64,000 bases of DNA from Mucilaginibacter rubeus (lineage in GTDB: Bacteria > Bacteroidota > Bacteroidia > Sphingobacteriales > Sphingobacteriaceae). The notes beneath the pieces were generated by a model. That model made no database searches. It was not told the origin of the DNA and saw nothing but the letters and a program-made list of their open reading frames with translations. Positions 1-64,000 of the stretch are shown piece after piece. The position numbers and the translations under genes were made by a program. Position 1 is the stretch's first letter, and each line of letters starts with the position of its first letter. The stretch covers positions 868,001 through 932,000 of the forward strand of contig NZ_BMKD01000001.1 of the NCBI RefSeq assembly GCF_014643835.1, read 5' to 3'.

Positions 1-2
1 AC

Positions 3-530
3 GTGGGGATTTTTGAACCTAAACCATTTACCGAAATTACCGATGCCGACTGGCTGAAGTTTTTTGAGGTCAATGTACTAAGCGGGGTACGGTTGTCGAA
101 AGCCTATTTTGATAAAATGATCAGTAAAAATTGGGGCCGTATTATTTTTATCTCTAGCGAATCGGCATATCAGATCCCCGAAGAAATGATCCATTATGGC
201 ACAACCAAAACGGCTCAAATTGCAGTTGCACGTGGTTTGGCCGAACTTACTAAAAGCACAGGTGTTACTGTAAATACTGTTTTGCCCGGGCCGACTTTAT
301 CTGAAGGCGTGGGCGATTTCATTGAGGCTTTAGCAAAAGATCAGGGTTTGAGTAATACTGAGGTAGAAAAAGAATTTTTCACTAATGTGCGTGGCACGTC
401 ATTAATAAAACGCTTTATTACTACAGAGGAAATTGCAAACATGGTTACCTATATTGCAAGTCCGCTATCGGCAGCAACTAATGGTGCAACTTTACGTGCT
501 GATGGCGGGGTTATAAAAACAGCATTCTGA
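3..530 (+). CDS. SDR family oxidoreductase, 5'-truncated by window edge
   Basis: C-terminal 175 residues of a classical short-chain dehydrogenase/reductase. Visible are the NVLSG motif (residues 24-28), the catalytic serine region (SSES, 51-54), the YxxxK catalytic pair (Y65, K69), the PG turn after the following strand (95-96) and the C-terminal GATLRADGG segment that closes the cofactor pocket. The N-terminal glycine-rich NAD(P) motif is missing, so the gene begins before the window; the GTG at position 3 is probably internal. The substrate cannot be told from sequence. A strong hairpin terminator follows 20 bases after the stop. Confidence 0.9.
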   Translation: MGIFEPKPFTEITDADWLKFFEVNVLSGVRLSKAYFDKMISKNWGRIIFISSESAYQIPEEMIHYGTTKTAQIAVARGLAELTKSTGVTVNTVLPGPTLSEGVGDFIEALAKDQGLSNTEVEKEFFTNVRGTSLIKRFITTEEIANMVTYIASPLSAATNGATLRADGGVIKTAF

Positions 531-549
531 AATTTAAACGAAAAAGCAC

Positions 550-588
550 AAAAATCCCGGTCAGGCGTAATACCTGGCCGGGATTTTT
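550..588. terminator. bidirectional intrinsic terminator
   Basis: Near-perfect inverted repeat: AAAATCCCGG..CAGG pairs with CCTGGCCGGGATTTT around a 7-base loop, with A- and T-runs on the two sides. It sits between the convergent SDR gene and the small lipoprotein gene, so it can serve both. Confidence 0.85.
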
Positions 589-604
589 TATGCGTTCTAA
601 ATTT

Positions 605-796
605 CTAATGTTTTGTAGTGTCTTTTTTGCTTGTGTCGGTCTTAGCTGTGTCAGTAGCCGCCGGTGCACTTTGACTTGTTGAATCCATTTTTGTACTGTC
701 AGAGCCATCGCCTGCTTTTTTTTCCGAGCTACAGCTGGTAGCAATAGCGCCTATCATTGCCGCGACAAGTGCGAAACTTAAAAATTGCTTTTTCAT
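605..796 (-). CDS. small low-complexity lipoprotein
   Basis: 63-residue protein with a lipoprotein signal: KK n-region, hydrophobic stretch, then ATSC with the putative lipidated cysteine at position 22. The mature part is almost entirely S, T, D, K, A and Q, a flexible hydrophilic linker with no fold. The ATG at 796 is chosen because it starts exactly at the signal peptide; a longer frame from 838 adds a non-signal leader. Such short lipoproteins are common and uncharacterised in Bacteroidota. Function unknown. Confidence 0.7.
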   Translation of the reverse strand: MKKQFLSFALVAAMIGAIATSCSSEKKAGDGSDSTKMDSTSQSAPAATDTAKTDTSKKDTTKH

Positions 797-970
797 AGTT
801 ATTTGCTTTTGATTAATAATCAATTTATGATGAACCATACTATTAACGAAGCTTTAACCGTATTGTTTACCGGTAATTCTGGATTTTATTATCTTTTTAT
901 TTTTAAACATACGCCTGTTTGATTCACATTTGCCACTTATTGTTTAATTTTTTTCTGATCTTTAAGCGCT

Positions 971-1447
971 ATGGTAGTATCCGAAGGATTATTAAAGTGG
1001 GTAATGCGCTTCTACCCTCCTCTCCTTTTCCAGCGTATCTGGGTAGTTAAATTCAGCAAAGGCTATCGCGGTGTTAAGGTAAAAGTCAGGAAGAGTTTTC
1101 TCAATAAAAACTACAATAACTCAATTTTTGGCGGCACGCTTTTCTCGGCCGCAGATCCCTTTTACCCTATCCTGTTTTATCAAATATTTAGCCATAAAGG
1201 TTATAAACTTACGGTTTGGTCAAAATCGGCAACGGTAAAATACGCAAGGCCGGCAGCAACAAATTTATCTTTTGATATCGAGCTATCAGACAGCGATATA
1301 GCCGAAGCAGAGCATGTTTTAAATACAGCCGGGAAATTTATTCGCTCGTTCCCTATTGACATTTACAATAAAGATGGCGAAATATGCGTATCCCTCATGA
1401 TTGAGGTATATATTCGAAACTTAAACTTTACTGATACTACTATATAA
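971..1447 (+). CDS. DUF4442 domain protein (hotdog-fold, thioesterase-like)
   Basis: 158 residues, single domain resembling DUF4442, a hotdog-fold family related to PaaI/YiiD thioesterases. The segment NYNNSIFGGTLFSAADPFY (about residues 48-66) fits the conserved helix-start region of this family. No signal peptide or membrane segment. The next gene, a GNAT acetyltransferase, starts 9 bases after the stop, so the two are probably co-transcribed; in some proteobacterial homologues a GNAT and a DUF4442 domain are fused, which fits this pairing. Substrate unknown. Confidence 0.75.
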   Translation: MVVSEGLLKWVMRFYPPLLFQRIWVVKFSKGYRGVKVKVRKSFLNKNYNNSIFGGTLFSAADPFYPILFYQIFSHKGYKLTVWSKSATVKYARPAATNLSFDIELSDSDIAEAEHVLNTAGKFIRSFPIDIYNKDGEICVSLMIEVYIRNLNFTDTTI

Positions 1448-1456
1448 CTTATACTG

Positions 1457-1912
1457 ATGACTGTAATTATGAATGACGAAGCTTTTGAAAAAAAAGGCTT
1501 CAAAATCTCAACCGATAAAAACCTGCTTAACGTTGATGTTATTTATGATTATCTGAATAATGAATCATACTGGGCAAAAGGCATCCCGCGACAAAAAATG
1601 GCAAAAGCCATCGAAAACTCCATGTGTTTTGGTATTTATCTAAACCATGAACAGGCGGGCTTTGCACGTGTTGTTACCGATAATGCTACGTTTGCTTATA
1701 TCTGCGATGTATTTGTACTGCCTGCTTATCGTGGTAAAAGCCTTTCTAAATGGTTAATCCAAACAATTGTTAAACATCCGGATTTGAAAGGTTTAAGAAG
1801 ATGGTCGTTAGCTACATTGGATGCGCATAACTTGTATAATCAATTTGGTTTTTCGCCACTCTCCCGCCCGGAAAACTGGATGGAGATTTTTACACCATAT
1901 ATTAAGCCCTAA
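1457..1912 (+). CDS. GNAT family N-acetyltransferase
   Basis: 151 residues with the GNAT core: strand FAYICDVFVLPAYRG, followed by the acetyl-CoA pyrophosphate loop (YRGKSLS, about 95-101) and the typical C-terminal LDAHNLYNQFGF segment. This subgroup is usually annotated simply as GNAT acetyltransferase. Two starts are possible (1457 and, four codons later, 1469). It follows the DUF4442 gene by 9 bases and is followed 13 bases later by the AlbA_2 gene. Confidence 0.85.
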   Translation: MTVIMNDEAFEKKGFKISTDKNLLNVDVIYDYLNNESYWAKGIPRQKMAKAIENSMCFGIYLNHEQAGFARVVTDNATFAYICDVFVLPAYRGKSLSKWLIQTIVKHPDLKGLRRWSLATLDAHNLYNQFGFSPLSRPENWMEIFTPYIKP

Positions 1913-1925
1913 TAATCAAAAGGCT

Positions 1926-2558
1926 ATGAACAAAATAAACGTTAAGAAGCTGATTTTTGAAGGTGAAGGGGTTACTGTTGATTTTAAAAAAACGATAACC
2001 AGTTGTGAAAAAATAGCCCGGACAATGGTATCATTTGCTAACAACAAAGGTGGTAAATTACTTATTGGGGTTATTGATGACGGCACAATAAAGGGTGTGA
2101 AATCAGACGACGAAGAAAGGTACATGATAACAAAGGCAGCTCATTTTTTTTCGAGGCCGGCGCTTGAACCTGTTTTTGAAGAGGTATATTTTGATGATAA
2201 ATTGGTACTCGTTGTAGAGATTGCTTCAAGCGAGCTAAAGCCTCATTATGCTCTCGCCGAAGATGGTAAATGGTGGGCTTATGTACGCGTTAAAGATAAA
2301 AGCGTATTGGCCAGTAAAATTGTGCTGGAAGTTTTAAAACGTTCGTCAAATGATCAGGGTGTTTTAATTGAGTATTCTGAAAACGAAAGCACCTTGCTTG
2401 GCCATTTGGAAAAGGCTGGCCGAATCACCATAAAAGAATGCAGCGAGCTGCTTAAAGTTGGGCGCCGTCGTGCTCAGAATGTACTTGTTGACCTGATATT
2501 ATCAGGCCTGATCAAGATCAACACCACCGAAAAGGAAGAATATTATACAGCCTGCTGA
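1926..2558 (+). CDS. AlbA_2 (Schlafen-like) domain protein with C-terminal winged helix
   Basis: 210 residues. The N-terminal ~120 residues match the AlbA_2/divergent AAA-4 domain: VDFKKTITS near the start, FANNKGGKLLIGVIDDG (about 35-51) is the signature loop, followed by a region on ligand recognition in the family. The last ~60 residues (LLGHLEKAGRITIKE... RRRAQNVLVDLILSGLIK) look like a winged helix-turn-helix. Many family members are putative transcriptional regulators, but target and ligand are unknown. The ATG at 1926 is preferred; the open frame extends upstream into the GNAT gene without homology. Confidence 0.8.
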   Translation: MNKINVKKLIFEGEGVTVDFKKTITSCEKIARTMVSFANNKGGKLLIGVIDDGTIKGVKSDDEERYMITKAAHFFSRPALEPVFEEVYFDDKLVLVVEIASSELKPHYALAEDGKWWAYVRVKDKSVLASKIVLEVLKRSSNDQGVLIEYSENESTLLGHLEKAGRITIKECSELLKVGRRRAQNVLVDLILSGLIKINTTEKEEYYTAC

Positions 2559-2610
2559 CTTTTCTGTGTGCCCGAATGGTTACTTTTGCCCTCCTGTTGC
2601 CTGAGTAATT

Positions 2611-3993
2611 ATGAGAGCCCTTTACCAAAAATACAAACCTTATTATCTTGAAAGCCTTAAATTGGCTATACCGGTAATTATATCAAATGTAGGACATACG
2701 CTCGTTCAGATGTCTGATACCATCATTGTGGGGCATTTTGCGGGCACTGTTTCTTTGGCTGCGGTATCAACAGTAAATAGTCTGTTCATGGTTCCGCTGG
2801 TGATTGGTATGGGGATCTCTTATGGTTTAACGCCGCTTATCGCCCAAAATAATGGGCGCAAAAATCACAAAGAATGCGGTCTGTTATTATCCAATAGTTT
2901 ATTCCTGAATATACTGAGCGGAATCATCCTGTTTTGCGGAATTTACTTTGGCACCATGTTGCTTATCAATCATCTTGACCAGTCGCCCGCGGTTGTGAAG
3001 GAAGCAAAGCCATATTTATTTTTGCTTAGCTTGTCCCTAATCCCCTTGCTCATTTTTAACACGTTTAAGCAATTTGCAGAAGGTTTGGGTTTTACTAAAC
3101 AGGCCATGATGATATCGATATGGGGTAACCTTATTAATATTTTGTTTGGGATAATTTTTGTTAAGGGCCTGTTTGGCATCCAACCAATGGGTATCAGAGG
3201 TGTTGGCTACAGTACACTGATTGATCGTTGCTTAATGGCCATCGTTATGGGTATTTATGTTTTCCGCTCAAAAAATTTTAAAACTTATTTAACGGATTTT
3301 GCCATTAAGAATATTGATAGGCTTCGAGGTATTCAGATCATGAAAATTGGTGCACCGGTAGCTATGCAATATACTTTCGAGATCAGCGCATTTGGCGGCG
3401 CTGCATTATTGGTTGGCACCATCGGCGTAGTTGCGCAGGCCGCACACCAGGTAACCATAACCATGGCATCCATGACTTATATGATGGCCAGCGGCATTGG
3501 TGCGGCTGCAGCAATTAAATCGGGTAACTATTTTGGTGTAAGTGATCATCGTAATTTGAGGCTTGCGGCTATATCCAATTATCACATTGTATTGCTGTTC
3601 ATGACGTTTACAGCAGTAGTATTTGCTTTAGGCAGGCATCTTTTACCATGGATTATTACTTCGGATAAAGAAGTAATAACCATTGCATCACAGCTACTTA
3701 TCATTGCAGCATTTTTCCAGCTGTTTGATGGTGCGCAAGTTGTTGGGCTTGGTGTGCTAAGAGGTATGGGCGATGTAAATATCCCAACCGTTATTACTTT
3801 TCTGGCGTATTGGATAATTGGTTTGCCCGTTGGTTACCTGCTTGGTATTAAATTAAACCTTGGGGTTTATGGGGTTTGGTATGGCCTTGTGCTGGGCTTG
3901 GGAACCGCATCGGTACTTTTATTTGTACGGTTTAACCTGTTGAGCAAAAGCCACAAGATAAAGCCGGCAATGCCAATAATAGCAAAGGATTAA
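2611..3993 (+). CDS. MATE family efflux transporter
   Basis: 460 residues with twelve predicted membrane helices in two related halves, as in MATE/NorM Na+ or H+ coupled multidrug exporters. The N-terminal LAIPVIISNVGHTLVQMSDTI region (split here only by description) with the QMSDT motif and the mid-protein GAPVAMQYTFEISAFG repeat of it are typical of the family. Length matches the family (about 450). Its stop codon overlaps the convergent deacylase gene by four bases, so no terminator separates them. Transported substrate unknown. Confidence 0.92.
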   Translation: MRALYQKYKPYYLESLKLAIPVIISNVGHTLVQMSDTIIVGHFAGTVSLAAVSTVNSLFMVPLVIGMGISYGLTPLIAQNNGRKNHKECGLLLSNSLFLNILSGIILFCGIYFGTMLLINHLDQSPAVVKEAKPYLFLLSLSLIPLLIFNTFKQFAEGLGFTKQAMMISIWGNLINILFGIIFVKGLFGIQPMGIRGVGYSTLIDRCLMAIVMGIYVFRSKNFKTYLTDFAIKNIDRLRGIQIMKIGAPVAMQYTFEISAFGGAALLVGTIGVVAQAAHQVTITMASMTYMMASGIGAAAAIKSGNYFGVSDHRNLRLAAISNYHIVLLFMTFTAVVFALGRHLLPWIITSDKEVITIASQLLIIAAFFQLFDGAQVVGLGVLRGMGDVNIPTVITFLAYWIIGLPVGYLLGIKLNLGVYGVWYGLVLGLGTASVLLFVRFNLLSKSHKIKPAMPIIAKD

Positions 3994-4892
3994 AAATAGA
4001 GGTCAATAGCTGCTTTGAAGGTATTACAATGCGCCTCGACAATATCTTTAATTTGTGGTGAATAACCTCCTCCCATACTTACTTGTACCGGCATATCGTA
4101 TTTGATGCATTGTTCAAAAACAAACTGATCGCGGGCTTTGCAGGCTTCTTTGCTTAACGCAAGCTTGCCCAGTTTATCAGTAGCCAAAATATCTACACCT
4201 GATAGATAAAAGATAAAGTCGGGGTTACGTTGCTCAATTAATCGCGGCAGCGTTGTTTTAAGTATGTCGAGAAACTCATCATCACTTACGCCATCCTGTA
4301 AAGGTATATCCAGATCAGATTGCTCCTTTCTGTATGGGAAATTGTTAGCCCCATGCATTGAGAAAGTAAATACCCTGGACTCATTTTCAAAGATTTCAGC
4401 TGTGCCGTTGCCTTGATGTACATCTAAATCAATTATTAAGATAGATGTGGCTAATTTATTGTCCAATAAATAATTAGCTGCAATGGCTTGGTCATTTAAC
4501 AGGCAGAAACCTTCACCCCAGTTACTGCCTGCATGATGTGTACCGCCTGCAACATTGAACGCGACACCATCGTCAAAAGCGTACCGGCAGCCATCAATTG
4601 TGCCTTTTGCTATCCTGATCTCCCGTTCAACCAATTGCGCTGATAAAGGAAAACCCGTGCGGCGTTGTTCCTTCGGTGAAAGCGTGAGGTCTCGAAGCTG
4701 GTGCCAGTAATTTTCATCATGGGTACGGGTAATGATATTTTCTTCCAGCAGCCCCGGCGAAAACAAATTATTCCTGCCTATCACGCCTTCATATAATAAC
4801 TGGCCCGGGATCAGTTCATACTTCAGCATAGGAAAGCGGTGCCCTTCGGGCAGCGGATGGGCATATATCGGATCGTAAGCTATTTTGAGCAT
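3990..4892 (-). CDS. histone-deacetylase-like amidohydrolase
   Basis: 300 residues, arginase/deacetylase fold of the class II/IV HDAC-like bacterial group (acetoin utilisation/AcuC relatives). Catalytic features are complete: GGTHH with the general-base pair H119-H120, zinc ligands D157 and H159 in DLDVHQGNG, D234 in LSGVD, and GGGY near the C-terminus carrying the transition-state tyrosine. Expected activity is zinc-dependent deacylation of acetyl-lysine, polyamines or a small molecule; the actual substrate is unknown. ATG at 4892 chosen; it lies 5 bases after the bestrophin stop. Last gene of a six-gene leftward run. Confidence 0.9.
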   Translation of the reverse strand: MLKIAYDPIYAHPLPEGHRFPMLKYELIPGQLLYEGVIGRNNLFSPGLLEENIITRTHDENYWHQLRDLTLSPKEQRRTGFPLSAQLVEREIRIAKGTIDGCRYAFDDGVAFNVAGGTHHAGSNWGEGFCLLNDQAIAANYLLDNKLATSILIIDLDVHQGNGTAEIFENESRVFTFSMHGANNFPYRKEQSDLDIPLQDGVSDDEFLDILKTTLPRLIEQRNPDFIFYLSGVDILATDKLGKLALSKEACKARDQFVFEQCIKYDMPVQVSMGGGYSPQIKDIVEAHCNTFKAAIDLYF

Positions 4893-4897
4893 ACCTT

Positions 4898-5752
4898 CTA
4901 TCCTATCAACTCTCCAACATGTTTTTGAATATTGTCGCAAATGCTATCCAACGGTAAATCATTAGCATCCCGACCAAAAGGGTCCTCAATTTCTTCAGCT
5001 AATAACTCAATACTCGCAAAAACAAAAAGTACAAAGCAGATTATCGGGATAATAAAATATTTGAGGTCAAAGGCCCAGGTAAAGGGCAGGGTCATGATGT
5101 ACGTAAAGATAAATTTCTTGATAAAAACATTGTACGAAAACGGAATAGGCGTTTTCTTAATTCGTTCACATGCTCCGCAAATATCTGTAAAAGAAGTAAT
5201 TTCAGCTGTTATGCTAAACAATTGCTCCGGGTTGATAGCACCTTCTTTATTTAACCTGTAAATGTTTTTAATCATTTCAGAAGCTACCTGGTTGGGTACA
5301 TGTTTTTGTGCATCAACACTGATGAACGACTGCTCCTCCGGAACATATTCATCCCGTAAATGATCTCTCAAGGCTCTTGCATAACGCGGAATAGCGTAAT
5401 TAAAAAAAGCCAGTTCATTTTCGCCAATCAGATGTTTTAATTTGATGGCAAGGTTGCGGCTGTTATTCACCAGGCTTCCCCAGATCTTACGGCCTTCCCA
5501 CCAGCGGTCATAAGCCGAGTTGATACGGAATGCCAGCAATAAGGAGAATACGAAACCTATTGTTTGATGAATAAAGATTACCTTCTTAAGTATGCTTGTA
5601 TCGGGTAGCTGCCAAAAATCAATCAGGAAATAGGTAACAACACCTGCATATGCACCTACGGCAAGCATAAGTGGAAATAACTCGCGCAGCGTTTCGGCTT
5701 TATTTATTTTAAAAATGAATGAAAACCACTCTTTGGGATTGTAGTAAACCAT
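4898..5752 (-). CDS. bestrophin family (UPF0187) ion channel
   Basis: 284 residues with about four membrane helices and the bestrophin signature NSAYDRWWEGRKIWGSL (about residues 78-94) followed by the N-x-SRNLA helix. Bacterial members form pentameric channels; a Klebsiella homologue is cation-selective, eukaryotic ones conduct anions. Acts in the inner membrane. It lies between kynureninase (14 bases upstream) and the deacylase gene (5 bases downstream), so it is probably co-transcribed with both. Confidence 0.9.
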   Translation of the reverse strand: MVYYNPKEWFSFIFKINKAETLRELFPLMLAVGAYAGVVTYFLIDFWQLPDTSILKKVIFIHQTIGFVFSLLLAFRINSAYDRWWEGRKIWGSLVNNSRNLAIKLKHLIGENELAFFNYAIPRYARALRDHLRDEYVPEEQSFISVDAQKHVPNQVASEMIKNIYRLNKEGAINPEQLFSITAEITSFTDICGACERIKKTPIPFSYNVFIKKFIFTYIMTLPFTWAFDLKYFIIPIICFVLFVFASIELLAEEIEDPFGRDANDLPLDSICDNIQKHVGELIG

Positions 5753-5766
5753 ATATCTCTGAAAAT

Positions 5767-7050
5767 TTAAACAGCTTTTAGTGCATCAGCCATCAATCCG
5801 GCTGCTTTATAAACATCCTCAAATGTATTGTAAAGCGGTACAGGGCTTAGGCGGATCACGTCCGGTTCGCGCCAATCGCCTATAACACCATTTTGTGCAA
5901 GATAGTTGAAAATAGCCCTGGCTTTTCGTTCGCAAACTACTGAAAGCTGGCAGCCGCGGGCAGTCGCGTCAGATGGAGTAATTATCCGATAAACCTCTTC
6001 GCCCTGCTGTTTATTAATGCTTTGAATCAAAAATTCCAAATACCCCGTTAAATAAAGACTTTTTTGCCGGAGGGTATCTAACCCGCCTGCACTGTCAAAA
6101 ATAGCCATAGAGGCTTTAAATAAAGCGAGAAGCGGAATTGGGCTTGTGCTTACCTGCCAGCCGGCTGCCCCAGCCTCGGGGTCGAAGCCCGGAGCCATCA
6201 GAAACTGCTTATCACGACGGTATCCCCACCAGCCGGCAAACCTGTTCAGTTCCTTATCGGTAAAATGTTTTTCATGTACAAAAATGCCGCTTATGCCGCC
6301 CGGTCCGGAGTTCATGTATTTGTACGAACACCAGCAAGCGAAATCGGCTCCCCAATTGTGCAACTGCAAGGGAACGTTCCCCGCAGCATGAGCCAGATCA
6401 AAGCCTGCATAAGCGCCTGCTGCGTGGGCGGCATCTGTAATTGCTTTCATATCAAAAAACTGTCCGGTATAGTAATTGATTCCGCCGAACAGCACTAAGG
6501 CAAGTTCATTTTTGTTTTGATCAATGGTTTGAATGATGTCTTCAGTACGTAATGTGACCTCCCCGTTCCGCGGGAAAATCTCAATTATTGTATCCTTAGG
6601 ATCGAGACCGTGGAATCTCACCTGGCTTTCCATTGCATATTGATCAGAAGGGAAAGCCCCTCCCTCCATGAGAATTTTAAAACGCTTATTATCTGGTTTA
6701 TAAAAACTTACCATCAATAAATGAAGATTTACTGTAAGTGAGTTCATTATGGTAACTTCATTATCCCGCGCGCCTACAACGCCGGCAATTGAGCCGGTAA
6801 TAGATTTATGATAATCAAGCCAGGGATCATCTCCCCGAAACCAACCTTCAACAGCAAGGTTTTTCCAGGTGTTTAATTGATCGGCTAAATATTGTTGCGC
6901 GGAAACCGGTTGCAAGCCAAGCGAGTTACCGCAAAGGTAAACCGCGTCTTCACCATTGTGCTGGGGAATTAAAAAACGACTTCGGAAATTTTTTAATGAA
7001 TCCTGCTCATCCTGCTGCCGGACAAACGCCAGATCGTTTTGATAGTTCAT
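5767..7050 (-). CDS. kynU: kynureninase
   Basis: 427 residues, fold-type I PLP enzyme that hydrolyses kynurenine/3-hydroxykynurenine to (3-hydroxy)anthranilate and alanine. Family marks: LCGNSLGLQP near residue 40, GWFRGDDPWLDYH, DLAHAAGNVPLQLHNW, and CWCSYKYMNSGPGG containing the PLP lysine. Full length. The ATG at 7050 gives the family N-terminus; the frame also reaches a TTG at 7065. No other genes of tryptophan-to-NAD synthesis are in the window. It follows the alkyladenine glycosylase gene by 25 bases. Confidence 0.95.
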   Translation of the reverse strand: MNYQNDLAFVRQQDEQDSLKNFRSRFLIPQHNGEDAVYLCGNSLGLQPVSAQQYLADQLNTWKNLAVEGWFRGDDPWLDYHKSITGSIAGVVGARDNEVTIMNSLTVNLHLLMVSFYKPDNKRFKILMEGGAFPSDQYAMESQVRFHGLDPKDTIIEIFPRNGEVTLRTEDIIQTIDQNKNELALVLFGGINYYTGQFFDMKAITDAAHAAGAYAGFDLAHAAGNVPLQLHNWGADFACWCSYKYMNSGPGGISGIFVHEKHFTDKELNRFAGWWGYRRDKQFLMAPGFDPEAGAAGWQVSTSPIPLLALFKASMAIFDSAGGLDTLRQKSLYLTGYLEFLIQSINKQQGEEVYRIITPSDATARGCQLSVVCERKARAIFNYLAQNGVIGDWREPDVIRLSPVPLYNTFEDVYKAAGLMADALKAV

Positions 7051-7075
7051 TCGCCAATAATACAAAATAGGAAGC

Positions 7076-7678
7076 TTATTTGTTGGGCTTGCTCACGTAA
7101 ATATTGCCTTTTACATAGAAACGATAAGGCAGCAAGGCATCTTCAGCAGCGTAAGCCACTCCTATTCGTGGGCCGGCTTTTATCTGATTATCCGGAAAAT
7201 GAAGGCCTCGGTCTTCAAGCCAGATCGTATCGCCCTGCAAACTAAACGCATTGATATTGCGCGAAATGCCTAACGCCTTGGCTACCGAACCGGGCCCGGC
7301 AGTTATGGTTGGCTTAAGAACCGGCATGTTGCGCCGTATCTGCATTGCTTCAAGCCCATCGGTAGGTTGGATAGCCCGGATAAGAATTGCCTGCGGGTGC
7401 CCTTCACTTGAGGTGACGATATTAAACATTTCATGAATACCATAACACAGGTAAACATAGGCAATGCCTCCCTGCATAAACATGGTTTTAGTACGTGGCG
7501 TAAGGCGGTTACCGAAAGCATGGGAAGCTTTATCTGCCCCCCCATTATAGGCTTCTGTTTCAACTATATAGCCACCTGTAGTTACACCGTCAATACAGGT
7601 AAATAAATACTTGCCTAACAGGTCTTTACTGATACTTACAACATCGTTACCCAGGTAATAACTTTCAGGTATTTTCAT
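7076..7678 (-). CDS. DNA-3-methyladenine glycosylase (AAG/MPG type)
   Basis: 200 residues, single-domain alkyladenine DNA glycosylase that excises 3-methyladenine, hypoxanthine and related lesions. The water-activating glutamate lies in VETEAY (E40), SHAFGNRLTPRTKTMF matches the lesion-pocket segment, and YVYLCYGIHEMFN carries the intercalating tyrosine region. Length is typical of bacterial members. Its ATG overlaps the stop of the upstream hydrolase gene by four bases (ATGA), a sign of translational coupling. Confidence 0.95.
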   Translation of the reverse strand: MKIPESYYLGNDVVSISKDLLGKYLFTCIDGVTTGGYIVETEAYNGGADKASHAFGNRLTPRTKTMFMQGGIAYVYLCYGIHEMFNIVTSSEGHPQAILIRAIQPTDGLEAMQIRRNMPVLKPTITAGPGSVAKALGISRNINAFSLQGDTIWLEDRGLHFPDNQIKAGPRIGVAYAAEDALLPYRFYVKGNIYVSKPNK

Positions 7679-8325
7679 TTTTTCAGGATTCCCTTCAATA
7701 ATTTGTTAATCTCTTTTGCCTTGTCAAAGATCATGATATGTGTACCTCCTTTAACAATGGTGGCGTTTTTTATTCTTTTGTAATCAAACACCAAATCCAT
7801 ATCACCGGTGATGTGATAGAGGTTTGGCGGGATAACTTTGTTCTCCCAGTGCAAAATGGCATACATAGCCCATTTCATAAATACCGGCGATGATCTTTTG
7901 AGCATATCGCTAAATAACCAGGCATCCTCCTGACTCATGTGACCAAACAAAGGTTTGATCATAAAACCCATCAAATTAAATACTTTTCCCGGGACAAGTT
8001 TGTAAACAGGCAGCGCGTGAAAGAGTTTAAAATACCATGGCGCCTCATCACTGGTTTTAATACTGGAAATCAAAATAACCTTTTCGGCAGGGATGAGCTT
8101 CGCCATTTCAACAGCGACAATCCCGCCTAAGGAGTTGCCAATCAGCACTGAGTTTGACTTGATATTGTATTGGTAAATAAGCTTTTGAGCATAACTAACT
8201 AAAGTGTCTTTTGAATTCGGTTCTATCCAGTCTACCGTAATTACCTCATGCTCATCACTGAGGTTAATATTGTTGTATACACGCGTATCAGCACCGAGAC
8301 CGGCAATTAGATAGATCCTGCTCAT
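7675..8325 (-). CDS. alpha/beta hydrolase
   Basis: 216 residues. The nucleophile elbow is GNSLGG (serine about residue 64), an acid candidate is in TGDMD, and a C-terminal GGTHIMIF supplies the histidine, completing the triad in canonical order. A small lid (about 90-140) is present. Substrate is not evident. It overlaps its neighbours on both sides (one base with the methionine sulfoxide reductase stop, four with the glycosylase start), so it is firmly embedded in the six-gene unit. A role as kynurenine formamidase is possible from context but unsupported by motif. Confidence 0.85.
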   Translation of the reverse strand: MSRIYLIAGLGADTRVYNNINLSDEHEVITVDWIEPNSKDTLVSYAQKLIYQYNIKSNSVLIGNSLGGIVAVEMAKLIPAEKVILISSIKTSDEAPWYFKLFHALPVYKLVPGKVFNLMGFMIKPLFGHMSQEDAWLFSDMLKRSSPVFMKWAMYAILHWENKVIPPNLYHITGDMDLVFDYKRIKNATIVKGGTHIMIFDKAKEINKLLKGILKK

Positions 8326-8801
8326 TAAAAATTAATAAGCTTTATTATTTGTTCAAGATATTGCGCATCAGTTTCATTGAACTGATCAAGCAACTCGCTG
8401 TCTACATCAAGTACGGCCGCTACCTTATCGTCTTTAAATACCGGCACCACAATTTCCGAGCGGGAAAGTGAGCTACACGCAATATGCCCGGGAAATGCAT
8501 CAACATCCGGCACAATCAAAGTTTTAGCCTGCTGCCATGCGGCTCCGCAAACACCTTTCCCCAGGCCAATACGGGTACACGCAACCGGCCCTTGAAATGG
8601 GCCTAAAACCAATTCGTTTTCTTTAACCAGGTAAAAACCTACCCAAAACCATTTAAACTGCTCTTTTAAAGCCGCCGCTACGTTTGCGATATTAGCTATA
8701 AGGTCAGGTTCGCCATAAAGTAATGCTTCTATTTGAGGGACAAGCGAGGCGTATTGCTCCGCTTTATCGGTCGATGTATTTATTGTTAGATCTTCTGCCA
8801 T
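8325..8801 (-). CDS. msrC: GAF-domain free methionine-(R)-sulfoxide reductase
   Basis: 158 residues forming one GAF domain. The three cysteines C75, C85 and C109 have spacing 10 and 24, identical to the catalytic set of E. coli fRMsr (C84, C94, C118), within GPVACTRI, KGVCGAAW and HIACSSLSRSEIVVP. Reduces free Met-R-sulfoxide with thioredoxin in the cytosol. ATG at 8801 chosen because it matches the family N-terminus; the frame runs to 8843. First gene of the leftward unit, divergent from the CrtA-like gene, 74 bases away. Confidence 0.93.
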   Translation of the reverse strand: MAEDLTINTSTDKAEQYASLVPQIEALLYGEPDLIANIANVAAALKEQFKWFWVGFYLVKENELVLGPFQGPVACTRIGLGKGVCGAAWQQAKTLIVPDVDAFPGHIACSSLSRSEIVVPVFKDDKVAAVLDVDSELLDQFNETDAQYLEQIIKLINF

Positions 8802-8875
8802 GATGTAAAAGTAAGGATGCCACGTTGAAACTAAATAAGGCAAATATCATATTTAATCTTTTATTTAGCATTTAC

Positions 8876-9577
8876 ATGATCGTTAGCCTTACCATAATCC
8901 GCTACCGCAAACTGTTTGTTCCTTTTGCCCTGTTGGCTATGGCTATTCATCGCCTTCCCCTATTGATGCAAAAAGGATGCAGTTTTTACAAACTTCTTGG
9001 TTCTGGAAAAAACGGAACATTTGACCTTGAACCCGACTGGCAACAATGGGGCTTATTGGCTTGCTGGGATAGCAGGGGAAATTTTGACGCATTTTATAAC
9101 AGGTCGTTCGTCTCATCCTGGTGGAAGCTGTTAGGTACTGAAAGCTGGACAATGATTTGTCAGCCCCTGCAAAGCCACGGGAGTTGGGATGGAAAAGAGC
9201 CATTCGGCAAGCCCGATGTAAGCGACATCAATGGCCCAGTCGCCGTACTCACACGCGCAACAATCAAACTTAGCAGGTTAAAGAATTTCTGGGCCAATGT
9301 AGATACCGTTGCAAACATAATGACATCCGCTCCCGGATATATAAATTCATTTGGCGTTGGTGAAGCTCCGGTATACAGACAAGCTACATTTTCTGTTTGG
9401 GAAAGCCTGGAACACGTCAAAGCTTTTGCATATAAAAGCCCCGAACATGCCGAAGTAATTAAAAAGACAAGAAGCGAAGGTTGGTATAGCGAGGAACTTT
9501 TTGCACGATTTAAACCTATTGCCAGTTTCGGTACCATTAACGGAAAAGACCCATTAAAGGGCTTATTGAATAAATAA
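8876..9577 (+). CDS. spheroidene monooxygenase (CrtA)-like protein
   Basis: 233 residues resembling CrtA over its whole length: N-terminal IVSLTIIRYRKLFVPFA, GCSFYKLLGSGKNG (about 48-61), the TRATIKLSRLKNFW strand-helix, GVGEAPVYRQATFSVW and RSEGWYSEELFARF near the C-terminus. CrtA is a haem-dependent carotenoid oxygenase in purple bacteria, but close relatives occur in bacteria without spheroidene, and no carotenoid gene is near. Biochemical role here is therefore open. The ATG at 8876 matches CrtA; an upstream TTG at 8825 adds an unrelated leader. Followed 6 bases later by a small conserved gene. Confidence 0.8.
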   Translation: MIVSLTIIRYRKLFVPFALLAMAIHRLPLLMQKGCSFYKLLGSGKNGTFDLEPDWQQWGLLACWDSRGNFDAFYNRSFVSSWWKLLGTESWTMICQPLQSHGSWDGKEPFGKPDVSDINGPVAVLTRATIKLSRLKNFWANVDTVANIMTSAPGYINSFGVGEAPVYRQATFSVWESLEHVKAFAYKSPEHAEVIKKTRSEGWYSEELFARFKPIASFGTINGKDPLKGLLNK

Positions 9578-9583
9578 AAAGAC

Positions 9584-9832
9584 ATGAGAATTATTGCAGA
9601 ACTCCCCCATCCCGATTTTAAAATCTCTATCCTGAATATGAATAATAAATTTATTGTAAAGGTAGAGCAGGGTTCCCTTGAGCAGAGTTACAAGATCCCG
9701 GAAATGGATTTAACCGACGGGGTAAACAGTGTTTTTGAATTACTTGATGAGGAGTTTTTAAAAAAGATAGCCGCCCGGTTTATCGACATGCGTAACGATT
9801 ATAAAGACGCTTATTTTAGATATAACTATTGA
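9584..9832 (+). CDS. small conserved hypothetical protein
   Basis: 82 residues, no signal peptide or membrane helix. Sequence alternates short strands (RIIAELPHPDFKISILNMNNKFIVKVEQG) and a C-terminal helical half (SVFELLDEEFLKKIAARFIDMRNDY), compatible with a small alpha/beta domain. I do not recognise a named family. It starts 6 bases after the CrtA-like gene and is likely co-transcribed with it. The 225 bases downstream to the convergent pyrophosphatase gene are AT-rich and hold no further gene that I can see. Confidence 0.7.
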   Translation: MRIIAELPHPDFKISILNMNNKFIVKVEQGSLEQSYKIPEMDLTDGVNSVFELLDEEFLKKIAARFIDMRNDYKDAYFRYNY

Positions 9833-9970
9833 AGTAAAACATCCATTTACATTGATAAACAATAGCTTATAAGTAAAAGCAACTGTAGGCAAAATTTAAT
9901 TTGGCAAAAAAAATGCATTTAAGTTCTGCTTGTCTTCATTTTACATAGTATCTAAATAAAAAATTGAATA

Positions 9971-10003
9971 AACTAATATTAATATATTGATATTAAATTA
10001 GTT
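9971..10003. repeat. AT-only palindrome between convergent genes
   Basis: AACTAAT at one end pairs with an ATTAGTT at the other, with ATTAATAT/ATATTAA inside. It may end transcription from one or both of the convergent genes, but it has no GC stem, so that role is weak. Confidence 0.4.
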
Positions 10004-10057
10004 ATATAGCTAAACAAAATTTTATTCTGCGTTGATTTTAACGGAATAAATGAAAGG

Positions 10058-10771
10058 TCAAGCCAATAGCAAGTCGCAATACCAAAAACCGGAAGGTTTG
10101 GTATCGGTAGCAGAAACGCAGGAATCATTGGCGTTTTTCGGCGTGGCGTATTCCTTAAAAATTTTCACACCTGTTTTGTATTCAATTGGGTTTTTAAATA
10201 TTGGCCCTTTAAAAGTGAAGGTATGAAATTCCCCATTCTCGCCGCAAACGTCAACATCGTCAGGCAACGCATCAATTAACTCCCGACTGATCTCTTTACC
10301 AACAATGCGTTCCAAACGTTGCTGGGTACAGGCTATCACGGTTCCGAAACCGAGGTTCAAAAATTCATTTATTAATTCGGATGTATCCCTTTTCCATAAG
10401 GGGTAAATACCTTTGAGCCCAACCTCGCTTAACCGTGCATCGCGGTAATCTTTTAGGTCTTGCAAAAATATATCGCCAAAAATGGAATGGGTTACACCTT
10501 CATTTTTAAAGCGAGTTAAATGGTGTCGCATCACATCGTCATATTCCTGCATACCCGGCATTTCGGGCAGGCGGATTTGATATAATGGAATACCGATAGC
10601 TTCTGCTTGTTTAGTCAGTAATTCCGTCCTTACACCATGCATGGAAATCCTGTCGGCTGCATCATTGATCGTAGTTACAAGATAGGCGATTTCAAGATCC
10701 GGATTTTGCAGGCAATGATATAAAGCGAGGGCGCTGTCTTTACCGCCGCTCCAATTGAAGATACACTTCAT
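10058..10771 (-). CDS. Dph6-like ATP pyrophosphatase (diphthine-ammonia ligase family)
   Basis: 237 residues. N-terminal PP-loop SGGKDS (8-13) of adenine nucleotide alpha hydrolases, then MHGVRTELLTKQAEAIGIPL and FGDIFLQDLKDYRD, and the C-terminal DVCGENGEFHTFTF segment that is diagnostic for the Dph6/MJ0570 group. Eukaryotic Dph6 amidates diphthine on EF2; bacteria have no diphthamide, so this enzyme must adenylate and probably amidate another substrate. It lies 38 bases downstream of the sirtuin gene, with an 8-bp repeat array between them. Confidence 0.88.
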   Translation of the reverse strand: MKCIFNWSGGKDSALALYHCLQNPDLEIAYLVTTINDAADRISMHGVRTELLTKQAEAIGIPLYQIRLPEMPGMQEYDDVMRHHLTRFKNEGVTHSIFGDIFLQDLKDYRDARLSEVGLKGIYPLWKRDTSELINEFLNLGFGTVIACTQQRLERIVGKEISRELIDALPDDVDVCGENGEFHTFTFKGPIFKNPIEYKTGVKIFKEYATPKNANDSCVSATDTKPSGFWYCDLLLA

Positions 10772-10777
10772 ATTTAA

Positions 10778-10809
10778 TTGGTGATTTAGTGAGTTAGCGA
10801 ATTAGTGAT
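10778..10809 (-). repeat. four tandem 8-bp units directly after the sirtuin stop codon
   Basis: Read on the minus strand, the 32 bases after the TAA at 10810-10812 are four copies of NTCRCYAA. The array begins at the first base after the stop and ends 6 bases before the next start codon. It is the only octamer among the post-stop arrays in this window. Confidence 0.8.
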
Positions 10810-11496
10810 TTAATCCTTTAATAATTGGTTCACTAATTCAGGTACGCCAACTGTTGCTTTTTCCTGGATTTTAATAACCGGCCCTTTAACATTTACAAAA
10901 GGTATATTGGGATCGATAATATACTTTGGCGTCTCGCGGTCAACATAACCGATAAGCCCTGCGGCCGGGTAAACAGCAAGGGAGGTACCTATAAGCATAA
11001 ATATATCAGCCCCCACGCATATAGCGGCTGCATGTTCTATCATTGGTACGGGCTCACCAAACCAAACTACGTGCGCACGTAATTGTGAACCTAATTCGCA
11101 AAGCTCTCCCATTTTAATTTCCCACCCATCGATAGGATAAGTAAGTTCTGGTTTGATACTTGATTGTGAGCGGGTGATAATGCCATGTAAATGCACCACA
11201 TTGGTTGAACCTGCCCTTTCATGCAGGTCATCTATATTTTGAGTAATGATGGTTACCCTATACTTTTCTTCGAGCGCAGCAAGTGCATAGTGGGCCGCAT
11301 TAGGTTTTGCTTCCAATACAGATTTACGGCGCTCGTTATAAAATTGCTGTACCATAACCGGGTTATGCTCCCAGGCTTCGGGGGTGGCTACGTCTTCAAT
11401 ATTATACCCTTCCCAAAGCCCATCGCTATCCCTGAAGGTTTTTAAACCACTTTCGGCGCTGATACCTGCGCCGGTTAACACTACTAAGTTTTTCAT
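10810..11496 (-). CDS. Sir2-family NAD-dependent protein deacylase, without zinc-binding cysteines
   Basis: 228 residues. NAD pocket GAGISAESGL (9-18) and FRD (21-23), QNIDDLHERAG (86-96), catalytic His104 in VHLHG, VVWFGE and the IGTSLAVYPAA loop. The YxxR pair (Y53, R56) marks class III sirtuins (CobB, SIRT5), which remove succinyl/malonyl as well as acetyl groups. The small domain (105-150) has one cysteine instead of the two CxxC pairs, so structural zinc appears lost. ATG at 11496 chosen; the frame reaches 11556 but that part overlaps a terminator. Salmonella CobB can compensate for loss of CobT in B12 synthesis, of interest next to btuB. Confidence 0.92.
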   Translation of the reverse strand: MKNLVVLTGAGISAESGLKTFRDSDGLWEGYNIEDVATPEAWEHNPVMVQQFYNERRKSVLEAKPNAAHYALAALEEKYRVTIITQNIDDLHERAGSTNVVHLHGIITRSQSSIKPELTYPIDGWEIKMGELCELGSQLRAHVVWFGEPVPMIEHAAAICVGADIFMLIGTSLAVYPAAGLIGYVDRETPKYIIDPNIPFVNVKGPVIKIQEKATVGVPELVNQLLKD

Positions 11497-11528
11497 TTTA
11501 ATATAAACAGATGATAATTGATTAGGCC

Positions 11529-11570
11529 ATAAAAAAAGCGGACTGCCTTTCAACAATCCGCTTTAAATTT
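11529..11570 (-). terminator. intrinsic terminator after the DUF6580 gene
   Basis: On the minus strand AAAGCGGATTG pairs with CAGTCCGCTTT (one mismatch) around an eight-base loop and is followed by a run of Ts. It lies 14 bases after the DUF6580 stop and before the sirtuin start, so it should separate btuB-DUF6580 from the sirtuin and Dph6-like genes, unless it acts as an attenuator. Confidence 0.75.
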
Positions 11571-11583
11571 AAACGCTTTTATA

Positions 11584-12156
11584 TTATAAAGCCAATTGCT
11601 TTTTGTCCTGAAGAAAAGTGTACTTATTCTTAGCCAATTCAAAACCACCAAAAAGTATTGCACTAAATACTAATGTACCCAATGCCATATTTTTCTCAAA
11701 CGGAATAGCTTTAATCAATGATTCACCATAGCCAGCTAAGGTATGCGGATAAAGTGTACCATATAACCAGGGCAGATCTGTAATTAACCAGTGAATTAAA
11801 ACTGCTGCGATTGAGCCTAAAAGCACATTAAGAACATTTACCTTTTCAAGCAAATTACCAACAAGCACCATTAATGCAAAACACAGGTAAACCCATGCGG
11901 CTCCGCCATACCATAAAGTTAACTTTGAAGTATACAGGTAATTAATCACGATATCTGTAGTAAACAACGTAAGCAATACAGTAGCATACCCTTTCCACTT
12001 TGAGGTAAAATAAGCACCGCCAAATAATGCAATAGCACCTACCGGATTGAAATTACTCAATTCTTTATACTTAAATGCTAAAAGCCTGAATGCGGCAGCA
12101 ACCAGGATCATCAGGATCAGAAACAGGTTGCGGTTGGTGTTATCTTTTGCGGTCAT
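11584..12156 (-). CDS. DUF6580-like integral membrane protein, candidate cobalamin or precursor permease
   Basis: 190 residues with five to six predicted membrane helices and the NFNPVGAIALFGGAYF segment (about 35-50) seen in DUF6580 proteins, which resemble ECF S-components and related substrate-binding membrane proteins. It has a single cysteine (C92) inside a helix. It follows the BtuB-like gene by 51 bases and lies downstream of the cobalamin riboswitch. From that context I infer a role in moving cobalamin or a precursor across the inner membrane, solo or with shared ECF subunits, as known for BtuM and CbrT. Not proven by sequence. Confidence 0.75.
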   Translation of the reverse strand: MTAKDNTNRNLFLILMILVAAAFRLLAFKYKELSNFNPVGAIALFGGAYFTSKWKGYATVLLTLFTTDIVINYLYTSKLTLWYGGAAWVYLCFALMVLVGNLLEKVNVLNVLLGSIAAVLIHWLITDLPWLYGTLYPHTLAGYGESLIKAIPFEKNMALGTLVFSAILFGGFELAKNKYTFLQDKKQLAL

Positions 12157-12207
12157 GATTTTATATATGGCGTAAAATTACTTAATAATCCGAACAATAC
12201 GCAAACG

Positions 12208-14157
12208 CTATTTAAATTGATACCTGGCACCAAGCAAGAAGTTGATACCACGGGTGTTATATCCTAACCAATCTACGTATTTGGTATCCAAAACGTTGTT
12301 CAGATCGCCAAAAACATTTAGATTTTTGGTTGCCTTGTATTCCAAATGTAAATCTACCAGGTTATAGTGTTTCAATGTAATCACTTCCGATCCATTGTTT
12401 GTAAAAGTCAGGTCAGTACGGTTGCCTGTATATTTGTAGTTAACGCCAACCTGAAAATCGTTTAAAATATCATAACTGATGTTGGTACCTAAAGTACTTT
12501 TAGGCCTGCGGTAAAGGTTGCCGGTTTGTGTACCGGCTTCGTCGGTTAGTTTACCTGTTACATAAGCGTAATATGCAGATGCATGAATGTTATTATCGTG
12601 ATATTTTAATTCGGTTTCAAAGCCTTTATCTTTTTGCTGTTGCCCGTTTGCATATTGACTATAAGGAGGGCCAGACAGGTTTTTAAAATAGATAACATCT
12701 TTGGTATTGCGCTTGAAAAACTGGGTATTAAATGAAAGGGTATTCTTAACAATCTCCCAATCAAAACCAGCTTCATATGATGTAGTGATCTCGGGGTTTA
12801 ATTTCGAATTACCATATTGCGAAAACAGTTGATATAGCGAAGGTGATTTGAAGGCCGAAGCTATGGTACCAAAGATCTTAAACTGATCGGCAAGGAATAA
12901 TGATGGGTTGATGGTGTAGGTAAACTTGTCGCCATATTTGCTATGGTTGTTGTACCTGCCACCTAACTCCATGTGGAAGATATCGTATTTGAAAAATAAC
13001 GACGTATAAGCGCTGAATATGTTATTAGCAGCATCACCAGCTTTAATAATGCTCGGCACACCCGGATAAGATGTTGATTCATACAGACTGTACTGGCTTG
13101 TGTTGCTGTATTTAAAGGCCGCACCGCTGGTAATATCAAAATACTTATTCAATTCATAATTAAACACAGCTTCGACATTGGTTATACGACCTGTATTTTT
13201 TGTAACCTGGTGGGTTCCGTAATTGTCAGATGGCAGGTTATTGAAATCATTTTGAACCGTATTTTGCGACAGGTTCACGTTGAGGTTACCTTTTGGTAAA
13301 ATCAATTTTGCACCTATGCCACCAAATAAAAATGTGTTTTTATAAGTGTAATCATTGTCGTTTATAAAAGAACCGTAAGGCAGATCACCAGTATTGTGGC
13401 TCACCTGCAGGTTTCCATTAAGAATAAATTTAGATGAGACATTTTGGCTCAGGTTTACACTGGCCGAACGTTGGTGAAAACCATCTTTCTTAAAATCGCC
13501 TTTGCCAGTGGTATCTGTAGCCGCGGCAAAGCCTTTTGAATCGGTATTTGACAGATTAATGGCTATGCCTGTATTTTTCACCTGTCCAATTAATGAGGCC
13601 GACTCTTTGAACGTATTATAGCTGCCACCTGTTAGCTGCAATCCACCGGTTAATCCTTGCTGTTTAGCTTTTTTTGTGATGATATTAATAACGCCTGCTA
13701 CAGCATCAGAACCATACAGCGTTGAACCGCTTCCTTTCAAGATCTCGATATGATCTATCAGATCCAGCGAAAAAGCGTTAAGATCATAACTACCATCAAT
13801 GCCCGAAGCATTGTTTACCGGAAAACCATCAACCAGGATAAGGGTATTGCCAGATGAAGCCCCGCGCAGGAAAACCGATGTGCTGATACCGGGGGCATTA
13901 TTTGCACCAGAAAAAGTTATCCCGGCAACCGTATTTAATAATTGAGGCAATGATTTGCCCTGCGATTTATTGATCTCATCGGCAGAAATGATGGTAACAA
14001 CGCGGCCAATGTCTGACAGTTTTTTAGGCGACCGGCTTGCAGTTACTACTACCGTATTGAGTGTGCGTGTGGTATCCTGTGCATATGCTGCTGAGGTAGA
14101 TAACCCAACAGTTAACAAACCGAATCCTAAAATAATTTTAGCGTACTTTTTTTCCAT
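12208..14157 (-). CDS. btuB: TonB-dependent receptor, BtuB-like cobalamin uptake
   Basis: 649 residues. Signal peptide to AYAQ, TonB-box-like NTVVVTASR, plug domain (about 45-150, with LILVDGFPVNN and GSGSTLYGSDAVAGVINIITKK) and a 22-strand barrel ending in GINFLLGARYQFK. Length and plug sequence suit the BtuB/Cir group. Cobalamin as ligand is inferred from the cobalamin riboswitch in its leader. It lacks the CarboxypepD_reg N-domain and SusD partner of polysaccharide systems. The ATG at 14157 is used because it starts the signal peptide; the frame extends to 14244 without homology. Confidence 0.9.
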   Translation of the reverse strand: MEKKYAKIILGFGLLTVGLSTSAAYAQDTTRTLNTVVVTASRSPKKLSDIGRVVTIISADEINKSQGKSLPQLLNTVAGITFSGANNAPGISTSVFLRGASSGNTLILVDGFPVNNASGIDGSYDLNAFSLDLIDHIEILKGSGSTLYGSDAVAGVINIITKKAKQQGLTGGLQLTGGSYNTFKESASLIGQVKNTGIAINLSNTDSKGFAAATDTTGKGDFKKDGFHQRSASVNLSQNVSSKFILNGNLQVSHNTGDLPYGSFINDNDYTYKNTFLFGGIGAKLILPKGNLNVNLSQNTVQNDFNNLPSDNYGTHQVTKNTGRITNVEAVFNYELNKYFDITSGAAFKYSNTSQYSLYESTSYPGVPSIIKAGDAANNIFSAYTSLFFKYDIFHMELGGRYNNHSKYGDKFTYTINPSLFLADQFKIFGTIASAFKSPSLYQLFSQYGNSKLNPEITTSYEAGFDWEIVKNTLSFNTQFFKRNTKDVIYFKNLSGPPYSQYANGQQQKDKGFETELKYHDNNIHASAYYAYVTGKLTDEAGTQTGNLYRRPKSTLGTNISYDILNDFQVGVNYKYTGNRTDLTFTNNGSEVITLKHYNLVDLHLEYKATKNLNVFGDLNNVLDTKYVDWLGYNTRGINFLLGARYQFK

Positions 14158-14287
14158 GTATGATTGATATGTATAAAATAATAATGCAGCCTTAATAGCA
14201 TACACGGAAATGAATAAAATGAAAACACGCCAAACGAAGAGCATTCACATCCAAGCTTCAATCCCCGAAAGCTATGAATAACATATA

Positions 14288-14450
14288 ATGCCTTGGCAGG
14301 TCTTCTGACTTGCTCCCCATTTTGCCTGGCCTTCCCTCCTGTTTACAGAAAGTGGCTGTATAGATTTGGCAACGGTTACGGAGCTTACAGCTGCGGGACA
14401 GTTACGGATTTACACCATATTCCCTTTTAATTCATTAAAAAAATAGTTTA
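14288..14450 (-). promoter_or_regulatory. cobalamin riboswitch
   Basis: Read on the minus strand the leader contains the conserved cobalamin aptamer parts in order: GGGAATATGGTGTAAATCCG, then ACTGTCCCGCAGCTGTAAGC, the B12 box GCCACT (at 14351-14356), and the 3' segment AGTCAGAAGACCTGCC (ending at 14295). This is the classical arrangement of the adenosylcobalamin class. It ends about 130 bases before the btuB start codon. In this class ligand binding normally lowers expression, here of btuB and the DUF6580 gene. Confidence 0.95.
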
Positions 14451-14468
14451 ATGAAACCTAAAGCGCTG

Positions 14469-14500
14469 CAAAAGTACAATAAGTATCTGTTAACCTCAAA
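14469..14500 (-). promoter_or_regulatory. candidate promoter for riboswitch-btuB transcript
   Basis: On the minus strand TTTG is followed after 20 bases by TACTTTTG, an exact fit to the Bacteroidota sigma-ABfr -7 element TAnnTTTG. Predicted start of transcription is about 14462, just ahead of the aptamer. It overlaps the leader of the divergent serine hydrolase gene. Confidence 0.65.
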
Positions 14501-14519
14501 CTACATAACTATATTTATC

Positions 14520-15779
14520 ATGATGAAATATTGCTGCATTTTATTATTGATGATGAGCTCGTTTGGCAGTTTTGCCCAGCAACCAGATACCATTTTTCTG
14601 AAGGGTTTGCTACATGAACATCCCGAATTCTTTTCAGGTATCCTGAACCATATTACACAAAACGAGGTGCAAATACTGTATACCCGGATAGACAGGGATA
14701 AAAACAACATTCCTCACTTTACCTCATACAGTTATCGCCTTAATGCGCAGCATTATTTTTATCCGGCAAGCACGGTAAAGCTTCCGACGGCCATATTTGC
14801 GCTGGAAAGACTTAACGAATTAAAAATAAAAGGCTTAAGTCGTAAATCGGTCATGATTACTGATAGCGCATTTGCCGGCCAAACTAAAGTTAAAATAGAT
14901 ACATCATCCTCAACAGGTTTGTCGAGTATCGAAAATTATATTAAAAAGATCTTGCTGGTAAGCGATAATGATGCATATAACCGGCTCTATGAATTTGTCG
15001 GCCGTACAGAGATCAATCAAAAGCTAAAGAAGTATCATCTTAACAATACCCGTATTGTAGGCAGGTTAGCCATAGGTGATGCAGGCGAAAGCACAAAGCA
15101 CACCAACCCTATTGATTTTTACAATGATAATAAGCTAATTTATCAGAAACCGGCGCTATATGATGCGTCAAATTATCCCATGCACCTGGAAAACATGCTG
15201 CAGGGTAAAGCTTATTTAGATAGCAGCGAACGGCTGGTTAACAAGCCTCTTGACTTTTCTGAAAAGAATGTTTACTCTCTCGCCGATCAGCAAATGGTGC
15301 TTAAAAGGTTGTTGTTTCCTGAAACTTTCCCTAAAAAGCAACGCTTTAATTTAACGATAGATGACTATCGCTTCATTTACCGTTATATGAGTACCTTCCC
15401 CACCGAAAACACCAAACCCACCTATCGCCGCCCCGAATATTTCCCTGCTTATTGCAAGTTTTTGTTCTATGGCGGAGACAGTACAGCAGTTATTAACCCT
15501 GACATCAGGATCTTTAATAAAGTTGGTGATAGTTATGGTTATGATATTGATAATGCATATATCGTAGATTTTAAAAACAATGTTGAGTTCATGCTCAGTG
15601 CCGTCGTGCAATCAAATGAAGATGGGATACTGAACGATAATAAATACGAGTACACAACGGTATGCCTGCCTTTCCTGAAAAACCTTGGCCAGGTGATATA
15701 CCAATATGAACTCAAGCGCCCTAAAAAACACCTGCCCCATTTAACTAAATTTAAATTTACTTATAGCAAAAAGCAATAA
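14520..15779 (+). CDS. secreted class A beta-lactamase-like serine hydrolase
   Basis: 419 residues. Signal peptide (MMKY... to SFAQ, cut about residue 20) followed by a beta-lactamase2-type domain: SxxK nucleophile STVK (S84, K87), an SDN motif in LLVSDNDAYNRL, and a KVG triad near the C-terminus in place of KTG. The SDN sequence points to the class A group, but the 419-residue length and the divergent context argue for a periplasmic peptidase or esterase rather than a resistance enzyme. ATG at 14520 is chosen at the signal peptide; the frame reaches 14451. Confidence 0.82.
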   Translation: MMKYCCILLLMMSSFGSFAQQPDTIFLKGLLHEHPEFFSGILNHITQNEVQILYTRIDRDKNNIPHFTSYSYRLNAQHYFYPASTVKLPTAIFALERLNELKIKGLSRKSVMITDSAFAGQTKVKIDTSSSTGLSSIENYIKKILLVSDNDAYNRLYEFVGRTEINQKLKKYHLNNTRIVGRLAIGDAGESTKHTNPIDFYNDNKLIYQKPALYDASNYPMHLENMLQGKAYLDSSERLVNKPLDFSEKNVYSLADQQMVLKRLLFPETFPKKQRFNLTIDDYRFIYRYMSTFPTENTKPTYRRPEYFPAYCKFLFYGGDSTAVINPDIRIFNKVGDSYGYDIDNAYIVDFKNNVEFMLSAVVQSNEDGILNDNKYEYTTVCLPFLKNLGQVIYQYELKRPKKHLPHLTKFKFTYSKKQ

Positions 15780-15844
15780 AATTCACTTCTGGAAAACTTA
15801 GTAGCCCTAAAGGTGTTTTAAAAACGATAACTATTTAAAAACCT

Positions 15845-16579
15845 ATGGCAACTACAATAGTAAAATATACCGACAACTTCCCTGTGCTTTATGGAGATGA
15901 CCGCATAAACCTGAATTGGCCCGAACGCTTTACGTCCATCGCAGGTGGTATGAAGCTCGGTTTCTCAGGTTTTAAAAATATTTTTAAAAACCCGTTTGCA
16001 AGTATCGTAAAAATAGGTGCCGGTGGCTATTTGTTAAACAGGGGCATCACAGGGCATTGTGAGCTTTACAAACGTATTGGTAAATTATCCACCAATCCCA
16101 TAAATGTAAATATTCGTTCGTCGTTTATTGTAAATAAACCCCGGCAAAAGGTTTATGAATTTTGGCGCAAGCTTGATAACCTGCCCCTTTTTATGAAACA
16201 CCTGGAAAGTGTGGAGGTCATCGACTCTAAATATTCACACTGGGTTTTGAAGCTTCCCAAAAATGTAGCTACAATCAGCTGGCATGCCGAAATTGTCCAT
16301 GACGAACCTAATGAAGTGATCGGCTGGAGTTCGCTGTCTGATTCGATGATTAATAATGCGGGTAAAATTCGTTTTCAGGATACGGTTGACGGGCAGGGTA
16401 CCATTGTTGATGTGGTGATCAGTTATCAGCCCCCGGCAGGCGGTGTAGGCGCAGGCATAGCCAAAATACTAAACCCGGTATTCAAAAATATGGTTGATAA
16501 GGATATTCAGAACTTTAAACAGTATATGGATATCAATAACGATCCGGATGAGTTTGTTGAAGTAATTGTCGTCAAATAA
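15845..16579 (+). CDS. SRPBCC/polyketide-cyclase family protein with N-terminal DUF2892-like part
   Basis: 244 residues. Residues about 25-85 (SIAGGMKLGFSGFKN ... GGYLLNRGITGHCELYKRIG) resemble the short hydrophobic YgaP/DUF2892 segment. Residues about 95-235 form a START/SRPBCC domain (SSFIVNKPRQKVYEFWRKLDNLPLFMKHLESVEV, then WHAEIVHDEPNEVIGWSSL). This layout is common in stress-linked membrane-associated proteins; the bound ligand is unknown. Preceded by a 65-base gap from the serine hydrolase. Confidence 0.8.
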   Translation: MATTIVKYTDNFPVLYGDDRINLNWPERFTSIAGGMKLGFSGFKNIFKNPFASIVKIGAGGYLLNRGITGHCELYKRIGKLSTNPINVNIRSSFIVNKPRQKVYEFWRKLDNLPLFMKHLESVEVIDSKYSHWVLKLPKNVATISWHAEIVHDEPNEVIGWSSLSDSMINNAGKIRFQDTVDGQGTIVDVVISYQPPAGGVGAGIAKILNPVFKNMVDKDIQNFKQYMDINNDPDEFVEVIVVK

Positions 16580-16646
16580 AAAAATAACACCTTTATCCAA
16601 GGGCGCTCAGGTAATGCGAACGCCTTTATATCTTACAACAATAGCA

Positions 16647-17720
16647 TCATTTATGGGTGAATTTTGATTTGAGTTTTAGAAAACGCCGTTCATAAAGATA
16701 ATACGATAATAAAGGGACAGTAATCAAACCCAATACATTGTTAGGAAATATGCTTAATAGCATTTTACTATCCCGGCCGGTAAATAACTGTTGCCATATG
16801 TATATGCCATAAGATAGAATACCAATAAATGATAGAAATTTATTGTTTAACACCTTAAAAATCCAATCGTTTGCGGGTACGATATTGCTTAAAATTAAAT
16901 AGCCGGTAATTACTGAAATCGCCAGGTTTACGTACAGTGATTTTAAGGTATAAAATTCGTCAAAGCGCAATCCAAACATCAATATTATAGCCAAAATATT
17001 GCCAGCTGCCTTTGTTTGTTTGAGCCAAATTACATTCAAAATTTCTTTGGACGCCATCAACGCAAAAAAACAGCCGACACCAATTGATTGAAACTTTATA
17101 AAATAGTGAGTAAAACAGTAAATAATGCCACGATTCAAAACCGGAACAAACTGTTGCACTGTACACAATAGCGGCAATGCGAATACAATGCTGATAATAA
17201 TATAATAAAATGCAGTTCTGTTGATCTTTAAAATAAAAGGAAAAAGGAGATAAAATTGTTCTTCAACCGATAACGACCAATAATGACTGAAGTAATAAGT
17301 GAAATCATGGCTGCGGAAATAGCTAAAATTCATTAGATATAATGCCGAGCCAAAAAATTGAATCCAGGAAATGTTTAAACTATAGAAATGGTTTAATAAA
17401 AACACCACTCCAATATATAAATAGGCTAAAGGAAATATTCGCAAAAAACGCCTGATATAAAATTTTTTTAGCGATAAGCCACCTGTTACTTCTTTTTCTT
17501 TTAAACATAGGCTCGTAATTAAAAAACCACTTATTACAAAGAAAATGTTTACTCCCAACCCACCATTGAATATTGTAGTATAAAAATAATTATCAGATAA
17601 CTGAAGGTGGTAAAATACAACCAGGATAATTGAAATGCCGCGAAATCCATTTAAAGAGTAATAATAGTTACTGCGCAATAAGCTGGATAAGACAGGCTGT
17701 CCCTCCTTGTTTGATGTCAT
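16647..17720 (-). CDS. acyltransferase 3 family membrane protein (OafA/YrhL type)
   Basis: 357 residues with about ten membrane helices. The N-terminal LNGFRGISIILVVFYH carries the conserved R and H of acyltransferase-3 proteins, and GVNIFFVISGFLIT and RRFLRIFPLAYL follow in order. Such enzymes O-acylate cell-surface or exported sugars in the inner membrane. No C-terminal SGNH domain. ATG at 17720; the frame runs on to 17783 through the rplT terminator. It reads leftward downstream of that terminator, so it probably has its own promoter. Confidence 0.9.
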   Translation of the reverse strand: MTSNKEGQPVLSSLLRSNYYYSLNGFRGISIILVVFYHLQLSDNYFYTTIFNGGLGVNIFFVISGFLITSLCLKEKEVTGGLSLKKFYIRRFLRIFPLAYLYIGVVFLLNHFYSLNISWIQFFGSALYLMNFSYFRSHDFTYYFSHYWSLSVEEQFYLLFPFILKINRTAFYYIIISIVFALPLLCTVQQFVPVLNRGIIYCFTHYFIKFQSIGVGCFFALMASKEILNVIWLKQTKAAGNILAIILMFGLRFDEFYTLKSLYVNLAISVITGYLILSNIVPANDWIFKVLNNKFLSFIGILSYGIYIWQQLFTGRDSKMLLSIFPNNVLGLITVPLLSYYLYERRFLKLKSKFTHK

Positions 17721-17751
17721 ACCATAAAAATAGACACTCAAATAATTAAAA

Positions 17752-17780
17752 CAAAAAAGGCCGCAATTTGCGGCCTCTCT
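17752..17780 (-). terminator. intrinsic terminator of the thrS-infC-rpmI-rplT operon
   Basis: On the minus strand AGGCCGCAA pairs with TTGCGGCCT (tight loop) and is followed by TTTTTGTTTT. Located 20 bases after the rplT stop. Confidence 0.85.
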
Positions 17781-17799
17781 CATGCATTAGAATGCGATA

Positions 17800-18144
17800 T
17801 TATTTTACTGCATCAACAACTGCTTTGAAAGCGTCTGGGTTGTTCATTGCTAAGTCAGCCAATACTTTACGGTTTAAACCGATTTCTTTAGCGGCTAATT
17901 TACCCATCAACTGAGAGTAAGAAATTCCGTGCTGACGGGCACCAGCGTTAATACGTTGGATCCATAAAGCCCTGAACTCTCTCTTTTTGGTTTTACGGTC
18001 GCGGTAAGCGTATTGTAAACCTTTTTCAACTGTGTTTTTTGCAATGGTGTATACCTTGCTACGTGAACCCCAATAACCTTTGGCGAGGTTCATGATCCTT
18101 TTCCTGCGTCTTCTCGACGCTACTGCGTTAACTGAACGTGGCAT
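17800..18144 (-). CDS. rplT: 50S ribosomal protein L20
   Basis: 114 residues, near-universal L20 sequence: [54 protein letters not shown]. Binds 23S rRNA early in large-subunit assembly. Last gene of the operon with rpmI and infC, the canonical bacterial order. In other bacteria L20 represses rpmI-rplT translation through leader RNA; I cannot see such an element here. Confidence 0.98.
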
Positions 18145-18225
18145 CTTGTGTGTTTTTTGGTAGTGAGTGCCTGCATCTCGTGTGCCGGACTTAAAACTCT
18201 AATACCTGGTTTTAAAATTTGTGAA

Positions 18226-18426
18226 TTACTTTCCGATACAAAGCATACGTTTTACGTTACCCATGTCGGCATCAGATACTAAGCTGGTTTGACCAAGGGC
18301 ACGCTTACGTTTTGTCGACATCTTGGTTAAGATGTGGCTTTTGTATGCGTTTTTTCTTGCGATTTTACCGGTTCCAGTAAGCTTAAAGCGCTTTTTAGCA
18401 CTGGAATTGGTTTTCATTTTTGGCAT
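18226..18426 (-). CDS. rpmI: 50S ribosomal protein L35
   Basis: 66 residues, basic, with the L35 marks [18 protein letters not shown] at the N-terminus and [16 protein letters not shown] in the middle. Lies between infC (81 bases upstream) and rplT (81 bases downstream), as in most bacteria. Confidence 0.98.
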
Positions 18427-18507
18427 AACTCTATTTATTTGTGTTAGATATTAACGTTTCTCAACGTTTTATTTTCAAACCCCGATCCTGAGACCGAGGT
18501 TATTTAA

Positions 18508-19074
18508 TTACTTTTTAGCTGCCTTAGGTGCAAGGGTTAAAAACATCCTTTTCCCTTCAAGCTTTGGTAATTGCTCCACTTTACCAACTTCTTCCAATGC
18601 CTGGGCAAAGCGAAGTAGTAAGATCTCGCCTTGTTCTTTGTAAACAATGGCACGACCTTTAAAGTGTACGTAAGCCCTCACCTTTTCGCCAGCTTCCAAA
18701 AACTTAATGGCATGCTTTAATTTAAATTCAAAGTCATGATCATCAGTATTCGGTCCGAAACGGATCTCCTTAATAACCGTTTGCTTGGCATTGCTTTTTA
18801 TCTCTTTAAGCTTTTTCTTTTGTTCGTAAATGAACTTGTTATAGTCCGTTACTTTACAAACCGGCGGTACGGCGTTAGGAGATATTTCAACCAAATCCAG
18901 TTCCTGCTCCTGCGCTATTGCAAGGGCATCTCTTAATGAGTAAACTCCCTGCTCAACGTTATCACCTACAAGGCGAACTTCCTGAGCCCTAATGAATTGG
19001 TTTATGTTATGTTCGGCTTCTTTTTTCTTAAAAGGAAGCCTTGGTCCTCTATTGAAAGGTTTGTTTAATGCCAA
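18508..19074 (-). CDS. infC: translation initiation factor IF-3, TTG start
   Basis: 188 residues with IF3-N ([16 protein letters not shown]), the central linker helix, and IF3-C ([29 protein letters not shown]). Blocks premature subunit joining and proofreads the start codon. The only possible start that keeps the N-domain is TTG at 19074: the frame upstream is closed after three codons (CAG TAT AAC) by a TAA, and there is no ATG before the conserved domain. It begins 1 base after the thrS stop. A non-AUG start fits the known self-control of infC in E. coli (AUU). Confidence 0.97.
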
Positions 19075-19075
19075 G

Positions 19076-21001
19076 TTATACTGTTATTTCTTTAGTTATC
19101 TGTTCTTTAAAATCTTCAATGCTCATACTTCCCAAATCACCGGTACCATGTTTACGTACAGAAACCAAGCCTTCGGCAGCTTCTTTTTCGCCCACAACCA
19201 GCATGTAAGGGATTTTTTTGACTTCAGCATCTCGTATCTTTCTGCCTATTTTCTCGTCCCTGAAGTCGATTAGCCCGCAAATATCGGAATCTTTTAATAT
19301 ATCAGAAACTTTTTTTGCATATTCTTCATATTTTTCTGATATGGGAAGTATAATGAACTGCTCGGGCGATAGCCACAACGGGAAATTACCTGCACAATGC
19401 TCAATTAATACCGCTATAAAGCGTTCCATCGAACCAAACGGCGCCCTGTGGATCATTACCGGACGGTGCTTCTGATTGTCGCTGCCTGTATATTCCAGTT
19501 CAAAACGTTCAGGCAGGTTATAGTCAACCTGGATAGTACCCAATTGCCATTTACGGCCAAGAGCGTCTTTTACCATAAAATCAAGCTTAGGGCCGTAAAA
19601 TGCAGCCTCACCGTATTCAACAACGGTAGGCAAGCCTTTTTCGGCTGCTGCCTCAATGATGGCATTCTCGGCCAATGCCCAGTTTTCGTCACTGCCGATA
19701 TATTTAGCGCGGTTCTCCGGGTCACGTAACGACACCTGCGCTATGTAGTTATCAAAGCCCAAAGCTTTGAATACATACAATACAAGGTCAATTACTTTTT
19801 TAAATTCATCCTTCACCTGATCCGGACGGCAAAATAAGTGGGCATCATCCTGAGTAAAACCACGTACACGGGTTAAACCGTGCAACTCGCCGCTCTGCTC
19901 ATAACGGTACACAGTACCAAACTCAGCAAAACGAACCGGCAGGTCTTTGTATGAACGCGGTTTTGTTTTGTAGATTTCGCAATGGTGAGGGCAGTTCATC
20001 GGTTTTAAGAAAAACTCCTCTCCTTCCTGCGGGGTCTTTATCGGCTGGAATGAATCGGCACCGTATTTTTCATAGTGACCCGATGTTACATACAGATTTT
20101 TATGACCAATATGAGGAGTGATTACCTGCTCATAGCCTGCTTTTACCTGTGCTTTTTGCAAGAAATTTACCAAACGTTCGCGCAATGCAGTTCCTTTAGG
20201 TAACCACAATGGTAATCCCATACCTACCTTTTCCGAAAAAGCGAACAGTTCCAGTTCCTTACCCAATTTGCGGTGATCGCGCTTTTTAGCTTCTTCGATC
20301 ATGTGCAGGTATTCAGTAAGTTCGCTTGCTTTAGGGAATGTAACGCCGTAAATACGGGTTAATTGCTTGCGGGTTTCGTCACCACGCCAGTATGCACCGG
20401 CAAGGCTCATCAACTTAACCGCTTTTATAAAGCCTGTGTTAGGGATGTGAGGCCCACGGCACAGATCTGTAAAATTACCTTGCGAATAAAAAGTAATAGC
20501 ACCATCAGGCAAATCTTTAATCAGATCGAGTTTATACTCATCGCCTTTTTCTGTGAAATACTCAATAGCATCAGCCTTGCTCACCGGTTTGCGGATGTAC
20601 TCTTCTTTGGTTTTGGCAAGTTCAATCATTTTATCCTCTATCTGCTTAAACTCGTCAGAAGATAAAACCTTGTCGCCAAAGTCAACATCGTAATAAAAAC
20701 CTGTTTCAATAGCCGGACCGATACCAAATTTAGTACCCGGATAAAGGGCTTCCAAAGCTTCGGCCATTAAGTGGGCCGATGAATGCCAGAAAGTCGACTT
20801 TCCATCAGCATCATTCCAGGTTAATAATTTAACATGGGCATCCTGCTCAATGGGGCGACTTGCGTCCCAAACCTGACCGTCAACTTCGGCCGCTAATACG
20901 TTACGAGCTAATCCTTCGGAAATCGACTGTGCGATTTGCATTGAAGAGATCCCTTTGTCATACTGACGAATGGATCCATCAGGAAGTGTAATGTTAATCA
21001 T
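19076..21001 (-). CDS. thrS: threonine-tRNA ligase
   Basis: 641 residues, full-length class II enzyme: TGS domain (1-62), editing domain with [11 protein letters not shown] (zinc-type HxxxH), catalytic core with motif 2 ([24 protein letters not shown]; here named only by its ends), zinc-binding C/H/H residues in [10 protein letters not shown] and motif 3 ([11 protein letters not shown]), and a C-terminal anticodon-binding domain. Heads the thrS-infC-rpmI-rplT operon. A 60-80 base leader with a short hairpin precedes it. Confidence 0.98.
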
Positions 21002-21041
21002 CTACAACTATGATTTAATTTTTATAAAATTACGTTTAAAC

Positions 21042-21083
21042 GGTCACCTACAAAGTGACCCTCATTTTGTGGGTACAAAAATA
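21042..21083 (-). promoter_or_regulatory. thrS leader hairpin and candidate -7 element
   Basis: GGTCAC and GTGACC form a 6-bp perfect inverted repeat with a 7-base loop (21042-21060). Just upstream on the minus strand is TATTTTTG (21076-21083), an exact TAnnTTTG -7 element; a TTTG lies 23 bases further up, longer than usual. The predicted start of transcription is about 21069, so the hairpin would sit near the 5' end of the message. Role unknown. Confidence 0.45.
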
Positions 21084-21165
21084 GAATTTTAAATAGCATT
21101 TAACATCAAAGCAGTTTCAAATTTTTGTTTGATAGGGATTTTCAGACTCACACCATAGAAAATAA

Positions 21166-21213
21166 AATGGGGCGTCTTCATTTTCATATAAATTGAAAAT
21201 TAAGATGCCCCAT
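21166..21213 (-). terminator. intrinsic terminator after the M1 peptidase gene
   Basis: Long hairpin: ATGGGGC-TCTT and ATTTTCA pair with their complements across a small loop, one mismatch, followed on the minus strand by TTTATTTTC. It is 17 bases after the peptidase stop. Confidence 0.85.
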
Positions 21214-21230
21214 CAGTTTATGTATTGAAC

Positions 21231-23834
21231 CTACTTAAAAGCCTCGTTCGACGGATTTGAATTAACAGATGTCTCTTTAATCTTAAATTCAATTGGTTGC
21301 CCAACCAGGATGGCCTTTACAGAGAACGGAATTTTAATACCTCCGTTTATACCTTCGTAGTTACCAAACTCAATAGTCAGGTCATTTGCCCCTTCAATGG
21401 TTTGTTTAAGCTTCAACCCTGTTTTTTGGCTGTAATAATTATGAATATGAATTTCAGTACCTATGTTGATATCAACCTCGTAGGCAAGCTCGTTATTTAC
21501 CACTCTTAAAATAGGCTGCAGCGTTATATTTTGATTTATCCGTTCATAATCAAGTTCAGGAAACGGGCGACTTTTAAGTTTGATCATTTTTTTAGCTGCA
21601 TCATCAAGCTGTACATCCCTGTTAACCTGTCGTGCTTTTATACTATCGCCATTAAGTGTTATATGCGACACAACAAGGTTATTATATGAAGGCACTATTG
21701 CTTCCTGGTAGTACTTATCAGGCATTTTATACCGGGTTACCAATTGCACGTCAGCGCCTTGTATATTACCAACTGCCGATGTTTGCAGATCGCGAATATT
21801 TTTTAGTTTGTCGGCACCGCCAATGGCATCTAAATACGCCTTGATTACAGTACTTGCAGTTGTGCCTTGTGGAATCGGCAGCCCGCTATATGAGTTATTT
21901 TCGGGATTAACATCAGGTAAATTATGATCAGGATCGATGGTTGCATAAGCAATTTTCGAGGTCGATTTGTACGGGAAGGTCCAGGTATCGCCGCGCTGCC
22001 AGATCTCTGCCGGAAGCTTTACAATGCCGGTTTTTCCGTTCTCTTCTTTAATTGATATGGTAACCGGCAATGCCATTTCTTCCAGGTTTACAATGGTGAT
22101 CATAGCACCTTTGGTGGCATCATTATCAGGATATGAAATATCCTTTATACCCTGATCAACTTTCCAGGTGGTGAAAAACCATTCGTTCCAAAACCAGCTC
22201 AGGTCCTCACCTGCGGCATTATCCATCGTATGGAAAAAATCCCAGGGAGTTGGATGTTTAAAAGCCCAGCGTTTGATATAGGTTTTAAATGCATAATCAA
22301 AACGCTCTTCACCTAAGATCTGTTCGCGTAAAATAGTTAATCCTAAGGCCGGTTTTTCATAAGCAGCAACTGCTAAAAAATCCTCCTGTATCACATCGGG
22401 CGTATTCATAATAGCCTCAGCACCTGGGCTAAATAAATAAGCGGCACTTTTTTGCTGATCGGGCTTTTCATAATATTCACCCTTGTTAAATACCTTGGTA
22501 TCAACATTATTTAAAAAGGTGTTAAAACCCTCGTCCATCCAGGCGTATTTACGCTCATTTGAACCGACGATCATCGGGAACCAGTTATGGCCAAACTCGT
22601 GGTTGGTAACCTCCCACAAACCCCCGTTTTGATTATTTGAGCCACAGAATACGATACCCGGATACTCCATCCCTCCTACTATACCGGCCACGTTGGTAGC
22701 TACAGGATAGGTATATTCAAACCATTTATCACTATATAGTTCAATTGCGGCTTTAACATATTCGGTTGAGCGGCCATACGAGTTATTCCCTTTAGCTTCC
22801 ACAGGGTAAACAGATTGGGCAAGCGCTTTTTTACCGCTTGGCAAATTGATGCGTGCAGCATCCCAAATGAATGCTTTTGACGCAGCCCAGGCCACATCGC
22901 GGGCGTTTTTACACATAAAATGCCAGGTAAGCGTCGGCTTTTTCGGGTAATCGTTATTACGTAAAATATCAGTTGAATCTTTAATGATAACTGTTTTATC
23001 ACTCTTACGGGCTTCGGCCAAACGGTTTATCGAGGTAGGTGATAATACTTCGGCAGGGTTAAGCAGTTCGCCCGATCCTGCTACAACCAAACTTGCAGGC
23101 GCGGTAATAGTATAATCAAAATTGCCGTACTCCAGGTAAAACTCGCTTGCACCAAGATATGGTATGGTGTTCCATCCGGTTACATCGTCGTAAACTTCCA
23201 TGCGTGGGTACCACTGCGCAATTTCATAGATCCAGCCATTTTTAGTATGCTGACGGCCCATTCTGTCGGTACCATATTCGGGAATATCAAAACCGTATTC
23301 AATCTTGATCTGCAATTTGCTCCCGGCTGCACGTAATGAATCTTTAAGCTTGATCTGCATACGGGTATCAGTGATCAGGTAATCGGCTTTCAGCGTTTTG
23401 CCTTTGTTGATGATATAAACCGATTTTATTTCGGCACCCTTTGTATATGATTTATTTGCAAACCTTCCACCCGAAACATTGCTTGTAGATTCGGCACGTG
23501 AATCCTCTTTATAAATATTCTGATCTACCTGGAGCCATAAAAACCCAAGCGCATCCGGGCTGTTATTGGTGTAAGTAATTAAAGTACTGCCCTCTACCCG
23601 GTGTTTAGCGGTATCAAGCGTAACATCAAGCTTATAATCGGCCCGGTTTTGCCAGTATTTTGGACCTGGAGCACCACTGGCCGTCCTGAACTCACCGCCC
23701 CTTTCGGGGTAAAATATAGGGTTAAATACTTTGTGCTGATCATACTTGGGTGCTGCCTGATCTGCATTTTGCGCTTTTACTTCACCGGCATAAATGCCTA
23801 AAACCAATAACAACGCGGCTTTGTAGAATTTCAT
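21231..23834 (-). CDS. secreted M1-family zinc metallopeptidase
   Basis: 867 residues. Signal peptide to VKAQ, an N-terminal beta-domain, the M1 substrate-pocket motif in the form GGMEYPG, then the gluzincin site H412-E413-x-x-H416 with third ligand E435 (WMDEGFNTF). After the catalytic domain come about 300 residues without an ERAP-type helical domain, partly resembling a lipoprotein-type beta region ([20 protein letters not shown]). Likely a periplasmic or surface aminopeptidase for nutrient peptides. Divergent from the GT2 gene at 24052. Confidence 0.92.
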
Positions 23835-23971
23835 TAACTGTGTTTTAATTGTGAGGGAAAGATATTAAAATATATTTGACTTGAAACGTAATTGCTTGGT
23901 TACGTAGTATCAAGCTCATTTGTTTATAACAATTACGAATAAACTATTTTGCTAAAATGGCCGTTGATACA

Positions 23972-24006
23972 TTGTTGCAAATCAATCCCTATTTTTTATA
24001 TTTTTG
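23972..24006 (+). promoter_or_regulatory. candidate promoter for the glycosyltransferase cluster
   Basis: TATTTTTG (23999-24006) fits TAnnTTTG exactly and a TTG-rich box (TTGTTGC) lies about 20 bases upstream. Predicted start of transcription about 24013, 39 bases before the GT2 start codon. Confidence 0.5.
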
Positions 24007-24051
24007 CGGATGATTTACGGCACATACAGTCGTTGATCGCAGCCCTAATAA

Positions 24052-25002
24052 ATGGATATATCAGTTATAGTACCTCTTTACGATGAAGTAGAGTCGTTAC
24101 CCGAATTAACCTCTTGGATTAGCCGGGTAATGGACGAAAACCGTTTTACTTACGAGATAATTTTGGTTGACGATGGCAGCAAGGACGGATCATGGGAAAT
24201 GATCAGGAAGCTGCAAACCGGTAATCCTTTTATCAAAGGCATTAAATTCAGGCGTAATTATGGTAAATCCGCAGCCCTTAACACCGGTTTTATCGCTGCC
24301 AAAGGCAATGTGGTGATCACCATGGATGCCGATTTGCAGGATAGTCCGGATGAGATCCCGGAACTTTACCGCCGGATAACTGAAGAGAAATACGACCTTG
24401 TTTCGGGCTGGAAAGCAAAAAGGCACGACCCATTGAGCAAAACTATACCTACCAAACTATTCAACGCGGCAACCCGTCGTATGAGTGGCATCCATAACCT
24501 GCACGATTTTAATTGCGGTTTAAAAGCCTATCGTAATGTTGTAGTTAAAAACATTGAAATTTATGGCGAGATGCACCGTTATATCCCGGTTCTGGCAAAA
24601 TGGGCCGGCTTCACCAAAATTGGCGAACAGGTTGTTGAGCACCGTCCTCGTAAATATGGCAAAACCAAGTTTGGCTTAAGCCGGTTTATCAACGGCTTTC
24701 TCGATCTGCTTTCAATTTTCTTTGTAGGTAAATTTGGCAAGCGTCCGATGCATTTTTTTGGTACGCTGGGCACATTGAGCTTTTTTACGGGTTTGATTAT
24801 GGCCATCTGGATAATTTGGGAAAAGCTTTACAATATAGCACACAACCTAAAATACAGGGATGTAACCACGAGTCCGCTGTTTTATATAGCATTGGTAGCT
24901 ATCATATTAGGTTCACAATTGTTTTTAACAGGCTTTGTTGCCGAGCTTGTTTCACGCAGCGCAAGCGAACGTAACCATTATCAAATTGAGGAAACAATTT
25001 AA
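24052..25002 (+). CDS. family 2 glycosyltransferase, DPM1/GtrB type, with two membrane helices
   Basis: 316 residues. GT-A domain with VDDGSKDGS (about 41-49), RRNYGKSAALNTGF and the DAD metal motif in MDADLQDSPDEIP, then DFNCGLKAYR. Two C-terminal helices (about 230-255 and 275-300) anchor it in the membrane. This layout matches polyprenyl-phosphate glycosyltransferases that load undecaprenyl phosphate with a sugar for use outside the membrane. First gene of a rightward run to rseP. Confidence 0.92.
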   Translation: MDISVIVPLYDEVESLPELTSWISRVMDENRFTYEIILVDDGSKDGSWEMIRKLQTGNPFIKGIKFRRNYGKSAALNTGFIAAKGNVVITMDADLQDSPDEIPELYRRITEEKYDLVSGWKAKRHDPLSKTIPTKLFNAATRRMSGIHNLHDFNCGLKAYRNVVVKNIEIYGEMHRYIPVLAKWAGFTKIGEQVVEHRPRKYGKTKFGLSRFINGFLDLLSIFFVGKFGKRPMHFFGTLGTLSFFTGLIMAIWIIWEKLYNIAHNLKYRDVTTSPLFYIALVAIILGSQLFLTGFVAELVSRSASERNHYQIEETI

Positions 25003-25085
25003 TTAGATTTGAGATGTTAGATATGAGATTTGAGACTTTTTGAATACTTGCTTCCTGTCTCATATCTAACATCTCAAATCTCACA
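25003..25085 (+). repeat. post-stop 7-bp array forming a 24-bp palindrome
   Basis: The first base after the GT2 stop starts five 7-bp units of the forms TTAGATN and TGAGATN (25003-25037). Bases 25005-25028 are perfectly complementary to 25058-25081, so the array and its inverted copy form a 24-bp stem with a 29-base loop. It fills almost the whole gap to the next gene. Confidence 0.9.
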
Positions 25086-25099
25086 TCTATTCTAAAAAC

Positions 25100-26068
25100 A
25101 TGTTTTTTTCCATCATCATTCCTTTATATAACCGACCGCAGGAAATTAAAGAACTGCTGGAAAGCCTCACCTTGCAAACCTATCACAATTTTGAGGTTTT
25201 GGTTATTGAAGATGGTTCTGTAAATGATGCTGAAGTCATAGTAAATACCTTTACCGATAAGCTTAACCTGCGTTATTTTAAAAAACAGAATGAAGGCCAG
25301 GGTTTTGCACGTAACTTTGGTTTTGAGCGTGCCAAAGGCGATTATTTTGTAATTTTTGACTCGGATTGTTTAGTCCCCCCCAATTACCTCCGAGTTGTAA
25401 ACGATTCATTGGCAAAAAACTATCTCGATGCCTATGGTGGTCCCGATGGCGCACATGAATCTTTTACCCCAACACAAAAAGCCATAAGCTATTCCATGAC
25501 CTCCCCTTTTACTACCGGAGGTATTCGTGGTAATAAAAAAGGTATAGGGCAGTTTCACCCACGTAGTTTTAACATGGGTGTTTCAAGGCAGGCCTGGGAA
25601 AAAGCCGGCGGATTTATTATCACCCGCCTTGGTGAGGATATAGAATACAGCATTAGGATCCATTCGCTGGGCTTTAAAATTGGGTTGATTCCAGATGCAA
25701 TAGTCTATCATAAACGACGAACCAACTTTTATCAGTTTTATAAGCAGCTGCACTTTTTCGGAAGGGCGCGCATCAATATTTCTAAATTTTTCCCGCAGGA
25801 GTTAAAGCTGGTTCATTTTTTCCCGGCTGCTTTTACAGTAGGTGTTATCCTTACTATTATTCTAAACCTATTTGGCTCTGTATTAGCACCTGTAGGTAAT
25901 TTTATACTGTTGATTTTCACTTTGTTAATATTTTTCCATGCATGGTGGAAAAATAAATCGTTAAAAATCGCATTTTTGAGCATTATAGCTGCCTTCACAC
26001 AACTTATTGCCTACGGGTTAGGATTTATACAGGATTTTTGGAAGCGGAAAGTTTTAAGTAGATCATAA
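25100..26068 (+). CDS. family 2 glycosyltransferase, membrane anchored
   Basis: 322 residues. GT-A domain: IIPLYNRPQEIKELLESL, VIEDGSVND, the metal motif in VIFDSDCLVPP and GEDIEYSIRIHSLGFKIGLIP for the acceptor side. Two to three C-terminal hydrophobic helices (about 235-315). Similar to glycosyltransferases of cell-surface polysaccharide synthesis; donor and acceptor unknown. Separated from the preceding GT2 only by the palindromic array, and from the next gene by 5 bases. Confidence 0.9.
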   Translation: MFFSIIIPLYNRPQEIKELLESLTLQTYHNFEVLVIEDGSVNDAEVIVNTFTDKLNLRYFKKQNEGQGFARNFGFERAKGDYFVIFDSDCLVPPNYLRVVNDSLAKNYLDAYGGPDGAHESFTPTQKAISYSMTSPFTTGGIRGNKKGIGQFHPRSFNMGVSRQAWEKAGGFIITRLGEDIEYSIRIHSLGFKIGLIPDAIVYHKRRTNFYQFYKQLHFFGRARINISKFFPQELKLVHFFPAAFTVGVILTIILNLFGSVLAPVGNFILLIFTLLIFFHAWWKNKSLKIAFLSIIAAFTQLIAYGLGFIQDFWKRKVLSRS

Positions 26069-26073
26069 GCAAT

Positions 26074-26775
26074 ATGTACCACCCCTTTTCTGTAGCGGAG
26101 ACCATTAAAACCGCATGGAATATTTTAAAGAAGAATTTTGCCATAATCTCGGTCTACTCGGTAGTTGCCATGATATTTGTCTTCATATCAGGCTTTGCCG
26201 TATTTTATTTTGATGATAATGCAATGGTGAGTTCTATTGGCTTTGTTGTGTTACTGGTTGAAATAACTTTCATATTCTTAGCATTTATAAAGCTGGTATT
26301 CAGATTAATGGACAAAGAATACTATGATTTTGATTTTAGCGAGATCATTCCTAAAATCAGGATGCTGGTAAGCTATCTTACGTTATTGGTACTGGTGAGT
26401 ACATTAGCTGTTTTTGCGACCCACCTGGTTGAAGGTTTAAAAGAAGGTTTCGCCCAGGATTTTTTCAAATTTATTATCGGACTTATTGTTCAGTTCTTTT
26501 TCCTGTTCTATTTTCCTATTTGCACCTGTTTCATTGTTGATGACGCGTCGGGGCCGATAGAATCAGTACAACAAAGCTTTTATTTGATAAAGGGGAATTT
26601 TTTTAAATATTTCTTGATCTTCATTATAATCGAAATATTGATGCTGGTTGCAGCAATCACCGTTGTAGGGTTAATAATAGCTATTCCATTTGCTAACATA
26701 ATTTTGATGGCAGCCTATCGCAAACTGGTTTATAGCCACCTTGATGTGGATGATGACCTATCTGAAACCAATTAA
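26074..26775 (+). CDS. six-helix membrane protein, unknown
   Basis: 233 residues, very hydrophobic, about six membrane helices. The pattern of FSVAETIKTAWNILKKNF at the N-terminus and GPIESVQQSFYLIKGNFFKYF (about 168-188) recalls the DUF975/GlpM-like class of integral proteins in which two short amphipathic W-x-x-x-K-x-N-F repeats precede helices. I cannot assign a function. It sits 5 bases after the GT2 and 2 bases before the GH3-like gene, so it is co-transcribed with them. Confidence 0.7.
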   Translation: MYHPFSVAETIKTAWNILKKNFAIISVYSVVAMIFVFISGFAVFYFDDNAMVSSIGFVVLLVEITFIFLAFIKLVFRLMDKEYYDFDFSEIIPKIRMLVSYLTLLVLVSTLAVFATHLVEGLKEGFAQDFFKFIIGLIVQFFFLFYFPICTCFIVDDASGPIESVQQSFYLIKGNFFKYFLIFIIIEILMLVAAITVVGLIIAIPFANIILMAAYRKLVYSHLDVDDDLSETN

Positions 26776-26777
26776 AA

Positions 26778-28277
26778 ATGGGATTTAAATCTGCATTAAG
26801 TAAAGTATTTGCTGCCTTTGTTAATCGGGAATTAAATAAGGTTCGTAAAAACGCGGTTGCATTTCAGCAAAAGGCATTTACAGATCTGGTGCATGCGGCC
26901 AAAGACACCAGTTTTGGTAAAGATCATCAGTTTGAAAAGATCAACAACTACGAGGATTTTAAGCGATTGGTGCCTGTACATGACTATGAAGACCTTCGCC
27001 CCTATATCGACCGAGTGGTTAATGGCGAGGAGGATGTGCTATGGCCCGGGAAACCTGCTTATCTCGCCAAAACATCCGGTACAACATCCGGTGTAAAATA
27101 TATCCCCATTTCTAAAGAAAGCATGCCGGAGCATATCAAAGCGGCACGTAATGCTTTGCTAAGCTATATCCACGAAACCGGTAACTCTGATTTTGTTGAT
27201 GGCAAATTGATATTTTTGCAGGGCAGCCCCATTTTAGCCGAAAAGCATGGCATTTCAACAGGCAGGCTTTCGGGTATCGTTGCGCATCATGTTCCCGCTT
27301 ATCTGCAAAAAAACCGCTTGCCCAGCTACGAAACCAATTGCATTGAAGATTGGGAGCAAAAGGTTGAAGCCATTGTAGACGAAACTGTTAATGAAGATAT
27401 GCGCCTCATCAGTGGGATCCCGCCATGGTGCCAGATGTATTTCGACAGACTTTCGGCCAAAGCAGGAGGTAAAAAGATAAAAGACATTTTCCCAAACTTT
27501 AAGCTTTACGTTTATGGAGGAGTTAATTACGAGCCTTACCGCGCCCGTATTGAGGAAAGTATCGGTTTCAAGGTCGATTCGATAGAAACCTACCCGGCAT
27601 CCGAAGGCTTTATCGCGTTCCAGGATTCACAAAAAGAAAAAGGCCTTTTATTATTAGTTGATTCTGGGATCTTCTACGAGTTTATCCCATCCGATGAGTA
27701 TTTTAATGAAAGCCCAACCCGCATTAATATTAAAGATGTAGAGTTGAATAGAAACTACGCGCTCATCATGAACACCAGCGCTGGTTTATGGGGCTATAGT
27801 ATAGGCGATACGATTAAATTTGTTTCAAAAGATCCGTATCGTATTGTCGTAACCGGCCGTATTAAGCATTATATATCGGCTTTTGGTGAACATGTTATAG
27901 GCGAAGAGGTAGAGTATGCATTAATGAGCGTGGCTAAAGAAGAGGGCGTTGACGTGGTTGAATTTACCGTTGCACCCCAGGTTAACCCTGCAGCGGGGCA
28001 ATTACCTTACCATGAATGGTTTATCGAGTTTGGTACAGCCCCTGACAATCTTCAGGCTTTCGCCATAAAAGTGGACAAGGCGTTGCAGAATAAAAATATT
28101 TACTATTTTGACCTGATTGAAGGTAACATTTTGCAACCTTTGGTGATCCAAAGCCTGCAAAAAGATGCCTTTATCAATTATATGAGGACTGAAGGTAAAC
28201 TTGGCGGGCAAAACAAAGTACCACGGCTATCAAACGACAGGAAGATTGCCGAAGGATTAAAGAGTTTTATAAAATAA
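26778..28277 (+). CDS. GH3-family acyl-adenylate/amide synthetase-like protein
   Basis: 499 residues, matches the GH3 auxin-responsive promoter family of the ANL adenylase superfamily. The ATP loop is TSGTTSGVKYIPIS (about 97-110), with YPASEGFIAFQ and the C-terminal swivel domain after VTGRIKHYISAFGEHV. Plant members join amino acids to jasmonate or auxin; Bacteroidota homologues probably join an acyl acid to an amine, substrate unknown. Position before dxr and after glycosyltransferases suggests an envelope lipid role, but this is inference. Confidence 0.88.
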   Translation: MGFKSALSKVFAAFVNRELNKVRKNAVAFQQKAFTDLVHAAKDTSFGKDHQFEKINNYEDFKRLVPVHDYEDLRPYIDRVVNGEEDVLWPGKPAYLAKTSGTTSGVKYIPISKESMPEHIKAARNALLSYIHETGNSDFVDGKLIFLQGSPILAEKHGISTGRLSGIVAHHVPAYLQKNRLPSYETNCIEDWEQKVEAIVDETVNEDMRLISGIPPWCQMYFDRLSAKAGGKKIKDIFPNFKLYVYGGVNYEPYRARIEESIGFKVDSIETYPASEGFIAFQDSQKEKGLLLLVDSGIFYEFIPSDEYFNESPTRINIKDVELNRNYALIMNTSAGLWGYSIGDTIKFVSKDPYRIVVTGRIKHYISAFGEHVIGEEVEYALMSVAKEEGVDVVEFTVAPQVNPAAGQLPYHEWFIEFGTAPDNLQAFAIKVDKALQNKNIYYFDLIEGNILQPLVIQSLQKDAFINYMRTEGKLGGQNKVPRLSNDRKIAEGLKSFIK

Positions 28278-28283
28278 AGATAC

Positions 28284-29471
28284 TTGAGTAACCAAATAAA
28301 AAACATTGCCATCCTTGGCTCAACAGGCAGCATCGGTACACAAACACTTGATGTTATAAGGTGGAACAGCAATTTATTCAGGGCGTTTTTGCTCACAGCA
28401 CATTCTAATGCCGATTTACTCATCAGCCAGGCTATTGAGTTTGTGCCGGAATATGCCATTATCTGTGATCAAAGCAAATACCAGGAAGTTAAAGAGGCTT
28501 TAGCACATTTGCCAATACAGGTACTTGCCGGTCACCAGGCTATCATTGATACAGTAACGCATCCCGAAATTGCGGTTGTGCTAACTGCCATGGTAGGCTT
28601 TGCAGGTCTGGAGCCAACAATAGCTGCCATTAAAGCCGGTAAAGACATTGCTCTTGCTAATAAAGAAACATTGGTTGTTGCCGGCGATATCATAACCGCT
28701 TTGGCGAAACAAAATGCAGTTCAGATTTTACCGGTTGATTCGGAACATTCAGCAATATTTCAAAGCCTTGTTGGTGAGGAGTATAAGTCGATAGAAAAAC
28801 TGATCATTACCGCATCGGGCGGTCCTTTCCGTGGCCGTAGTCTCGACTTTTTAGCCAACGTTACCCGTGAGGATGCCCTTAAACACCCCAACTGGGTAAT
28901 GGGCGCTAAAATAACTATCGACTCGGCATCATTAATGAACAAAGGGCTTGAAGTTATTGAGGCCAAATGGCTGTTTGATATTGAGGCCGATCAGATCGAG
29001 GTTGTAGTTCATCCGCAATCTATTATTCACTCACTGGTACAGTTCAGGGATGGATCAATTAAGGCACAATTGGGTTTGCCCGATATGAAGCTACCTATAC
29101 AGTATGCCCTCACCTATCCCAACCGGATCGAAACGAATTTTAAACGTTTCAGCTTTGCCGACTACGCTAACCTCACTTTCGAAAAACCAGACATGGAAAC
29201 TTTCCGTAATCTAAGCTTAGCGTACGCTGCGTTAAAACAGGGAGGTAACATACCTTGCATTATCAATGCGGCAAATGAAATAGCGGTTGCCGGGTTTCTT
29301 GACCGTAAAATTGGCTTTTTAACTATGAGCGGCATTATTGAAGAATGTATGCAGAAAATAAATTTTATTGCAAAGCCAACCCTAACCGATTATTTGAATA
29401 CTGACAAAGAAACACGCATCTTTGCGGAAAATTATATACAGCAACTACCTTCAAAAACATTACAGTTTTAA
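28284..29471 (+). CDS. dxr: 1-deoxy-D-xylulose-5-phosphate reductoisomerase, TTG start
   Basis: 395 residues; converts DXP to MEP in the non-mevalonate isoprenoid pathway. NADPH motif LGSTGSIGTQTLDVI (about 11-25), metal and substrate residues in PVDSEHSAIFQSL and SASGGPFRG-type segment ITASGGPFRGRS, NKGLEVIEA and the C-terminal helical domain. Start is TTG at 28284, 6 bases after the GH3-like stop: no ATG or GTG precedes the NADPH loop. The product feeds undecaprenyl phosphate, which fits the upstream GT2 genes. Confidence 0.95.
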   Translation: MSNQIKNIAILGSTGSIGTQTLDVIRWNSNLFRAFLLTAHSNADLLISQAIEFVPEYAIICDQSKYQEVKEALAHLPIQVLAGHQAIIDTVTHPEIAVVLTAMVGFAGLEPTIAAIKAGKDIALANKETLVVAGDIITALAKQNAVQILPVDSEHSAIFQSLVGEEYKSIEKLIITASGGPFRGRSLDFLANVTREDALKHPNWVMGAKITIDSASLMNKGLEVIEAKWLFDIEADQIEVVVHPQSIIHSLVQFRDGSIKAQLGLPDMKLPIQYALTYPNRIETNFKRFSFADYANLTFEKPDMETFRNLSLAYAALKQGGNIPCIINAANEIAVAGFLDRKIGFLTMSGIIEECMQKINFIAKPTLTDYLNTDKETRIFAENYIQQLPSKTLQF

Positions 29472-29490
29472 TATTACATAGATATAGATA

Positions 29491-30825
29491 ATGAGTATAG
29501 TGATCATGGTGGGCCAGCTTATACTGGGCCTTTCAATTTTGATAATCCTGCATGAACTGGGGCATTTCCTGGCGGCACGGGCCTTTGGCATTAAGGTAGA
29601 AAAATTCTACCTGTTTTTTGATGCCTGGAACGTGAGCCTGTTTAAATTTACATATAAAGGCGTTGAGTATGGTATTGGCTGGCTACCACTTGGTGGCTAT
29701 GTTAAAATTGCCGGTATGATTGATGAATCGATGGATACAGAACAAATGGCTGGTCCGCCGCAACCTTGGGAGTTTCGTTCAAAACCAGCTTGGCAGCGCC
29801 TTATTGTAATGCTTGGTGGTGTTACGGTAAATGTTATACTGGGCATCTTGATATTTTGGGTGCTAACCATGCGTTTTGGCGATAGTTATATACCTAATTC
29901 GGCAGCAAAATACGGTATTGTACCAGGTGAAGTAGGTAAAAAAATAGGCCTTCAAATAGGCGACAAGGTTGTTGCTATCAATGGTAAGCCATTTGAACGT
30001 TTTGATGATCTTACAAGTCCGCAGGTATTATTGGATAATACTGTTTTTACCGTGTTGCGTGGCACCCAAACTTTGCAGATCAGCATTCCGCGTACCATCC
30101 TAAATGATTTGAACGATCATGATATAGAAGGTTTCATCAGTCGCCTGCCCCGTGCCAAGTTCATTGTTGATTCATTGGAACCGGGCAGTAATGCTGTAAA
30201 AGCAGGTTTAAAAAAGGGCGACAGCATTGTAATGGCCAACAATCATCCAATTGTATTTTGGGACGAATTGCAGGCTCAACTATCGGCTAATAAAGGCAAA
30301 CAGGTTGAACTGGGTATAAAACGCAACCATGAACTGGTTACCTTGAAAGCACAGGTTACGCCAGAAGGCAAGCTGGGCTTTTACCGTGCAAAAAGCGATT
30401 TTCCGGATATCAAAACAATAAAGTACGGTTTTTTCGAAGCTTTTCCTATAGGAGCACAAAGAGCATGGGGAACTTTCAGGGATAATGCCAAAGGTATCGG
30501 TAAGATTTTCAGAGGTGATGTTAACCCTAGTAAAGCAGTAAGCGGACCGGTAGCTATAGCCAACCTGTTTGGTGGTACTGTTGATTGGGTCCACTTTTGG
30601 ACATTGGTAGGCTTTCTTTCGATGGTATTGGCATTGATGAACCTTTTGCCTATCCCGGCGCTTGACGGAGGTCACGCGGTATTCCTGATCATTGAAATGA
30701 TTAAAGGTAAACCGTTGAGCGATAAGTTCCTTGAACGCGCCCAGATTGTAGGCTTTGTAATTTTAGTTACCCTAATGGTATTTGTTTTTGGTAACGATAT
30801 TGTGAAGCTGGTAATGAAGAAATAG
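29491..30825 (+). CDS. rseP: RIP site-2 protease RseP
   Basis: 444 residues, four membrane helices. Zinc site HELGH (21-25) in the first helix, third ligand motif NLLPIPALDGGH in the third helix, and two PDZ domains between them (about 125-200 and 210-285). Cuts anti-sigma factors inside the membrane to release sigma factors during envelope stress. Lies 19 bases after dxr, a common bacterial order. Followed directly by a 7-bp array and a terminator. Confidence 0.95.
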   Translation: MSIVIMVGQLILGLSILIILHELGHFLAARAFGIKVEKFYLFFDAWNVSLFKFTYKGVEYGIGWLPLGGYVKIAGMIDESMDTEQMAGPPQPWEFRSKPAWQRLIVMLGGVTVNVILGILIFWVLTMRFGDSYIPNSAAKYGIVPGEVGKKIGLQIGDKVVAINGKPFERFDDLTSPQVLLDNTVFTVLRGTQTLQISIPRTILNDLNDHDIEGFISRLPRAKFIVDSLEPGSNAVKAGLKKGDSIVMANNHPIVFWDELQAQLSANKGKQVELGIKRNHELVTLKAQVTPEGKLGFYRAKSDFPDIKTIKYGFFEAFPIGAQRAWGTFRDNAKGIGKIFRGDVNPSKAVSGPVAIANLFGGTVDWVHFWTLVGFLSMVLALMNLLPIPALDGGHAVFLIIEMIKGKPLSDKFLERAQIVGFVILVTLMVFVFGNDIVKLVMKK

Positions 30826-30859
30826 CGATTAGAGATTAGTGATTGGAGGTTAGAGATGC
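30826..30859 (+). repeat. post-stop 7-bp array, NGATTAG type
   Basis: Starts at the first base after the rseP TAG. Four to five units of NGATTAG with single changes (NGATTGG, NGGTTAG). Same unit family and same orientation relative to the gene as the arrays after trxB and the carboxyltransferase gene. The intrinsic terminator starts 12 bases later. Confidence 0.88.
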
Positions 30860-30870
30860 CTCCCAAGCAT

Positions 30871-30920
30871 ATAAAACAAGAAAGGTCTTTCAACTACTGA
30901 AAGGCCTTTCTTGTTTTATA
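30871..30920. terminator. bidirectional intrinsic terminator (rseP / DUF4199)
   Basis: AAAACAAGAAAGG.CTTTCA pairs with TGAAAGG.CTTTCTTGTTTT-type arm (one mismatch, 5-base loop). It lies between convergent genes and is flanked on both sides by post-stop arrays. Confidence 0.85.
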
Positions 30921-30955
30921 TGAATTTATCAATCAATTGAATAGCTGTACAAATT

Positions 30956-30997
30956 AGAATTAGCTTTAAGCTTTGAGCATTCTGCTTTCAGCTTGTT
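30956..30997 (-). repeat. post-stop 7-bp array, NNAAAGC type
   Basis: On the minus strand the first base after the TAA of the DUF4199 gene begins five exact-period units of NNNAAGC/NNAAAGC (30963-30997), with a sixth degenerate one. The mirror arrangement with the rseP array gives stop-array-terminator-array-stop in this convergent gap. Confidence 0.85.
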
Positions 30998-31564
30998 TTA
31001 TACCGCCGGATCAATAGGTTTAGGATCTTCGTAATTATCGGAAACGGTGTCAAAAGGTGATCTTTCATTTTTGAATACCGCTGCCGAGATCAGACTCACT
31101 ATAGCGCCAAAAATGGCGTATATAAATACAACGCTTACTGTCGCTATAACCGCAAAATATTTACTTACCATACTTAAGGCATTGTCTATTTGATCCTGCG
31201 ACAGATTTCCTTTTGCTTCCATTTGCGCGCGTGAGGCAGTTAGGGCCTTATTAACCATTTCCGGACTTAATATCGCATAATATACATAAGTGAATACCGC
31301 AACGAAAACTCCTGTAAAAATCGCATATAAAAAACCGGATAAAAAGCCTTCTCCGTAGGTAATATATCCGCCAAGCTGATCTTTGTATTCTTTTTGCGTT
31401 AACAGCAAGAAAGCGATGAAGGGCAAAAAGCTCAGGTATTTAAGAGATGAGTTGGGGTCAATATCAAGAAACTGAAATGCATAAGTTATAACTATTGAAG
31501 TTACCAGGTTAATTAGCGCCCACTTCAGGGCTGGTTGCGATGGGCTCGCTTTTTTTATTTCCAT
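30998..31564 (-). CDS. DUF4199 membrane protein
   Basis: 188 residues with four membrane helices: about 12-30, 40-56, 72-98 and 138-168. A hydrophilic loop rich in A, M and Q (about 100-135) sits between helices 3 and 4, and the tail is acidic. This matches DUF4199, a family confined largely to Bacteroidota. Function unknown; often next to glycosyltransferase or dihydroorotase genes. A paralogue lies 464 bases upstream. Confidence 0.82.
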   Translation of the reverse strand: MEIKKASPSQPALKWALINLVTSIVITYAFQFLDIDPNSSLKYLSFLPFIAFLLLTQKEYKDQLGGYITYGEGFLSGFLYAIFTGVFVAVFTYVYYAILSPEMVNKALTASRAQMEAKGNLSQDQIDNALSMVSKYFAVIATVSVVFIYAIFGAIVSLISAAVFKNERSPFDTVSDNYEDPKPIDPAV

Positions 31565-32027
31565 GATATAGGTTATTTAGTGTTTGGTTAAAATTAACTA
31601 ATTATCTTATATCATGTATATGTTTATTTTTTACCCAGGCAAATGCTTTTCAAATGTTTATCGCCGATATCTCGTTGTTAATTAATATAACTGAGGAAAG
31701 GCTATGATACAGGCGAGCTATTAGATGCTGTTTTATGGTCTGAAGCAGGTTAAACGCCCAGGCCCACTCGGCACCTATTTTTGCAAATAACAGGCGCAAA
31801 CATTCAGATGTGCTTAATTATTCAAAAATATCAGTAGTGTTAACCCGGTAGAAATACAATATACTGATTACTAATTATTTATAATCACTTTATTTAAAAT
31901 GTGTTAGCCAGTGTTAACCCAGTTTATTAGGGTGTGTTATCTTGGTTTTAATTTCGTAAACTCGGTATAACAAAACAGGCCTTTCAAAATTTGAAAAGCC
32001 TGTTTTGTTATACGATTAATCTTTTAT
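31565..32027. other. long intergenic region with repeated GTGTTA motifs
   Basis: 463 bases between two leftward DUF4199 genes, no supported gene. Besides the terminator at 31966-32012 it holds four direct copies of GTGTTA (31837, 31901, 31911, 31934); two extend to AGTGTTAACCC, and 31901/31911 are spaced exactly 10 bases. They may be operator sites for the downstream gene. The rest (31600-31830) shows nothing I can interpret. Confidence 0.4.
31966..32012 (-). terminator. intrinsic terminator after the second DUF4199 gene
   Basis: TATAACAAAACAGGC pairs with GCCTGTTTTGTTATA around CTTTCAAAATTTGAAAA, itself palindromic. Perfect 15-bp outer stem, 16 bases after the gene's stop. Confidence 0.85.
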
Positions 32028-32606
32028 TCAAGAAATAGACTCCGCCGGCTCCCGTTTAAAGAAAGCAGCGAAAATTATCGATAAAACAAACAGAAATATA
32101 ATGCTTATACCTAATGACTGGATTTGCTGACCTATGGTAATGCTTTTTCCGGTTTGAAAGCTTTTCTCCATCTCCTGAATCTTGGCGTCAGCTTCCTTCT
32201 TTTCTTCCGGTTTGGCAGTGCTTTCTTTCAGTTTAGTCAAAGCTGTAACCATAGCTGTCTTAGTCTTCTGAGCCATTTGCGGTTCTATAGCGTTTGCAAA
32301 TATCTGATCACGTAGTATAAATATGGTCAGGTTTGAAATGAAAAACATAATGAAAATTCCGGTGGCGGCCTGCCTCATTGTCCAATACCCGCCGACTTTG
32401 CTCCTCAGATTTATGCAAAACAAAGCAGCAATAGCTATCGGAAATATGTACGTGAAAAGTATTGCACCAACTGTTATTGCGACAGCCGATGCTACACTTA
32501 CCATAAAATAAAAATAAATAATACTTACCACAGCCAATACTGCACCTAAAATCAATCCTTTGATAAGTCCTTGTATTTTTATGGTTCTTTCTAATTGTGC
32601 GCTCAT
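32028..32606 (-). CDS. DUF4199 membrane protein, paralogue
   Basis: 192 residues, four membrane helices (about 10-30, 35-60, 75-93, 160-183) and a long charged, coiled-coil-like loop (about 110-155, rich in K and E) between helices 3 and 4. Same topology as the neighbouring DUF4199 protein, so the two are probably diverged duplicates. ATG at 32606 chosen over the TTG one codon upstream. It lies 8 bases after the acidic-protein gene, in one leftward unit with the dihydroorotase homologue. Confidence 0.8.
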   Translation of the reverse strand: MSAQLERTIKIQGLIKGLILGAVLAVVSIIYFYFMVSVASAVAITVGAILFTYIFPIAIAALFCINLRSKVGGYWTMRQAATGIFIMFFISNLTIFILRDQIFANAIEPQMAQKTKTAMVTALTKLKESTAKPEEKKEADAKIQEMEKSFQTGKSITIGQQIQSLGISIIFLFVLSIIFAAFFKREPAESIS

Positions 32607-32614
32607 CAAAAAGG

Positions 32615-33283
32615 CTATTGAAAACTAACTAAAATTTCTAAAACTGCCATATCAAACTCTTTGTTGATAGCATTATCAGCAATCTCTTTCTTCTCTTCGT
32701 CAGATGGATCAATGTTTTGAAAAAAGCACATCATGGGGTAAAACAGCTCTTTAAGCTCCGAATCTTCAGGAAGCGTAGTAGCAACCTTGCTGATTTCGGA
32801 TACCGGGCTTTCAATCAGGATTTGGTTGGCAATAACCGGCTCATAAATGCGGTATTCATCCTGGAACTCGTCTTCATCAACTAATAAAAACTCTTTCAGG
32901 TAATCTTCCAGTTCCGGCTCAATATCTTCATCTTCACACTCATTCAGATATAGTAAAAGGTTAAGGAGTTCGGTACCGCGGTCGAGTGTTTCTTCTTCAA
33001 TGCTCTCCCATTCAGGAGTATCGAGGTAATCTTCTTCCAGTTTTTTAACATCTGCGCTAAAGAAGTTGATCATTAGCAAATCGAAGAAGATCTCACGAAG
33101 TTCTTCTACTTCAGGATTTTCATCAAAAACCGCATCAAGCTCATCTACTTTAGATAAAAAATCTTCGTCGGACGCAAAAACATCAGCAAACTCATCGGTT
33201 AGCTGGGTTGCATCAAAGTTGTTGTATTTGGAGAAGGCCTCAAGCGCTGCTATAAAGGCGTTTTCTATTTTAGGATCGATCAT
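32615..33283 (-). CDS. acidic helical conserved hypothetical protein
   Basis: 222 residues, strongly acidic (many D and E, for example DVFASDEDFLSKVDELD and NECEDEDIEPELEDYL), no signal peptide or membrane segment, predicted mostly helical. I recognise no named domain. It is 7 bases downstream of the dihydroorotase homologue gene and 8 upstream of a DUF4199 gene, so co-transcribed. Could be a cytosolic partner of the pseudo-enzyme or of the membrane proteins; this is only context. Confidence 0.65.
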   Translation of the reverse strand: MIDPKIENAFIAALEAFSKYNNFDATQLTDEFADVFASDEDFLSKVDELDAVFDENPEVEELREIFFDLLMINFFSADVKKLEEDYLDTPEWESIEEETLDRGTELLNLLLYLNECEDEDIEPELEDYLKEFLLVDEDEFQDEYRIYEPVIANQILIESPVSEISKVATTLPEDSELKELFYPMMCFFQNIDPSDEEKKEIADNAINKEFDMAVLEILVSFQ

Positions 33284-33290
33284 AGGTATA

Positions 33291-34541
33291 TTATTTAAAT
33301 ATTTGGTGATTGTTGTAAGTTAACAATACTTTACCTTTTAAACGCTGCCCGATATAAGGCGAGTTTGCAGATTTAGATTTGTTGTTAGCCGCAGTGTATT
33401 CCCATTCGGTATCAGTATCAAAAACCACGATGTTTGCCTTTTCATCTTCAGCGATAACCGACAGTTCAACACTAAGTATTTCGCGGGGATTAACAGCCAG
33501 TTTTTCAACTATAAGTTCAACCGGTAAACCCGCTTTTAAAGCCAGGGAAAATGCGGTTTGCAGACCTATTATGCCATATTCAGCAACTTCAAACTCCACA
33601 TCTTTAAATTCAATTTCGTGTGGGGTATGTTGCGATACAATGGCGTCGATAGTGCCGTCTTTTAAACCTTTTATCAACGCAGCAACATCATCGGCAGTAC
33701 GCAGGGGTGGTTTCACTTTATATAAACTGTCAAAGCCTAAAAGGGCTTCATCGGTTAATATTAAATGATGCGCAGCAACGTCGCAGGTAACTTCAATGCC
33801 TTTACGCTTGGCCTCACGGATCAATTCGACCGAACGCGCAGTTGATATGGTTGTAAAATGGATGCGGGACACGGTGTATTCTGCAAGATAAAGATCACGG
33901 GCAACCATCAGTTCTTCGGCCAGTGAAGGAATTCCCTTCATGCCAAGCAGTGTGCTGATCTCTCCCTCATTAACTTTTGCCTTACCTGCTATAGCGGTAT
34001 CTTCAGGGTAAGAGAAAACCAGTGCATCAAAACCCTGTGCATACAGTAAAGCTCTTTCCATTAAACCCGCGTCCTGTACCGGGCGACTGCCATCGGTAAA
34101 AGCCCTGGCACCGCTTTGGTACATATCATACATTTCGGCAAGATCTTTCCCTTCACGCTTCTGCGATATGGTACCCAGAGGATAAACATCAACCAGGTTA
34201 CCTTTTGAGCGGTTTAGCAGGTATTCAACTTCCGACTTGGAATGCACCGGCGGCTGGGTATTGGGCATTAGTGCTATGCCCGTAAAACCTCCTGCTGCTG
34301 CGGCTACTGTACCGGAACGAAGGTCTTCCTTGGTTTCAAGGCCCAACTCGCCTACATTACAGTTAAGATCGAAAAAACCGGGCGAAACATATTTGCCTTC
34401 GGCATCAAACAGTTCGGCATCGGCATCTATATCGTCGCCTATGCGGGTGATAACACCATTTTCAATTAAAATATCGGCAACTTGTTGATGAAAGGATGAT
34501 CCGGGATCAAGAATAGTGGCTGATTTGATAAGCAAATTCAT
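33291..34541 (-). CDS. dihydroorotase-family protein lacking metal ligands (probable pseudo-DHOase)
   Basis: 416 residues, type I dihydroorotase/amidohydrolase fold. The HxH zinc motif is N60-C-N62 in PGFFDLNCNVGE, and the usual D of TDHAPH is Q304 in SQHTPH. H228 (RIHFTTIS), H258-H259 and D150 remain. Two zinc ligands and the catalytic acid are therefore replaced, as in Pseudomonas PyrC', a non-catalytic partner of aspartate transcarbamoylase. Usually annotated pyrC in this group. ATG at 34541 used; GTG at 34547 is possible. A true dihydroorotase should exist elsewhere in the genome. Confidence 0.88.
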   Translation of the reverse strand: MNLLIKSATILDPGSSFHQQVADILIENGVITRIGDDIDADAELFDAEGKYVSPGFFDLNCNVGELGLETKEDLRSGTVAAAAGGFTGIALMPNTQPPVHSKSEVEYLLNRSKGNLVDVYPLGTISQKREGKDLAEMYDMYQSGARAFTDGSRPVQDAGLMERALLYAQGFDALVFSYPEDTAIAGKAKVNEGEISTLLGMKGIPSLAEELMVARDLYLAEYTVSRIHFTTISTARSVELIREAKRKGIEVTCDVAAHHLILTDEALLGFDSLYKVKPPLRTADDVAALIKGLKDGTIDAIVSQHTPHEIEFKDVEFEVAEYGIIGLQTAFSLALKAGLPVELIVEKLAVNPREILSVELSVIAEDEKANIVVFDTDTEWEYTAANNKSKSANSPYIGQRLKGKVLLTYNNHQIFK

Positions 34542-34573
34542 TAGCACTGCTTTATGTGTGGATTTGTATCGAT

Positions 34574-36622
34574 CTATCCAGCCTGAATAACGCCCTGTTG
34601 ATCAGGCTTATAAAACCTGATTAACAAAATTTCTGCAAGCAGGAAGATCAGCGCCAAAATTATACAAAGTTTCCATAATTGTGTGCCAAAATTTGATTCG
34701 GCAACAACACTTTTTAATGAACCGCTTCCTGCTGTTAATAAGGGCTTTGCATTTGGTAGTATTTTTTCGAGATCGGCCGCCGTAAAATAACTCATATCTG
34801 ATTCTGCCCGGTTATCGTTAAGAGCAAGTGTTGCCAGCGTACTGTCCTGCTTGCGGAGCGAATAAATTCCGGGTTCATTTAATTGATCAGAAACATATAA
34901 CAACGTACTTCCCTCCTGCTGCCTTACATCCGGGATAACGCTTTGATTGCCTTTGGTGAGTTTGAGCAATTGCTTTTCGGTGGTTTGTACGGGTGGTACC
35001 TCAAAATTTTCGTCGGCACCAAAAGTGTAAAATAAGGGTTGGTCATGCCCGCTTAATAATGCCATCCTAAAAAGTATGGGTACAAACAGCGCATGCCTTG
35101 GCAGGTTACTAAAATCTTCGCTAAGAGGTACAGCACACATGTAAACATTCCCTTTTCCGCTGCTGTAACCCTCCCAAAAAGCTTCGCCGGTAGCAAGGTT
35201 CATCAGGCTTTCCTGCTTAGAACCGCTTTTACTCAGCTGATAATATTTTTTTACGGATGGCAAATCAGGATTTTGAGGAAAGCTCTCAAATACATTTTTA
35301 AATACTGCGCTCTGTTTGTTGATGGAGGCTACTTTTACGTCCTGGGTTATTAGCTTTTCAGGATATCCGGCATTTAAGGCTAATAAAAATGACTTATAAT
35401 TAGCCAGATCAGCATCGGCCGACGGAAATACAACCAGCGTCCCTCCTTTTGTCACGTAGGTTCTCAACTGCTGTGCCAGTCCGGTAGCTATGGTTTTAAT
35501 GTCGCTGATAATTACTATAGGGTAGCTATTAAGTGCAGCGTAATCAACGTTACCATCGGTTACACGGGATGCAGCAAAGAAAGCGTCAGATGCAAAAACA
35601 GCCTTCAGATATGGATTTGGAGCGCCTCCATCTATCAGCAGAACCGGCATTTGCTCCTTTACATTAAAACTAAAATAAAACTGGTTGTCAAATGTGACCG
35701 GGTTGTCCTGCAACTGAATTTCACCGCTCTGCCATCCAGGTTTTAAGCCCGAAAATGATAAGGTATCATTTTGAACATGGCGGGCATTGATACTGAAGCT
35801 ACCGAGCGCCTTTTGCTCACCATTAATTAATATTTTGAGGGGAATCTTTTCTGCTTTTTCTGTAGCGTAATTATGTAGGCGTACAACCAGTTTTTCACTT
35901 TCACCCGGGCGATGTACCGCACCAAGGAGCCAAATCGAATCAACAGCAACATTGGGAAGGTTCCCGGCTTTAAGCTGAACAAGGTTAACGGCAATATTAC
36001 TATCGGCTTTCACTGGTTTATCATTTCTGTTTTTTTGAAAATCAGAAATAATAAACACCGACTTGGCAGCTCCCGGTTGATTTTGCAATAGGTTTTCCTG
36101 TCTGCTGATAACCTGTTGTAAGCTCCTGCTTTGTGAACTTACTTTAACCGCATCAACTGCATCATTAAATTCATCACGGCTCAATAGTCTTTGATGTTTA
36201 CCTTCAAAATCTTGCGTAAGTAATTGAAACCGATCATTAATATTATAAGCCGAAGTAATTTCCTTAGCACGGCGTTTGGCTTCATCAAGTAACGAGCCCT
36301 CGCGGTTAAGGGTTTCCATGGAGTAAGAATTATCCACAAAAACGCTGATCACCTGCTGTTTACCAGCATTAGCATTTTGCGCGCCGGGGATATAAGGTCG
36401 GGCAAATGCCAGTATCAGAAATAACAAAGCAAGTAAACGCGACGCCAATATCAATCGCTCCTTCAAATTGCGGCGTGAAGCCTGCTGTTCCTGCACCTCT
36501 TTCAGAAACTGTACATTACTGAAATATACCTTTTTGTATTTACGAAAATTGAACAGGTGGATCACAACCGGGATAGCCAGGCTCAGCAACGCGAATAAAA
36601 AAGCAGGATATAAAAAATACAT
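34574..36622 (-). CDS. BatA-domain VWA-like membrane protein
   Basis: 682 residues. N-terminal BatA domain (1-77: LSLAIPVVIHLFNFRKYKKV, then a second helix ALLFLILAFARPYI), a von Willebrand-like region (about 88-190, VFVDNSYSM is a DxSxS MIDAS remnant), a glutamine-amidotransferase-like region (about 330-440, TYVTKGGTLVVFPSAD) and a final membrane helix (about 650-670). This is the stand-alone Bacteroidota BatA protein rather than a full Bat operon. Role unknown, envelope-associated. First gene of the leftward unit with the DHOase homologue. Confidence 0.88.
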   Translation of the reverse strand: MYFLYPAFLFALLSLAIPVVIHLFNFRKYKKVYFSNVQFLKEVQEQQASRRNLKERLILASRLLALLFLILAFARPYIPGAQNANAGKQQVISVFVDNSYSMETLNREGSLLDEAKRRAKEITSAYNINDRFQLLTQDFEGKHQRLLSRDEFNDAVDAVKVSSQSRSLQQVISRQENLLQNQPGAAKSVFIISDFQKNRNDKPVKADSNIAVNLVQLKAGNLPNVAVDSIWLLGAVHRPGESEKLVVRLHNYATEKAEKIPLKILINGEQKALGSFSINARHVQNDTLSFSGLKPGWQSGEIQLQDNPVTFDNQFYFSFNVKEQMPVLLIDGGAPNPYLKAVFASDAFFAASRVTDGNVDYAALNSYPIVIISDIKTIATGLAQQLRTYVTKGGTLVVFPSADADLANYKSFLLALNAGYPEKLITQDVKVASINKQSAVFKNVFESFPQNPDLPSVKKYYQLSKSGSKQESLMNLATGEAFWEGYSSGKGNVYMCAVPLSEDFSNLPRHALFVPILFRMALLSGHDQPLFYTFGADENFEVPPVQTTEKQLLKLTKGNQSVIPDVRQQEGSTLLYVSDQLNEPGIYSLRKQDSTLATLALNDNRAESDMSYFTAADLEKILPNAKPLLTAGSGSLKSVVAESNFGTQLWKLCIILALIFLLAEILLIRFYKPDQQGVIQAG

Positions 36623-36794
36623 ATTTTATATAGATGGTTGTGCTATTTACAAATGTGGTAATTTTTTAAATATGCCGATGTGCAAATTTCAGATGCGTAG
36701 GTTTTAGCCTGGCTTTATTCATACATCTATAGATGCCCCTTTCAAATCATGTATAAATAAATATATTTGGTGCATACATCAATCTACTTAAAAA

Positions 36795-37790
36795 ATGGAA
36801 TACAGAAGATTAGGCGAAAGTAAACTAAGCGTATCGGCAATAACTTTTGGGGCATGGGCTGCTGGCGGCTGGATGTGGGGAGGCAATGATGACCAGGAAG
36901 CTATTGATGCCATGCGCGCGGCTTACGATCTTGGAATAACATCAATTGATACAGCCCCAGTTTATGGACAAGGTAAAAGCGAAGAGCTGGTGGGCCGGGC
37001 TATTAAAGACCTGCCCCGGGATAAGGTACAGATCCTGACTAAATATGGCTTGCGCTGGGACCTTGCTAAAGGTGAGTTCTTTTTTAAGAGTAAAGACAAC
37101 AACGGGAAGGATATTGATGTATATCGATATGCCGGTAAAGACAGCATTATTGCCGAGTGTGAAACCAGCCTCAAACGTCTTGGTACCGATTATATCGACT
37201 TGTACCAAATTCATTGGTCGGACAAAACTACGCCTATTGACGAAACGATGGAAGCCATTTTACGTCTTCAGGAACAGGGTAAAATTCGCGAAGCAGGTGT
37301 TTGTAATTATAATTTGAGTCAAATGCAAATCGCTGCCAAAACCATTAAGCTGGCGGCAAACCAGGTTCCGTTTAGCATGGTAAACCGCGCTATTGAAGAT
37401 GAGCTAATTCCTTATTGCATCGAGAATAGGAAAGCGATATTAGCTTATAGTCCCCTTGAGCGTGGTTTATTGACCGGTAAAATGAAACCCGGCCAAAACT
37501 TTGATGAGGGCGACCATCGCGCAGGCGTCAAATACTTTAAAGATCAAAACATTGAGCGTACCAATGCCTTTCTTGCCAAAATAAAACCATTGGCCGACGA
37601 AAAAGGTGCAACTTTAGGGCAATTGGTTATCCGCTGGACAATCAATCATCCAGGCATAACTGTAGCGCTGGTTGGCGCCCGTAATGCCGAACAATCTGTT
37701 CAAAATGCCAAAGCCATCAATATTCATATCAATGGAGAGGAAATGGAGTTTATCAATAACCAGTTAAGTGATTTGGTGATTGCTGGATAA
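36795..37790 (+). CDS. aldo/keto reductase
   Basis: 331 residues, AKR fold. The tetrad is visible: D and Y in SIDTAPVYGQGKSEELVG, K in ILTKYG and H in YQIHWSD. The NADPH loop near the C-terminus is ALVGARNAEQ. Similar to the YajO/YccK/Tas-type bacterial AKR group. Substrate unknown. Divergent from the BatA gene with 172 bases between; a short 7-bp-like run may occur at 36670-36700 but is too degenerate to call. Confidence 0.92.
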   Translation: MEYRRLGESKLSVSAITFGAWAAGGWMWGGNDDQEAIDAMRAAYDLGITSIDTAPVYGQGKSEELVGRAIKDLPRDKVQILTKYGLRWDLAKGEFFFKSKDNNGKDIDVYRYAGKDSIIAECETSLKRLGTDYIDLYQIHWSDKTTPIDETMEAILRLQEQGKIREAGVCNYNLSQMQIAAKTIKLAANQVPFSMVNRAIEDELIPYCIENRKAILAYSPLERGLLTGKMKPGQNFDEGDHRAGVKYFKDQNIERTNAFLAKIKPLADEKGATLGQLVIRWTINHPGITVALVGARNAEQSVQNAKAINIHINGEEMEFINNQLSDLVIAG

Positions 37791-37849
37791 ACATCTTTAA
37801 CACCGCGGAGAGCTATTAGTCTCTTCGCATGATTATATAAACCTGAACC

Positions 37850-38308
37850 ATGATCATTGATACATTACTATATAGCAGCCATTTAATATCAAGCAATAAT
37901 CCTACAATAACTGCTTTGACACTGGGGGGTACCGGAGCCATATTTAGCCTGTTTGGGGCTATACTATATGATAGCCACAAAAAACTCATGAAAAGAGGTA
38001 TACAAGTTGAGGGTACGGTTATAAGTATTGAACATGAAAGGAGCAATAAAGATTCGATGGTATTAAACTACCCGGTAATTAGATATCGGACATTACAAAA
38101 CGAATTGATAACAAAAAAACACAACATTGGTATCAGCAGATACTCATATAAAGAGGGTGATTCGGTAAATGTGGTATATGATCCTGCTGATAATTCGCTA
38201 TTTACATTAAATGACAGTTCTTCAAAAAGCGTCCCCATTAGCTTCATTTTACTTGGATTAACGTTATTAGCTGCATCAATTATTATTTTCATAGTGAAAG
38301 CTGGATAG
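37850..38308 (+). CDS. DUF3592 membrane protein
   Basis: 152 residues. One membrane helix at each end (about 20-40 and 128-148) and between them a soluble beta domain with GTVISIEHERS, YPVIRYRT, GDSVNVVYDPADNSLFTL, the DUF3592 hallmark. Function unknown. Stands alone between aldo/keto reductase and dipeptidase genes. Confidence 0.8.
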   Translation: MIIDTLLYSSHLISSNNPTITALTLGGTGAIFSLFGAILYDSHKKLMKRGIQVEGTVISIEHERSNKDSMVLNYPVIRYRTLQNELITKKHNIGISRYSYKEGDSVNVVYDPADNSLFTLNDSSSKSVPISFILLGLTLLAASIIIFIVKAG

Positions 38309-38369
38309 CCAAAATCGGTAAAATCGAAAAAACATGTGAATCAGCGGTCAATTTCCTTATCTTCCAATT

Positions 38370-39545
38370 ATGAAAAGATCGTTATTATTATTTCTTTTAT
38401 CACTCACGCTAAAACTATCTGCCCAAAACGTACAGCAAATTCATCAAAAGGCAGTTCTAATTGATGCCCACAATGATGTTATTTCAAATGAGCTGATAAC
38501 CAAAGTTGATTTAAGCAAACATCAAAGCGAAGGTAACTTCGATTTGGTTCGTGCGAAAGAAGGCGGGCTTGATGCACAAATCTTTTCTATCTGGTGCGGT
38601 GAGAGTTATGGTAAAGGATCCGGTTTTGCCTTTGCTAACCGGGAAATTGATTCTTTGTACGCGCTCATCAAGCGTAATCCTGATAAAATAGCTTTAGTGC
38701 GCAACACCAAAGAACTTAAAAAAGCTGTGGCCGACAAAAAGCTGGCGGCGTTGATTGGTGTTGAAGGCGGGCATATGATCGAAGACAGGATGGATTACAT
38801 CGACAGCCTTGCTAAACGTGGGATGCGTTACCTCACCCTCACCTGGAATAACAGTACTTCATGGGCAACTTCAGCACGTGACGAGGTTACTAAAAAAGAT
38901 AGTTTGAAACATTTAGGGCTCACCGATTATGGTAAGCAGATTGTTAAACACCTGAACGAGCTTGGTGTTATGGTTGACGTATCGCACGTAGGTGAACGCA
39001 CTTTTTATGATGTACTGGCAACTACCACAAAGCCTGTTATCGCTTCACATAGCTGTGCTTATAGTATCGATCCATTTCGCCGCAACTTAAAGGATGACCA
39101 ACTAAAGGCGCTGGCAAAAAACGGCGGTGTGGTATGCATTAATTTTTATAGTGGCTTTGTAGATAGTACCTATACACCCAAAGTGCTTAAGTTTTTGGCG
39201 CTGCATAAAACAGAGCTCGATTCATTGACCAAAGTTTATCATGACGTCGATCTGGCCAATATCAGGATAAACGCCTTGTATAAATCGGAATCAGACAAGC
39301 TCAGACCACCGCTTGAGCTGCTGATCAAGCATATCGATTATATTGTGAAACTGATAGGTGTTGATTATGTGGGTATCGGGTCGGATTTTGATGGTGCCGA
39401 ATCATACCCTCTTGGTTTGGATAGCGTTGCTGATTATCCAAAAATAACCGGAGAACTATTGAAATTAGGCTACAGCCAAAAAGATATTGATAAAATATTA
39501 GGTGGAAATGTAATGCGGGTGCTTGCCGCAAATACAGGCAAATGA
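38370..39545 (+). CDS. membrane-dipeptidase-like peptidase (M19)
   Basis: 391 residues with signal peptide (MKRSLLLFLLSLTLKLSAQ). Binuclear zinc site: IDAHNDV (H, D), the bridging glutamate in GVEGGHMIED, H in DVSHVGERTFYD and H in IASHS; GIGSDFDG closes the site. Family hydrolyses dipeptides, often with D-residues, so periplasmic peptide or muropeptide recycling is likely. Full length. Confidence 0.93.
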   Translation: MKRSLLLFLLSLTLKLSAQNVQQIHQKAVLIDAHNDVISNELITKVDLSKHQSEGNFDLVRAKEGGLDAQIFSIWCGESYGKGSGFAFANREIDSLYALIKRNPDKIALVRNTKELKKAVADKKLAALIGVEGGHMIEDRMDYIDSLAKRGMRYLTLTWNNSTSWATSARDEVTKKDSLKHLGLTDYGKQIVKHLNELGVMVDVSHVGERTFYDVLATTTKPVIASHSCAYSIDPFRRNLKDDQLKALAKNGGVVCINFYSGFVDSTYTPKVLKFLALHKTELDSLTKVYHDVDLANIRINALYKSESDKLRPPLELLIKHIDYIVKLIGVDYVGIGSDFDGAESYPLGLDSVADYPKITGELLKLGYSQKDIDKILGGNVMRVLAANTGK

Positions 39546-39569
39546 TGTCACTTTGTTGACGATATGCGC

Positions 39570-39600
39570 TTTGCCTTATGCGCTTAAAATCGTAAATTCG
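39570..39600 (+). promoter_or_regulatory. promoter for trxB
   Basis: TTTG (39570-39573), exactly 19 bases, then TAAATTCG (39593-39600), one base off TAnnTTTG. Correct Bacteroidota spacing; predicted start of transcription about 39607, only 12 bases before the trxB ATG. It lies just after the dipeptidase stop. Confidence 0.65.
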
Positions 39601-39618
39601 CAACTCATTTATAATAAA

Positions 39619-40575
39619 ATGTCTCAAGAAACTGAACACGTAAAATGCCTGATCATAGGCTCAGGTCCTGCAGGTTATACTGCAGCTATATATGCTTCCC
39701 GCGCTGATCTTAAGCCAGTTATGTATACTGGTTTACTGGCAGGCGGCCAGCTTACACAAACTACCGAAGTTGAAAACTTCCCGGGCTATCCGCAGGGCAT
39801 TATGGGTCCTGAACTGATGGAAGATTTTCGCAAACAGGCTGAGCGCCTGGGTACCGAAATCCGTTTCGGATATGTTAGTTCTGTAGATTTTTCAAGCCTG
39901 CCACATAAAGTTGTAGTTGATGATGTGAAAACCATCACAGCTGATACCGTGATTATTTCAACCGGAGCTTCGGCCAAATGGCTTGGTTTAGAGTCTGAAC
40001 AAAAATATAGCGGCTTTGGTGTTTCTGCATGTGCAGTATGCGATGGTTTCTTTTTTAAAGGCCAGGATGTGGCTATTGTTGGTGCCGGTGACACCGCTGC
40101 CGAAGAAGCTACTTATTTAGCTAAACTTGCCCGCAAGGTATATATGATCGTTCGCAGGGACGAGTTCCGCGCTTCAAAAGCGATGGTTCACCGCGTGCTG
40201 AACACTCCAAACATTGAAATATTATATAATACCGAAACCAAAGAAATTTTAGGCGATGGTCAAAGCGTTACTGGTGTTAAAGTAATTAACAACCAAACAA
40301 ACGCCGAAACCGATCTTGATGTTACAGGATTCTTTGTAGCAATTGGTCACCACCCTAATACCGATATTTTTAAAGGCTGGTTACATATGGACGAAACCGG
40401 TTATATCATCACCCGTCCCGGTTCAACTGAGACCAACGTTGAAGGTGTATTTTGCGCCGGCGACGCCCAGGATCACATTTACCGCCAGGCTGTAACAGCA
40501 GCCGGCACCGGCTGTATGGCCGCTATCGACGCTGAGCGTTATCTGGCTGCCAAAGAGCATGTGGTGACGGCTTAA
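39619..40575 (+). CDS. trxB: thioredoxin-disulfide reductase
   Basis: 318 residues. FAD motif GSGPAGYTAAIYASRA, redox-active C138-x-x-C141 in SACAVCDG, NADPH motif GAGDTAAEEATYLA and the C-terminal FAD loop GVFCAGDAQD. Reduces thioredoxin with NADPH in the cytosol. The ATG at 39619 is chosen; the open frame reaches back to 39523 inside the dipeptidase gene. A promoter of proper spacing lies immediately upstream, a 7-bp array and a terminator downstream. Confidence 0.97.
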   Translation: MSQETEHVKCLIIGSGPAGYTAAIYASRADLKPVMYTGLLAGGQLTQTTEVENFPGYPQGIMGPELMEDFRKQAERLGTEIRFGYVSSVDFSSLPHKVVVDDVKTITADTVIISTGASAKWLGLESEQKYSGFGVSACAVCDGFFFKGQDVAIVGAGDTAAEEATYLAKLARKVYMIVRRDEFRASKAMVHRVLNTPNIEILYNTETKEILGDGQSVTGVKVINNQTNAETDLDVTGFFVAIGHHPNTDIFKGWLHMDETGYIITRPGSTETNVEGVFCAGDAQDHIYRQAVTAAGTGCMAAIDAERYLAAKEHVVTA

Positions 40576-40581
40576 TTAAAG

Positions 40582-40617
40582 TGATTAGAGATTGGAGGTT
40601 AGAGATTAGTGTCTTAG
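40582..40617 (+). repeat. post-stop 7-bp array, NGATTAG type
   Basis: Six bases after the trxB stop begin four units of NGATTAG form (with single changes) and one diverged unit. It ends 4 bases before the terminator hairpin. Same family as the arrays at 30826 and 44015. Confidence 0.9.
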
Positions 40618-40621
40618 CCTC

Positions 40622-40655
40622 AAAAAAGCGATAGGTTTTGCCTGTCGCTTTTTTA
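40622..40655 (+). terminator. intrinsic terminator after trxB
   Basis: AAAAAGCGA.AGG pairs with CCT.TCGCTTTTT around a TTTTG loop, followed by TTATTTT. Confidence 0.85.
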
Positions 40656-40659
40656 TTTT

Positions 40660-40859
40660 CAAAGTACTCATCATTAAATAGCAACCGTGTTAGATTGCAA
40701 TGGAAAGTCCACAGCGAGTATTGGGATTGTGGGCGGGCAAAGAGAGGCGAAGTATGTAATCATCTCTACTATTGAACTAACATTTTTACACATTAAAACT
40801 TTTTAAATTTTTTAAAAAAGTTTTATCTTACGGGCTCACACTAACCTGTTAGATAAATT
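40660..40859. other. leader region before the GH20 gene, no gene called
   Basis: 200 bases. 40680-40760 is unusually GC-rich for a non-coding stretch here and includes GGAAAGTCCACAG and a 19-codon frame (40700-40759) with no other support. 40793-40828 is an AT-rich inverted repeat (AAAACTTTTT with AAAAAAGTTTT) before the start of hexB-like gene. It may be a leader or a degraded sequence. Confidence 0.3.
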
Positions 40860-43163
40860 ATGTATAAAAAGGCTTCTTTAGTACTGCTTGCCGTGCTTGC
40901 AGTGTACACCTCCACTGTAAACGCACAGGACACGGATCCAAACCTGGGTATTATCCCCGCTCCTGTTTCCTTGAAAAAAGCTTCCGGGCAATTTGTTTTG
41001 AGCCAGGAAACTACCGTTCAGGCAGATACACCATCAAATAAAGCGGTGATATTTTTTAAAGATTACCTTGCCAACAATAAGGCTTATAACAAACCGGTTG
41101 CTTTAAAAGGCAGCAGAAGCAACAACGTTATAACTCTTACTGCAGCCGGTACCGAAGGTTTACCTGCCGAAGGTTATCGCTTAACCATTACGCCACAACA
41201 AATTACTGTTGCTGGCAAAGGGGCTGGATTATTTTACGGTGTGCAAACATTACTTCAACTGATGCCTACCGAACATTCCGCTACCATAAAGCTGCCTGCC
41301 GTGCAAATTGAAGATTACCCGCGTTTTGGATATCGTGGCGCAATGCTTGATGTTGGTCGTCATTTTTTTGGGATTGAGATGGTTAAGAAATATATCGACC
41401 TGTTGGCTGCTTATAAACTGAATACTTTTCACTGGCACCTTACCGAAGATCAGGGCTGGCGCATTGAAATAAAGAAATACCCTAAGCTTACCCAAATAAG
41501 CAGTATGCGTGCACAAACGCTTATAGGTGGTTATCACGACCGTACGCCACAACAATTTGATGGGACACCGTACGGCGGCTTTTATACACAAGATCAAATC
41601 CGCCAGGTAGTAAAGTATGCCTCAGACAGGTTTGTTACCATAGTACCTGAAATTGAAATGCCGGGACACTCTAAAGCTGCGCTTGCTGCTTATCCCGAGT
41701 TAAGTTGTGACCCGTCAAAAACGTATCAGCCTGCCGAAACCTGGGGCGTATTTAATGATATTTATTGCCCTAATGAAAAAACCTTTGCTTTTTTGCAGGA
41801 TGTTTTAACAGAAGTGATGGCGCTTTTCCCGAGCAAATACATTCACATTGGCGGTGACGAAGCTCCGAAAGATGCCTGGAAAAGTTCGCCATTTTGCCAG
41901 CAATTAATAAAAAAATTAAAGCTGAAAGATGAGCACGCACTGCAAAGTTATTTTATACAACGCATTGAAAAGTTTTTAAACTCAAAAGGTCGCAGTATCA
42001 TTGGCTGGGATGAGATTTTAGAAGGTGGCCTTGCCCCTAACGCTACAGTTATGAGCTGGCGCGGCGAAGAAGGTGGAATTGCAGCAGCTCAACAAAAACA
42101 TGATGTGATCATGACACCGGGAAGCAACGGTTTATATATTGATCATGGCCAGGGAAAACCAAGCCAGGAACCTTTGAGCATTGGCGGTAACGAACCATTA
42201 TCAAAAATTTACAGCTACAACCCTACCCCTGCTGTGTTAACACCAGATGAGCAGAAATACATTAAAGGTGTACAAGCCAATTTGTGGACAGAATATGTAG
42301 CAACCGATGCCAAGGTAGAGTTTATGCTATTGCCGAGACTGCTTGCCCTGTCGGAAATAGCCTGGTCGCCATTGGCTAATAAAAATTATGTTGATTTTGC
42401 TGATACACGTTTACCTGCTCATTTGGCCTGGCTGGATAAAAACGGTTTTGATTACCACGTGCCAACAGCTATAGGTGCAAAAGATACAGTGATGATAGGC
42501 AGTAAGTTAAATGCCGTATTAAAACCATCTGTTGAAGGTGCAAAAGTTCATTATACTATTGACGGTTATACCCCGCGCGAAACAGATTTGATTTATACTA
42601 TTCCGTTGAATTTGGAGATACCTGTTGATCAATACCGCGAACTACAGACTATCGTTATCACTCCTTCGGGCAAACGGAGCAATGTTACCCGTACATTGGT
42701 TTACAATAAAGCGCCAATGGCAGCCGTTACTTATACAGGTACAGCATCAGGACTAAAGTATCAGGTTTTTCCTGGTCTTTACAGCAGTACAAACCAACTT
42801 GGCGTTATGCCTGCCGACAGCGGTGTAACCAAAACCTTTAATACGGCCGATCTGCGAAAAAATAAAGGTAAATATGGTGTGATTTATACAGGATTTATTA
42901 ATATTGAAACAGATGGCGTTTATGGCTTTGCAACGTCATCCGCAGGTGGTTCGGTTTTATTAATCGATGACCAACCGGTAGTTGATAACGACGGAAAGCA
43001 TACCATAAATGAACAAATGGGAGCTGCGCCGTTATTAAAAGGCTACCATAAGGTAACGGTAAAATATTTTGATCAGGGGATTGGCCCGGTATCGTTAAAA
43101 GTGTTTATTACCGCACCTGGTAAAGCAAAAGCCGAGCTAACACCAGATACATTATACAACTAA
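40860..43163 (+). CDS. beta-N-acetylhexosaminidase (GH20), secreted
   Basis: 767 residues. Signal peptide (to VNAQ), GH20b domain (about 30-150), GH20 barrel (about 155-515) with catalytic pair D333-E334 in HIGGDEAPKDAW, a chitobiase-C-like beta domain (about 540-620) and a C-terminal PA14-like domain (about 630-755, IYTGFINIETDGVYGFATSS, LLIDDQPVVDND). Removes terminal GlcNAc/GalNAc from chitin fragments, muropeptides or glycoproteins in the periplasm or at the surface. The lipoprotein gene follows by 17 bases. Confidence 0.95.
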   Translation: MYKKASLVLLAVLAVYTSTVNAQDTDPNLGIIPAPVSLKKASGQFVLSQETTVQADTPSNKAVIFFKDYLANNKAYNKPVALKGSRSNNVITLTAAGTEGLPAEGYRLTITPQQITVAGKGAGLFYGVQTLLQLMPTEHSATIKLPAVQIEDYPRFGYRGAMLDVGRHFFGIEMVKKYIDLLAAYKLNTFHWHLTEDQGWRIEIKKYPKLTQISSMRAQTLIGGYHDRTPQQFDGTPYGGFYTQDQIRQVVKYASDRFVTIVPEIEMPGHSKAALAAYPELSCDPSKTYQPAETWGVFNDIYCPNEKTFAFLQDVLTEVMALFPSKYIHIGGDEAPKDAWKSSPFCQQLIKKLKLKDEHALQSYFIQRIEKFLNSKGRSIIGWDEILEGGLAPNATVMSWRGEEGGIAAAQQKHDVIMTPGSNGLYIDHGQGKPSQEPLSIGGNEPLSKIYSYNPTPAVLTPDEQKYIKGVQANLWTEYVATDAKVEFMLLPRLLALSEIAWSPLANKNYVDFADTRLPAHLAWLDKNGFDYHVPTAIGAKDTVMIGSKLNAVLKPSVEGAKVHYTIDGYTPRETDLIYTIPLNLEIPVDQYRELQTIVITPSGKRSNVTRTLVYNKAPMAAVTYTGTASGLKYQVFPGLYSSTNQLGVMPADSGVTKTFNTADLRKNKGKYGVIYTGFINIETDGVYGFATSSAGGSVLLIDDQPVVDNDGKHTINEQMGAAPLLKGYHKVTVKYFDQGIGPVSLKVFITAPGKAKAELTPDTLYN

Positions 43164-43180
43164 GTTGAACCCTAAGAAAT

Positions 43181-43927
43181 ATGACTAACAGGTTTTACCT
43201 TTTTGTACTTGCAATAAGTGCATTAATGGCTGGATGCGGTGGGCAGGAAACAAAAAAGCCTGCCGCTCCTACGGCACCTAAAAAGCCGGAACTGATGGCA
43301 CCTTTCAGGTATCACAAACTGATAGAGGTGTCTCCGGGCCAAAGCTATGATATTTTGAGCTGGGGGCGCGGTGCCGAAGAAGCTGGTTCGTTCATGATAT
43401 TGCATTCAGATTCGTCGGCCATAAAATACACTACAACAACCGGCGATTTGGATGGCGCAATTATTGATGTTTACAATTCGGATATGGATGTGGATGGCAA
43501 TCCGGAGATCCTGATCCAGGCGAAATCAAAGGATACAACCAATTACACGTCAATTTACGCCTTTGAGTTTAACGACAATAATAGTAAGGCCAATAAGCTG
43601 GATTTTCCGAAGCTGACCAGCTCGCAGCGCAAAGGTTACCGTGGTAATGATAATTTCTATATTAAGGAAGGTAAGCTGATGCGGGAGTTCCCGATATTTA
43701 ACGGAACCGGCAAAGATGCCAAACCATCAGGAGCAAAACGCCAATTGGAGTATGGTTTACGGGGTAATGAATTTACCGTTAAGCAGTTGAGCAAAGATTC
43801 GACAGATGTAAAGCAACCGGACAATCAGCCTGCTAAAACTGATGAGAAAAAATCATCAGATAAACAAAATTCATCGTCATCCTCGTCAAAACCATCTAAG
43901 AAAAAGCATAAAAAGCGTAGAGGGTAG
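43181..43927 (+). CDS. lipoprotein with disordered lysine-rich tail
   Basis: 248 residues. Lipobox LMAGC with C19 as lipidation site. The middle (about 40-190) is a beta-rich domain with repeated D/N segments (DMDVDGNPEILIQAKSKD) that recalls VCBS/FG-GAP type calcium loops. The last ~45 residues are S, K, P and Q rich (poly-serine, then KKKHKKRR) and surely disordered. I know no named family. Probably co-transcribed with the GH20 gene 17 bases upstream. Confidence 0.75.
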   Translation: MTNRFYLFVLAISALMAGCGGQETKKPAAPTAPKKPELMAPFRYHKLIEVSPGQSYDILSWGRGAEEAGSFMILHSDSSAIKYTTTTGDLDGAIIDVYNSDMDVDGNPEILIQAKSKDTTNYTSIYAFEFNDNNSKANKLDFPKLTSSQRKGYRGNDNFYIKEGKLMREFPIFNGTGKDAKPSGAKRQLEYGLRGNEFTVKQLSKDSTDVKQPDNQPAKTDEKKSSDKQNSSSSSSKPSKKKHKKRRG

Positions 43928-43975
43928 TTTAGTTTGCGTTACAAACGAGCGCAAGGCGAAACAAATCAAAATATT

Positions 43976-44014
43976 AAAAGCGCCGTGATGAGCAGTTCAT
44001 CATGGCGCTTTTTA
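43976..44014. terminator. intrinsic terminator between convergent genes
   Basis: AAAAGCGCC.TGATGA pairs with TCATCA.GGCGCTTTTT around a GCAGT-type loop, A-run left and T-run right. It serves the lipoprotein gene and the carboxyltransferase gene. Confidence 0.85.
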
Positions 44015-44048
44015 TTAATCACTAATCTCCAACCTCTAATCACTAAGA
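44015..44048 (-). repeat. post-stop 7-bp array, NGATTAG type, minus strand
   Basis: Read on the minus strand: after the TGA of the carboxyltransferase gene come six bases (TCTTAG) and four units of NGATTAG form, running straight into the terminator hairpin. The array is therefore in the same sense orientation as those after rseP and trxB, though on the other strand. Confidence 0.9.
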
Positions 44049-45677
44049 TCACGTCTGCATAACCCCTACATTAAAAGCCTTTTCTATCGGTGCGTGGTTA
44101 GCCGCGTCGATACCCATTGAAATTACTTTACGGGTTTCAAGCGGGTCGATGATCCCATCAACCCAAAGTCGGGCAGCGGCATAATATGGAGTTGTTTGAG
44201 AGTTATATTTATCTGTTATCTGTTTCAATAACTCAGCTTCTTTTGTTGCGTCAATCTCTTCGCCTTTCGCTTTGAGGCTTGCTTCCTGGATTTGTAACAG
44301 CGTTTTCGCTGCTTGTCCGCCGCCCATTACCGCAATTTTGGCCGACGGCCAGGCATAGATCAATCGTGGATCGTACGCTTTGCCACACATGGCGTAATTG
44401 CCCGCTCCGTAACTATTGCCAATAACAATGGTAAACTTTGGCACTACTGAATTTGCTACTGCATTCACCATTTTGGCGCCATCTTTAATGATGCCTCCCT
44501 GCTCCGAGCGGCTACCCACCATAAAACCGGTGACATCCTGTAAAAACACCAATGGGATTTTTTTTTGATTGCAATTCATGATAAAACGGGTAGCCTTATC
44601 TGCCGAATCAGAATAGATCACCCCACCAAACTGCATTTCTCCTTTTTTTGATTTGATCACTTTGCGCTGATTAGCTACAATCCCTACAGCCCATCCGTCA
44701 ATGCGGCCTAAGCCGCAAATGATAGATTGTCCGTAGCCATCTTTATAGGGTTCAAATTCTGAGTTATCCAACAAACGGAGTATGATCTCCTTCATATCAT
44801 AGGCTTTTTCCCGGTTATCGGGCAGTATTCCATAAATTTCTTTTTCACTGAGTTTTGGAGCTGAGGGCTGGATCCTGTCGAAACCGGCTTTGGTATAATC
44901 GCCCGTCATACTCATGATATTACGGATGGAATCAAGAGCGGCTTGATCATTAGGCTGTTTATAATCGGTAACGCCTGAAATTTCGCAATGAGTAGTGGCA
45001 CCACCGAGGGTTTCGTTATCTACATCCTCGCCAATGGCCGATTTTACGAGATATGATCCCGCCAGGAAAACAGAGCCTGTGCCTTCTACTATCATCGCTT
45101 CATCGCTCATGATAGGCAGATATGCACCTCCTGCCACGCATGAACCCATAATGGCGGCGATCTGGATAATTCCCATACTGCTCATGATAGCATTATTGCG
45201 AAAAATGCGGCCAAAGTGTTCTTTATCCGGAAAGATCTCGTCCTGCAAAGGCAGATAAACTCCTGCTGAATCGACGAGGTAAATGATAGGTAACTTGTTT
45301 TCGATGGCTATTTCCTGGGCACGGAGGTTCTTCTTAGCTGTTATCGGAAACCAGGCCCCAGCTTTTACAGTTGCATCATTGGCAACTACAACACATTGCC
45401 TGCCGGATATGTACCCAATGCCACAAATAACGCCACCTGACGGACAGCCGCCATGCTCGGCGTACATGCCGTCGGCAACAAAAGCGCCGAGCTCCAGCCA
45501 TGGTTTATCTTTGTCAATGAGGTAAGCTACCCGCTCGCGGGCCAGCATTTTTCCTTTTTCTTTTTGTTTGGCTGCGGCTTTTTCACCACCGCCCTGATGT
45601 ACTTTGTTAAGCCGGGTGTTTAGCTCATAAACAAGCTGCTTATTAATATCTTCATTTTTATTGAATTCGATATTCAT
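44049..45677 (-). CDS. acyl-CoA carboxylase carboxyltransferase (beta) subunit
   Basis: 542 residues of the PccB/MccB type. N-terminal crotonase half with KEKGKMLARERVAYLID and GGCPSGGVICGIG, FGRIFRNNAIMSS, the oxyanion GSCVAGGAYLP; C-terminal half with FLQDVTGFMVG and GNSYGAGNYAMCGKAYDPR. Sequence leans to the methylcrotonyl-CoA carboxylase branch. It needs a biotin carboxylase/BCCP subunit, which is not in this window. Probably monocistronic: array and terminator follow, and a hairpin and arrays precede. Confidence 0.92.
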   Translation of the reverse strand: MNIEFNKNEDINKQLVYELNTRLNKVHQGGGEKAAAKQKEKGKMLARERVAYLIDKDKPWLELGAFVADGMYAEHGGCPSGGVICGIGYISGRQCVVVANDATVKAGAWFPITAKKNLRAQEIAIENKLPIIYLVDSAGVYLPLQDEIFPDKEHFGRIFRNNAIMSSMGIIQIAAIMGSCVAGGAYLPIMSDEAMIVEGTGSVFLAGSYLVKSAIGEDVDNETLGGATTHCEISGVTDYKQPNDQAALDSIRNIMSMTGDYTKAGFDRIQPSAPKLSEKEIYGILPDNREKAYDMKEIILRLLDNSEFEPYKDGYGQSIICGLGRIDGWAVGIVANQRKVIKSKKGEMQFGGVIYSDSADKATRFIMNCNQKKIPLVFLQDVTGFMVGSRSEQGGIIKDGAKMVNAVANSVVPKFTIVIGNSYGAGNYAMCGKAYDPRLIYAWPSAKIAVMGGGQAAKTLLQIQEASLKAKGEEIDATKEAELLKQITDKYNSQTTPYYAAARLWVDGIIDPLETRKVISMGIDAANHAPIEKAFNVGVMQT

Positions 45678-45763
45678 AATTGGTTTTAGATAGGACAGGT
45701 AATTTAGAAAATTTCCTATCTAAAAAAGGAAATTGTAAACGGTTTTGTTTCAAAGGGATAAAA

Positions 45764-45858
45764 CAGTTAGCAGTAAATAGTTGGCAACAGGCAGTTCATT
45801 AGCTTATAAAACCTTCGCAAACACCAAAACTTTTGACTTAAAACTTCGAACTTAAGAC
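45764..45858 (-). repeat. post-stop 7-bp arrays after the LOG gene
   Basis: On the minus strand the base after the LOG stop begins at least five units of the form GTYNNAA (45858-45824). A second run of six units of the plus-strand form CAGTTNG (45764-45805) follows, also with period 7. A hairpin with AATTTCC/GGAAATT arms (45710-45734) lies beyond. Confidence 0.82.
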
Positions 45859-46443
45859 TTAAATAAGGTTTTTGTCTTTAAACCATACTTCATCCGGTTT
45901 TACGTCGAAATTATCCATCAGGTTTACCAGCTCTATCGGATCGCCTGAGGTAAGAATCAGTTCGCGATTGGTTGGCTTCAGAAAACGTTGTTCAACCATT
46001 ACATCCATTTGTTTAAGTAACAGATCGTAAAAGCCGTTGACGTTGAGCAAGCCGATAGGATGGTTATGCAAACCCAACTGCAGCCAGGTTAGCACCTCAA
46101 AAAACTCCTCAAGAGTGCCCCATCCGCCCGGAAGCGTAATGATGCCTTCACTAAGATCGTTCATCATTTGTTTACGCTGATGCATATTTTCTACAATGTG
46201 CAACTCGGTTAAACCTGTATGTCCTACTTCTTTATCCATCAAAAACTGCGGGATTATACCGATAACTTTACCTCCCCTGCTTAACACAGCATCGGCCATC
46301 AAACCCATAACGCCAACTTTACCGCCGCCAAACACAAGTGTAATGTTACGGCTTACCATAACCTCTGCCAATAGTTCGATGGCTTGTTTTAATGCAGGAT
46401 CGCCATTGAAATTGGCACCGCAGAACACACAGATAGATTTCAT
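45859..46443 (-). CDS. LOG family protein (TIGR00730), cytokinin riboside 5'-monophosphate phosphoribohydrolase-like
   Basis: 194 residues, Rossmann fold. Family marks: MKSICVFCGAN at the start, GGGKVGVMGLMADAVL, and PGGWGTLEEFFEVLTWLQLG containing the PGGxGTxxE nucleotide motif. Homologues hydrolyse N6-modified AMP or simple nucleotide monophosphates to base and ribose 5-phosphate. The ATG at 46443 gives the family N-terminus. Confidence 0.9.
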   Translation of the reverse strand: MKSICVFCGANFNGDPALKQAIELLAEVMVSRNITLVFGGGKVGVMGLMADAVLSRGGKVIGIIPQFLMDKEVGHTGLTELHIVENMHQRKQMMNDLSEGIITLPGGWGTLEEFFEVLTWLQLGLHNHPIGLLNVNGFYDLLLKQMDVMVEQRFLKPTNRELILTSGDPIELVNLMDNFDVKPDEVWFKDKNLI

Positions 46444-46540
46444 GCTCAATGATAACAAAATTTGTTCAATGGCCTATTAAGGTTTTGTTACCTGTTGATT
46501 GTATGTTATCCAATATTTATATATTTAGAAAAATTATCAC

Positions 46541-47320
46541 ATGAAAAAACCTATCTTAACCATTATCACGTTTTTTATTGTTGCAGTGCAGGCATTCGCA
46601 CAAAACATCACAACTCCTAATGTTGAGCAAAAAGACGATCAATCAACAATCATCAAAAAAATAGAAACCAATAGTCAGTATACTATTGTGACCTTTGAAA
46701 ACTATGCTTACCAGGATAATGCGTGGCTACAGCTCAATAAAGAGATCTTTATTCAAACTGATTTAAGCAACGCACATTATGAGTATGTTAAGTCGGAAAA
46801 CATAGCCATGGTACCCAATAAAAATGTATTAAAAAAGGCTGGTGATAAGCTTGAGTTTAAGGTATATTTTAAAAAAATACCTTCTGCTGCAAAATCCATT
46901 GACATCATAGAGCATGCCGGGTTAAGCAGGTCGGGAATTAACTATTTTAATTTTTATAATGTTAGTTTAACTGAGCAAGCTGCCGCAACCAAGCATGTCA
47001 AGGTAACCGATGTTGTATTGCTTCCGCCACCACCTGTAGCCACGGATACAGCCTCAACAGGACTATTTAATGGAAGCCCCTCTAATGACATGCAAAACGC
47101 GATGAATTCTATGGGACCGATGTACGCATCGATGGCAAAATCAGTGCTTGATGCTCAACTCGCTTACTTTAAGCAGCCCGGCAAAATAGCCGAAATAGCT
47201 AAATTAAATAAAGATTATTTTGATGCACTTGTTAAAGTGGGATTCAATTACGAACAGGCGTTAAAGATCATCACCGCGAACGGTTTAATTTCAAAATCAT
47301 CATCAGTGACCGGCCAATAG
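46541..47320 (+). CDS. secreted hypothetical protein
   Basis: 259 residues. Signal peptide (MKKPILTIITFFIVAVQAFAQ). A beta-rich domain (about 25-150: IIKKIETNSQYTIVTFENYAYQDNAWLQLNKE, KVYFKKIPSAAKSIDIIEH) is joined by a proline-rich linker to a helical C-terminus (SVLDAQLAYFKQPGKIAEIAKLNKDYFDALVKVGF). The first domain resembles conserved Bacteroidota proteins that describe a DUF4384-like or cohesive beta sandwich, but I cannot name it. Flanked by a strong terminator; probably a single-gene unit. Confidence 0.72.
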   Translation: MKKPILTIITFFIVAVQAFAQNITTPNVEQKDDQSTIIKKIETNSQYTIVTFENYAYQDNAWLQLNKEIFIQTDLSNAHYEYVKSENIAMVPNKNVLKKAGDKLEFKVYFKKIPSAAKSIDIIEHAGLSRSGINYFNFYNVSLTEQAAATKHVKVTDVVLLPPPPVATDTASTGLFNGSPSNDMQNAMNSMGPMYASMAKSVLDAQLAYFKQPGKIAEIAKLNKDYFDALVKVGFNYEQALKIITANGLISKSSSVTGQ

Positions 47321-47332
47321 GTTATTATCAAA

Positions 47333-47378
47333 AACAAAAGCGGCTGAAAGATAGAGGATCTTTCAGCCGCTTTTGTTT
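47333..47378. terminator. bidirectional intrinsic terminator
   Basis: AACAAAAGCGGCTGAAAGAT pairs perfectly with its inverted copy across AGAG. Lies between the convergent secreted-protein gene and guaB. Confidence 0.9.
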
Positions 47379-47398
47379 TATGCAGTTTATATTAAGAA

Positions 47399-48871
47399 TT
47401 ACCTGCTTGTATAGTTAGGCGCTTCTTTAGTGATAGTAATATCATGCGGATGACTTTCGCGCATACCAGCAGCGGTGATCCTCACAAATTTGGCACGTTG
47501 GAGGTCTTCGATATTGGCAGCACCGCAATAGTGCATGCCGGCACGTAAACCACCGATGTACTGGAAAATCACTTCGGCCATGCTGCCTTTAAACGGCACG
47601 CGACCAACAATTCCTTCTGGTACCAGTTTTGTCACTACATCGGTTTCATCCTGAAAATAGCGGTCTTTTGAGCCTTTGGCCATCGCCTCAACCGAACCCA
47701 TACCACGGTATGATTTAAATTTACGGCCTTCATATATAATAGTTTCGCCGGGCGACTCTTCAACACCGGCAAATAATGAACCTGCCATAATTGAGCTTGC
47801 GCCGGCGGCAATAGCTTTAACGATATCTCCGGTTTGTTTAATACCGCCATCGGCAATTACCGGAACCCCACGACCTTCAAGTGCCTTGGCGCATTCATAT
47901 ACCGCGTATAACTGTGGTACACCCACACCGGCAATGATACGGGTTGTACAAATCGAGCCCGGGCCAATACCTACTTTAACCGCATCAGCACCGGCATCAG
48001 CAAGTGCGATAGCAGCATCGCCTGTTGCGATGTTGCCGGCAATTACCTGTAGGTTAGGATAGAGTTTTTTAACTGCCTTAACCATATCAATAACTCCTTT
48101 TGAATGGCCATGAGCTGTATCAACCGTAATTACGTCAACACCGGCATTAACCAGGGCGGTTACCCGGTCAATGTTATCGGCGGCCACACCAACGGCTGCA
48201 CCAACACGTAAACGACCGTATTCGTCTTTACAAGCGTTAGGGAAGTTTTTAACTTTCTGAATATCTTTATAAGTGATGAGGCCTACCAGTTTCCCATCTT
48301 TATTCACAACCGGTAGTTTCTCAATCTTATTACTTTGCAATATGTTGGCAGCGTCAACTAAAGTAGTTCCTTCAGGTGCAGTGATCAGGTTGGTTTTGGT
48401 CATTACTTCGCTCACGGGAACGCTCATATCTTTTTGGAAGCGAAGATCACGATTGGTGATAATGCCTTTCAGATTATGATCGGCATCAATAACCGGGATA
48501 CCACCAATGCTAAATTCCCTCATGATCTGGAAAGCGTCTGCAAGCAAGGCGTCTTCCAGTAAAGTTACCGGATCCTGGATCATACCGCTTTCTGAGCGTT
48601 TAACCTTGCGCACCTCGTCGGCCTGTGCCTGTATGGTCATGTTTTTGTGTAACATGCCTATACCGCCTGCCTGTGCAATGGCAATAGCCAGATCAGCCTC
48701 AGTAACGGTATCCATGGCTGCCGAAATGATAGGAATGTTTAACCGGATGCTTTTAGTTAAGTAAGTGCCGGTATTCACTTCGCGCGGTAACACTTCTGAA
48801 TAAGCCGGGAGTAGTAAAACGTCGTCGTAAGTTAATCCTTCGGCAACAAATTTTGATGGGTCTAACTGCAT
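47399..48871 (-). CDS. guaB: inosine-5'-monophosphate dehydrogenase
   Basis: 490 residues; oxidises IMP to XMP, the first step to GMP. Barrel with [12 protein letters not shown], two CBS domains inserted at about 95-205, the catalytic cysteine C308 in GPGSICTTR, and the flap with [12 protein letters not shown]. Full length. A TACCTTTG -7 element lies 35 bases upstream. Convergent terminator downstream. Confidence 0.97.
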
Positions 48872-48905
48872 AGCAAATAATTATTTTGGAGTTATTATTT
48901 GCCGG

Positions 48906-48913
48906 GCAAAGGT
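48906..48913 (-). promoter_or_regulatory. candidate -7 element for guaB
   Basis: TACCTTTG on the minus strand fits TAnnTTTG exactly; predicted start about 48900. The -33 side is not a clean TTTG, because it runs into the palindromic repeat region. Confidence 0.45.
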
Positions 48914-48924
48914 AATAAAATATT

Positions 48925-49149
48925 TCGGATTTTGGAATTTCGCTTTTCTATTTATTTAAAATTGCCTTAAGATGATAATTCGGGATTTGGGATTTCGAAT
49001 GTTCGATTTCGGATTTATTTTATTTTTACTGCTCAAATCCATTCAAGAATTTTGGAATTTCGCTTTCTGATTCGCCGTTAGACAAATCAAAAAGCGAAAT
49101 TCCGAAATCAAAGTAATCCGAAATCGAACATCCCAATTCCGAAATCAAA
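48925..49149. repeat. inverted 7-bp repeat arrays between guaB and M16 gene
   Basis: 225 bases of T/G-rich 7-bp units. On the minus strand units of TTTGATT/TCGGAAT form begin at the first base after the M16 stop (49149). The left half carries the inverted version (for example 48999-49015 is the exact reverse complement of 49115-49131, and 49054-49066 of 49091-49103). The word GGAATTTCGCTTT or its complement occurs three times. The region can fold into a long branched hairpin. Confidence 0.85.
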
Positions 49150-50427
49150 TTAATATTTCCCTACAATCACTTTATAAAACTGATCGAAGTTGAAATACGT
49201 ATTGGCCAGTTGGATCAGCTTATCTGAAGTTATGTTTTTTACGGTCACCGTGTACCTGTCATAATAATCGTAATCCAAACCTGCAAAATAGATGGTTTTG
49301 AATTTATCAGCATGTGAAAATACATTTTCCAAACTTCCTAATAATGAGCCTAACATGTAATTGCGCACCAGGGAAAGTTCCTCTTCCGGTACCAGTTCGG
49401 TTTTCAACAGGTTCATTTCTTTTTCAATCTCGGCAACCGCCGACTTACAAACATCTGCACCAACCTCTGTCGCTATAAAGAATGATCCGCCCTGCTTAAA
49501 TGACGCCAGCCCTGATCCTATACCATAGGTATATCCTTTATCCTCGCGGATATTAGCCATTAACCGCGATCCAAAATAACCACCGAATACTGTATTTAAA
49601 ACCTGTAACGCCTGGAAGTCTTCATGCGAACGGTTGATGATAGGCGTACCTATCCGGATAGCCGATTGCAAAGCTTCCGGTTTTTCTGTAAAATAAAACA
49701 GGTCGGCGGCGGCTTTAATATCGGGCTGAATTGTAACCGCCGGGGTTGGGCTGTTTTCCCAGTCTTTATCAAACGTATCGGTAAGCAATGTCAGCATTTC
49801 AGGCTCAATCTTACCCGCTATAACGATAGTGCAATTGGAAGGCTGGTACATTTTTTTGTAATGTGCCAGCATATCATCATGCTGTAGGGTTTGATAGTCG
49901 GTCATCTCAGCAGCATATCCAAAAATGGTAGTTCCATAAACAGCCCTGTTAAATGCTCTGCGGGCCACCACATCATTTTTTTGCAGACTAACCTGCAATT
50001 TTTGTTGTTGGTTGCGCTTAAAGGTTTCCAGTTCCTTCTTCGGAAAAATGGAATTATTCAGGATATCGGCAATAACCGGTAAAGTATGGTGCAGGTGTTT
50101 ATTTAAGCTATACAGTGTTACCTGCGAGTTTTCATATCCATAGTCAACCTGTAAAAAGGCGCCGTAAAAGTCAATTTTGTCGGCAATCTGTGCAGCAGTT
50201 AAAGTTGTAGTGCCATCAGTAAGCATGGAGTTTACGGCCATGTTAAGCAATGGTTTCGCCGGATCAAAGCTTAGGTTACCGAAGACCCACTCAATGCGCA
50301 CAAGCTCCTGGTCGCCGGAGTTAAAGCAAAAAATGTTGCAGCCATTGCTTAGTTTCTTGTGCTCTGGCCTAATCAGATTAATATTATCGATAGCCCTGAA
50401 TTCGGGGGCTAATTTTCTGTTGATCAT
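49150..50427 (-). CDS. M16-family peptidase-like protein, catalytically inactive partner
   Basis: 425 residues, two M16 half-domains. The HxxEH zinc motif expected near residue 60 is absent: the equivalent helix reads LLNMAVNSMLTDGT. The R/Y pair of the C-terminal half is kept (ANIREDKGYTYGIGSGL), as in the non-catalytic subunits of heterodimeric M16 peptidases. It probably binds the active subunit encoded next to it, 107 bases upstream. No signal peptide, so cytosolic or exported by other means. Confidence 0.9.
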   Translation of the reverse strand: MINRKLAPEFRAIDNINLIRPEHKKLSNGCNIFCFNSGDQELVRIEWVFGNLSFDPAKPLLNMAVNSMLTDGTTTLTAAQIADKIDFYGAFLQVDYGYENSQVTLYSLNKHLHHTLPVIADILNNSIFPKKELETFKRNQQQKLQVSLQKNDVVARRAFNRAVYGTTIFGYAAEMTDYQTLQHDDMLAHYKKMYQPSNCTIVIAGKIEPEMLTLLTDTFDKDWENSPTPAVTIQPDIKAAADLFYFTEKPEALQSAIRIGTPIINRSHEDFQALQVLNTVFGGYFGSRLMANIREDKGYTYGIGSGLASFKQGGSFFIATEVGADVCKSAVAEIEKEMNLLKTELVPEEELSLVRNYMLGSLLGSLENVFSHADKFKTIYFAGLDYDYYDRYTVTVKNITSDKLIQLANTYFNFDQFYKVIVGKY

Positions 50428-50442
50428 ATGTATATTGTTTAT

Positions 50443-50528
50443 CTGAATCAGAATTTACAGAATTTTACAATTCACAGAATGCCATTTGAAATTCAGCTAA
50501 TTCTTAAATTCTGTAAATTCTGATTCAG
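50443..50528. repeat. 23-bp perfect palindrome after the active M16 gene
   Basis: 50443-50465 is the exact reverse complement of 50506-50528. On the minus strand it starts 6 bases after the stop of the active M16 gene. The word GAAT recurs at 6-9 base spacing, so it is a looser relative of the 7-bp arrays. It may also act as a terminator or mRNA-stabilising hairpin between the two M16 genes. Confidence 0.8.
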
Positions 50529-50534
50529 ACGGTT

Positions 50535-51773
50535 TTATTTCTCAGCCAAATAAATAAGTGTTGATGAATTATCTTTTCTGAACAGTTTATTGGCTTGTGC
50601 TTTTACCTGGGCAGCGTTTACAGCAAGATATTTTGCTGTTTCATGGTTGATCAGGTCAGCATCACCCAGCAATTCAAATGAGGCCAGGTTCATGGCCTTA
50701 TCCAATAGCGACATTTCGGAAAATATCATGGTTGACTCGGTTTTGTTCTGAACTTTAGTAAGTTCATCTGCCGGGATTCCCTCAGTTTTTATTTTCTCCA
50801 GTTCCTCCCATAATGCAGTCTCTGCCTGTTCAATGCTGATGCCATCGAGCGGTTTGCCTTCTAACACAAACATGCCTTTATCCAAACTGCCGGTAATATA
50901 GGCATGCACCTCGCTAAAAATCTGTTTTTCCTTAATCAGCGATTTATATAACCGTGATGAATTGCCGCGCGAAAGAATATCCGAAAGCAGCTCTACCACA
51001 TAGTAATCTTGATCTGTGCGGGCCCCCATCTGAAAAGCGATATACACATCATTGAGTGGTACTTTGGCGGTAACCGTTTCGCGGCGGGCTTCCTGCTGTT
51101 CAGGTTCCTGGGGAAGGCTGCGGTGATATCTTTCGCCGGCCGGGATCGGAGCAAACCATTTTTCGGAGAGCTCTTTTACCTGTTCAGTTGTTACGTTACC
51201 CCCTACTACCATAATGGCGTTTTGTGGGTTATAATGTTTTTTGAAGAACGCTTTTACGTCTTCGATTTGTGCATCCTCGATATGTTTGATGGTTTTGCCG
51301 ATAGTCGCCCAACGATAAGGGTGTTTTTTGTAAACCAGCGGACGAAGCTTTAACCAAACATCGCCGTATGGCTGATTTAAGTACCGCTGTTTAAACTCCT
51401 CTATAACTACGTTACGCTGCACCTCAAGGCTTTTTTCGCTAAAAGCAAGGCTCAGCATCCGGTCACTCTCCAACCAAAATGCGGTTTCCAGGTTAGCCGA
51501 TGGCAGAGTGATATAATAGTTGGTGATATCGTTGCTGGTAAAGGCATTATTTTCACCTCCTACCCTTTGCAGTGGTTCGTCATAAACAGGGATATTGACT
51601 GATCCGCCAAACATGAGATGCTCAAACAAATGGGCAAAGCCGGTTTGTTCAGGATCTTCATCGCGTGCACCAACATCATATAAAATGTTAAGCACCGCCA
51701 TTGGCGTTGTATTATCTTCATGCACAATAACCCTAAGGCCATTGTCAAGTGTGAATCGGTTGAATTTAACCAT
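50535..51773 (-). CDS. M16-family zinc peptidase, active subunit
   Basis: 412 residues. Inverted zinc motif H48-x-x-E51-H52 in FAHLFEHLMFGG with the downstream glutamate in NVVIEEFKQR (about residue 128). Two half-domains as in pitrilysin relatives. Its partner lacking the motif is encoded downstream. A TACATTTG -7 element lies about 30 bases upstream. Likely degrades small peptides. Confidence 0.93.
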   Translation of the reverse strand: MVKFNRFTLDNGLRVIVHEDNTTPMAVLNILYDVGARDEDPEQTGFAHLFEHLMFGGSVNIPVYDEPLQRVGGENNAFTSNDITNYYITLPSANLETAFWLESDRMLSLAFSEKSLEVQRNVVIEEFKQRYLNQPYGDVWLKLRPLVYKKHPYRWATIGKTIKHIEDAQIEDVKAFFKKHYNPQNAIMVVGGNVTTEQVKELSEKWFAPIPAGERYHRSLPQEPEQQEARRETVTAKVPLNDVYIAFQMGARTDQDYYVVELLSDILSRGNSSRLYKSLIKEKQIFSEVHAYITGSLDKGMFVLEGKPLDGISIEQAETALWEELEKIKTEGIPADELTKVQNKTESTMIFSEMSLLDKAMNLASFELLGDADLINHETAKYLAVNAAQVKAQANKLFRKDNSSTLIYLAEK

Positions 51774-51801
51774 GTATCTCTTAAATTTTTAATACGGATA
51801 G

Positions 51802-51830
51802 CAAATGTATAACTTTTGATGACATTGAAA
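51802..51830 (-). promoter_or_regulatory. candidate promoter for the M16 pair
   Basis: On the minus strand TACATTTG (51802-51809) fits TAnnTTTG; a TTTC lies 17 bases upstream in place of TTTG. Predicted start about 51796. Confidence 0.5.
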
Positions 51831-51896
51831 GTGAATGCCAAAAATGAACAAGTGTTTTAGGTTAGGCCCCGGTATTTTTTTACTTTTAGGCTACCA

Positions 51897-52460
51897 ATGA
51901 CCCGCGACGAACTTACCCAAAAAATAGCGAATACCATAGGCAAACTCAAAGTGCTTGAATTAAGCCGTATTTTGACGGAACAACAGTTTGATTTGCGCGA
52001 CCTGATAGAGATTACCTTTCATGCTGATAAACCCCTCGGGTTCCGTGCGGCGTGGCTCCTGGAAAACATGTTTTTAAAAGATCCTGAGGTGTTTACCAAT
52101 AATCTTGAATATTTGATTGAACGGTTACCACAGGTTACCAATCCAGGCTGCCAAAGGCATTATGCTAAAATATTGATGCACGCCACCGAAGAAAAAGAAC
52201 AATCGCCGGTAAAACAAAAACTGAACAGCATCGATCTTGAACCAGCGGTTGAGCAGCTTTTTGACTGGATGATAGATCCAAAAGTTAAAATAGCGGTGAA
52301 AGTATTTGCTGGTTGGGCTTTGTTTAATTTGCGGCACCGTTACCCCTGGGTGGCCGATGAGCTACCGGCCCAGCTTGAATTTTTAACGCGTAATGGTACG
52401 GCGGCTATCCAGTCGGCAGGAAAAAAAATGACGAAGGAATTGAGATCTAAGCCTCTCTAA
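51897..52460 (+). CDS. conserved helical repeat protein (HEAT-like)
   Basis: 187 residues, no signal peptide or membrane segment, built from short helix pairs (LTQKIANTIGKLKVLELSRIL, GFRAAWLLENMFLKDPEVF, KVKIAVKVFAGWALFNLRHRY) as in HEAT/armadillo-type alpha solenoids. In this group such proteins are often labelled adenylosuccinate lyase, but none of that enzyme's active-site motifs are present. Probably a protein-protein interaction module; partner unknown. Confidence 0.7.
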   Translation: MTRDELTQKIANTIGKLKVLELSRILTEQQFDLRDLIEITFHADKPLGFRAAWLLENMFLKDPEVFTNNLEYLIERLPQVTNPGCQRHYAKILMHATEEKEQSPVKQKLNSIDLEPAVEQLFDWMIDPKVKIAVKVFAGWALFNLRHRYPWVADELPAQLEFLTRNGTAAIQSAGKKMTKELRSKPL

Positions 52461-52519
52461 TCCCCCGAAGGGCAGACGTTTAAAAATTGGCTGTTATATT
52501 AAAAGCCAAAAGCCGCCAA

Positions 52520-52598
52520 CAAATATCCCGCTGTCCCTACAGAAATATTTGTCACCGACTTTTAACTTAAGATTTTTGACTTAAGACTTTCGACTTAC
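52520..52598 (-). repeat. post-stop 7-bp array followed by hairpin
   Basis: On the minus strand the base after the TAA at 52599-52601 starts six exact-period units of the form NNAAGTC/NNAAATC (52598-52557). Beyond it a hairpin with CAAATAT/ATATTTG arms and CTGT/ACAG inner pairs (52520-52551) may terminate transcription. Confidence 0.85.
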
Positions 52599-52943
52599 TT
52601 ACGCAGTGGGCCTGTCGTCGCCGTGCAGGTTATGACTTACCTGCCCATGATGCAATTTGGCAGCTAACGCGGATGAGCTATCATCGGCATAAGTACCATA
52701 AGCATTTACCAGCACTCCTTTTAAGTTATATTTTGATGATGATACAGCGTATACTATCGACATATCCGATGGGTTACTTGGACCTTCAAAGCGGTAAAAC
52801 TCATCAATCTCAAAATCATCAGCGGTCATCCTGATATCTTTTTCTTTATCATCAATTGTATCGCCATCAAGGCTAAGGTTGGCCGTATATCCCCTCTTCA
52901 TGAGGTCATTAGTGGCATCCACTAAGGTTTCATAATTTTTCAT
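52599..52943 (-). CDS. small conserved protein, often mislabelled phosphoribosylpyrophosphate synthetase
   Basis: 114 residues: MKNYETLVDATNDLMKRGYT, then MTADDFEIDEFYRFEG and IVYAVSSSKYNLKGVLVNAYGTYAD, a compact alpha/beta protein of about 100 residues widespread in Bacteroidota. No PRPP synthetase motif is present. No secretion signal. Function unknown. Monocistronic, with a 7-bp array after its stop. Confidence 0.75.
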   Translation of the reverse strand: MKNYETLVDATNDLMKRGYTANLSLDGDTIDDKEKDIRMTADDFEIDEFYRFEGPSNPSDMSIVYAVSSSKYNLKGVLVNAYGTYADDSSSALAAKLHHGQVSHNLHGDDRPTA

Positions 52944-53042
52944 GGTGATGTTTTTGTATAGGTAAAACAGAAGATGAGTTCATTGATCACCTTCGTATAA
53001 TATATAACTGCAAAAGCAACTAACTTGTTTGAAGCGGGGTAA

Positions 53043-53077
53043 TAAAAAGTCCGGTTGCCACGGGCAACCGGACTTAA
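53043..53077 (-). terminator. intrinsic terminator after the surface lipoprotein gene
   Basis: AAGTCCGGTTGCC pairs with GGCAACCGGACTT around a 4-base loop; on the minus strand a TTTTTATT tract follows. Confidence 0.9.
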
Positions 53078-53119
53078 ACTAACAAATGAAAATTCTCCCG
53101 TTCTAAGGTTATTTTATGC

Positions 53120-54730
53120 TTACTGGGCTTTGGCCAGCCAGAATGAAGCATTTAAATGAAATGACGAATGCGAGGTATATCCTGACGGAGCATCACCCGA
53201 CCAACCATTAAACAGGTTATCGCCTGTATCACCTGTGCCGTCATCGGCGTCCGAGCTGTCGCCGATCCAAACAACACGGCCGCTTCCATAGGTTGCCAAT
53301 AATGCCATAGCGTTGGCATTGCCACCATTGGTAGCGCTGTTACGCCAGAATAAGCCCTGTACGGTTGAGTTGTTGGCCGGGAACAAGGTTGCTGTAGAAC
53401 CATCGTAGAAAGCCATTTTTGAAGCAGTACCTGCCGCACCATTCAGCACTTTTTGCGCATCGGCATTGGAGCCGGTATAAACGTTGGTTGACGGGCTTTC
53501 GTTGATATCAACATAATTTACACTAAAGCCGAAAGGGTTGTTGTTATTGATGCCATTGTTGGTCATTAAGTCATTCCAAACCCTTGGCGAATCATAACCA
53601 TCACCATCGCGGTCTGAAGGATTGTAGCCATTAGCATCGGTACCGGCAGTTGTTGCCGCCGTATGATCAGCTATCATAAATAAACCACCACCGTTTGCTA
53701 CAAAGTTCATCAAAGCAGTTTTCTCGGCGGCAGTAAATAAGCGGTTAGGTTCGCAAACAACAAATACATCGTAATTGCTCAAATCCTGGGCTCCACCGCC
53801 GCCATAAGTGATGGCAGTGCCTACAGGTAACGATTCAACCAGTTCGCCTCGTTTTACCAATTCTACAGCCCATGCTGAAAGAGCGCCTTTCCAATAAGTT
53901 TCGGTAGTAGATGAAGTAATACCTGTGTATGACGGAGTAGGAATGCGTTGTGCCTTGGTTTCGGTAGTGGTACCGCCTGTGTAAATAGCAACCTGCTCAG
54001 TGCCGTCGGCATCTATTTGCCAGTCGGCGCTGCCTGCATTTTCCAGGTGACTTGCATCAAACAGGAATTTTTTGCCTGTAAGTACAGTACCCCCGCCTGT
54101 ACCGCCGCCGCCGTTATCATTAATGGTGATATCATCAATATTGATACGGTTGGTGCCGCCGGATAATTTACGGATCTCTAAACGTACATTACCGGTTTGT
54201 GTAACAGTAAAAGTTGATGTAGTAAGGGTTGCAGTAGTAGTAATTGCTGAGCCGGATTGCGTCCAGGACGAACCTCCGTTAACAGAATAAAACAATCCCC
54301 ATGTGCTTGGAGTATCGCCATTATAAGTTGCACTTTTAATAGTAACAGTACTTATGCCGGTAGTAACATCAAACAACATGGTAATTTTACCGGTATTGCG
54401 TACACGGGCACTCCATGAGCCTGCTTTTTGATCTGCTGCGAGATTACCGATCAGGGCATCATACATATTCCATGAACTGCCGGATAGGGTAACATTGTCG
54501 CCGCTTGATGAACCGGTTGGTGATACATCATAAGCAGTTTTTGGACTGGTTGCGCCAACTTCAAAACCCTGTGTTAAGGACACAGCTAAGGTTTTAATCG
54601 TTTTTGAACCGGTTGCAGTTTGATCAGCATCTTTCAATGCAGGCATCTGGCCATTTTTCTGACAGCTTGCCAGCATGCCTGTTGCGGCAGCGGCCAATAC
54701 CCACATACGTAGATTAGTAAGTTTTAGCAT
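53120..54730 (-). CDS. lipoprotein with N-terminal jelly-roll module and C-terminal GATase/ThuA-like domain
   Basis: 536 residues. Lipobox LASC (C23). Residues about 55-205 (GFEVGATSPKTAYD ... SWNMYDALIGNLAAD ... NRINIDDITIND) form the beta-sandwich module often fused to secreted endonucleases in this phylum. A Gly linker follows. Residues about 220-530 have a flavodoxin-like fold: KKFLFDASHLENAGSADW, YDVFVVCEPNRLF, MNFVANGGGLFMIADHT and WIGDSSDADDGTGD. The C-part resembles secreted proteins that end in a sensor or nuclease-like fold; no catalytic triad is clear. Function unknown. Confidence 0.75.
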   Translation of the reverse strand: MLKLTNLRMWVLAAAATGMLASCQKNGQMPALKDADQTATGSKTIKTLAVSLTQGFEVGATSPKTAYDVSPTGSSSGDNVTLSGSSWNMYDALIGNLAADQKAGSWSARVRNTGKITMLFDVTTGISTVTIKSATYNGDTPSTWGLFYSVNGGSSWTQSGSAITTTATLTTSTFTVTQTGNVRLEIRKLSGGTNRINIDDITINDNGGGGTGGGTVLTGKKFLFDASHLENAGSADWQIDADGTEQVAIYTGGTTTETKAQRIPTPSYTGITSSTTETYWKGALSAWAVELVKRGELVESLPVGTAITYGGGGAQDLSNYDVFVVCEPNRLFTAAEKTALMNFVANGGGLFMIADHTAATTAGTDANGYNPSDRDGDGYDSPRVWNDLMTNNGINNNNPFGFSVNYVDINESPSTNVYTGSNADAQKVLNGAAGTASKMAFYDGSTATLFPANNSTVQGLFWRNSATNGGNANAMALLATYGSGRVVWIGDSSDADDGTGDTGDNLFNGWSGDAPSGYTSHSSFHLNASFWLAKAQ

Positions 54731-55154
54731 AATGATTTTTTTAGGTTTTAATGTATAAGTTAATAATGTTAAATTATACGGTAAAGCTGCACAAAGGTTA
54801 ATTCGTAATTATTGCTATTTCATTAACTTATTGTTAAGTAAACCTTGAAACTTTTTACATTTATATAAAGTGTTCCATTTTCAGAAGTGGAACATTGTGG
54901 AATACTGCGCATTTATGTTACCACTGGTTATCAACAACTTAAGTGGTTCAAAAAGTGAAAGGTAACTATATTGCTAATAATCAGATATTTAAGATTTTTG
55001 GCGTTTTTTTTAGTGGAACACCCTTTGGTCATACACATCAGGTGTGGACAACCCATGGTTGAAAGAGTTTTGACAACGGTTAACATATGGCCGGCCGCAA
55101 ACAAAAAAAGCGTCCAAAAAGGCCGCTCTTTCAATACATTAAAGTTGTTCAAAT
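54731..55154. other. intergenic region, promoter side of the lipoprotein gene
   Basis: 424 bases between two leftward genes. It holds a terminator (55101-55135) and a short perfect inverted repeat GTTCCA/TGGAAC (54872-54893). GTGGAACA recurs at 54886 and 55013. No gene of usual length is supported on either strand; the frames that cross it have no recognisable product. Confidence 0.4.
55101..55135 (-). terminator. intrinsic terminator after the 161-residue membrane protein gene
   Basis: On the minus strand AAAGAGCG.CC pairs with GG.CGCTTTTT across a T-rich loop and runs into TTTTTTTG. Confidence 0.7.
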
Positions 55155-55640
55155 TTATTTGGCAAAATAAGCCCCTATCCTTTTGGCAAATGCCACGGTA
55201 ATTATGCCGATAAATATTTTTGCCCCTGCCGATATTACACTGCTTTGTTCATTAACGTTAGCAAGCGTATACAGGTGATATAAAAAATCAGGGATAGTGC
55301 CAACTAACAATAACCCTCCTATTATTACCAGGGATATTTCGTAGATGACTTTTCGTTCGGCAAAAAGTTTCGCGTTTTCCTGGTAATCACTTTCATTAGT
55401 GATCCAGCGGGTGATCCTTTTAGTACCGGCAATTAACAGCACCGCCAATATGATCAGGAAAATAAAGTTTAACCCGTTTACCAACAAAAGGTTTCCCTGA
55501 TCGGCAGGCTGCTGTTCGGCAGGGGAACTTGCATGGTTACCGATAAAAGTGATCAGGCCGGGAAGTTTAGAGATATCGGCCACCAACAGGTATATACCCA
55601 GTATTTTAATGGCGACCTCATAGATATCGGATTTTTTCAT
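55155..55640 (-). CDS. small integral membrane protein, unknown
   Basis: 161 residues with four predicted membrane helices (about 7-30, 47-68, 90-110 and 125-150). No signal peptide and no motif that I can tie to a named family; helix 1 begins KKSDIYEVAIKILGIYLLVADISKL. It stands 90 bases downstream of gpmA, possibly on the same transcript, and is followed by a terminator. Confidence 0.65.
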   Translation of the reverse strand: MKKSDIYEVAIKILGIYLLVADISKLPGLITFIGNHASSPAEQQPADQGNLLLVNGLNFIFLIILAVLLIAGTKRITRWITNESDYQENAKLFAERKVIYEISLVIIGGLLLVGTIPDFLYHLYTLANVNEQSSVISAGAKIFIGIITVAFAKRIGAYFAK

Positions 55641-55729
55641 TCGTCTTAATTAGGGATTAATTGGTTTATGGCTTACAAGATAAACAATTGTGCTACATAA
55701 AAAAGAGAAATGAAGATCCGGAGGGTAAA

Positions 55730-56419
55730 TTATTCCAGGTAATAATGCCTGATCCTGTTTAAATCCCCATCAAGTTCATAAACCCAGGGGGTAGCGGTAG
55801 GGATTTCCAGCGAAGTGACTTCCTTATCATTTAAATTATCAATATATTTTATAAGCGAACGCAGGCTGTTACCATGTGCCGCTACAATAACCTTTTGATT
55901 GCGGCGCAAGGCCCTGACAATTCTTTCGTTCCAAAAGGGCAATACCCTGTCCATAGTTTCGCTCAGGTTTTCGGTCAGCGGGAGCTCACGCTCGGTCAGG
56001 TCCTTGTACCTGAGATCATGACCCGGATAGCGCGCATCATCTTTGGTTATAGCGGGCGGGTGTTCATTAGGGTCGCGCCGCCATTTTAACACCTGTTCTT
56101 CGCCGTATCGGGCAATGGTTTCATCTTTATTTAACCCTTGTAAGGCACCATAAAACCGTTCGTTCAACCGCCATGATTTTTCGACGGGGATCCATAAATG
56201 ATCAAGTTCTTCCAAAATATAATGGAGCGTTTTAATGGATCTCTTTAAATAAGATGTAAAGCCGATATCAAAATTGTAGCCGTTTTTATTAAGGATCTTT
56301 CCGGCGCGATGGGCCTGTTCGTAACCTTTTTCTGACAGGTCGACATCTTCCCAGCCTGTAAATCTGTTTTCCTGGTTCCAGGTACTCTCGCCGTGGCGTA
56401 TTAATACTAATTTTTGCAT
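55730..56419 (-). CDS. gpmA: 2,3-bisphosphoglycerate-dependent phosphoglycerate mutase
   Basis: 229 residues. Histidine phosphatase fold: [10 protein letters not shown] with the phospho-histidine H9, [25 protein letters not shown] and [14 protein letters not shown]. Contains the extra segment that distinguishes dPGM from smaller cofactor-independent acid phosphatases. Interconverts 3- and 2-phosphoglycerate in glycolysis. Full length. Confidence 0.96.
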
Positions 56420-56609
56420 AGGTAGGTGTCTCTAAATCCCCTCTAATGGGGAAACTTTTATTGTTTGTTATTTAAAAGTCTGCTCTGCCGGACATGCTTT
56501 TAGTGGGGTTGTTTAATTATTGCAAAAGTAGGTTAAGGGTATGAAAAACTTGCTTAATATTTATAAATAAGTTAGCTTGCGGTACAAACCAAATAAACTA
56601 AAACCTATT

Positions 56610-57200
56610 ATGATCCCTACCACACCAGTACCAGTGAAGGATGGCATTGCCAACCCGGCGCCGCTTGGCCTTTGCGCTTTCGGAATGACCACCGTTTTAT
56701 TAAACATTCACAATGCCGGTTTTTTTGAAATGAACACCATGATATTAGCTATGGGCATATTTTACGGCGGTTTGGCGCAAGTTATTGCCGGTGTTATCGA
56801 AGCTAAAAAGAACAATACCTTCGGGCTGACCGCATTCACCTCTTATGGATTTTTCTGGCTTTCATTAGTGGGCCTATTGGTAATGCCTAAATTTGGCTGG
56901 GGAGCTGCGCCATCTGAAGGGGCCATGATCGCTTACCTAAGCATCTGGGGTGTATTTACCCTGCTGTTGTTTTTTGGAACATTGAGGCTTAACCGTGCGC
57001 TGCAATTTGTTTTTGCATCGTTAACTATATTATTTTTCCTGTTAGTGGCTGGTGATGTCACCGGCAATGCAGGGATTAAGCACCTTGCCGGTTATGAAGG
57101 TATTATTTGCGGGGCATCGGCTATTTACACAGGTATCGCTAATGTTTTGAATGAGATTTATGGAAAAACCGTTTTGCCGATTGGCCCGGTGAAGGTTTAA
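56610..57200 (+). CDS. acetate uptake transporter (GPR1/FUN34/YaaH, SatP type)
   Basis: 196 residues with six membrane helices. The N-terminal [23 protein letters not shown] carries the NPAPLGL motif of acetate/succinate transporters of this family. Acts at the inner membrane. ATG at 56610 is chosen; the frame goes back to a TTG at 56577. Followed 23 bases later by a SRPBCC gene. Confidence 0.93.
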
Positions 57201-57223
57201 ATTATTTGAGCTAAATTGCGCGG

Positions 57224-57607
57224 GTGAAAGATTATAAAAAATATTACAGCATACCGGCCACTCCCGAAGAGATATACATGGCCATCACCAACCCGGTTAC
57301 AATTGAATTGTGGACTGGCGAAGTCGCCGAAATGTCGACAGAGCCCGGTACCGAATTTTCTATGTGGGATGGCAGTATCGTGGGTAAAAACGTCGAGTTT
57401 GAACCCAATAAAAAGGTGGTTCAGCAATGGTATTTTGAAGGACAAAGCGATAATTCTATCGTTACCATCAAATTACATGCTGATAAGCAAGGCACTTCGG
57501 CCGAGTTAAGGCACACCAACATTCCCGATGATGATTATAATGATATTGTTGACGGGTGGAACGAGAGTTACTTTGGCGGCCTGATCGATTTTTTTGAGGG
57601 AGCTTAA
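57224..57607 (+). CDS. SRPBCC/AHSA1-like protein, GTG start
   Basis: 127 residues, whole length is an activator-of-Hsp90-homologue-type START domain: KKYYSIPATPEEIYMAITNPVTIELWTG, FSMWDGSIVGKNVEFEPNKKVVQQWYF, and the C-terminal helix DGWNESYFGGLIDFFE. The first codon is GTG at 57224; no ATG fits the domain start. Ligand unknown. Lies 23 bases after the transporter and 58 before the HAD gene. Confidence 0.85.
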   Translation: MKDYKKYYSIPATPEEIYMAITNPVTIELWTGEVAEMSTEPGTEFSMWDGSIVGKNVEFEPNKKVVQQWYFEGQSDNSIVTIKLHADKQGTSAELRHTNIPDDDYNDIVDGWNESYFGGLIDFFEGA

Positions 57608-57665
57608 AACACCGGGTATTCAACACCACCTCTTTAATAAAACAAAACATTTATAATTTATACGC

Positions 57666-58442
57666 ATGAAACAAGGTCTTTTAATTGATATGGATGGTGT
57701 AATTTACAGCGGCGAAGAACTGATACAGGGCGCCGATAAATTCATCAAACACCTTATTGATAACAATATACCATTTGCCTTTATGACCAACAACAGCCAG
57801 CGCACCAGCCTGGAGGTTGTACGGAAACTTAAAAGATTGGGAATAACTGTAGAAACAAAACATATTTATACAAGCGCCATGGCTACCGGGAAATTCCTGG
57901 GCGATCAAAGCCCTAACGGTACCGCTTTTGTGCTTGGCGAGGGCGGCCTATTGAGCAGTTTGCACGAAAACGGCATCACGCTTGTTGATTCCGACCCGGA
58001 GTTTGTTGTCTTGGGCGAAGGCCGCAACTTTACATTGGAAATGGTGCAGCGTGCGGTCGACATGATCCTGGCGGGCGCCAAGTTTATAACCACCAACAGG
58101 GATCCATCCCCTAAAAAACCGGGCTGGAACAATTTGGGTATTGCAGCTACAACAGCCATGATAGAGGAAGCTACCGGCCGTAAGGCTTTTGTAACCGGCA
58201 AGCCAAGCCCGGTAATGATGCGCTCGGCAAGGAAATTCCTGGGCCTTGAAACTGCCGAAACGACTGTAATTGGCGATACGATGGAAACTGATATCCAGGG
58301 CGGTGTACAAATGGGATATAAAACTATCCTGGTGCTATCTGGTATCTCCAGTAAAGATCAGTTGAGCCATTACGCGTTTAAACCGGATATGGTAGCGAGC
58401 TCGGTTGATAAGATAGTTTTTCCGCTTAAGTGGTGGTCATAA
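57666..58442 (+). CDS. HAD-IIA phosphatase (NagD/pNPPase type)
   Basis: 258 residues. HAD motif 1 IDMDGV (D8, D10), motif 2 in TNNSQRT (after PFAFM), a C2-type cap (about 85-175), lysine motif GKPSPVMM and motif 4 IGDTMETDI. Dephosphorylates small phospho-sugars or nucleotides; exact substrate unknown. Followed by a terminator 22 bases after the stop. Confidence 0.93.
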   Translation: MKQGLLIDMDGVIYSGEELIQGADKFIKHLIDNNIPFAFMTNNSQRTSLEVVRKLKRLGITVETKHIYTSAMATGKFLGDQSPNGTAFVLGEGGLLSSLHENGITLVDSDPEFVVLGEGRNFTLEMVQRAVDMILAGAKFITTNRDPSPKKPGWNNLGIAATTAMIEEATGRKAFVTGKPSPVMMRSARKFLGLETAETTVIGDTMETDIQGGVQMGYKTILVLSGISSKDQLSHYAFKPDMVASSVDKIVFPLKWWS

Positions 58443-58463
58443 AATAGATTCTGTATCCTCATT

Positions 58464-58500
58464 TAAAGCGGACGATCCACAAGATCGCCCGCTTTTTGTT
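58464..58500 (+). terminator. intrinsic terminator after the HAD gene
   Basis: AAAGCGG.CGATC pairs with GATCG.CCGCTTT around CACAA, then TTTGTTTTT. Confidence 0.85.
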
Positions 58501-58613
58501 TTTAGATATTTTAATAGGTAGGCAGAAATCCGGCAATAAGGTACAGCACTTAAAATATAAAATAACCTGTAACGAAATCTTTAATATTCGCGTCCCATTT
58601 AAAAACTTACCTC

Positions 58614-59771
58614 ATGCAAAACATGCAATCTTCTCACATACACAATAAATATACCCGGATGCTTATACTTACCTGTTTAGTTTTGTCCGGGCTCATCTGC
58701 AACTTACAAGCACAAATCATAAGCCCAGCCGGGAAACTTATCAGTAACACTGCTATGGATGCTTTTTTGAAAAAACAAATGGATTCGTTGCAGCTCCCGG
58801 GGGTATCTATCGCATTTATAAATAAAGGTAAGATAGTTTATCACCGGGCTTTGGGTATAAAAGATATTAAAACAAAAGCGCCTGTAGACGAGCAGTCGAT
58901 TTTTGAAGCAGCCTCACTTTCCAAACCAATATTTACTTATTGGGTTTTAAAAATGGCAGATCGCGGAATATTAAGCCTGGATACTCCTTTGTATAAATAT
59001 CTTCCCTATCCTGATATCGCACAGGATGAGAGATACAAACTAATCACCGCCCGGATGGTGCTTTCTCATCAATCCGGGCTTCCAAACTGGCGCTTCTTCA
59101 CGGCCGATTCCTCTTTACACGTGAAACAAGGTGACCTTTATTTGAATTTCAAGCCCGGTACATCATTCAATTATTCGGGCGAGGGGTTTCTTTACCTGGG
59201 CAAAGTGGTAGCACATTTGCTTAACCGTTCATTGCAAAATATAGAGCCACTGTTTGAACGTGAAGTGGCTATCCCACTACACATGCCCCATAGTTCATAC
59301 ACTGCCAATACCTATATTTTGAAACATAAGGTCAGAGGACATCAGGCTGGGCACATAGATCCTGCTAACGGATTAAACTGGCCTGTAATTCCATCCATCA
59401 GCATTGATTCAAACACTTTCAATCCTGCAGCTTCCCTGCACACTAATGCTTTAGATTATGCCGCATTCCTCATAGCCCTGATGAATGACCAAGGACTAAG
59501 TACCAATAGCATCCATGAAATGTTCCGGCAGCAATTAACCGTGCCCCTTCCCGAAGATTTCCGCAAAGCAGGCTATTCAGCCTGGGGATTGGGCATAGCA
59601 ATAGCGCAAATTTCATCAGGTACAATTTACTTACACTCAGGCAATAATGGCAATTTTCAATCAGCTTTCATGATGGATAAGGCCCGGCAGTCCGGCTATG
59701 TATTTTTTACCAATTGCGATCACGGGAACACTTTTAATGAGAAACTGGAGGCTTTCCTTTCGCTTAAATAG
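58614..59771 (+). CDS. secreted serine hydrolase (class C beta-lactamase-like)
   Basis: 385 residues. Signal peptide ending near LQAQ (about residue 34). SxxK motif S101-L-S-K104 in EAASLSKPIF, YSG at the Y-x-N position, HSG near the C-terminus for KTG. Similar to the EstB/D-aminopeptidase-like class. Likely an esterase or peptidase in the periplasm rather than a resistance enzyme. Three candidate starts (58614, 58623, 58659); the first is used as it gives the usual n-region. Confidence 0.88.
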   Translation: MQNMQSSHIHNKYTRMLILTCLVLSGLICNLQAQIISPAGKLISNTAMDAFLKKQMDSLQLPGVSIAFINKGKIVYHRALGIKDIKTKAPVDEQSIFEAASLSKPIFTYWVLKMADRGILSLDTPLYKYLPYPDIAQDERYKLITARMVLSHQSGLPNWRFFTADSSLHVKQGDLYLNFKPGTSFNYSGEGFLYLGKVVAHLLNRSLQNIEPLFEREVAIPLHMPHSSYTANTYILKHKVRGHQAGHIDPANGLNWPVIPSISIDSNTFNPAASLHTNALDYAAFLIALMNDQGLSTNSIHEMFRQQLTVPLPEDFRKAGYSAWGLGIAIAQISSGTIYLHSGNNGNFQSAFMMDKARQSGYVFFTNCDHGNTFNEKLEAFLSLK

Positions 59772-59789
59772 GTTTACTATATTTGCTGC

Positions 59790-60212
59790 ATGGATACACC
59801 ACTCCAACTTTCCACTTTTGAATCTGAGTTTCGCGTACGCCCCGATGATATCGACATGTTTCAGCACGTACATAACAGCAAATATTTTGATTATGTACTG
59901 GCTGCGCGTTACGACCAGATGGAGCGTTGCTATGGAATGGCGATGGAAAAATTTATGGAACGCGGCTTCGGGTGGGTAGTACGTACCGCCCATGTGGATT
60001 ATAAACGTGCTTTAACCATGGGCGATTACTTTATTGTGAAAACCGGTATTGAAAGTATTGACGACAAAGGCTGCCGTGTGAAGTTTACCATCACCAATAA
60101 AGCCACTAAAAAGATCTGCTGCGATGGTTGGTTTGATTATGTGATGATTGACATGGCTACCGGACGCGGTGCAAAGATCCCTCAGGATGTAATTGATCAG
60201 TACCTCATCTGA
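59790..60212 (+). CDS. hotdog-fold acyl-CoA thioesterase (4HBT/YbgC-like)
   Basis: 140 residues. FRVRPDDIDMFQHVHNSKYFDYV carries the catalytic aspartate and the hotdog helix of the 4-hydroxybenzoyl-CoA thioesterase superfamily; VDYKRALTMGDYFIVKTGIES and CDGWFDYVMIDMATGRGAKIP complete the fold. Cytosolic; hydrolyses an acyl-CoA of unknown chain. Convergent with xerD, 9 bases apart. Confidence 0.92.
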   Translation: MDTPLQLSTFESEFRVRPDDIDMFQHVHNSKYFDYVLAARYDQMERCYGMAMEKFMERGFGWVVRTAHVDYKRALTMGDYFIVKTGIESIDDKGCRVKFTITNKATKKICCDGWFDYVMIDMATGRGAKIPQDVIDQYLI

Positions 60213-60221
60213 TCGCCCGTT

Positions 60222-61121
60222 TTAGCTCCGCGGATGGAATTGGCTGATGGTGCTTTTTAAATACTCCCTGTCTAAATGGGTATAGATCTCTGTTGTGGTG
60301 ATACTTTCATGTCCCAGCATCTCCTGTACTGCCCGTAAATCGGCGCCCCCTTCAACCAGGTGTGTGGCAAAGGAATGCCGAAAGGTATGCGGACTTATCT
60401 TTTTCTTCAATCCGATGGTTTCAGCCAACCCTTTGATGGTTAAAAAAATAATCTGCCGGCTTAACCTTGTGCCGCGCCTGTTCAGGAAAACATAATCCTC
60501 CTCACCTCTTTTTATTGGGTTATGTACTCTTACATTTTCTATCCAGATCTTCAGCGCTTTTATAGCTTCGCTGCCTATCGGCACCAATCGTTCCTTATTG
60601 CCTTTACCGGTCACCTTTATAAATTCAATATCAAGGTACAGGTTAGAGAGTTTCAGTTCGGTAAGCTCGGATACACGCAGGCCTGAACCGTATAGAGTTT
60701 CCAGGATGGCTTTGTTTCGCATGCCTTCGGGTTTGGAAAGGTCTAAGGCAGCTATAATTTTGTTGATCTCTTCATAGCTCAATGTATCCGGCAGTTTACG
60801 CCTGATCTTGGGCGATTCGAGCAGTTCTGACGGGTCAGATTTAATAATATCTTCCATCAGCAGGTATTTATAAAACGCTTTGATCCCGGATAGGATCCTG
60901 GCCTGGGATGACGGGATCATCCCCAGTTCATTTATCCAGTTAATGAACCCGCGCAAATCAGTTAAAGTAATTAATTCTGGCTTTAGTTTAACTATCTGTG
61001 AATCTGAATATTGATATAACTTTTCTATATCTCTGCGGTAAGCTTCGATAGAGTTGTCGGATAGCGACTTCTCTAATTTTAAATAAGCCTGGAAACCTTT
61101 TATTGCCGAACGCCAATCCAA
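60222..61121 (-). CDS. xerD: tyrosine recombinase XerD
   Basis: 299 residues. N-terminal SAM-like core-binding domain (10-95) and catalytic domain with all six residues: R149 (GSGLRVSELT), K173 (TGKGNKERLVP), H245-x-x-R248 (SPHTFRHSFATH), H271 and nucleophile Y280 (TTTEIYTH). Resolves chromosome dimers at dif with XerC. Genomic context with housekeeping genes, not a mobile element. The divergent aroQ starts 40 bases away. Confidence 0.95.
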   Translation of the reverse strand: MDWRSAIKGFQAYLKLEKSLSDNSIEAYRRDIEKLYQYSDSQIVKLKPELITLTDLRGFINWINELGMIPSSQARILSGIKAFYKYLLMEDIIKSDPSELLESPKIRRKLPDTLSYEEINKIIAALDLSKPEGMRNKAILETLYGSGLRVSELTELKLSNLYLDIEFIKVTGKGNKERLVPIGSEAIKALKIWIENVRVHNPIKRGEEDYVFLNRRGTRLSRQIIFLTIKGLAETIGLKKKISPHTFRHSFATHLVEGGADLRAVQEMLGHESITTTEIYTHLDREYLKSTISQFHPRS

Positions 61122-61161
61122 TTGATTTTAGTTTTGATGATTTATAGCTAAGTTTGAACTA

Positions 61162-61581
61162 ATGAAGATACAAATTATAAACGGCCCCAATTTGAACCTG
61201 TTAGGCGTTCGCGAAAAATCAATTTATGGCGATGCCAGTTTTGAAACCTATCTTGAAACCCTGCGCCAACGCTATGCAAACATCACCATTGATTATTATC
61301 AAAGCAACATTGAAGGCGAAATTATAAATAAACTGCATGAAATTGGTTTTAGTTACGATGGTATTGTAATAAACGCCGGCGCTTATACCCATACCTCCAT
61401 TGCTATTGCAGATGCAATTTCTGCCATCAATACCCCGGTTATTGAAGTGCATATATCCAACGTGCACAAGCGCGAGCAGTTCAGGCATAAATCAATGATA
61501 GCGGCCAGTTGTCGTGGTGTAATTGCGGGTTTCGGGATGGATAGTTATCGCCTGGCTATTGAAAACCTGTCGCTTAAATAA
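61162..61581 (+). CDS. aroQ: type II 3-dehydroquinate dehydratase
   Basis: 139 residues, dodecameric shikimate-pathway enzyme. INGPNLNLLGVREKSIYG contains R17 and the catalytic Y22; NAGAYTHTSIAIADAI carries the N and H; VIEVHISNVHKREQFRHKS has the catalytic E/H pair with S. Full length. Divergent from xerD. Confidence 0.97.
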   Translation: MKIQIINGPNLNLLGVREKSIYGDASFETYLETLRQRYANITIDYYQSNIEGEIINKLHEIGFSYDGIVINAGAYTHTSIAIADAISAINTPVIEVHISNVHKREQFRHKSMIAASCRGVIAGFGMDSYRLAIENLSLK

Positions 61582-61605
61582 TATTAAAATATTTTATCGT
61601 TTTGA

Positions 61606-61633
61606 TAAAACGCTTTTGGTGTAAAAGCGTTTA
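61606..61633. repeat. inverted repeat between aroQ and the channel gene
   Basis: AAAACGCTTTT pairs with AAAAGCGTTTA around GGTGT. No T-run follows, so termination is uncertain. A smaller hairpin, TTTTATC/TGATAAA, lies just before it. Confidence 0.5.
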
Positions 61634-61660
61634 AACATTGCTTTCAGCTTATTGTTCCAG

Positions 61661-64000
61661 ATGCTTAAAATATTCAGGGTTGCCGCGCTAAGTTTACTTT
61701 TTATTACGCTGTTATTCAGTGTTGATGCATTTGCCCAAGCCAAAAAGAAAAAGCCAAGATCGGTAAGAGACTCGCTTCGCGCCTCTATCCTCTCGCGCGA
61801 TTCGATGATGCGGGCGCTTAAACGTTCGGATACATCGGTCAATAACCTGCTGCAAAAGGTTGAATATTATACATCTGCCTTTAACCAGATCAAAAGCAAT
61901 CTGTCAAAAAAGTTAGATACAGCAGAGATCAGCACGAAGCTGCCATCATTTGAAAGGCGGATTACGCTCATCAAATCGCTTATTGATAACGATAAATCAA
62001 GTACATTAAGGTACTTGTATACCATCAGGGATGTGCTTACCCGCAGTGATGACCAGCTTGACCTTTGGCAGGAGCAGCTTGCAGATATCAACAGTAAACT
62101 TGTTCAAAATCAAAACGATCTGGACGCCATATCGCGCGATAGCGTTTTAAAAATCCTGCCTGCTGATAGCTCACTGGCTACTACCTATCTCATCCAAAAA
62201 ATAGCAATCGACAGCAAATATCACCGCCTGGATACTACCAACAAAAAGGTGATGGTAAAAGTAGGCCTGCTGCAAAACCGCACCTCGGCTGTTTATATTT
62301 CGATACTTGACCTCAAAGACCAGATTGATACCAAGATCAGGGATTTCAGCATCAGGGCGATGTCTCAGGAGTATAGCAACATATGGAACATGAATGCTGA
62401 TGAAGGCAGCGATTTCGGCCCGGCAACAAAAGCTACGGCCGATATGAACGCCAAGCTGTTCAACTTTTTTATAGGTCGGGATATCCTGATCCATCTTTCT
62501 GGCCTGGTGGTTCTATTTGTTTTTTTTGCCTGGGTCCGCGCCAGTCGCCGTAGGATCATACGTGATAACGATGCGCCCGAAAGTGTGTTTGGCCAGGCCA
62601 ATTACGTTGTAAATTATCCGTTTGTATCCTCAATTGTTTTAACTTTTACGTTGCTGCCAAACGTTTATGATCACCCGCCGGTAATTGTATTGGAGATGTT
62701 TTTATTGGTGCTGATGATCGCCCTGCTTTACCTCATAAAAAAGGCATGCCCTGCAACTATGTTCCGTTATATGCTGCAGCTATTTGGCATCACTATTATT
62801 TACAGCCTGAGCAATCTTTATATCCAGGTAACCAATATCGACAGGGTAGTTGTTTTGATTTTAGGTCTGGCGGCATCGGTAATAAGTTTCAGGTTTTTAT
62901 CGGAAGTGCGCAAGGCCAGAACTGATTACCTGCCTTATACCGGCTTTATATTGAAGGTTTTCATATTTCTGCAGGGGGCATCTTTTTTATGCAATGTTTT
63001 CGGCAGGGTGAGTTTGGCTAAAATCATTGGTGTTAGTGTAGTTTATAACCTATGGCTTGCCCTTGCTATGTATTACATAGTGCATATCATTATGGAAGCC
63101 TTGTTCCTGCAACTGGAAGCCGGTAAAAAGAGCAACAACCTAACTTCTTTTATCGATTATAAATTAATGCAAAATAAGTTCAGGAGTGTGCTGAGCATAT
63201 TGGCTACCTTGCTATGGCTGGTAATGCTTACCCAAAACCTGAACGTTGAAGATACCGTATTTGATTACCTGGGCGATTTTCTGACCAAAAACCGCAGCAT
63301 CGGGGGTACCAATACCCAGTTCACGTTTCAAAGCGTGATCATATTTGTGGCCGTGATCTGGCTGTCATCTATCGCGTCAAAGATAATCAGCTATCTTTAT
63401 GATATTGCAGCCAAGCATGCCAATGATATTGATGTAGCCAAGAAAAAGAACCGCACCTCTACCCTGCTTATCCGTATCGGGGTAATTGCTTTAGGCTTCT
63501 TCCTGGCCGTAGCTGCTTCAGGAGTGCCTATTGATAAGATTACTATCATTATCAGCGCCTTTGGTATTGGTATTGGTTTTGGCTTACAGAATATCGTTAA
63601 CAACCTCGTATCGGGTTTGATACTTGCTTTCGAGAAACCGATCCAGGTTGGTGATATTATTGAAGTTGACAGCCGTTCGGGTACTATTATGGATATCGGC
63701 ATCCGTGCCAGTAAAATTGCTACCGCCGATGGCGCGGAGGTAATTATCCCTAACGGCGACTTAATATCTCACCACGTAATTAACTGGACCTTAAGTAATA
63801 ACAATCGCCGGGTTGAACTGATTATTGGGGTAGCATATGGATCAAACATTGAGCAGGTTAAGGCAATATTGTTAAATTTATTAACTAACCATGATGATAT
63901 CATGAACCAGCCATCGCCTTCTGTATTCCTGCATAATTTAAATGAAAGCTCGGTTGATTTCAGGGTGTTTTTCTGGGCAGCCGATATCAATACCTGGCTT
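61661..64000 (+). CDS. large MscS-family mechanosensitive channel, 3'-truncated by window edge
   Basis: 780 residues visible and the frame stays open to the edge. Signal peptide (MLKIF... to DAFAQ), then about 240 residues of a periplasmic helical region with heptad-like KS/QL pattern, about eight membrane helices (about 275 onward), and the MscS core: FGIGIGFGLQNIVNNLVSGLILAFEKPIQVGD (named by its ends), then PNGDLISHHVINWTLSNNNRRVEL. Layout is like MscK/YbiO rather than the small MscS. Jettisons solutes on osmotic downshock. Confidence 0.92.
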   Translation, partial: MLKIFRVAALSLLFITLLFSVDAFAQAKKKKPRSVRDSLRASILSRDSMMRALKRSDTSVNNLLQKVEYYTSAFNQIKSNLSKKLDTAEISTKLPSFERRITLIKSLIDNDKSSTLRYLYTIRDVLTRSDDQLDLWQEQLADINSKLVQNQNDLDAISRDSVLKILPADSSLATTYLIQKIAIDSKYHRLDTTNKKVMVKVGLLQNRTSAVYISILDLKDQIDTKIRDFSIRAMSQEYSNIWNMNADEGSDFGPATKATADMNAKLFNFFIGRDILIHLSGLVVLFVFFAWVRASRRRIIRDNDAPESVFGQANYVVNYPFVSSIVLTFTLLPNVYDHPPVIVLEMFLLVLMIALLYLIKKACPATMFRYMLQLFGITIIYSLSNLYIQVTNIDRVVVLILGLAASVISFRFLSEVRKARTDYLPYTGFILKVFIFLQGASFLCNVFGRVSLAKIIGVSVVYNLWLALAMYYIVHIIMEALFLQLEAGKKSNNLTSFIDYKLMQNKFRSVLSILATLLWLVMLTQNLNVEDTVFDYLGDFLTKNRSIGGTNTQFTFQSVIIFVAVIWLSSIASKIISYLYDIAAKHANDIDVAKKKNRTSTLLIRIGVIALGFFLAVAASGVPIDKITIIISAFGIGIGFGLQNIVNNLVSGLILAFEKPIQVGDIIEVDSRSGTIMDIGIRASKIATADGAEVIIPNGDLISHHVINWTLSNNNRRVELIIGVAYGSNIEQVKAILLNLLTNHDDIMNQPSPSVFLHNLNESSVDFRVFFWAADINTWL

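Follow-up and report, generated by a model that had tools for sequence, protein, structure and literature searches.

The window, a stretch of 64,000 nucleotides from Mucilaginibacter rubeus, carries short tandem arrays of degenerate heptamers (octamers in one case), most of them directly behind a gene. The arrays and the hairpin associated with one of them are as follows.

10778..10809, minus strand: 8-nt array (CACTAATT class), occupying the whole gap from a Sir2-like gene's stop to the next ATG (10771)
25003..25037, plus strand: GAGAT-family array, left arm, directly 3' of a glycosyltransferase stop codon (gene 24052-25002)
25058..25088, minus strand: GAGAT-family array, inverted right arm, just 5' of the next glycosyltransferase gene (start 25100)
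30826..30857, plus strand: GATTAG-family array, 3' of rseP (TIGR00054)
30962..30994, minus strand: AAAGC-family array, 3' of the convergent gene 30998-31564
40580..40611, plus strand: GATTAG-family array, 3' of a thioredoxin reductase gene (TIGR01292)
40622..40654, plus strand: predicted hairpin of an intrinsic terminator, 3' of the 40580 array (fold of 40576-40660)
44016..44046, minus strand: GATTAG-family array, 3' of a carboxyltransferase-like gene (best model TIGR01117, under cut-off)
45826..45858, minus strand: AAGTC-like array (family by eye), 3' of a TIGR00730-family gene
48922..48953, plus strand: second TTTCGG copy, decayed (26/32 consensus matches)
48978..49016, plus strand: TTTCGG-family array, inverted partner of 49115-49146
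49115..49146, minus strand: TTTCGG-family array, 3' of gene 49150-50427 (YfmF-like, under cut-off)
52557..52598, minus strand: AAGTC-family array, 3' of gene 52599-52943

All nine arrays that an earlier sequence-only reading had placed behind genes are present. Its statement that the first unit begins at the first base after the stop is slightly too exact, as array edges are ambiguous by a few nucleotides, and what stands is that all nine start within 4 nt past the stop or overlap it (the array of the gene ending at 25002 starts at 25005 by the detector, the one at 45859 overlaps the stop, and those at 30825 and 10810 also run over it in a whole-sequence scan). The unit sequence is not private to each locus, as had been supposed: most arrays belong to a few recurrent families, with GATTAG at three sites of the window (30825, 40575 and 44049) and AAGTC, by eye, at two (45859 and 52599). 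That account had left out two inverted partner arrays (25058-25088 and 48978-49016) and a decayed copy (48922-48953). The 8-nt array at 10810, where orthologues differ in length, had been listed with the stop-anchored ones; it is present, but its class belongs at start codons rather than stops, 18 of 26 period-8 arrays lying 7 nt or less from a start, against an expectation of 5.7. Eleven of these 26 come from a single genome (G014), many in one gene cluster, and are therefore not independent.

Excess, position and direction of the arrays

Arrays were detected with a likelihood score (a simple lag score being too weak), and gene calls followed a longest-ORF rule (at least 80 aa, with rough start positions). 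In 2.06 Mb of Mucilaginibacter DNA this yielded 114 intergenic arrays of period 7 and 26 of period 8, with 14 for periods 5, 6, 9, 10 and 11 combined; a minority of period-7 arrays (18) fell in called-coding DNA, and shuffled sequence left a single array. At a score of at least 12, period-7 arrays occurred in 7/35 of the 3' flanks in the window and in 38/603, 14/195 and 8/192 of those in the relatives G001, G014 and G018. The controls (dinucleotide shuffles of 3' flanks, 0-0.5 arrays; divergent 5' flanks, 0/9, 4/193, 1/60 and 0/61 in the same order; coding segments, 0/54, 0/857, 1/284 and 1/296) rule out chance or base composition as the source. Pooled counts over the three relatives include orthologous arrays, and the main counts were repeated for G001 alone. 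Of 129 arrays, 52 lie within 7 nt of a stop versus 14.5 expected (33/79 versus 8.9 in G001 alone), and with detection limited to +8 onward (964 flanks) 25 of 40 arrays still start at or before +16. Overall, in the three relatives (about 2 Mb) and at 72 other loci, the lag-7 excess over shuffled sequence is present and array starts cluster at stops rather than spreading evenly, confirming that heptamer arrays after stop codons are real.

Direction is equally regular, as a matter of consistency within families (family orientation was set by hand from window consensus sequences): all 51 stop-docked family arrays are forward (29/29 in G001 alone), and 34 of 38 arrays before a start are reversed. 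A 75% family cut gave 47/47 and 29/31, respectively. Being forward at stops and reversed before starts, the arrays point inward. Stop codon usage next to arrays in G001 (TAA 9, TAG 9, TGA 12) departs from that of its genes with a free 3' flank taken together (383/101/101; p 1e-4), which counts for the interpretation favoured below.

One conceivable use of such docking would be a back-up for termination of translation, the heptamers supplying stop codons in all three frames behind the gene. Single cases of a stop supplied by the array are found at 52599 in G001, where the protein of gene 52599-52943 is six residues longer and ends at the array TGA, and at 134693 in G018, a genome in which the 44049 gene ends at an array TAG. 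On the other hand, the TTTCGG, TGCAGAT and GCAGT units, read from their consensus, are mostly devoid of a sense-strand stop triplet and are nevertheless stop-docked, and arrays also stand reversed before starts, which makes this explanation extremely unlikely. Production of the stop codon by an array into which the ORF runs is not a general rule either, since most of the orthologues compared, with or without arrays, keep the same C-terminus and stop position; the rseP stop has the same position in orthologues without the array.

Families, unit order and length

Seven families cover 89 of the 104 period-7 arrays at a match of at least 75% (column-permuted arrays, 5-13); a cut of 62% is lenient, covering 100/104 real and 60-75/104 permuted arrays. 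Relative to unit-permuted controls, the order of the units is common to unrelated loci in TTTCGG (z 10.5), GATTAG (z 6.8) and AAAGC (z 5.6); no order conservation was seen in GAGAT and GTTCAT, and little in AAAGG and AAGTC. Near-identical and near-perfect arrays were dropped from this comparison (14, 4, 16, 16, 10, 8 and 11 arrays being kept per family), and the family search with ordered consensus sequences forms no part of the unit-order evidence. The lengths peak at 31-33 nt (54/114 period-7 arrays), or about 4.5 units, at a threshold that perfect 3-unit arrays would pass too.

These properties bear on an origin by slipped replication starting at stops, which the sequence-only reading had put forward: a polymerase favouring 7-8 nt would seed repeats locally, with survivors at gene ends only. 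An excess of heptamers in bacteria was earlier ascribed to polymerase slippage (as told in PMC4679880), and the perfect (GGTGAAA)n and (GAGGTTA)n runs, the rseP array of locus L061 with one unit fewer than in G014 (8 nt shorter) and the dominance of periods 7 and 8 are all compatible with it. However, the recurrent families with unit order common to unrelated loci in three of them, the length peak and the many inverted pairs (below) disfavour it as the origin. The coding sequence and stop codon, moreover, are hardly part of the arrays, lag-7 identity climbing only from about +3/+4 and being hardly over control before that. We consider this origin quite unlikely.

Inverted pairs, terminators and the gene end at 25002

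An inverted partner within 220 nt accompanies 60 of the 140 arrays (both arms counted), as compared with 10 for a direct partner and 5 in shuffled sequence; the other 80 are without an inverted partner. Neighbouring arrays are of the same family in 20/24 cases (chance 0.16) and inward in 21/24. Among neighbours closer than 400 nt, 39 are inward, 2 outward, and 11 and 17 same-direction, of which 5 and 13, respectively, represent register shifts of less than 40 nt. No inward same-family neighbour pairs 400-2000 nt apart were found in the 2.06 Mb, nor was a long element bracketed by arrays seen there; two inward pairs at 350-3500 nt correspond to one orthologous region with ordinary genes. By eye, the spacers look unrelated between copies in most pairs, and GAGAT copies at two loci do have a few bases in common past the arm. 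Single arms fold no better than shuffled sequence in GATTAG (-1.0 vs -1.2 kcal/mol) and AAAGG (-1.2 vs -1.1), and somewhat better in AAGTC (-6.9 vs -3.2), AAAGC, GTTCAT, TTTCGG and GAGAT.

The earlier proposal that arrays lie between stop and terminator is supported. A terminator was called for 17 of 51 genes with an array and 207 of 828 without; searched from the stop in both groups (a search only behind the array builds in part of the distance shift), it has its stem at a median distance of 52 nt with an array versus 25 nt without, and closer than 32 nt in 4/17 versus 134/207 (p 0.0013).

It could be argued that the arrays are a selected 3'-end element, in which any family with matching arms would serve: a transcribed pair would form a long hairpin ending or protecting the mRNA, as a stand-in for a terminator. 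The arms at 25003-25037 and 25058-25088 are indeed predicted to pair over about 25 bp (RNA z -8.4), and the strand rule is strict. In addition, the alignment of the window to G001 covers every one of the 394 array bases but leaves out 695 of the 7241 remaining intergenic ones. The gene end at 25002 was compared in 73 species rows (78 minus five identical or near-identical loci), 61 of which carry one of six families there. Arms of the same row match better (mean 16-22) than arms across families (about 9), and 59 of the 61 family-assigned rows score at least 12, which is an upper bound as loci L245, L249 and L254 carry direct copies; of the 12 rows without a family, 5 still reach that score. 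On the other hand, no arm covariation was found at this site, a row's own arms matching no better than other species' arms within a family (permutation p 0.30, 0.78 and 0.56), and G-U mismatches (92 vs 110 A-C) gave no signature, which leaves no sign there of arm correction, compensatory change or selection for pairing at the RNA level. The arrays are no less diverged than their flanks (0.909 vs 0.899-0.915), with no excess base conservation, and the partner is missing for the 80 arrays mentioned above. Terminators are rarer behind pairs, though not clearly: 2/21 paired versus 12/30 single when searched behind the array (p 0.025), 4/21 versus 13/30 when searched from the stop (p 0.08). Accordingly a selected 3' UTR element, also raised by the sequence-only reading, is kept as a rival that we judge unlikely. 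The comparison at the 40575 site used those loci, a minority of 30, that were in correct orientation.

We favour (at a probability of roughly 0.6) the interpretation that the arrays are dispersed REPIN-like repeats with heptad-built arms, put beside stops by a putative trans-acting process. Each array would be one arm of about 32 nt (4-4.5 heptads), and the full form an arm, a spacer of mostly 20-150 nt and a reversed arm, single arms being those that lack a partner or have a decayed one. Ten or so families would have had copies inserted or copied, by a transposition- or REPIN-like route, into the short gap between stop and terminator, one family being able to replace another at a site over time, and slippage within arrays would be secondary. 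Gene 3' ends may be favoured because insertion is least harmful there, with an additional preference for the stop-side end.

Copy number, candidate agents and likeness to known repeats

Pattern counts for two families (TTTCGG and TGCAGAT) in 96 good genomes of 120 gave 0-129 and 0-172 matches per genome, respectively (one array may match more than once), whereas the reversed pattern gave 0 in nearly all and at most 5. Summed, the two families range from 1 to 281 matches per genome within one genus, a difference that makes a search for the responsible gene possible. The four species in which the 25002 site was empty have low totals (2-11) for these two families as well; in G052, 400 kb scanned de novo contained 5 arrays.

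No agent behind the arrays, transposase or otherwise, was identified among the candidates considered. PF01797 was searched in 5, 16 and 120 genomes; the number of Y1 transposases correlates modestly with array copy number (rho 0.50, falling to 0.37 once genome size is taken into account), and Y1 transposases are absent from ten good genomes, some of them array-bearing. At 30 Y1/RAYT loci (∼96 kb) there was no cis enrichment (5 arrays, about background). At locus L230, TTTCGG copies stand on either side of the gene along with another inverted repeat, and other inverted repeats (score at least 20) flank 20 of the 30 Y1/RAYT genes examined. The RAYT/Y1 transposase was thus rejected on the lack of cis enrichment and the modest correlation. 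Since strong hits carry the Y---Q--HH motif, subclass 1.2 TnpA, described from Cyanobacteria and Bacteroidetes (PMC6006769), was considered; three such loci (L201, L203 and L207) are flanked by other inverted repeats, and it is at present a weak lead. A reverse transcriptase was rejected, RVT_1 occurring in 4/16 genomes and in none of the array-rich G014, G040, G079, G096 and G009. No clean pair of empty and filled sites with a target-site duplication was found in the material compared.

The STRR sequences of cyanobacteria are degenerate heptamers in tandem. The likeness to cyanobacterial heptamer repeats is supported. The closest known repeats have the same architecture: as described by Rehm et al. 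(2015, PMC4692102), GGGAATC and GGGGA(C/T)T heptamers of Xanthomonas and Nostoc are mainly intergenic, prefer four units, form convergent inverted pairs and are generally not tied to mobile elements. Most lie no more than 50 bp from a stop codon when on the sense strand, in some cases overlapping it, or from an ORF start when on the antisense strand. Period 7, dispersal, intergenic location, a number of units near four, inward pairs and the sense-after-stop/antisense-before-start rule are thus common to both. However, that account gives one G-rich, G-quadruplex-forming motif per organism and relates the four-unit preference to the G-quadruplex, whereas we find ten or so families of unrelated sequence (no GGG in their units, read from the arrays by eye), a peak at 4.5 units and different families occupying one site in related species.

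The TAACTGA direct repeats of Beggiatoaceae, cyanobacteria and five Bacteroidetes (MacGregor 2015, PMC4679880) are likewise heptamer arrays in Bacteroidetes and cyanobacteria, described as carrying stops in all frames and sharing some intergenic regions with other heptamers. They are, in that description, one motif mostly just 5' of start codons (one set right after a stop), unlike the other units, stop-side position and inward pairs at stops seen here. REP and REPIN elements with RAYT or TnpA_REP are described as 20-40 nt extragenic repeats that form inverted dimers, often lie no further than 20 bp from a 3' end and sometimes supply a TAG stop; each monomer is a palindrome with GTAG or CGTC at its end, and there is a cognate Y1 transposase (PMC3733652, PMC6006769). 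Short extragenic repeats in inward inverted pairs are the point of likeness. The arms here, in contrast, are heptad arrays, with no GTAG or CGTC tag seen by eye and, at the 30 Y1/RAYT loci, no cognate Y1 gene flanked by the same repeat; spacers that look unrelated across copies (by eye, in most pairs) would set them apart from MITEs. No paper on stop-docked heptamer pairs in Bacteroidota was found among the open-access papers searched.

The heptamer architecture itself has been described from Xanthomonas and Nostoc; here the families are unrelated to those and G-tract-free, and they replace one another at one gene end. As unit number, pairing, strand rule and stop docking recur in another phylum, and different families occupy one site in related species, a shared process of copying or docking can be argued. 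We tentatively suggest, as a possibility short of an even chance, that mobile repeats across Bacteroidota and Xanthomonas/Nostoc form one class, held together by architecture rather than sequence (period of 7 or 8 nt, about 4.5 units, inward pairing, gene-end docking), whose families would radiate, amplify and swap at fixed sites through trans-acting machinery. If so, explaining the four-unit preference by G-quadruplexes would be a special case, and families would amplify in some genomes and be nearly absent from others. Such arrays should not be read as locus-specific regulatory signals.

Abundance and position of the arrays

All nine short tandem arrays of degenerate 7-mers or 8-mers described by the sequence-only reading are present at their places. 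We scanned 3' flanks with a likelihood-based detector of degenerate tandem repeats. The gene at 24052-25002, one of those followed by an array, has its best named match in M. endophyticus (96% identity). For comparison we used three further Mucilaginibacter genomes: G001, the nearest of the genomes compared (39% of sampled 31-mers in common with the window; 1.2 Mb used), G014 and G018. Shuffled 3' flanks yield only 0 to 0.5 arrays, and an excess of lag-7 signal over shuffled sequence is thus confirmed (see table).

Segments with a period-7 array (3' flanks: score at least 12)
Segment Window G001 G014 G018
3' flanks 7/35 38/603 14/195 8/192
Divergent 5' flanks 0/9 4/193 1/60 0/61
Coding segments 0/54 0/857 1/284 1/296

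Across 2.06 Mb, intergenic DNA held 114 arrays of period 7 and 26 of period 8 with a score of at least 13, next to 1, 1, 5, 4 and 3 of periods 5, 6, 9, 10 and 11, respectively, and to a single array in shuffled intergenic DNA; 18 period-7 and 9 period-8 arrays lay inside called coding DNA. Dense 7- and 8-nt intergenic arrays were also seen in Bacteroidales and Saprospiraceae MAGs (L088, L092, L123, L132 and other Bacteroidota loci), and inverted pairs were apparent by eye among Bacteroidota MAG arrays (L106, L120, L138).

Array starts are not spread evenly over intergenic space. In G001, G014 and G018 together, 52 of 129 arrays overlap a stop codon or lie within 7 nt of one, compared with 14.5 expected from uniform placement within the same intergenic regions; G001 alone, where orthologues are removed, gives 33 of 79 (8.9 expected). 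Docking is weaker outside Mucilaginibacter (24 of 70 arrays, 10.7 expected, from 72 loci all titled Bacteroidota relatives except one titled Roseburia). Since 25 of 40 arrays still start by +16 when detection is restricted to +8 onward, and lag-7 self-identity climbs from about +3 past the stop, the stop codon and the coding sequence as a rule lie outside the array. Period-8 arrays are a start-codon class (18 of 26 lie no more than 7 nt from a start codon, where 5.7 would be expected), to which the array at the gene end 10810 belongs.

Arrays appear to be inserted into the gap between stop codon and terminator. With both groups searched from the stop, the median start of the terminator stem was 52 nt with an array (terminator called in 17 of 51 flanks) versus 25 nt without (207 of 828), and stems starting before 32 nt numbered 4 of 17 versus 134 of 207 (p 0.0013). 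The rseP stop codon (gene end 30825) keeps its position whether the array is there (five species) or not (five species). Stops beside G001 arrays (TAA 9, TAG 9, TGA 12) differ from those of all genes with free 3' flanks (383, 101 and 101; p 1e-4), in agreement with the three-genome count; in some genes, therefore, the stop codon comes from the edge of the array. The G001 counterpart of the gene ending at 52599 encodes a protein six residues longer that ends at an array TGA. REP elements are described as able to provide a TAG stop and to lie no more than 20 bp from a 3' end (PMC3733652). Directly after the thioredoxin reductase stop, where the window has a GATTAG array (40575), loci L263, L273, L278 and L279 carry a different, CCCCACCCAACCCTCCCCTAAAGGGAGAGG-like repeat.

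Unit families, orientation and pairing

The units, which had been taken to differ locus by locus, are not private. With the window excluded, 89 of 104 period-7 arrays fit one of seven family cores at a 75% cut, versus 5-13 column-permuted arrays; an 80% cut gives 77 of 104 versus 1-7, and 62% gives 100 of 104, a lenient cut at which column-permuted arrays reach 60-75. Compared with unit-permuted arrays, the order of unit variants is common to unrelated loci in the TTTCGG (z 10.5), GATTAG (z 6.8) and AAAGC (z 5.6) families, the observed value being reached by 0 of 60 permutations; sharing is weak in AAAGG and AAGTC (z 2.6 each), and none was found between GAGAT or GTTCAT loci. Array length peaks at 31-33 nt (54 of 114), which is not imposed by the threshold, as perfect three-unit arrays would also pass. 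Two families contain perfect runs and the rseP array is one unit shorter in L061 than in G014; therefore, slippage acts on existing arrays.

All 51 stop-docked, family-assigned arrays run in the same family direction along the coding strand, and the opposite direction is taken by 34 of the 38 that precede a start (47 of 47 and 29 of 31 at the 75% family cut); thus, arrays face into the intergenic region. Of 140 arrays, with both arms of a pair counted, 60 have an inverted partner no more than 220 nt away; direct partners number 10, and shuffled arrays yield 5. Of 24 cases of neighbouring arrays, 20 are of a single family (chance 0.16) and 21 face inward. Counting consensus hits, we found 39 inward and 2 outward pairs of same-family neighbours no more than 400 nt apart, plus 11 and 17 same-direction pairs, 5 and 13 of the latter being register shifts below 40 nt. 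No inward same-family neighbours were found 400-2000 nt apart, and therefore no long version with a transposase is seen. In a run of similar-looking tandem genes (L164-L166, a G014 block at about 68-120 kb of the sequence piece analysed), the gaps repeatedly contain a stop-side GCAGT array of period 7 together with an 8-nt array ahead of the following start.

Turnover at one gene end and candidate machinery

At the end of the glycosyltransferase gene (25002), 73 species rows comprise 22 TGCAGAT, 20 GAGAT, 11 AATTTGAA, 5 AAGAAAC, 2 GTTGATT and 1 TTTCGG, with 12 rows without an assigned family. Close relatives can be unlike (G104 versus G014 and G044); L314 has a single array, and none was recognised in L320. 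Among the 61 assigned rows, 59 have an inverted match scoring at least 12 behind the left arm. This number is a ceiling for inverted arrays, as arms compared across families already score about 9 and TGCAGAT rows L245, L249 and L254 carry direct copies instead. The site is empty in four species (G050, G052, G088, G097), whose genome-wide TTTCGG and TGCAGAT matches are also few (2 to 11 in total). Across the 96 good genomes of 120, counting overlapping matches within one array, TTTCGG matches range from 0 to 129 and TGCAGAT matches from 0 to 172; the reversed patterns give 0 in nearly all genomes (maximum 5).

Y1 transposase genes correlate modestly with summed TTTCGG and TGCAGAT matches (rho 0.50, falling to 0.37 once genome size is taken into account), but no PF01797 hit exists in G036, G073, G098 and G131, which hold 44 to 60 matches. 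Arrays are not concentrated around Y1/RAYT genes (5 in 30 loci); other inverted repeats flank 20 of the 30. In the sole case of its kind among these loci, inward TTTCGG arrays lie on both sides of a RAYT-like gene (L230, G001 C10; 1003-1034 and 2010-2041). A reverse transcriptase was rejected, being missing from several array-rich genomes.

Strong PF01797 hits (L201-L204, L206-L208, L210, L211, L214 and others) share the Y---Q--HH motif with TnpA subclass 1.2. This subclass is described as largely restricted to Cyanobacteria and Bacteroidetes and as lacking IS200-type ends in general (PMC6006769); inverted repeats nonetheless flank L201, L203 and L207. The CGTTACAAACGAGCGCAAGG repeat at about 43937-43957 of the window is a REP-like repeat of the genus, separate from the heptamer arrays; its complement is also found beside RAYT genes in G001 (L216) and G014 (L217).

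RNA function and relation to known repeats

The inverted pair at 25002 folds with a z of -8.4. Across the species rows of this site, the two arms of a row match each other no better than they match other species' arms of the same family (p 0.30, 0.78 and 0.56 by permutation), and RNA-pairing-compatible mismatches are not in excess (G-U 92 versus incompatible A-C 110). Identity between the window and G001 is 0.909 in arrays, 0.915 in other intergenic sequence and 0.899 in other 3' flank; all array bases aligned, versus 695 of 7241 other intergenic bases without alignment. An intrinsic terminator lies behind 2 of 21 paired versus 12 of 30 single arrays (p 0.025), or, searched from the stop, in 4 of 21 versus 13 of 30 array genes (p 0.08). 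It is possible that pairs are used as 3'-end hairpins, without that use having made the arrays.

Heptamers have been described in Xanthomonas (GGGAATC) and Nostoc (GGGGA(C/T)T), with four units preferred, convergent inverted pairs and a preference for sense after stops and antisense before starts; their unit number was related to G-quadruplexes (Rehm et al. 2015, PMC4692102). As far as that description goes, the architecture of the Mucilaginibacter families is the same, whereas the G-tracts are absent. TAACTGA heptamers are reported mostly before starts, five Bacteroidetes included (MacGregor 2015, PMC4679880). We file the arrays as a new form of heptameric inverted intergenic repeats; the novelty lies in the multitude of families, in their replacing one another at a single site, and in G-quadruplexes no longer explaining the unit number.
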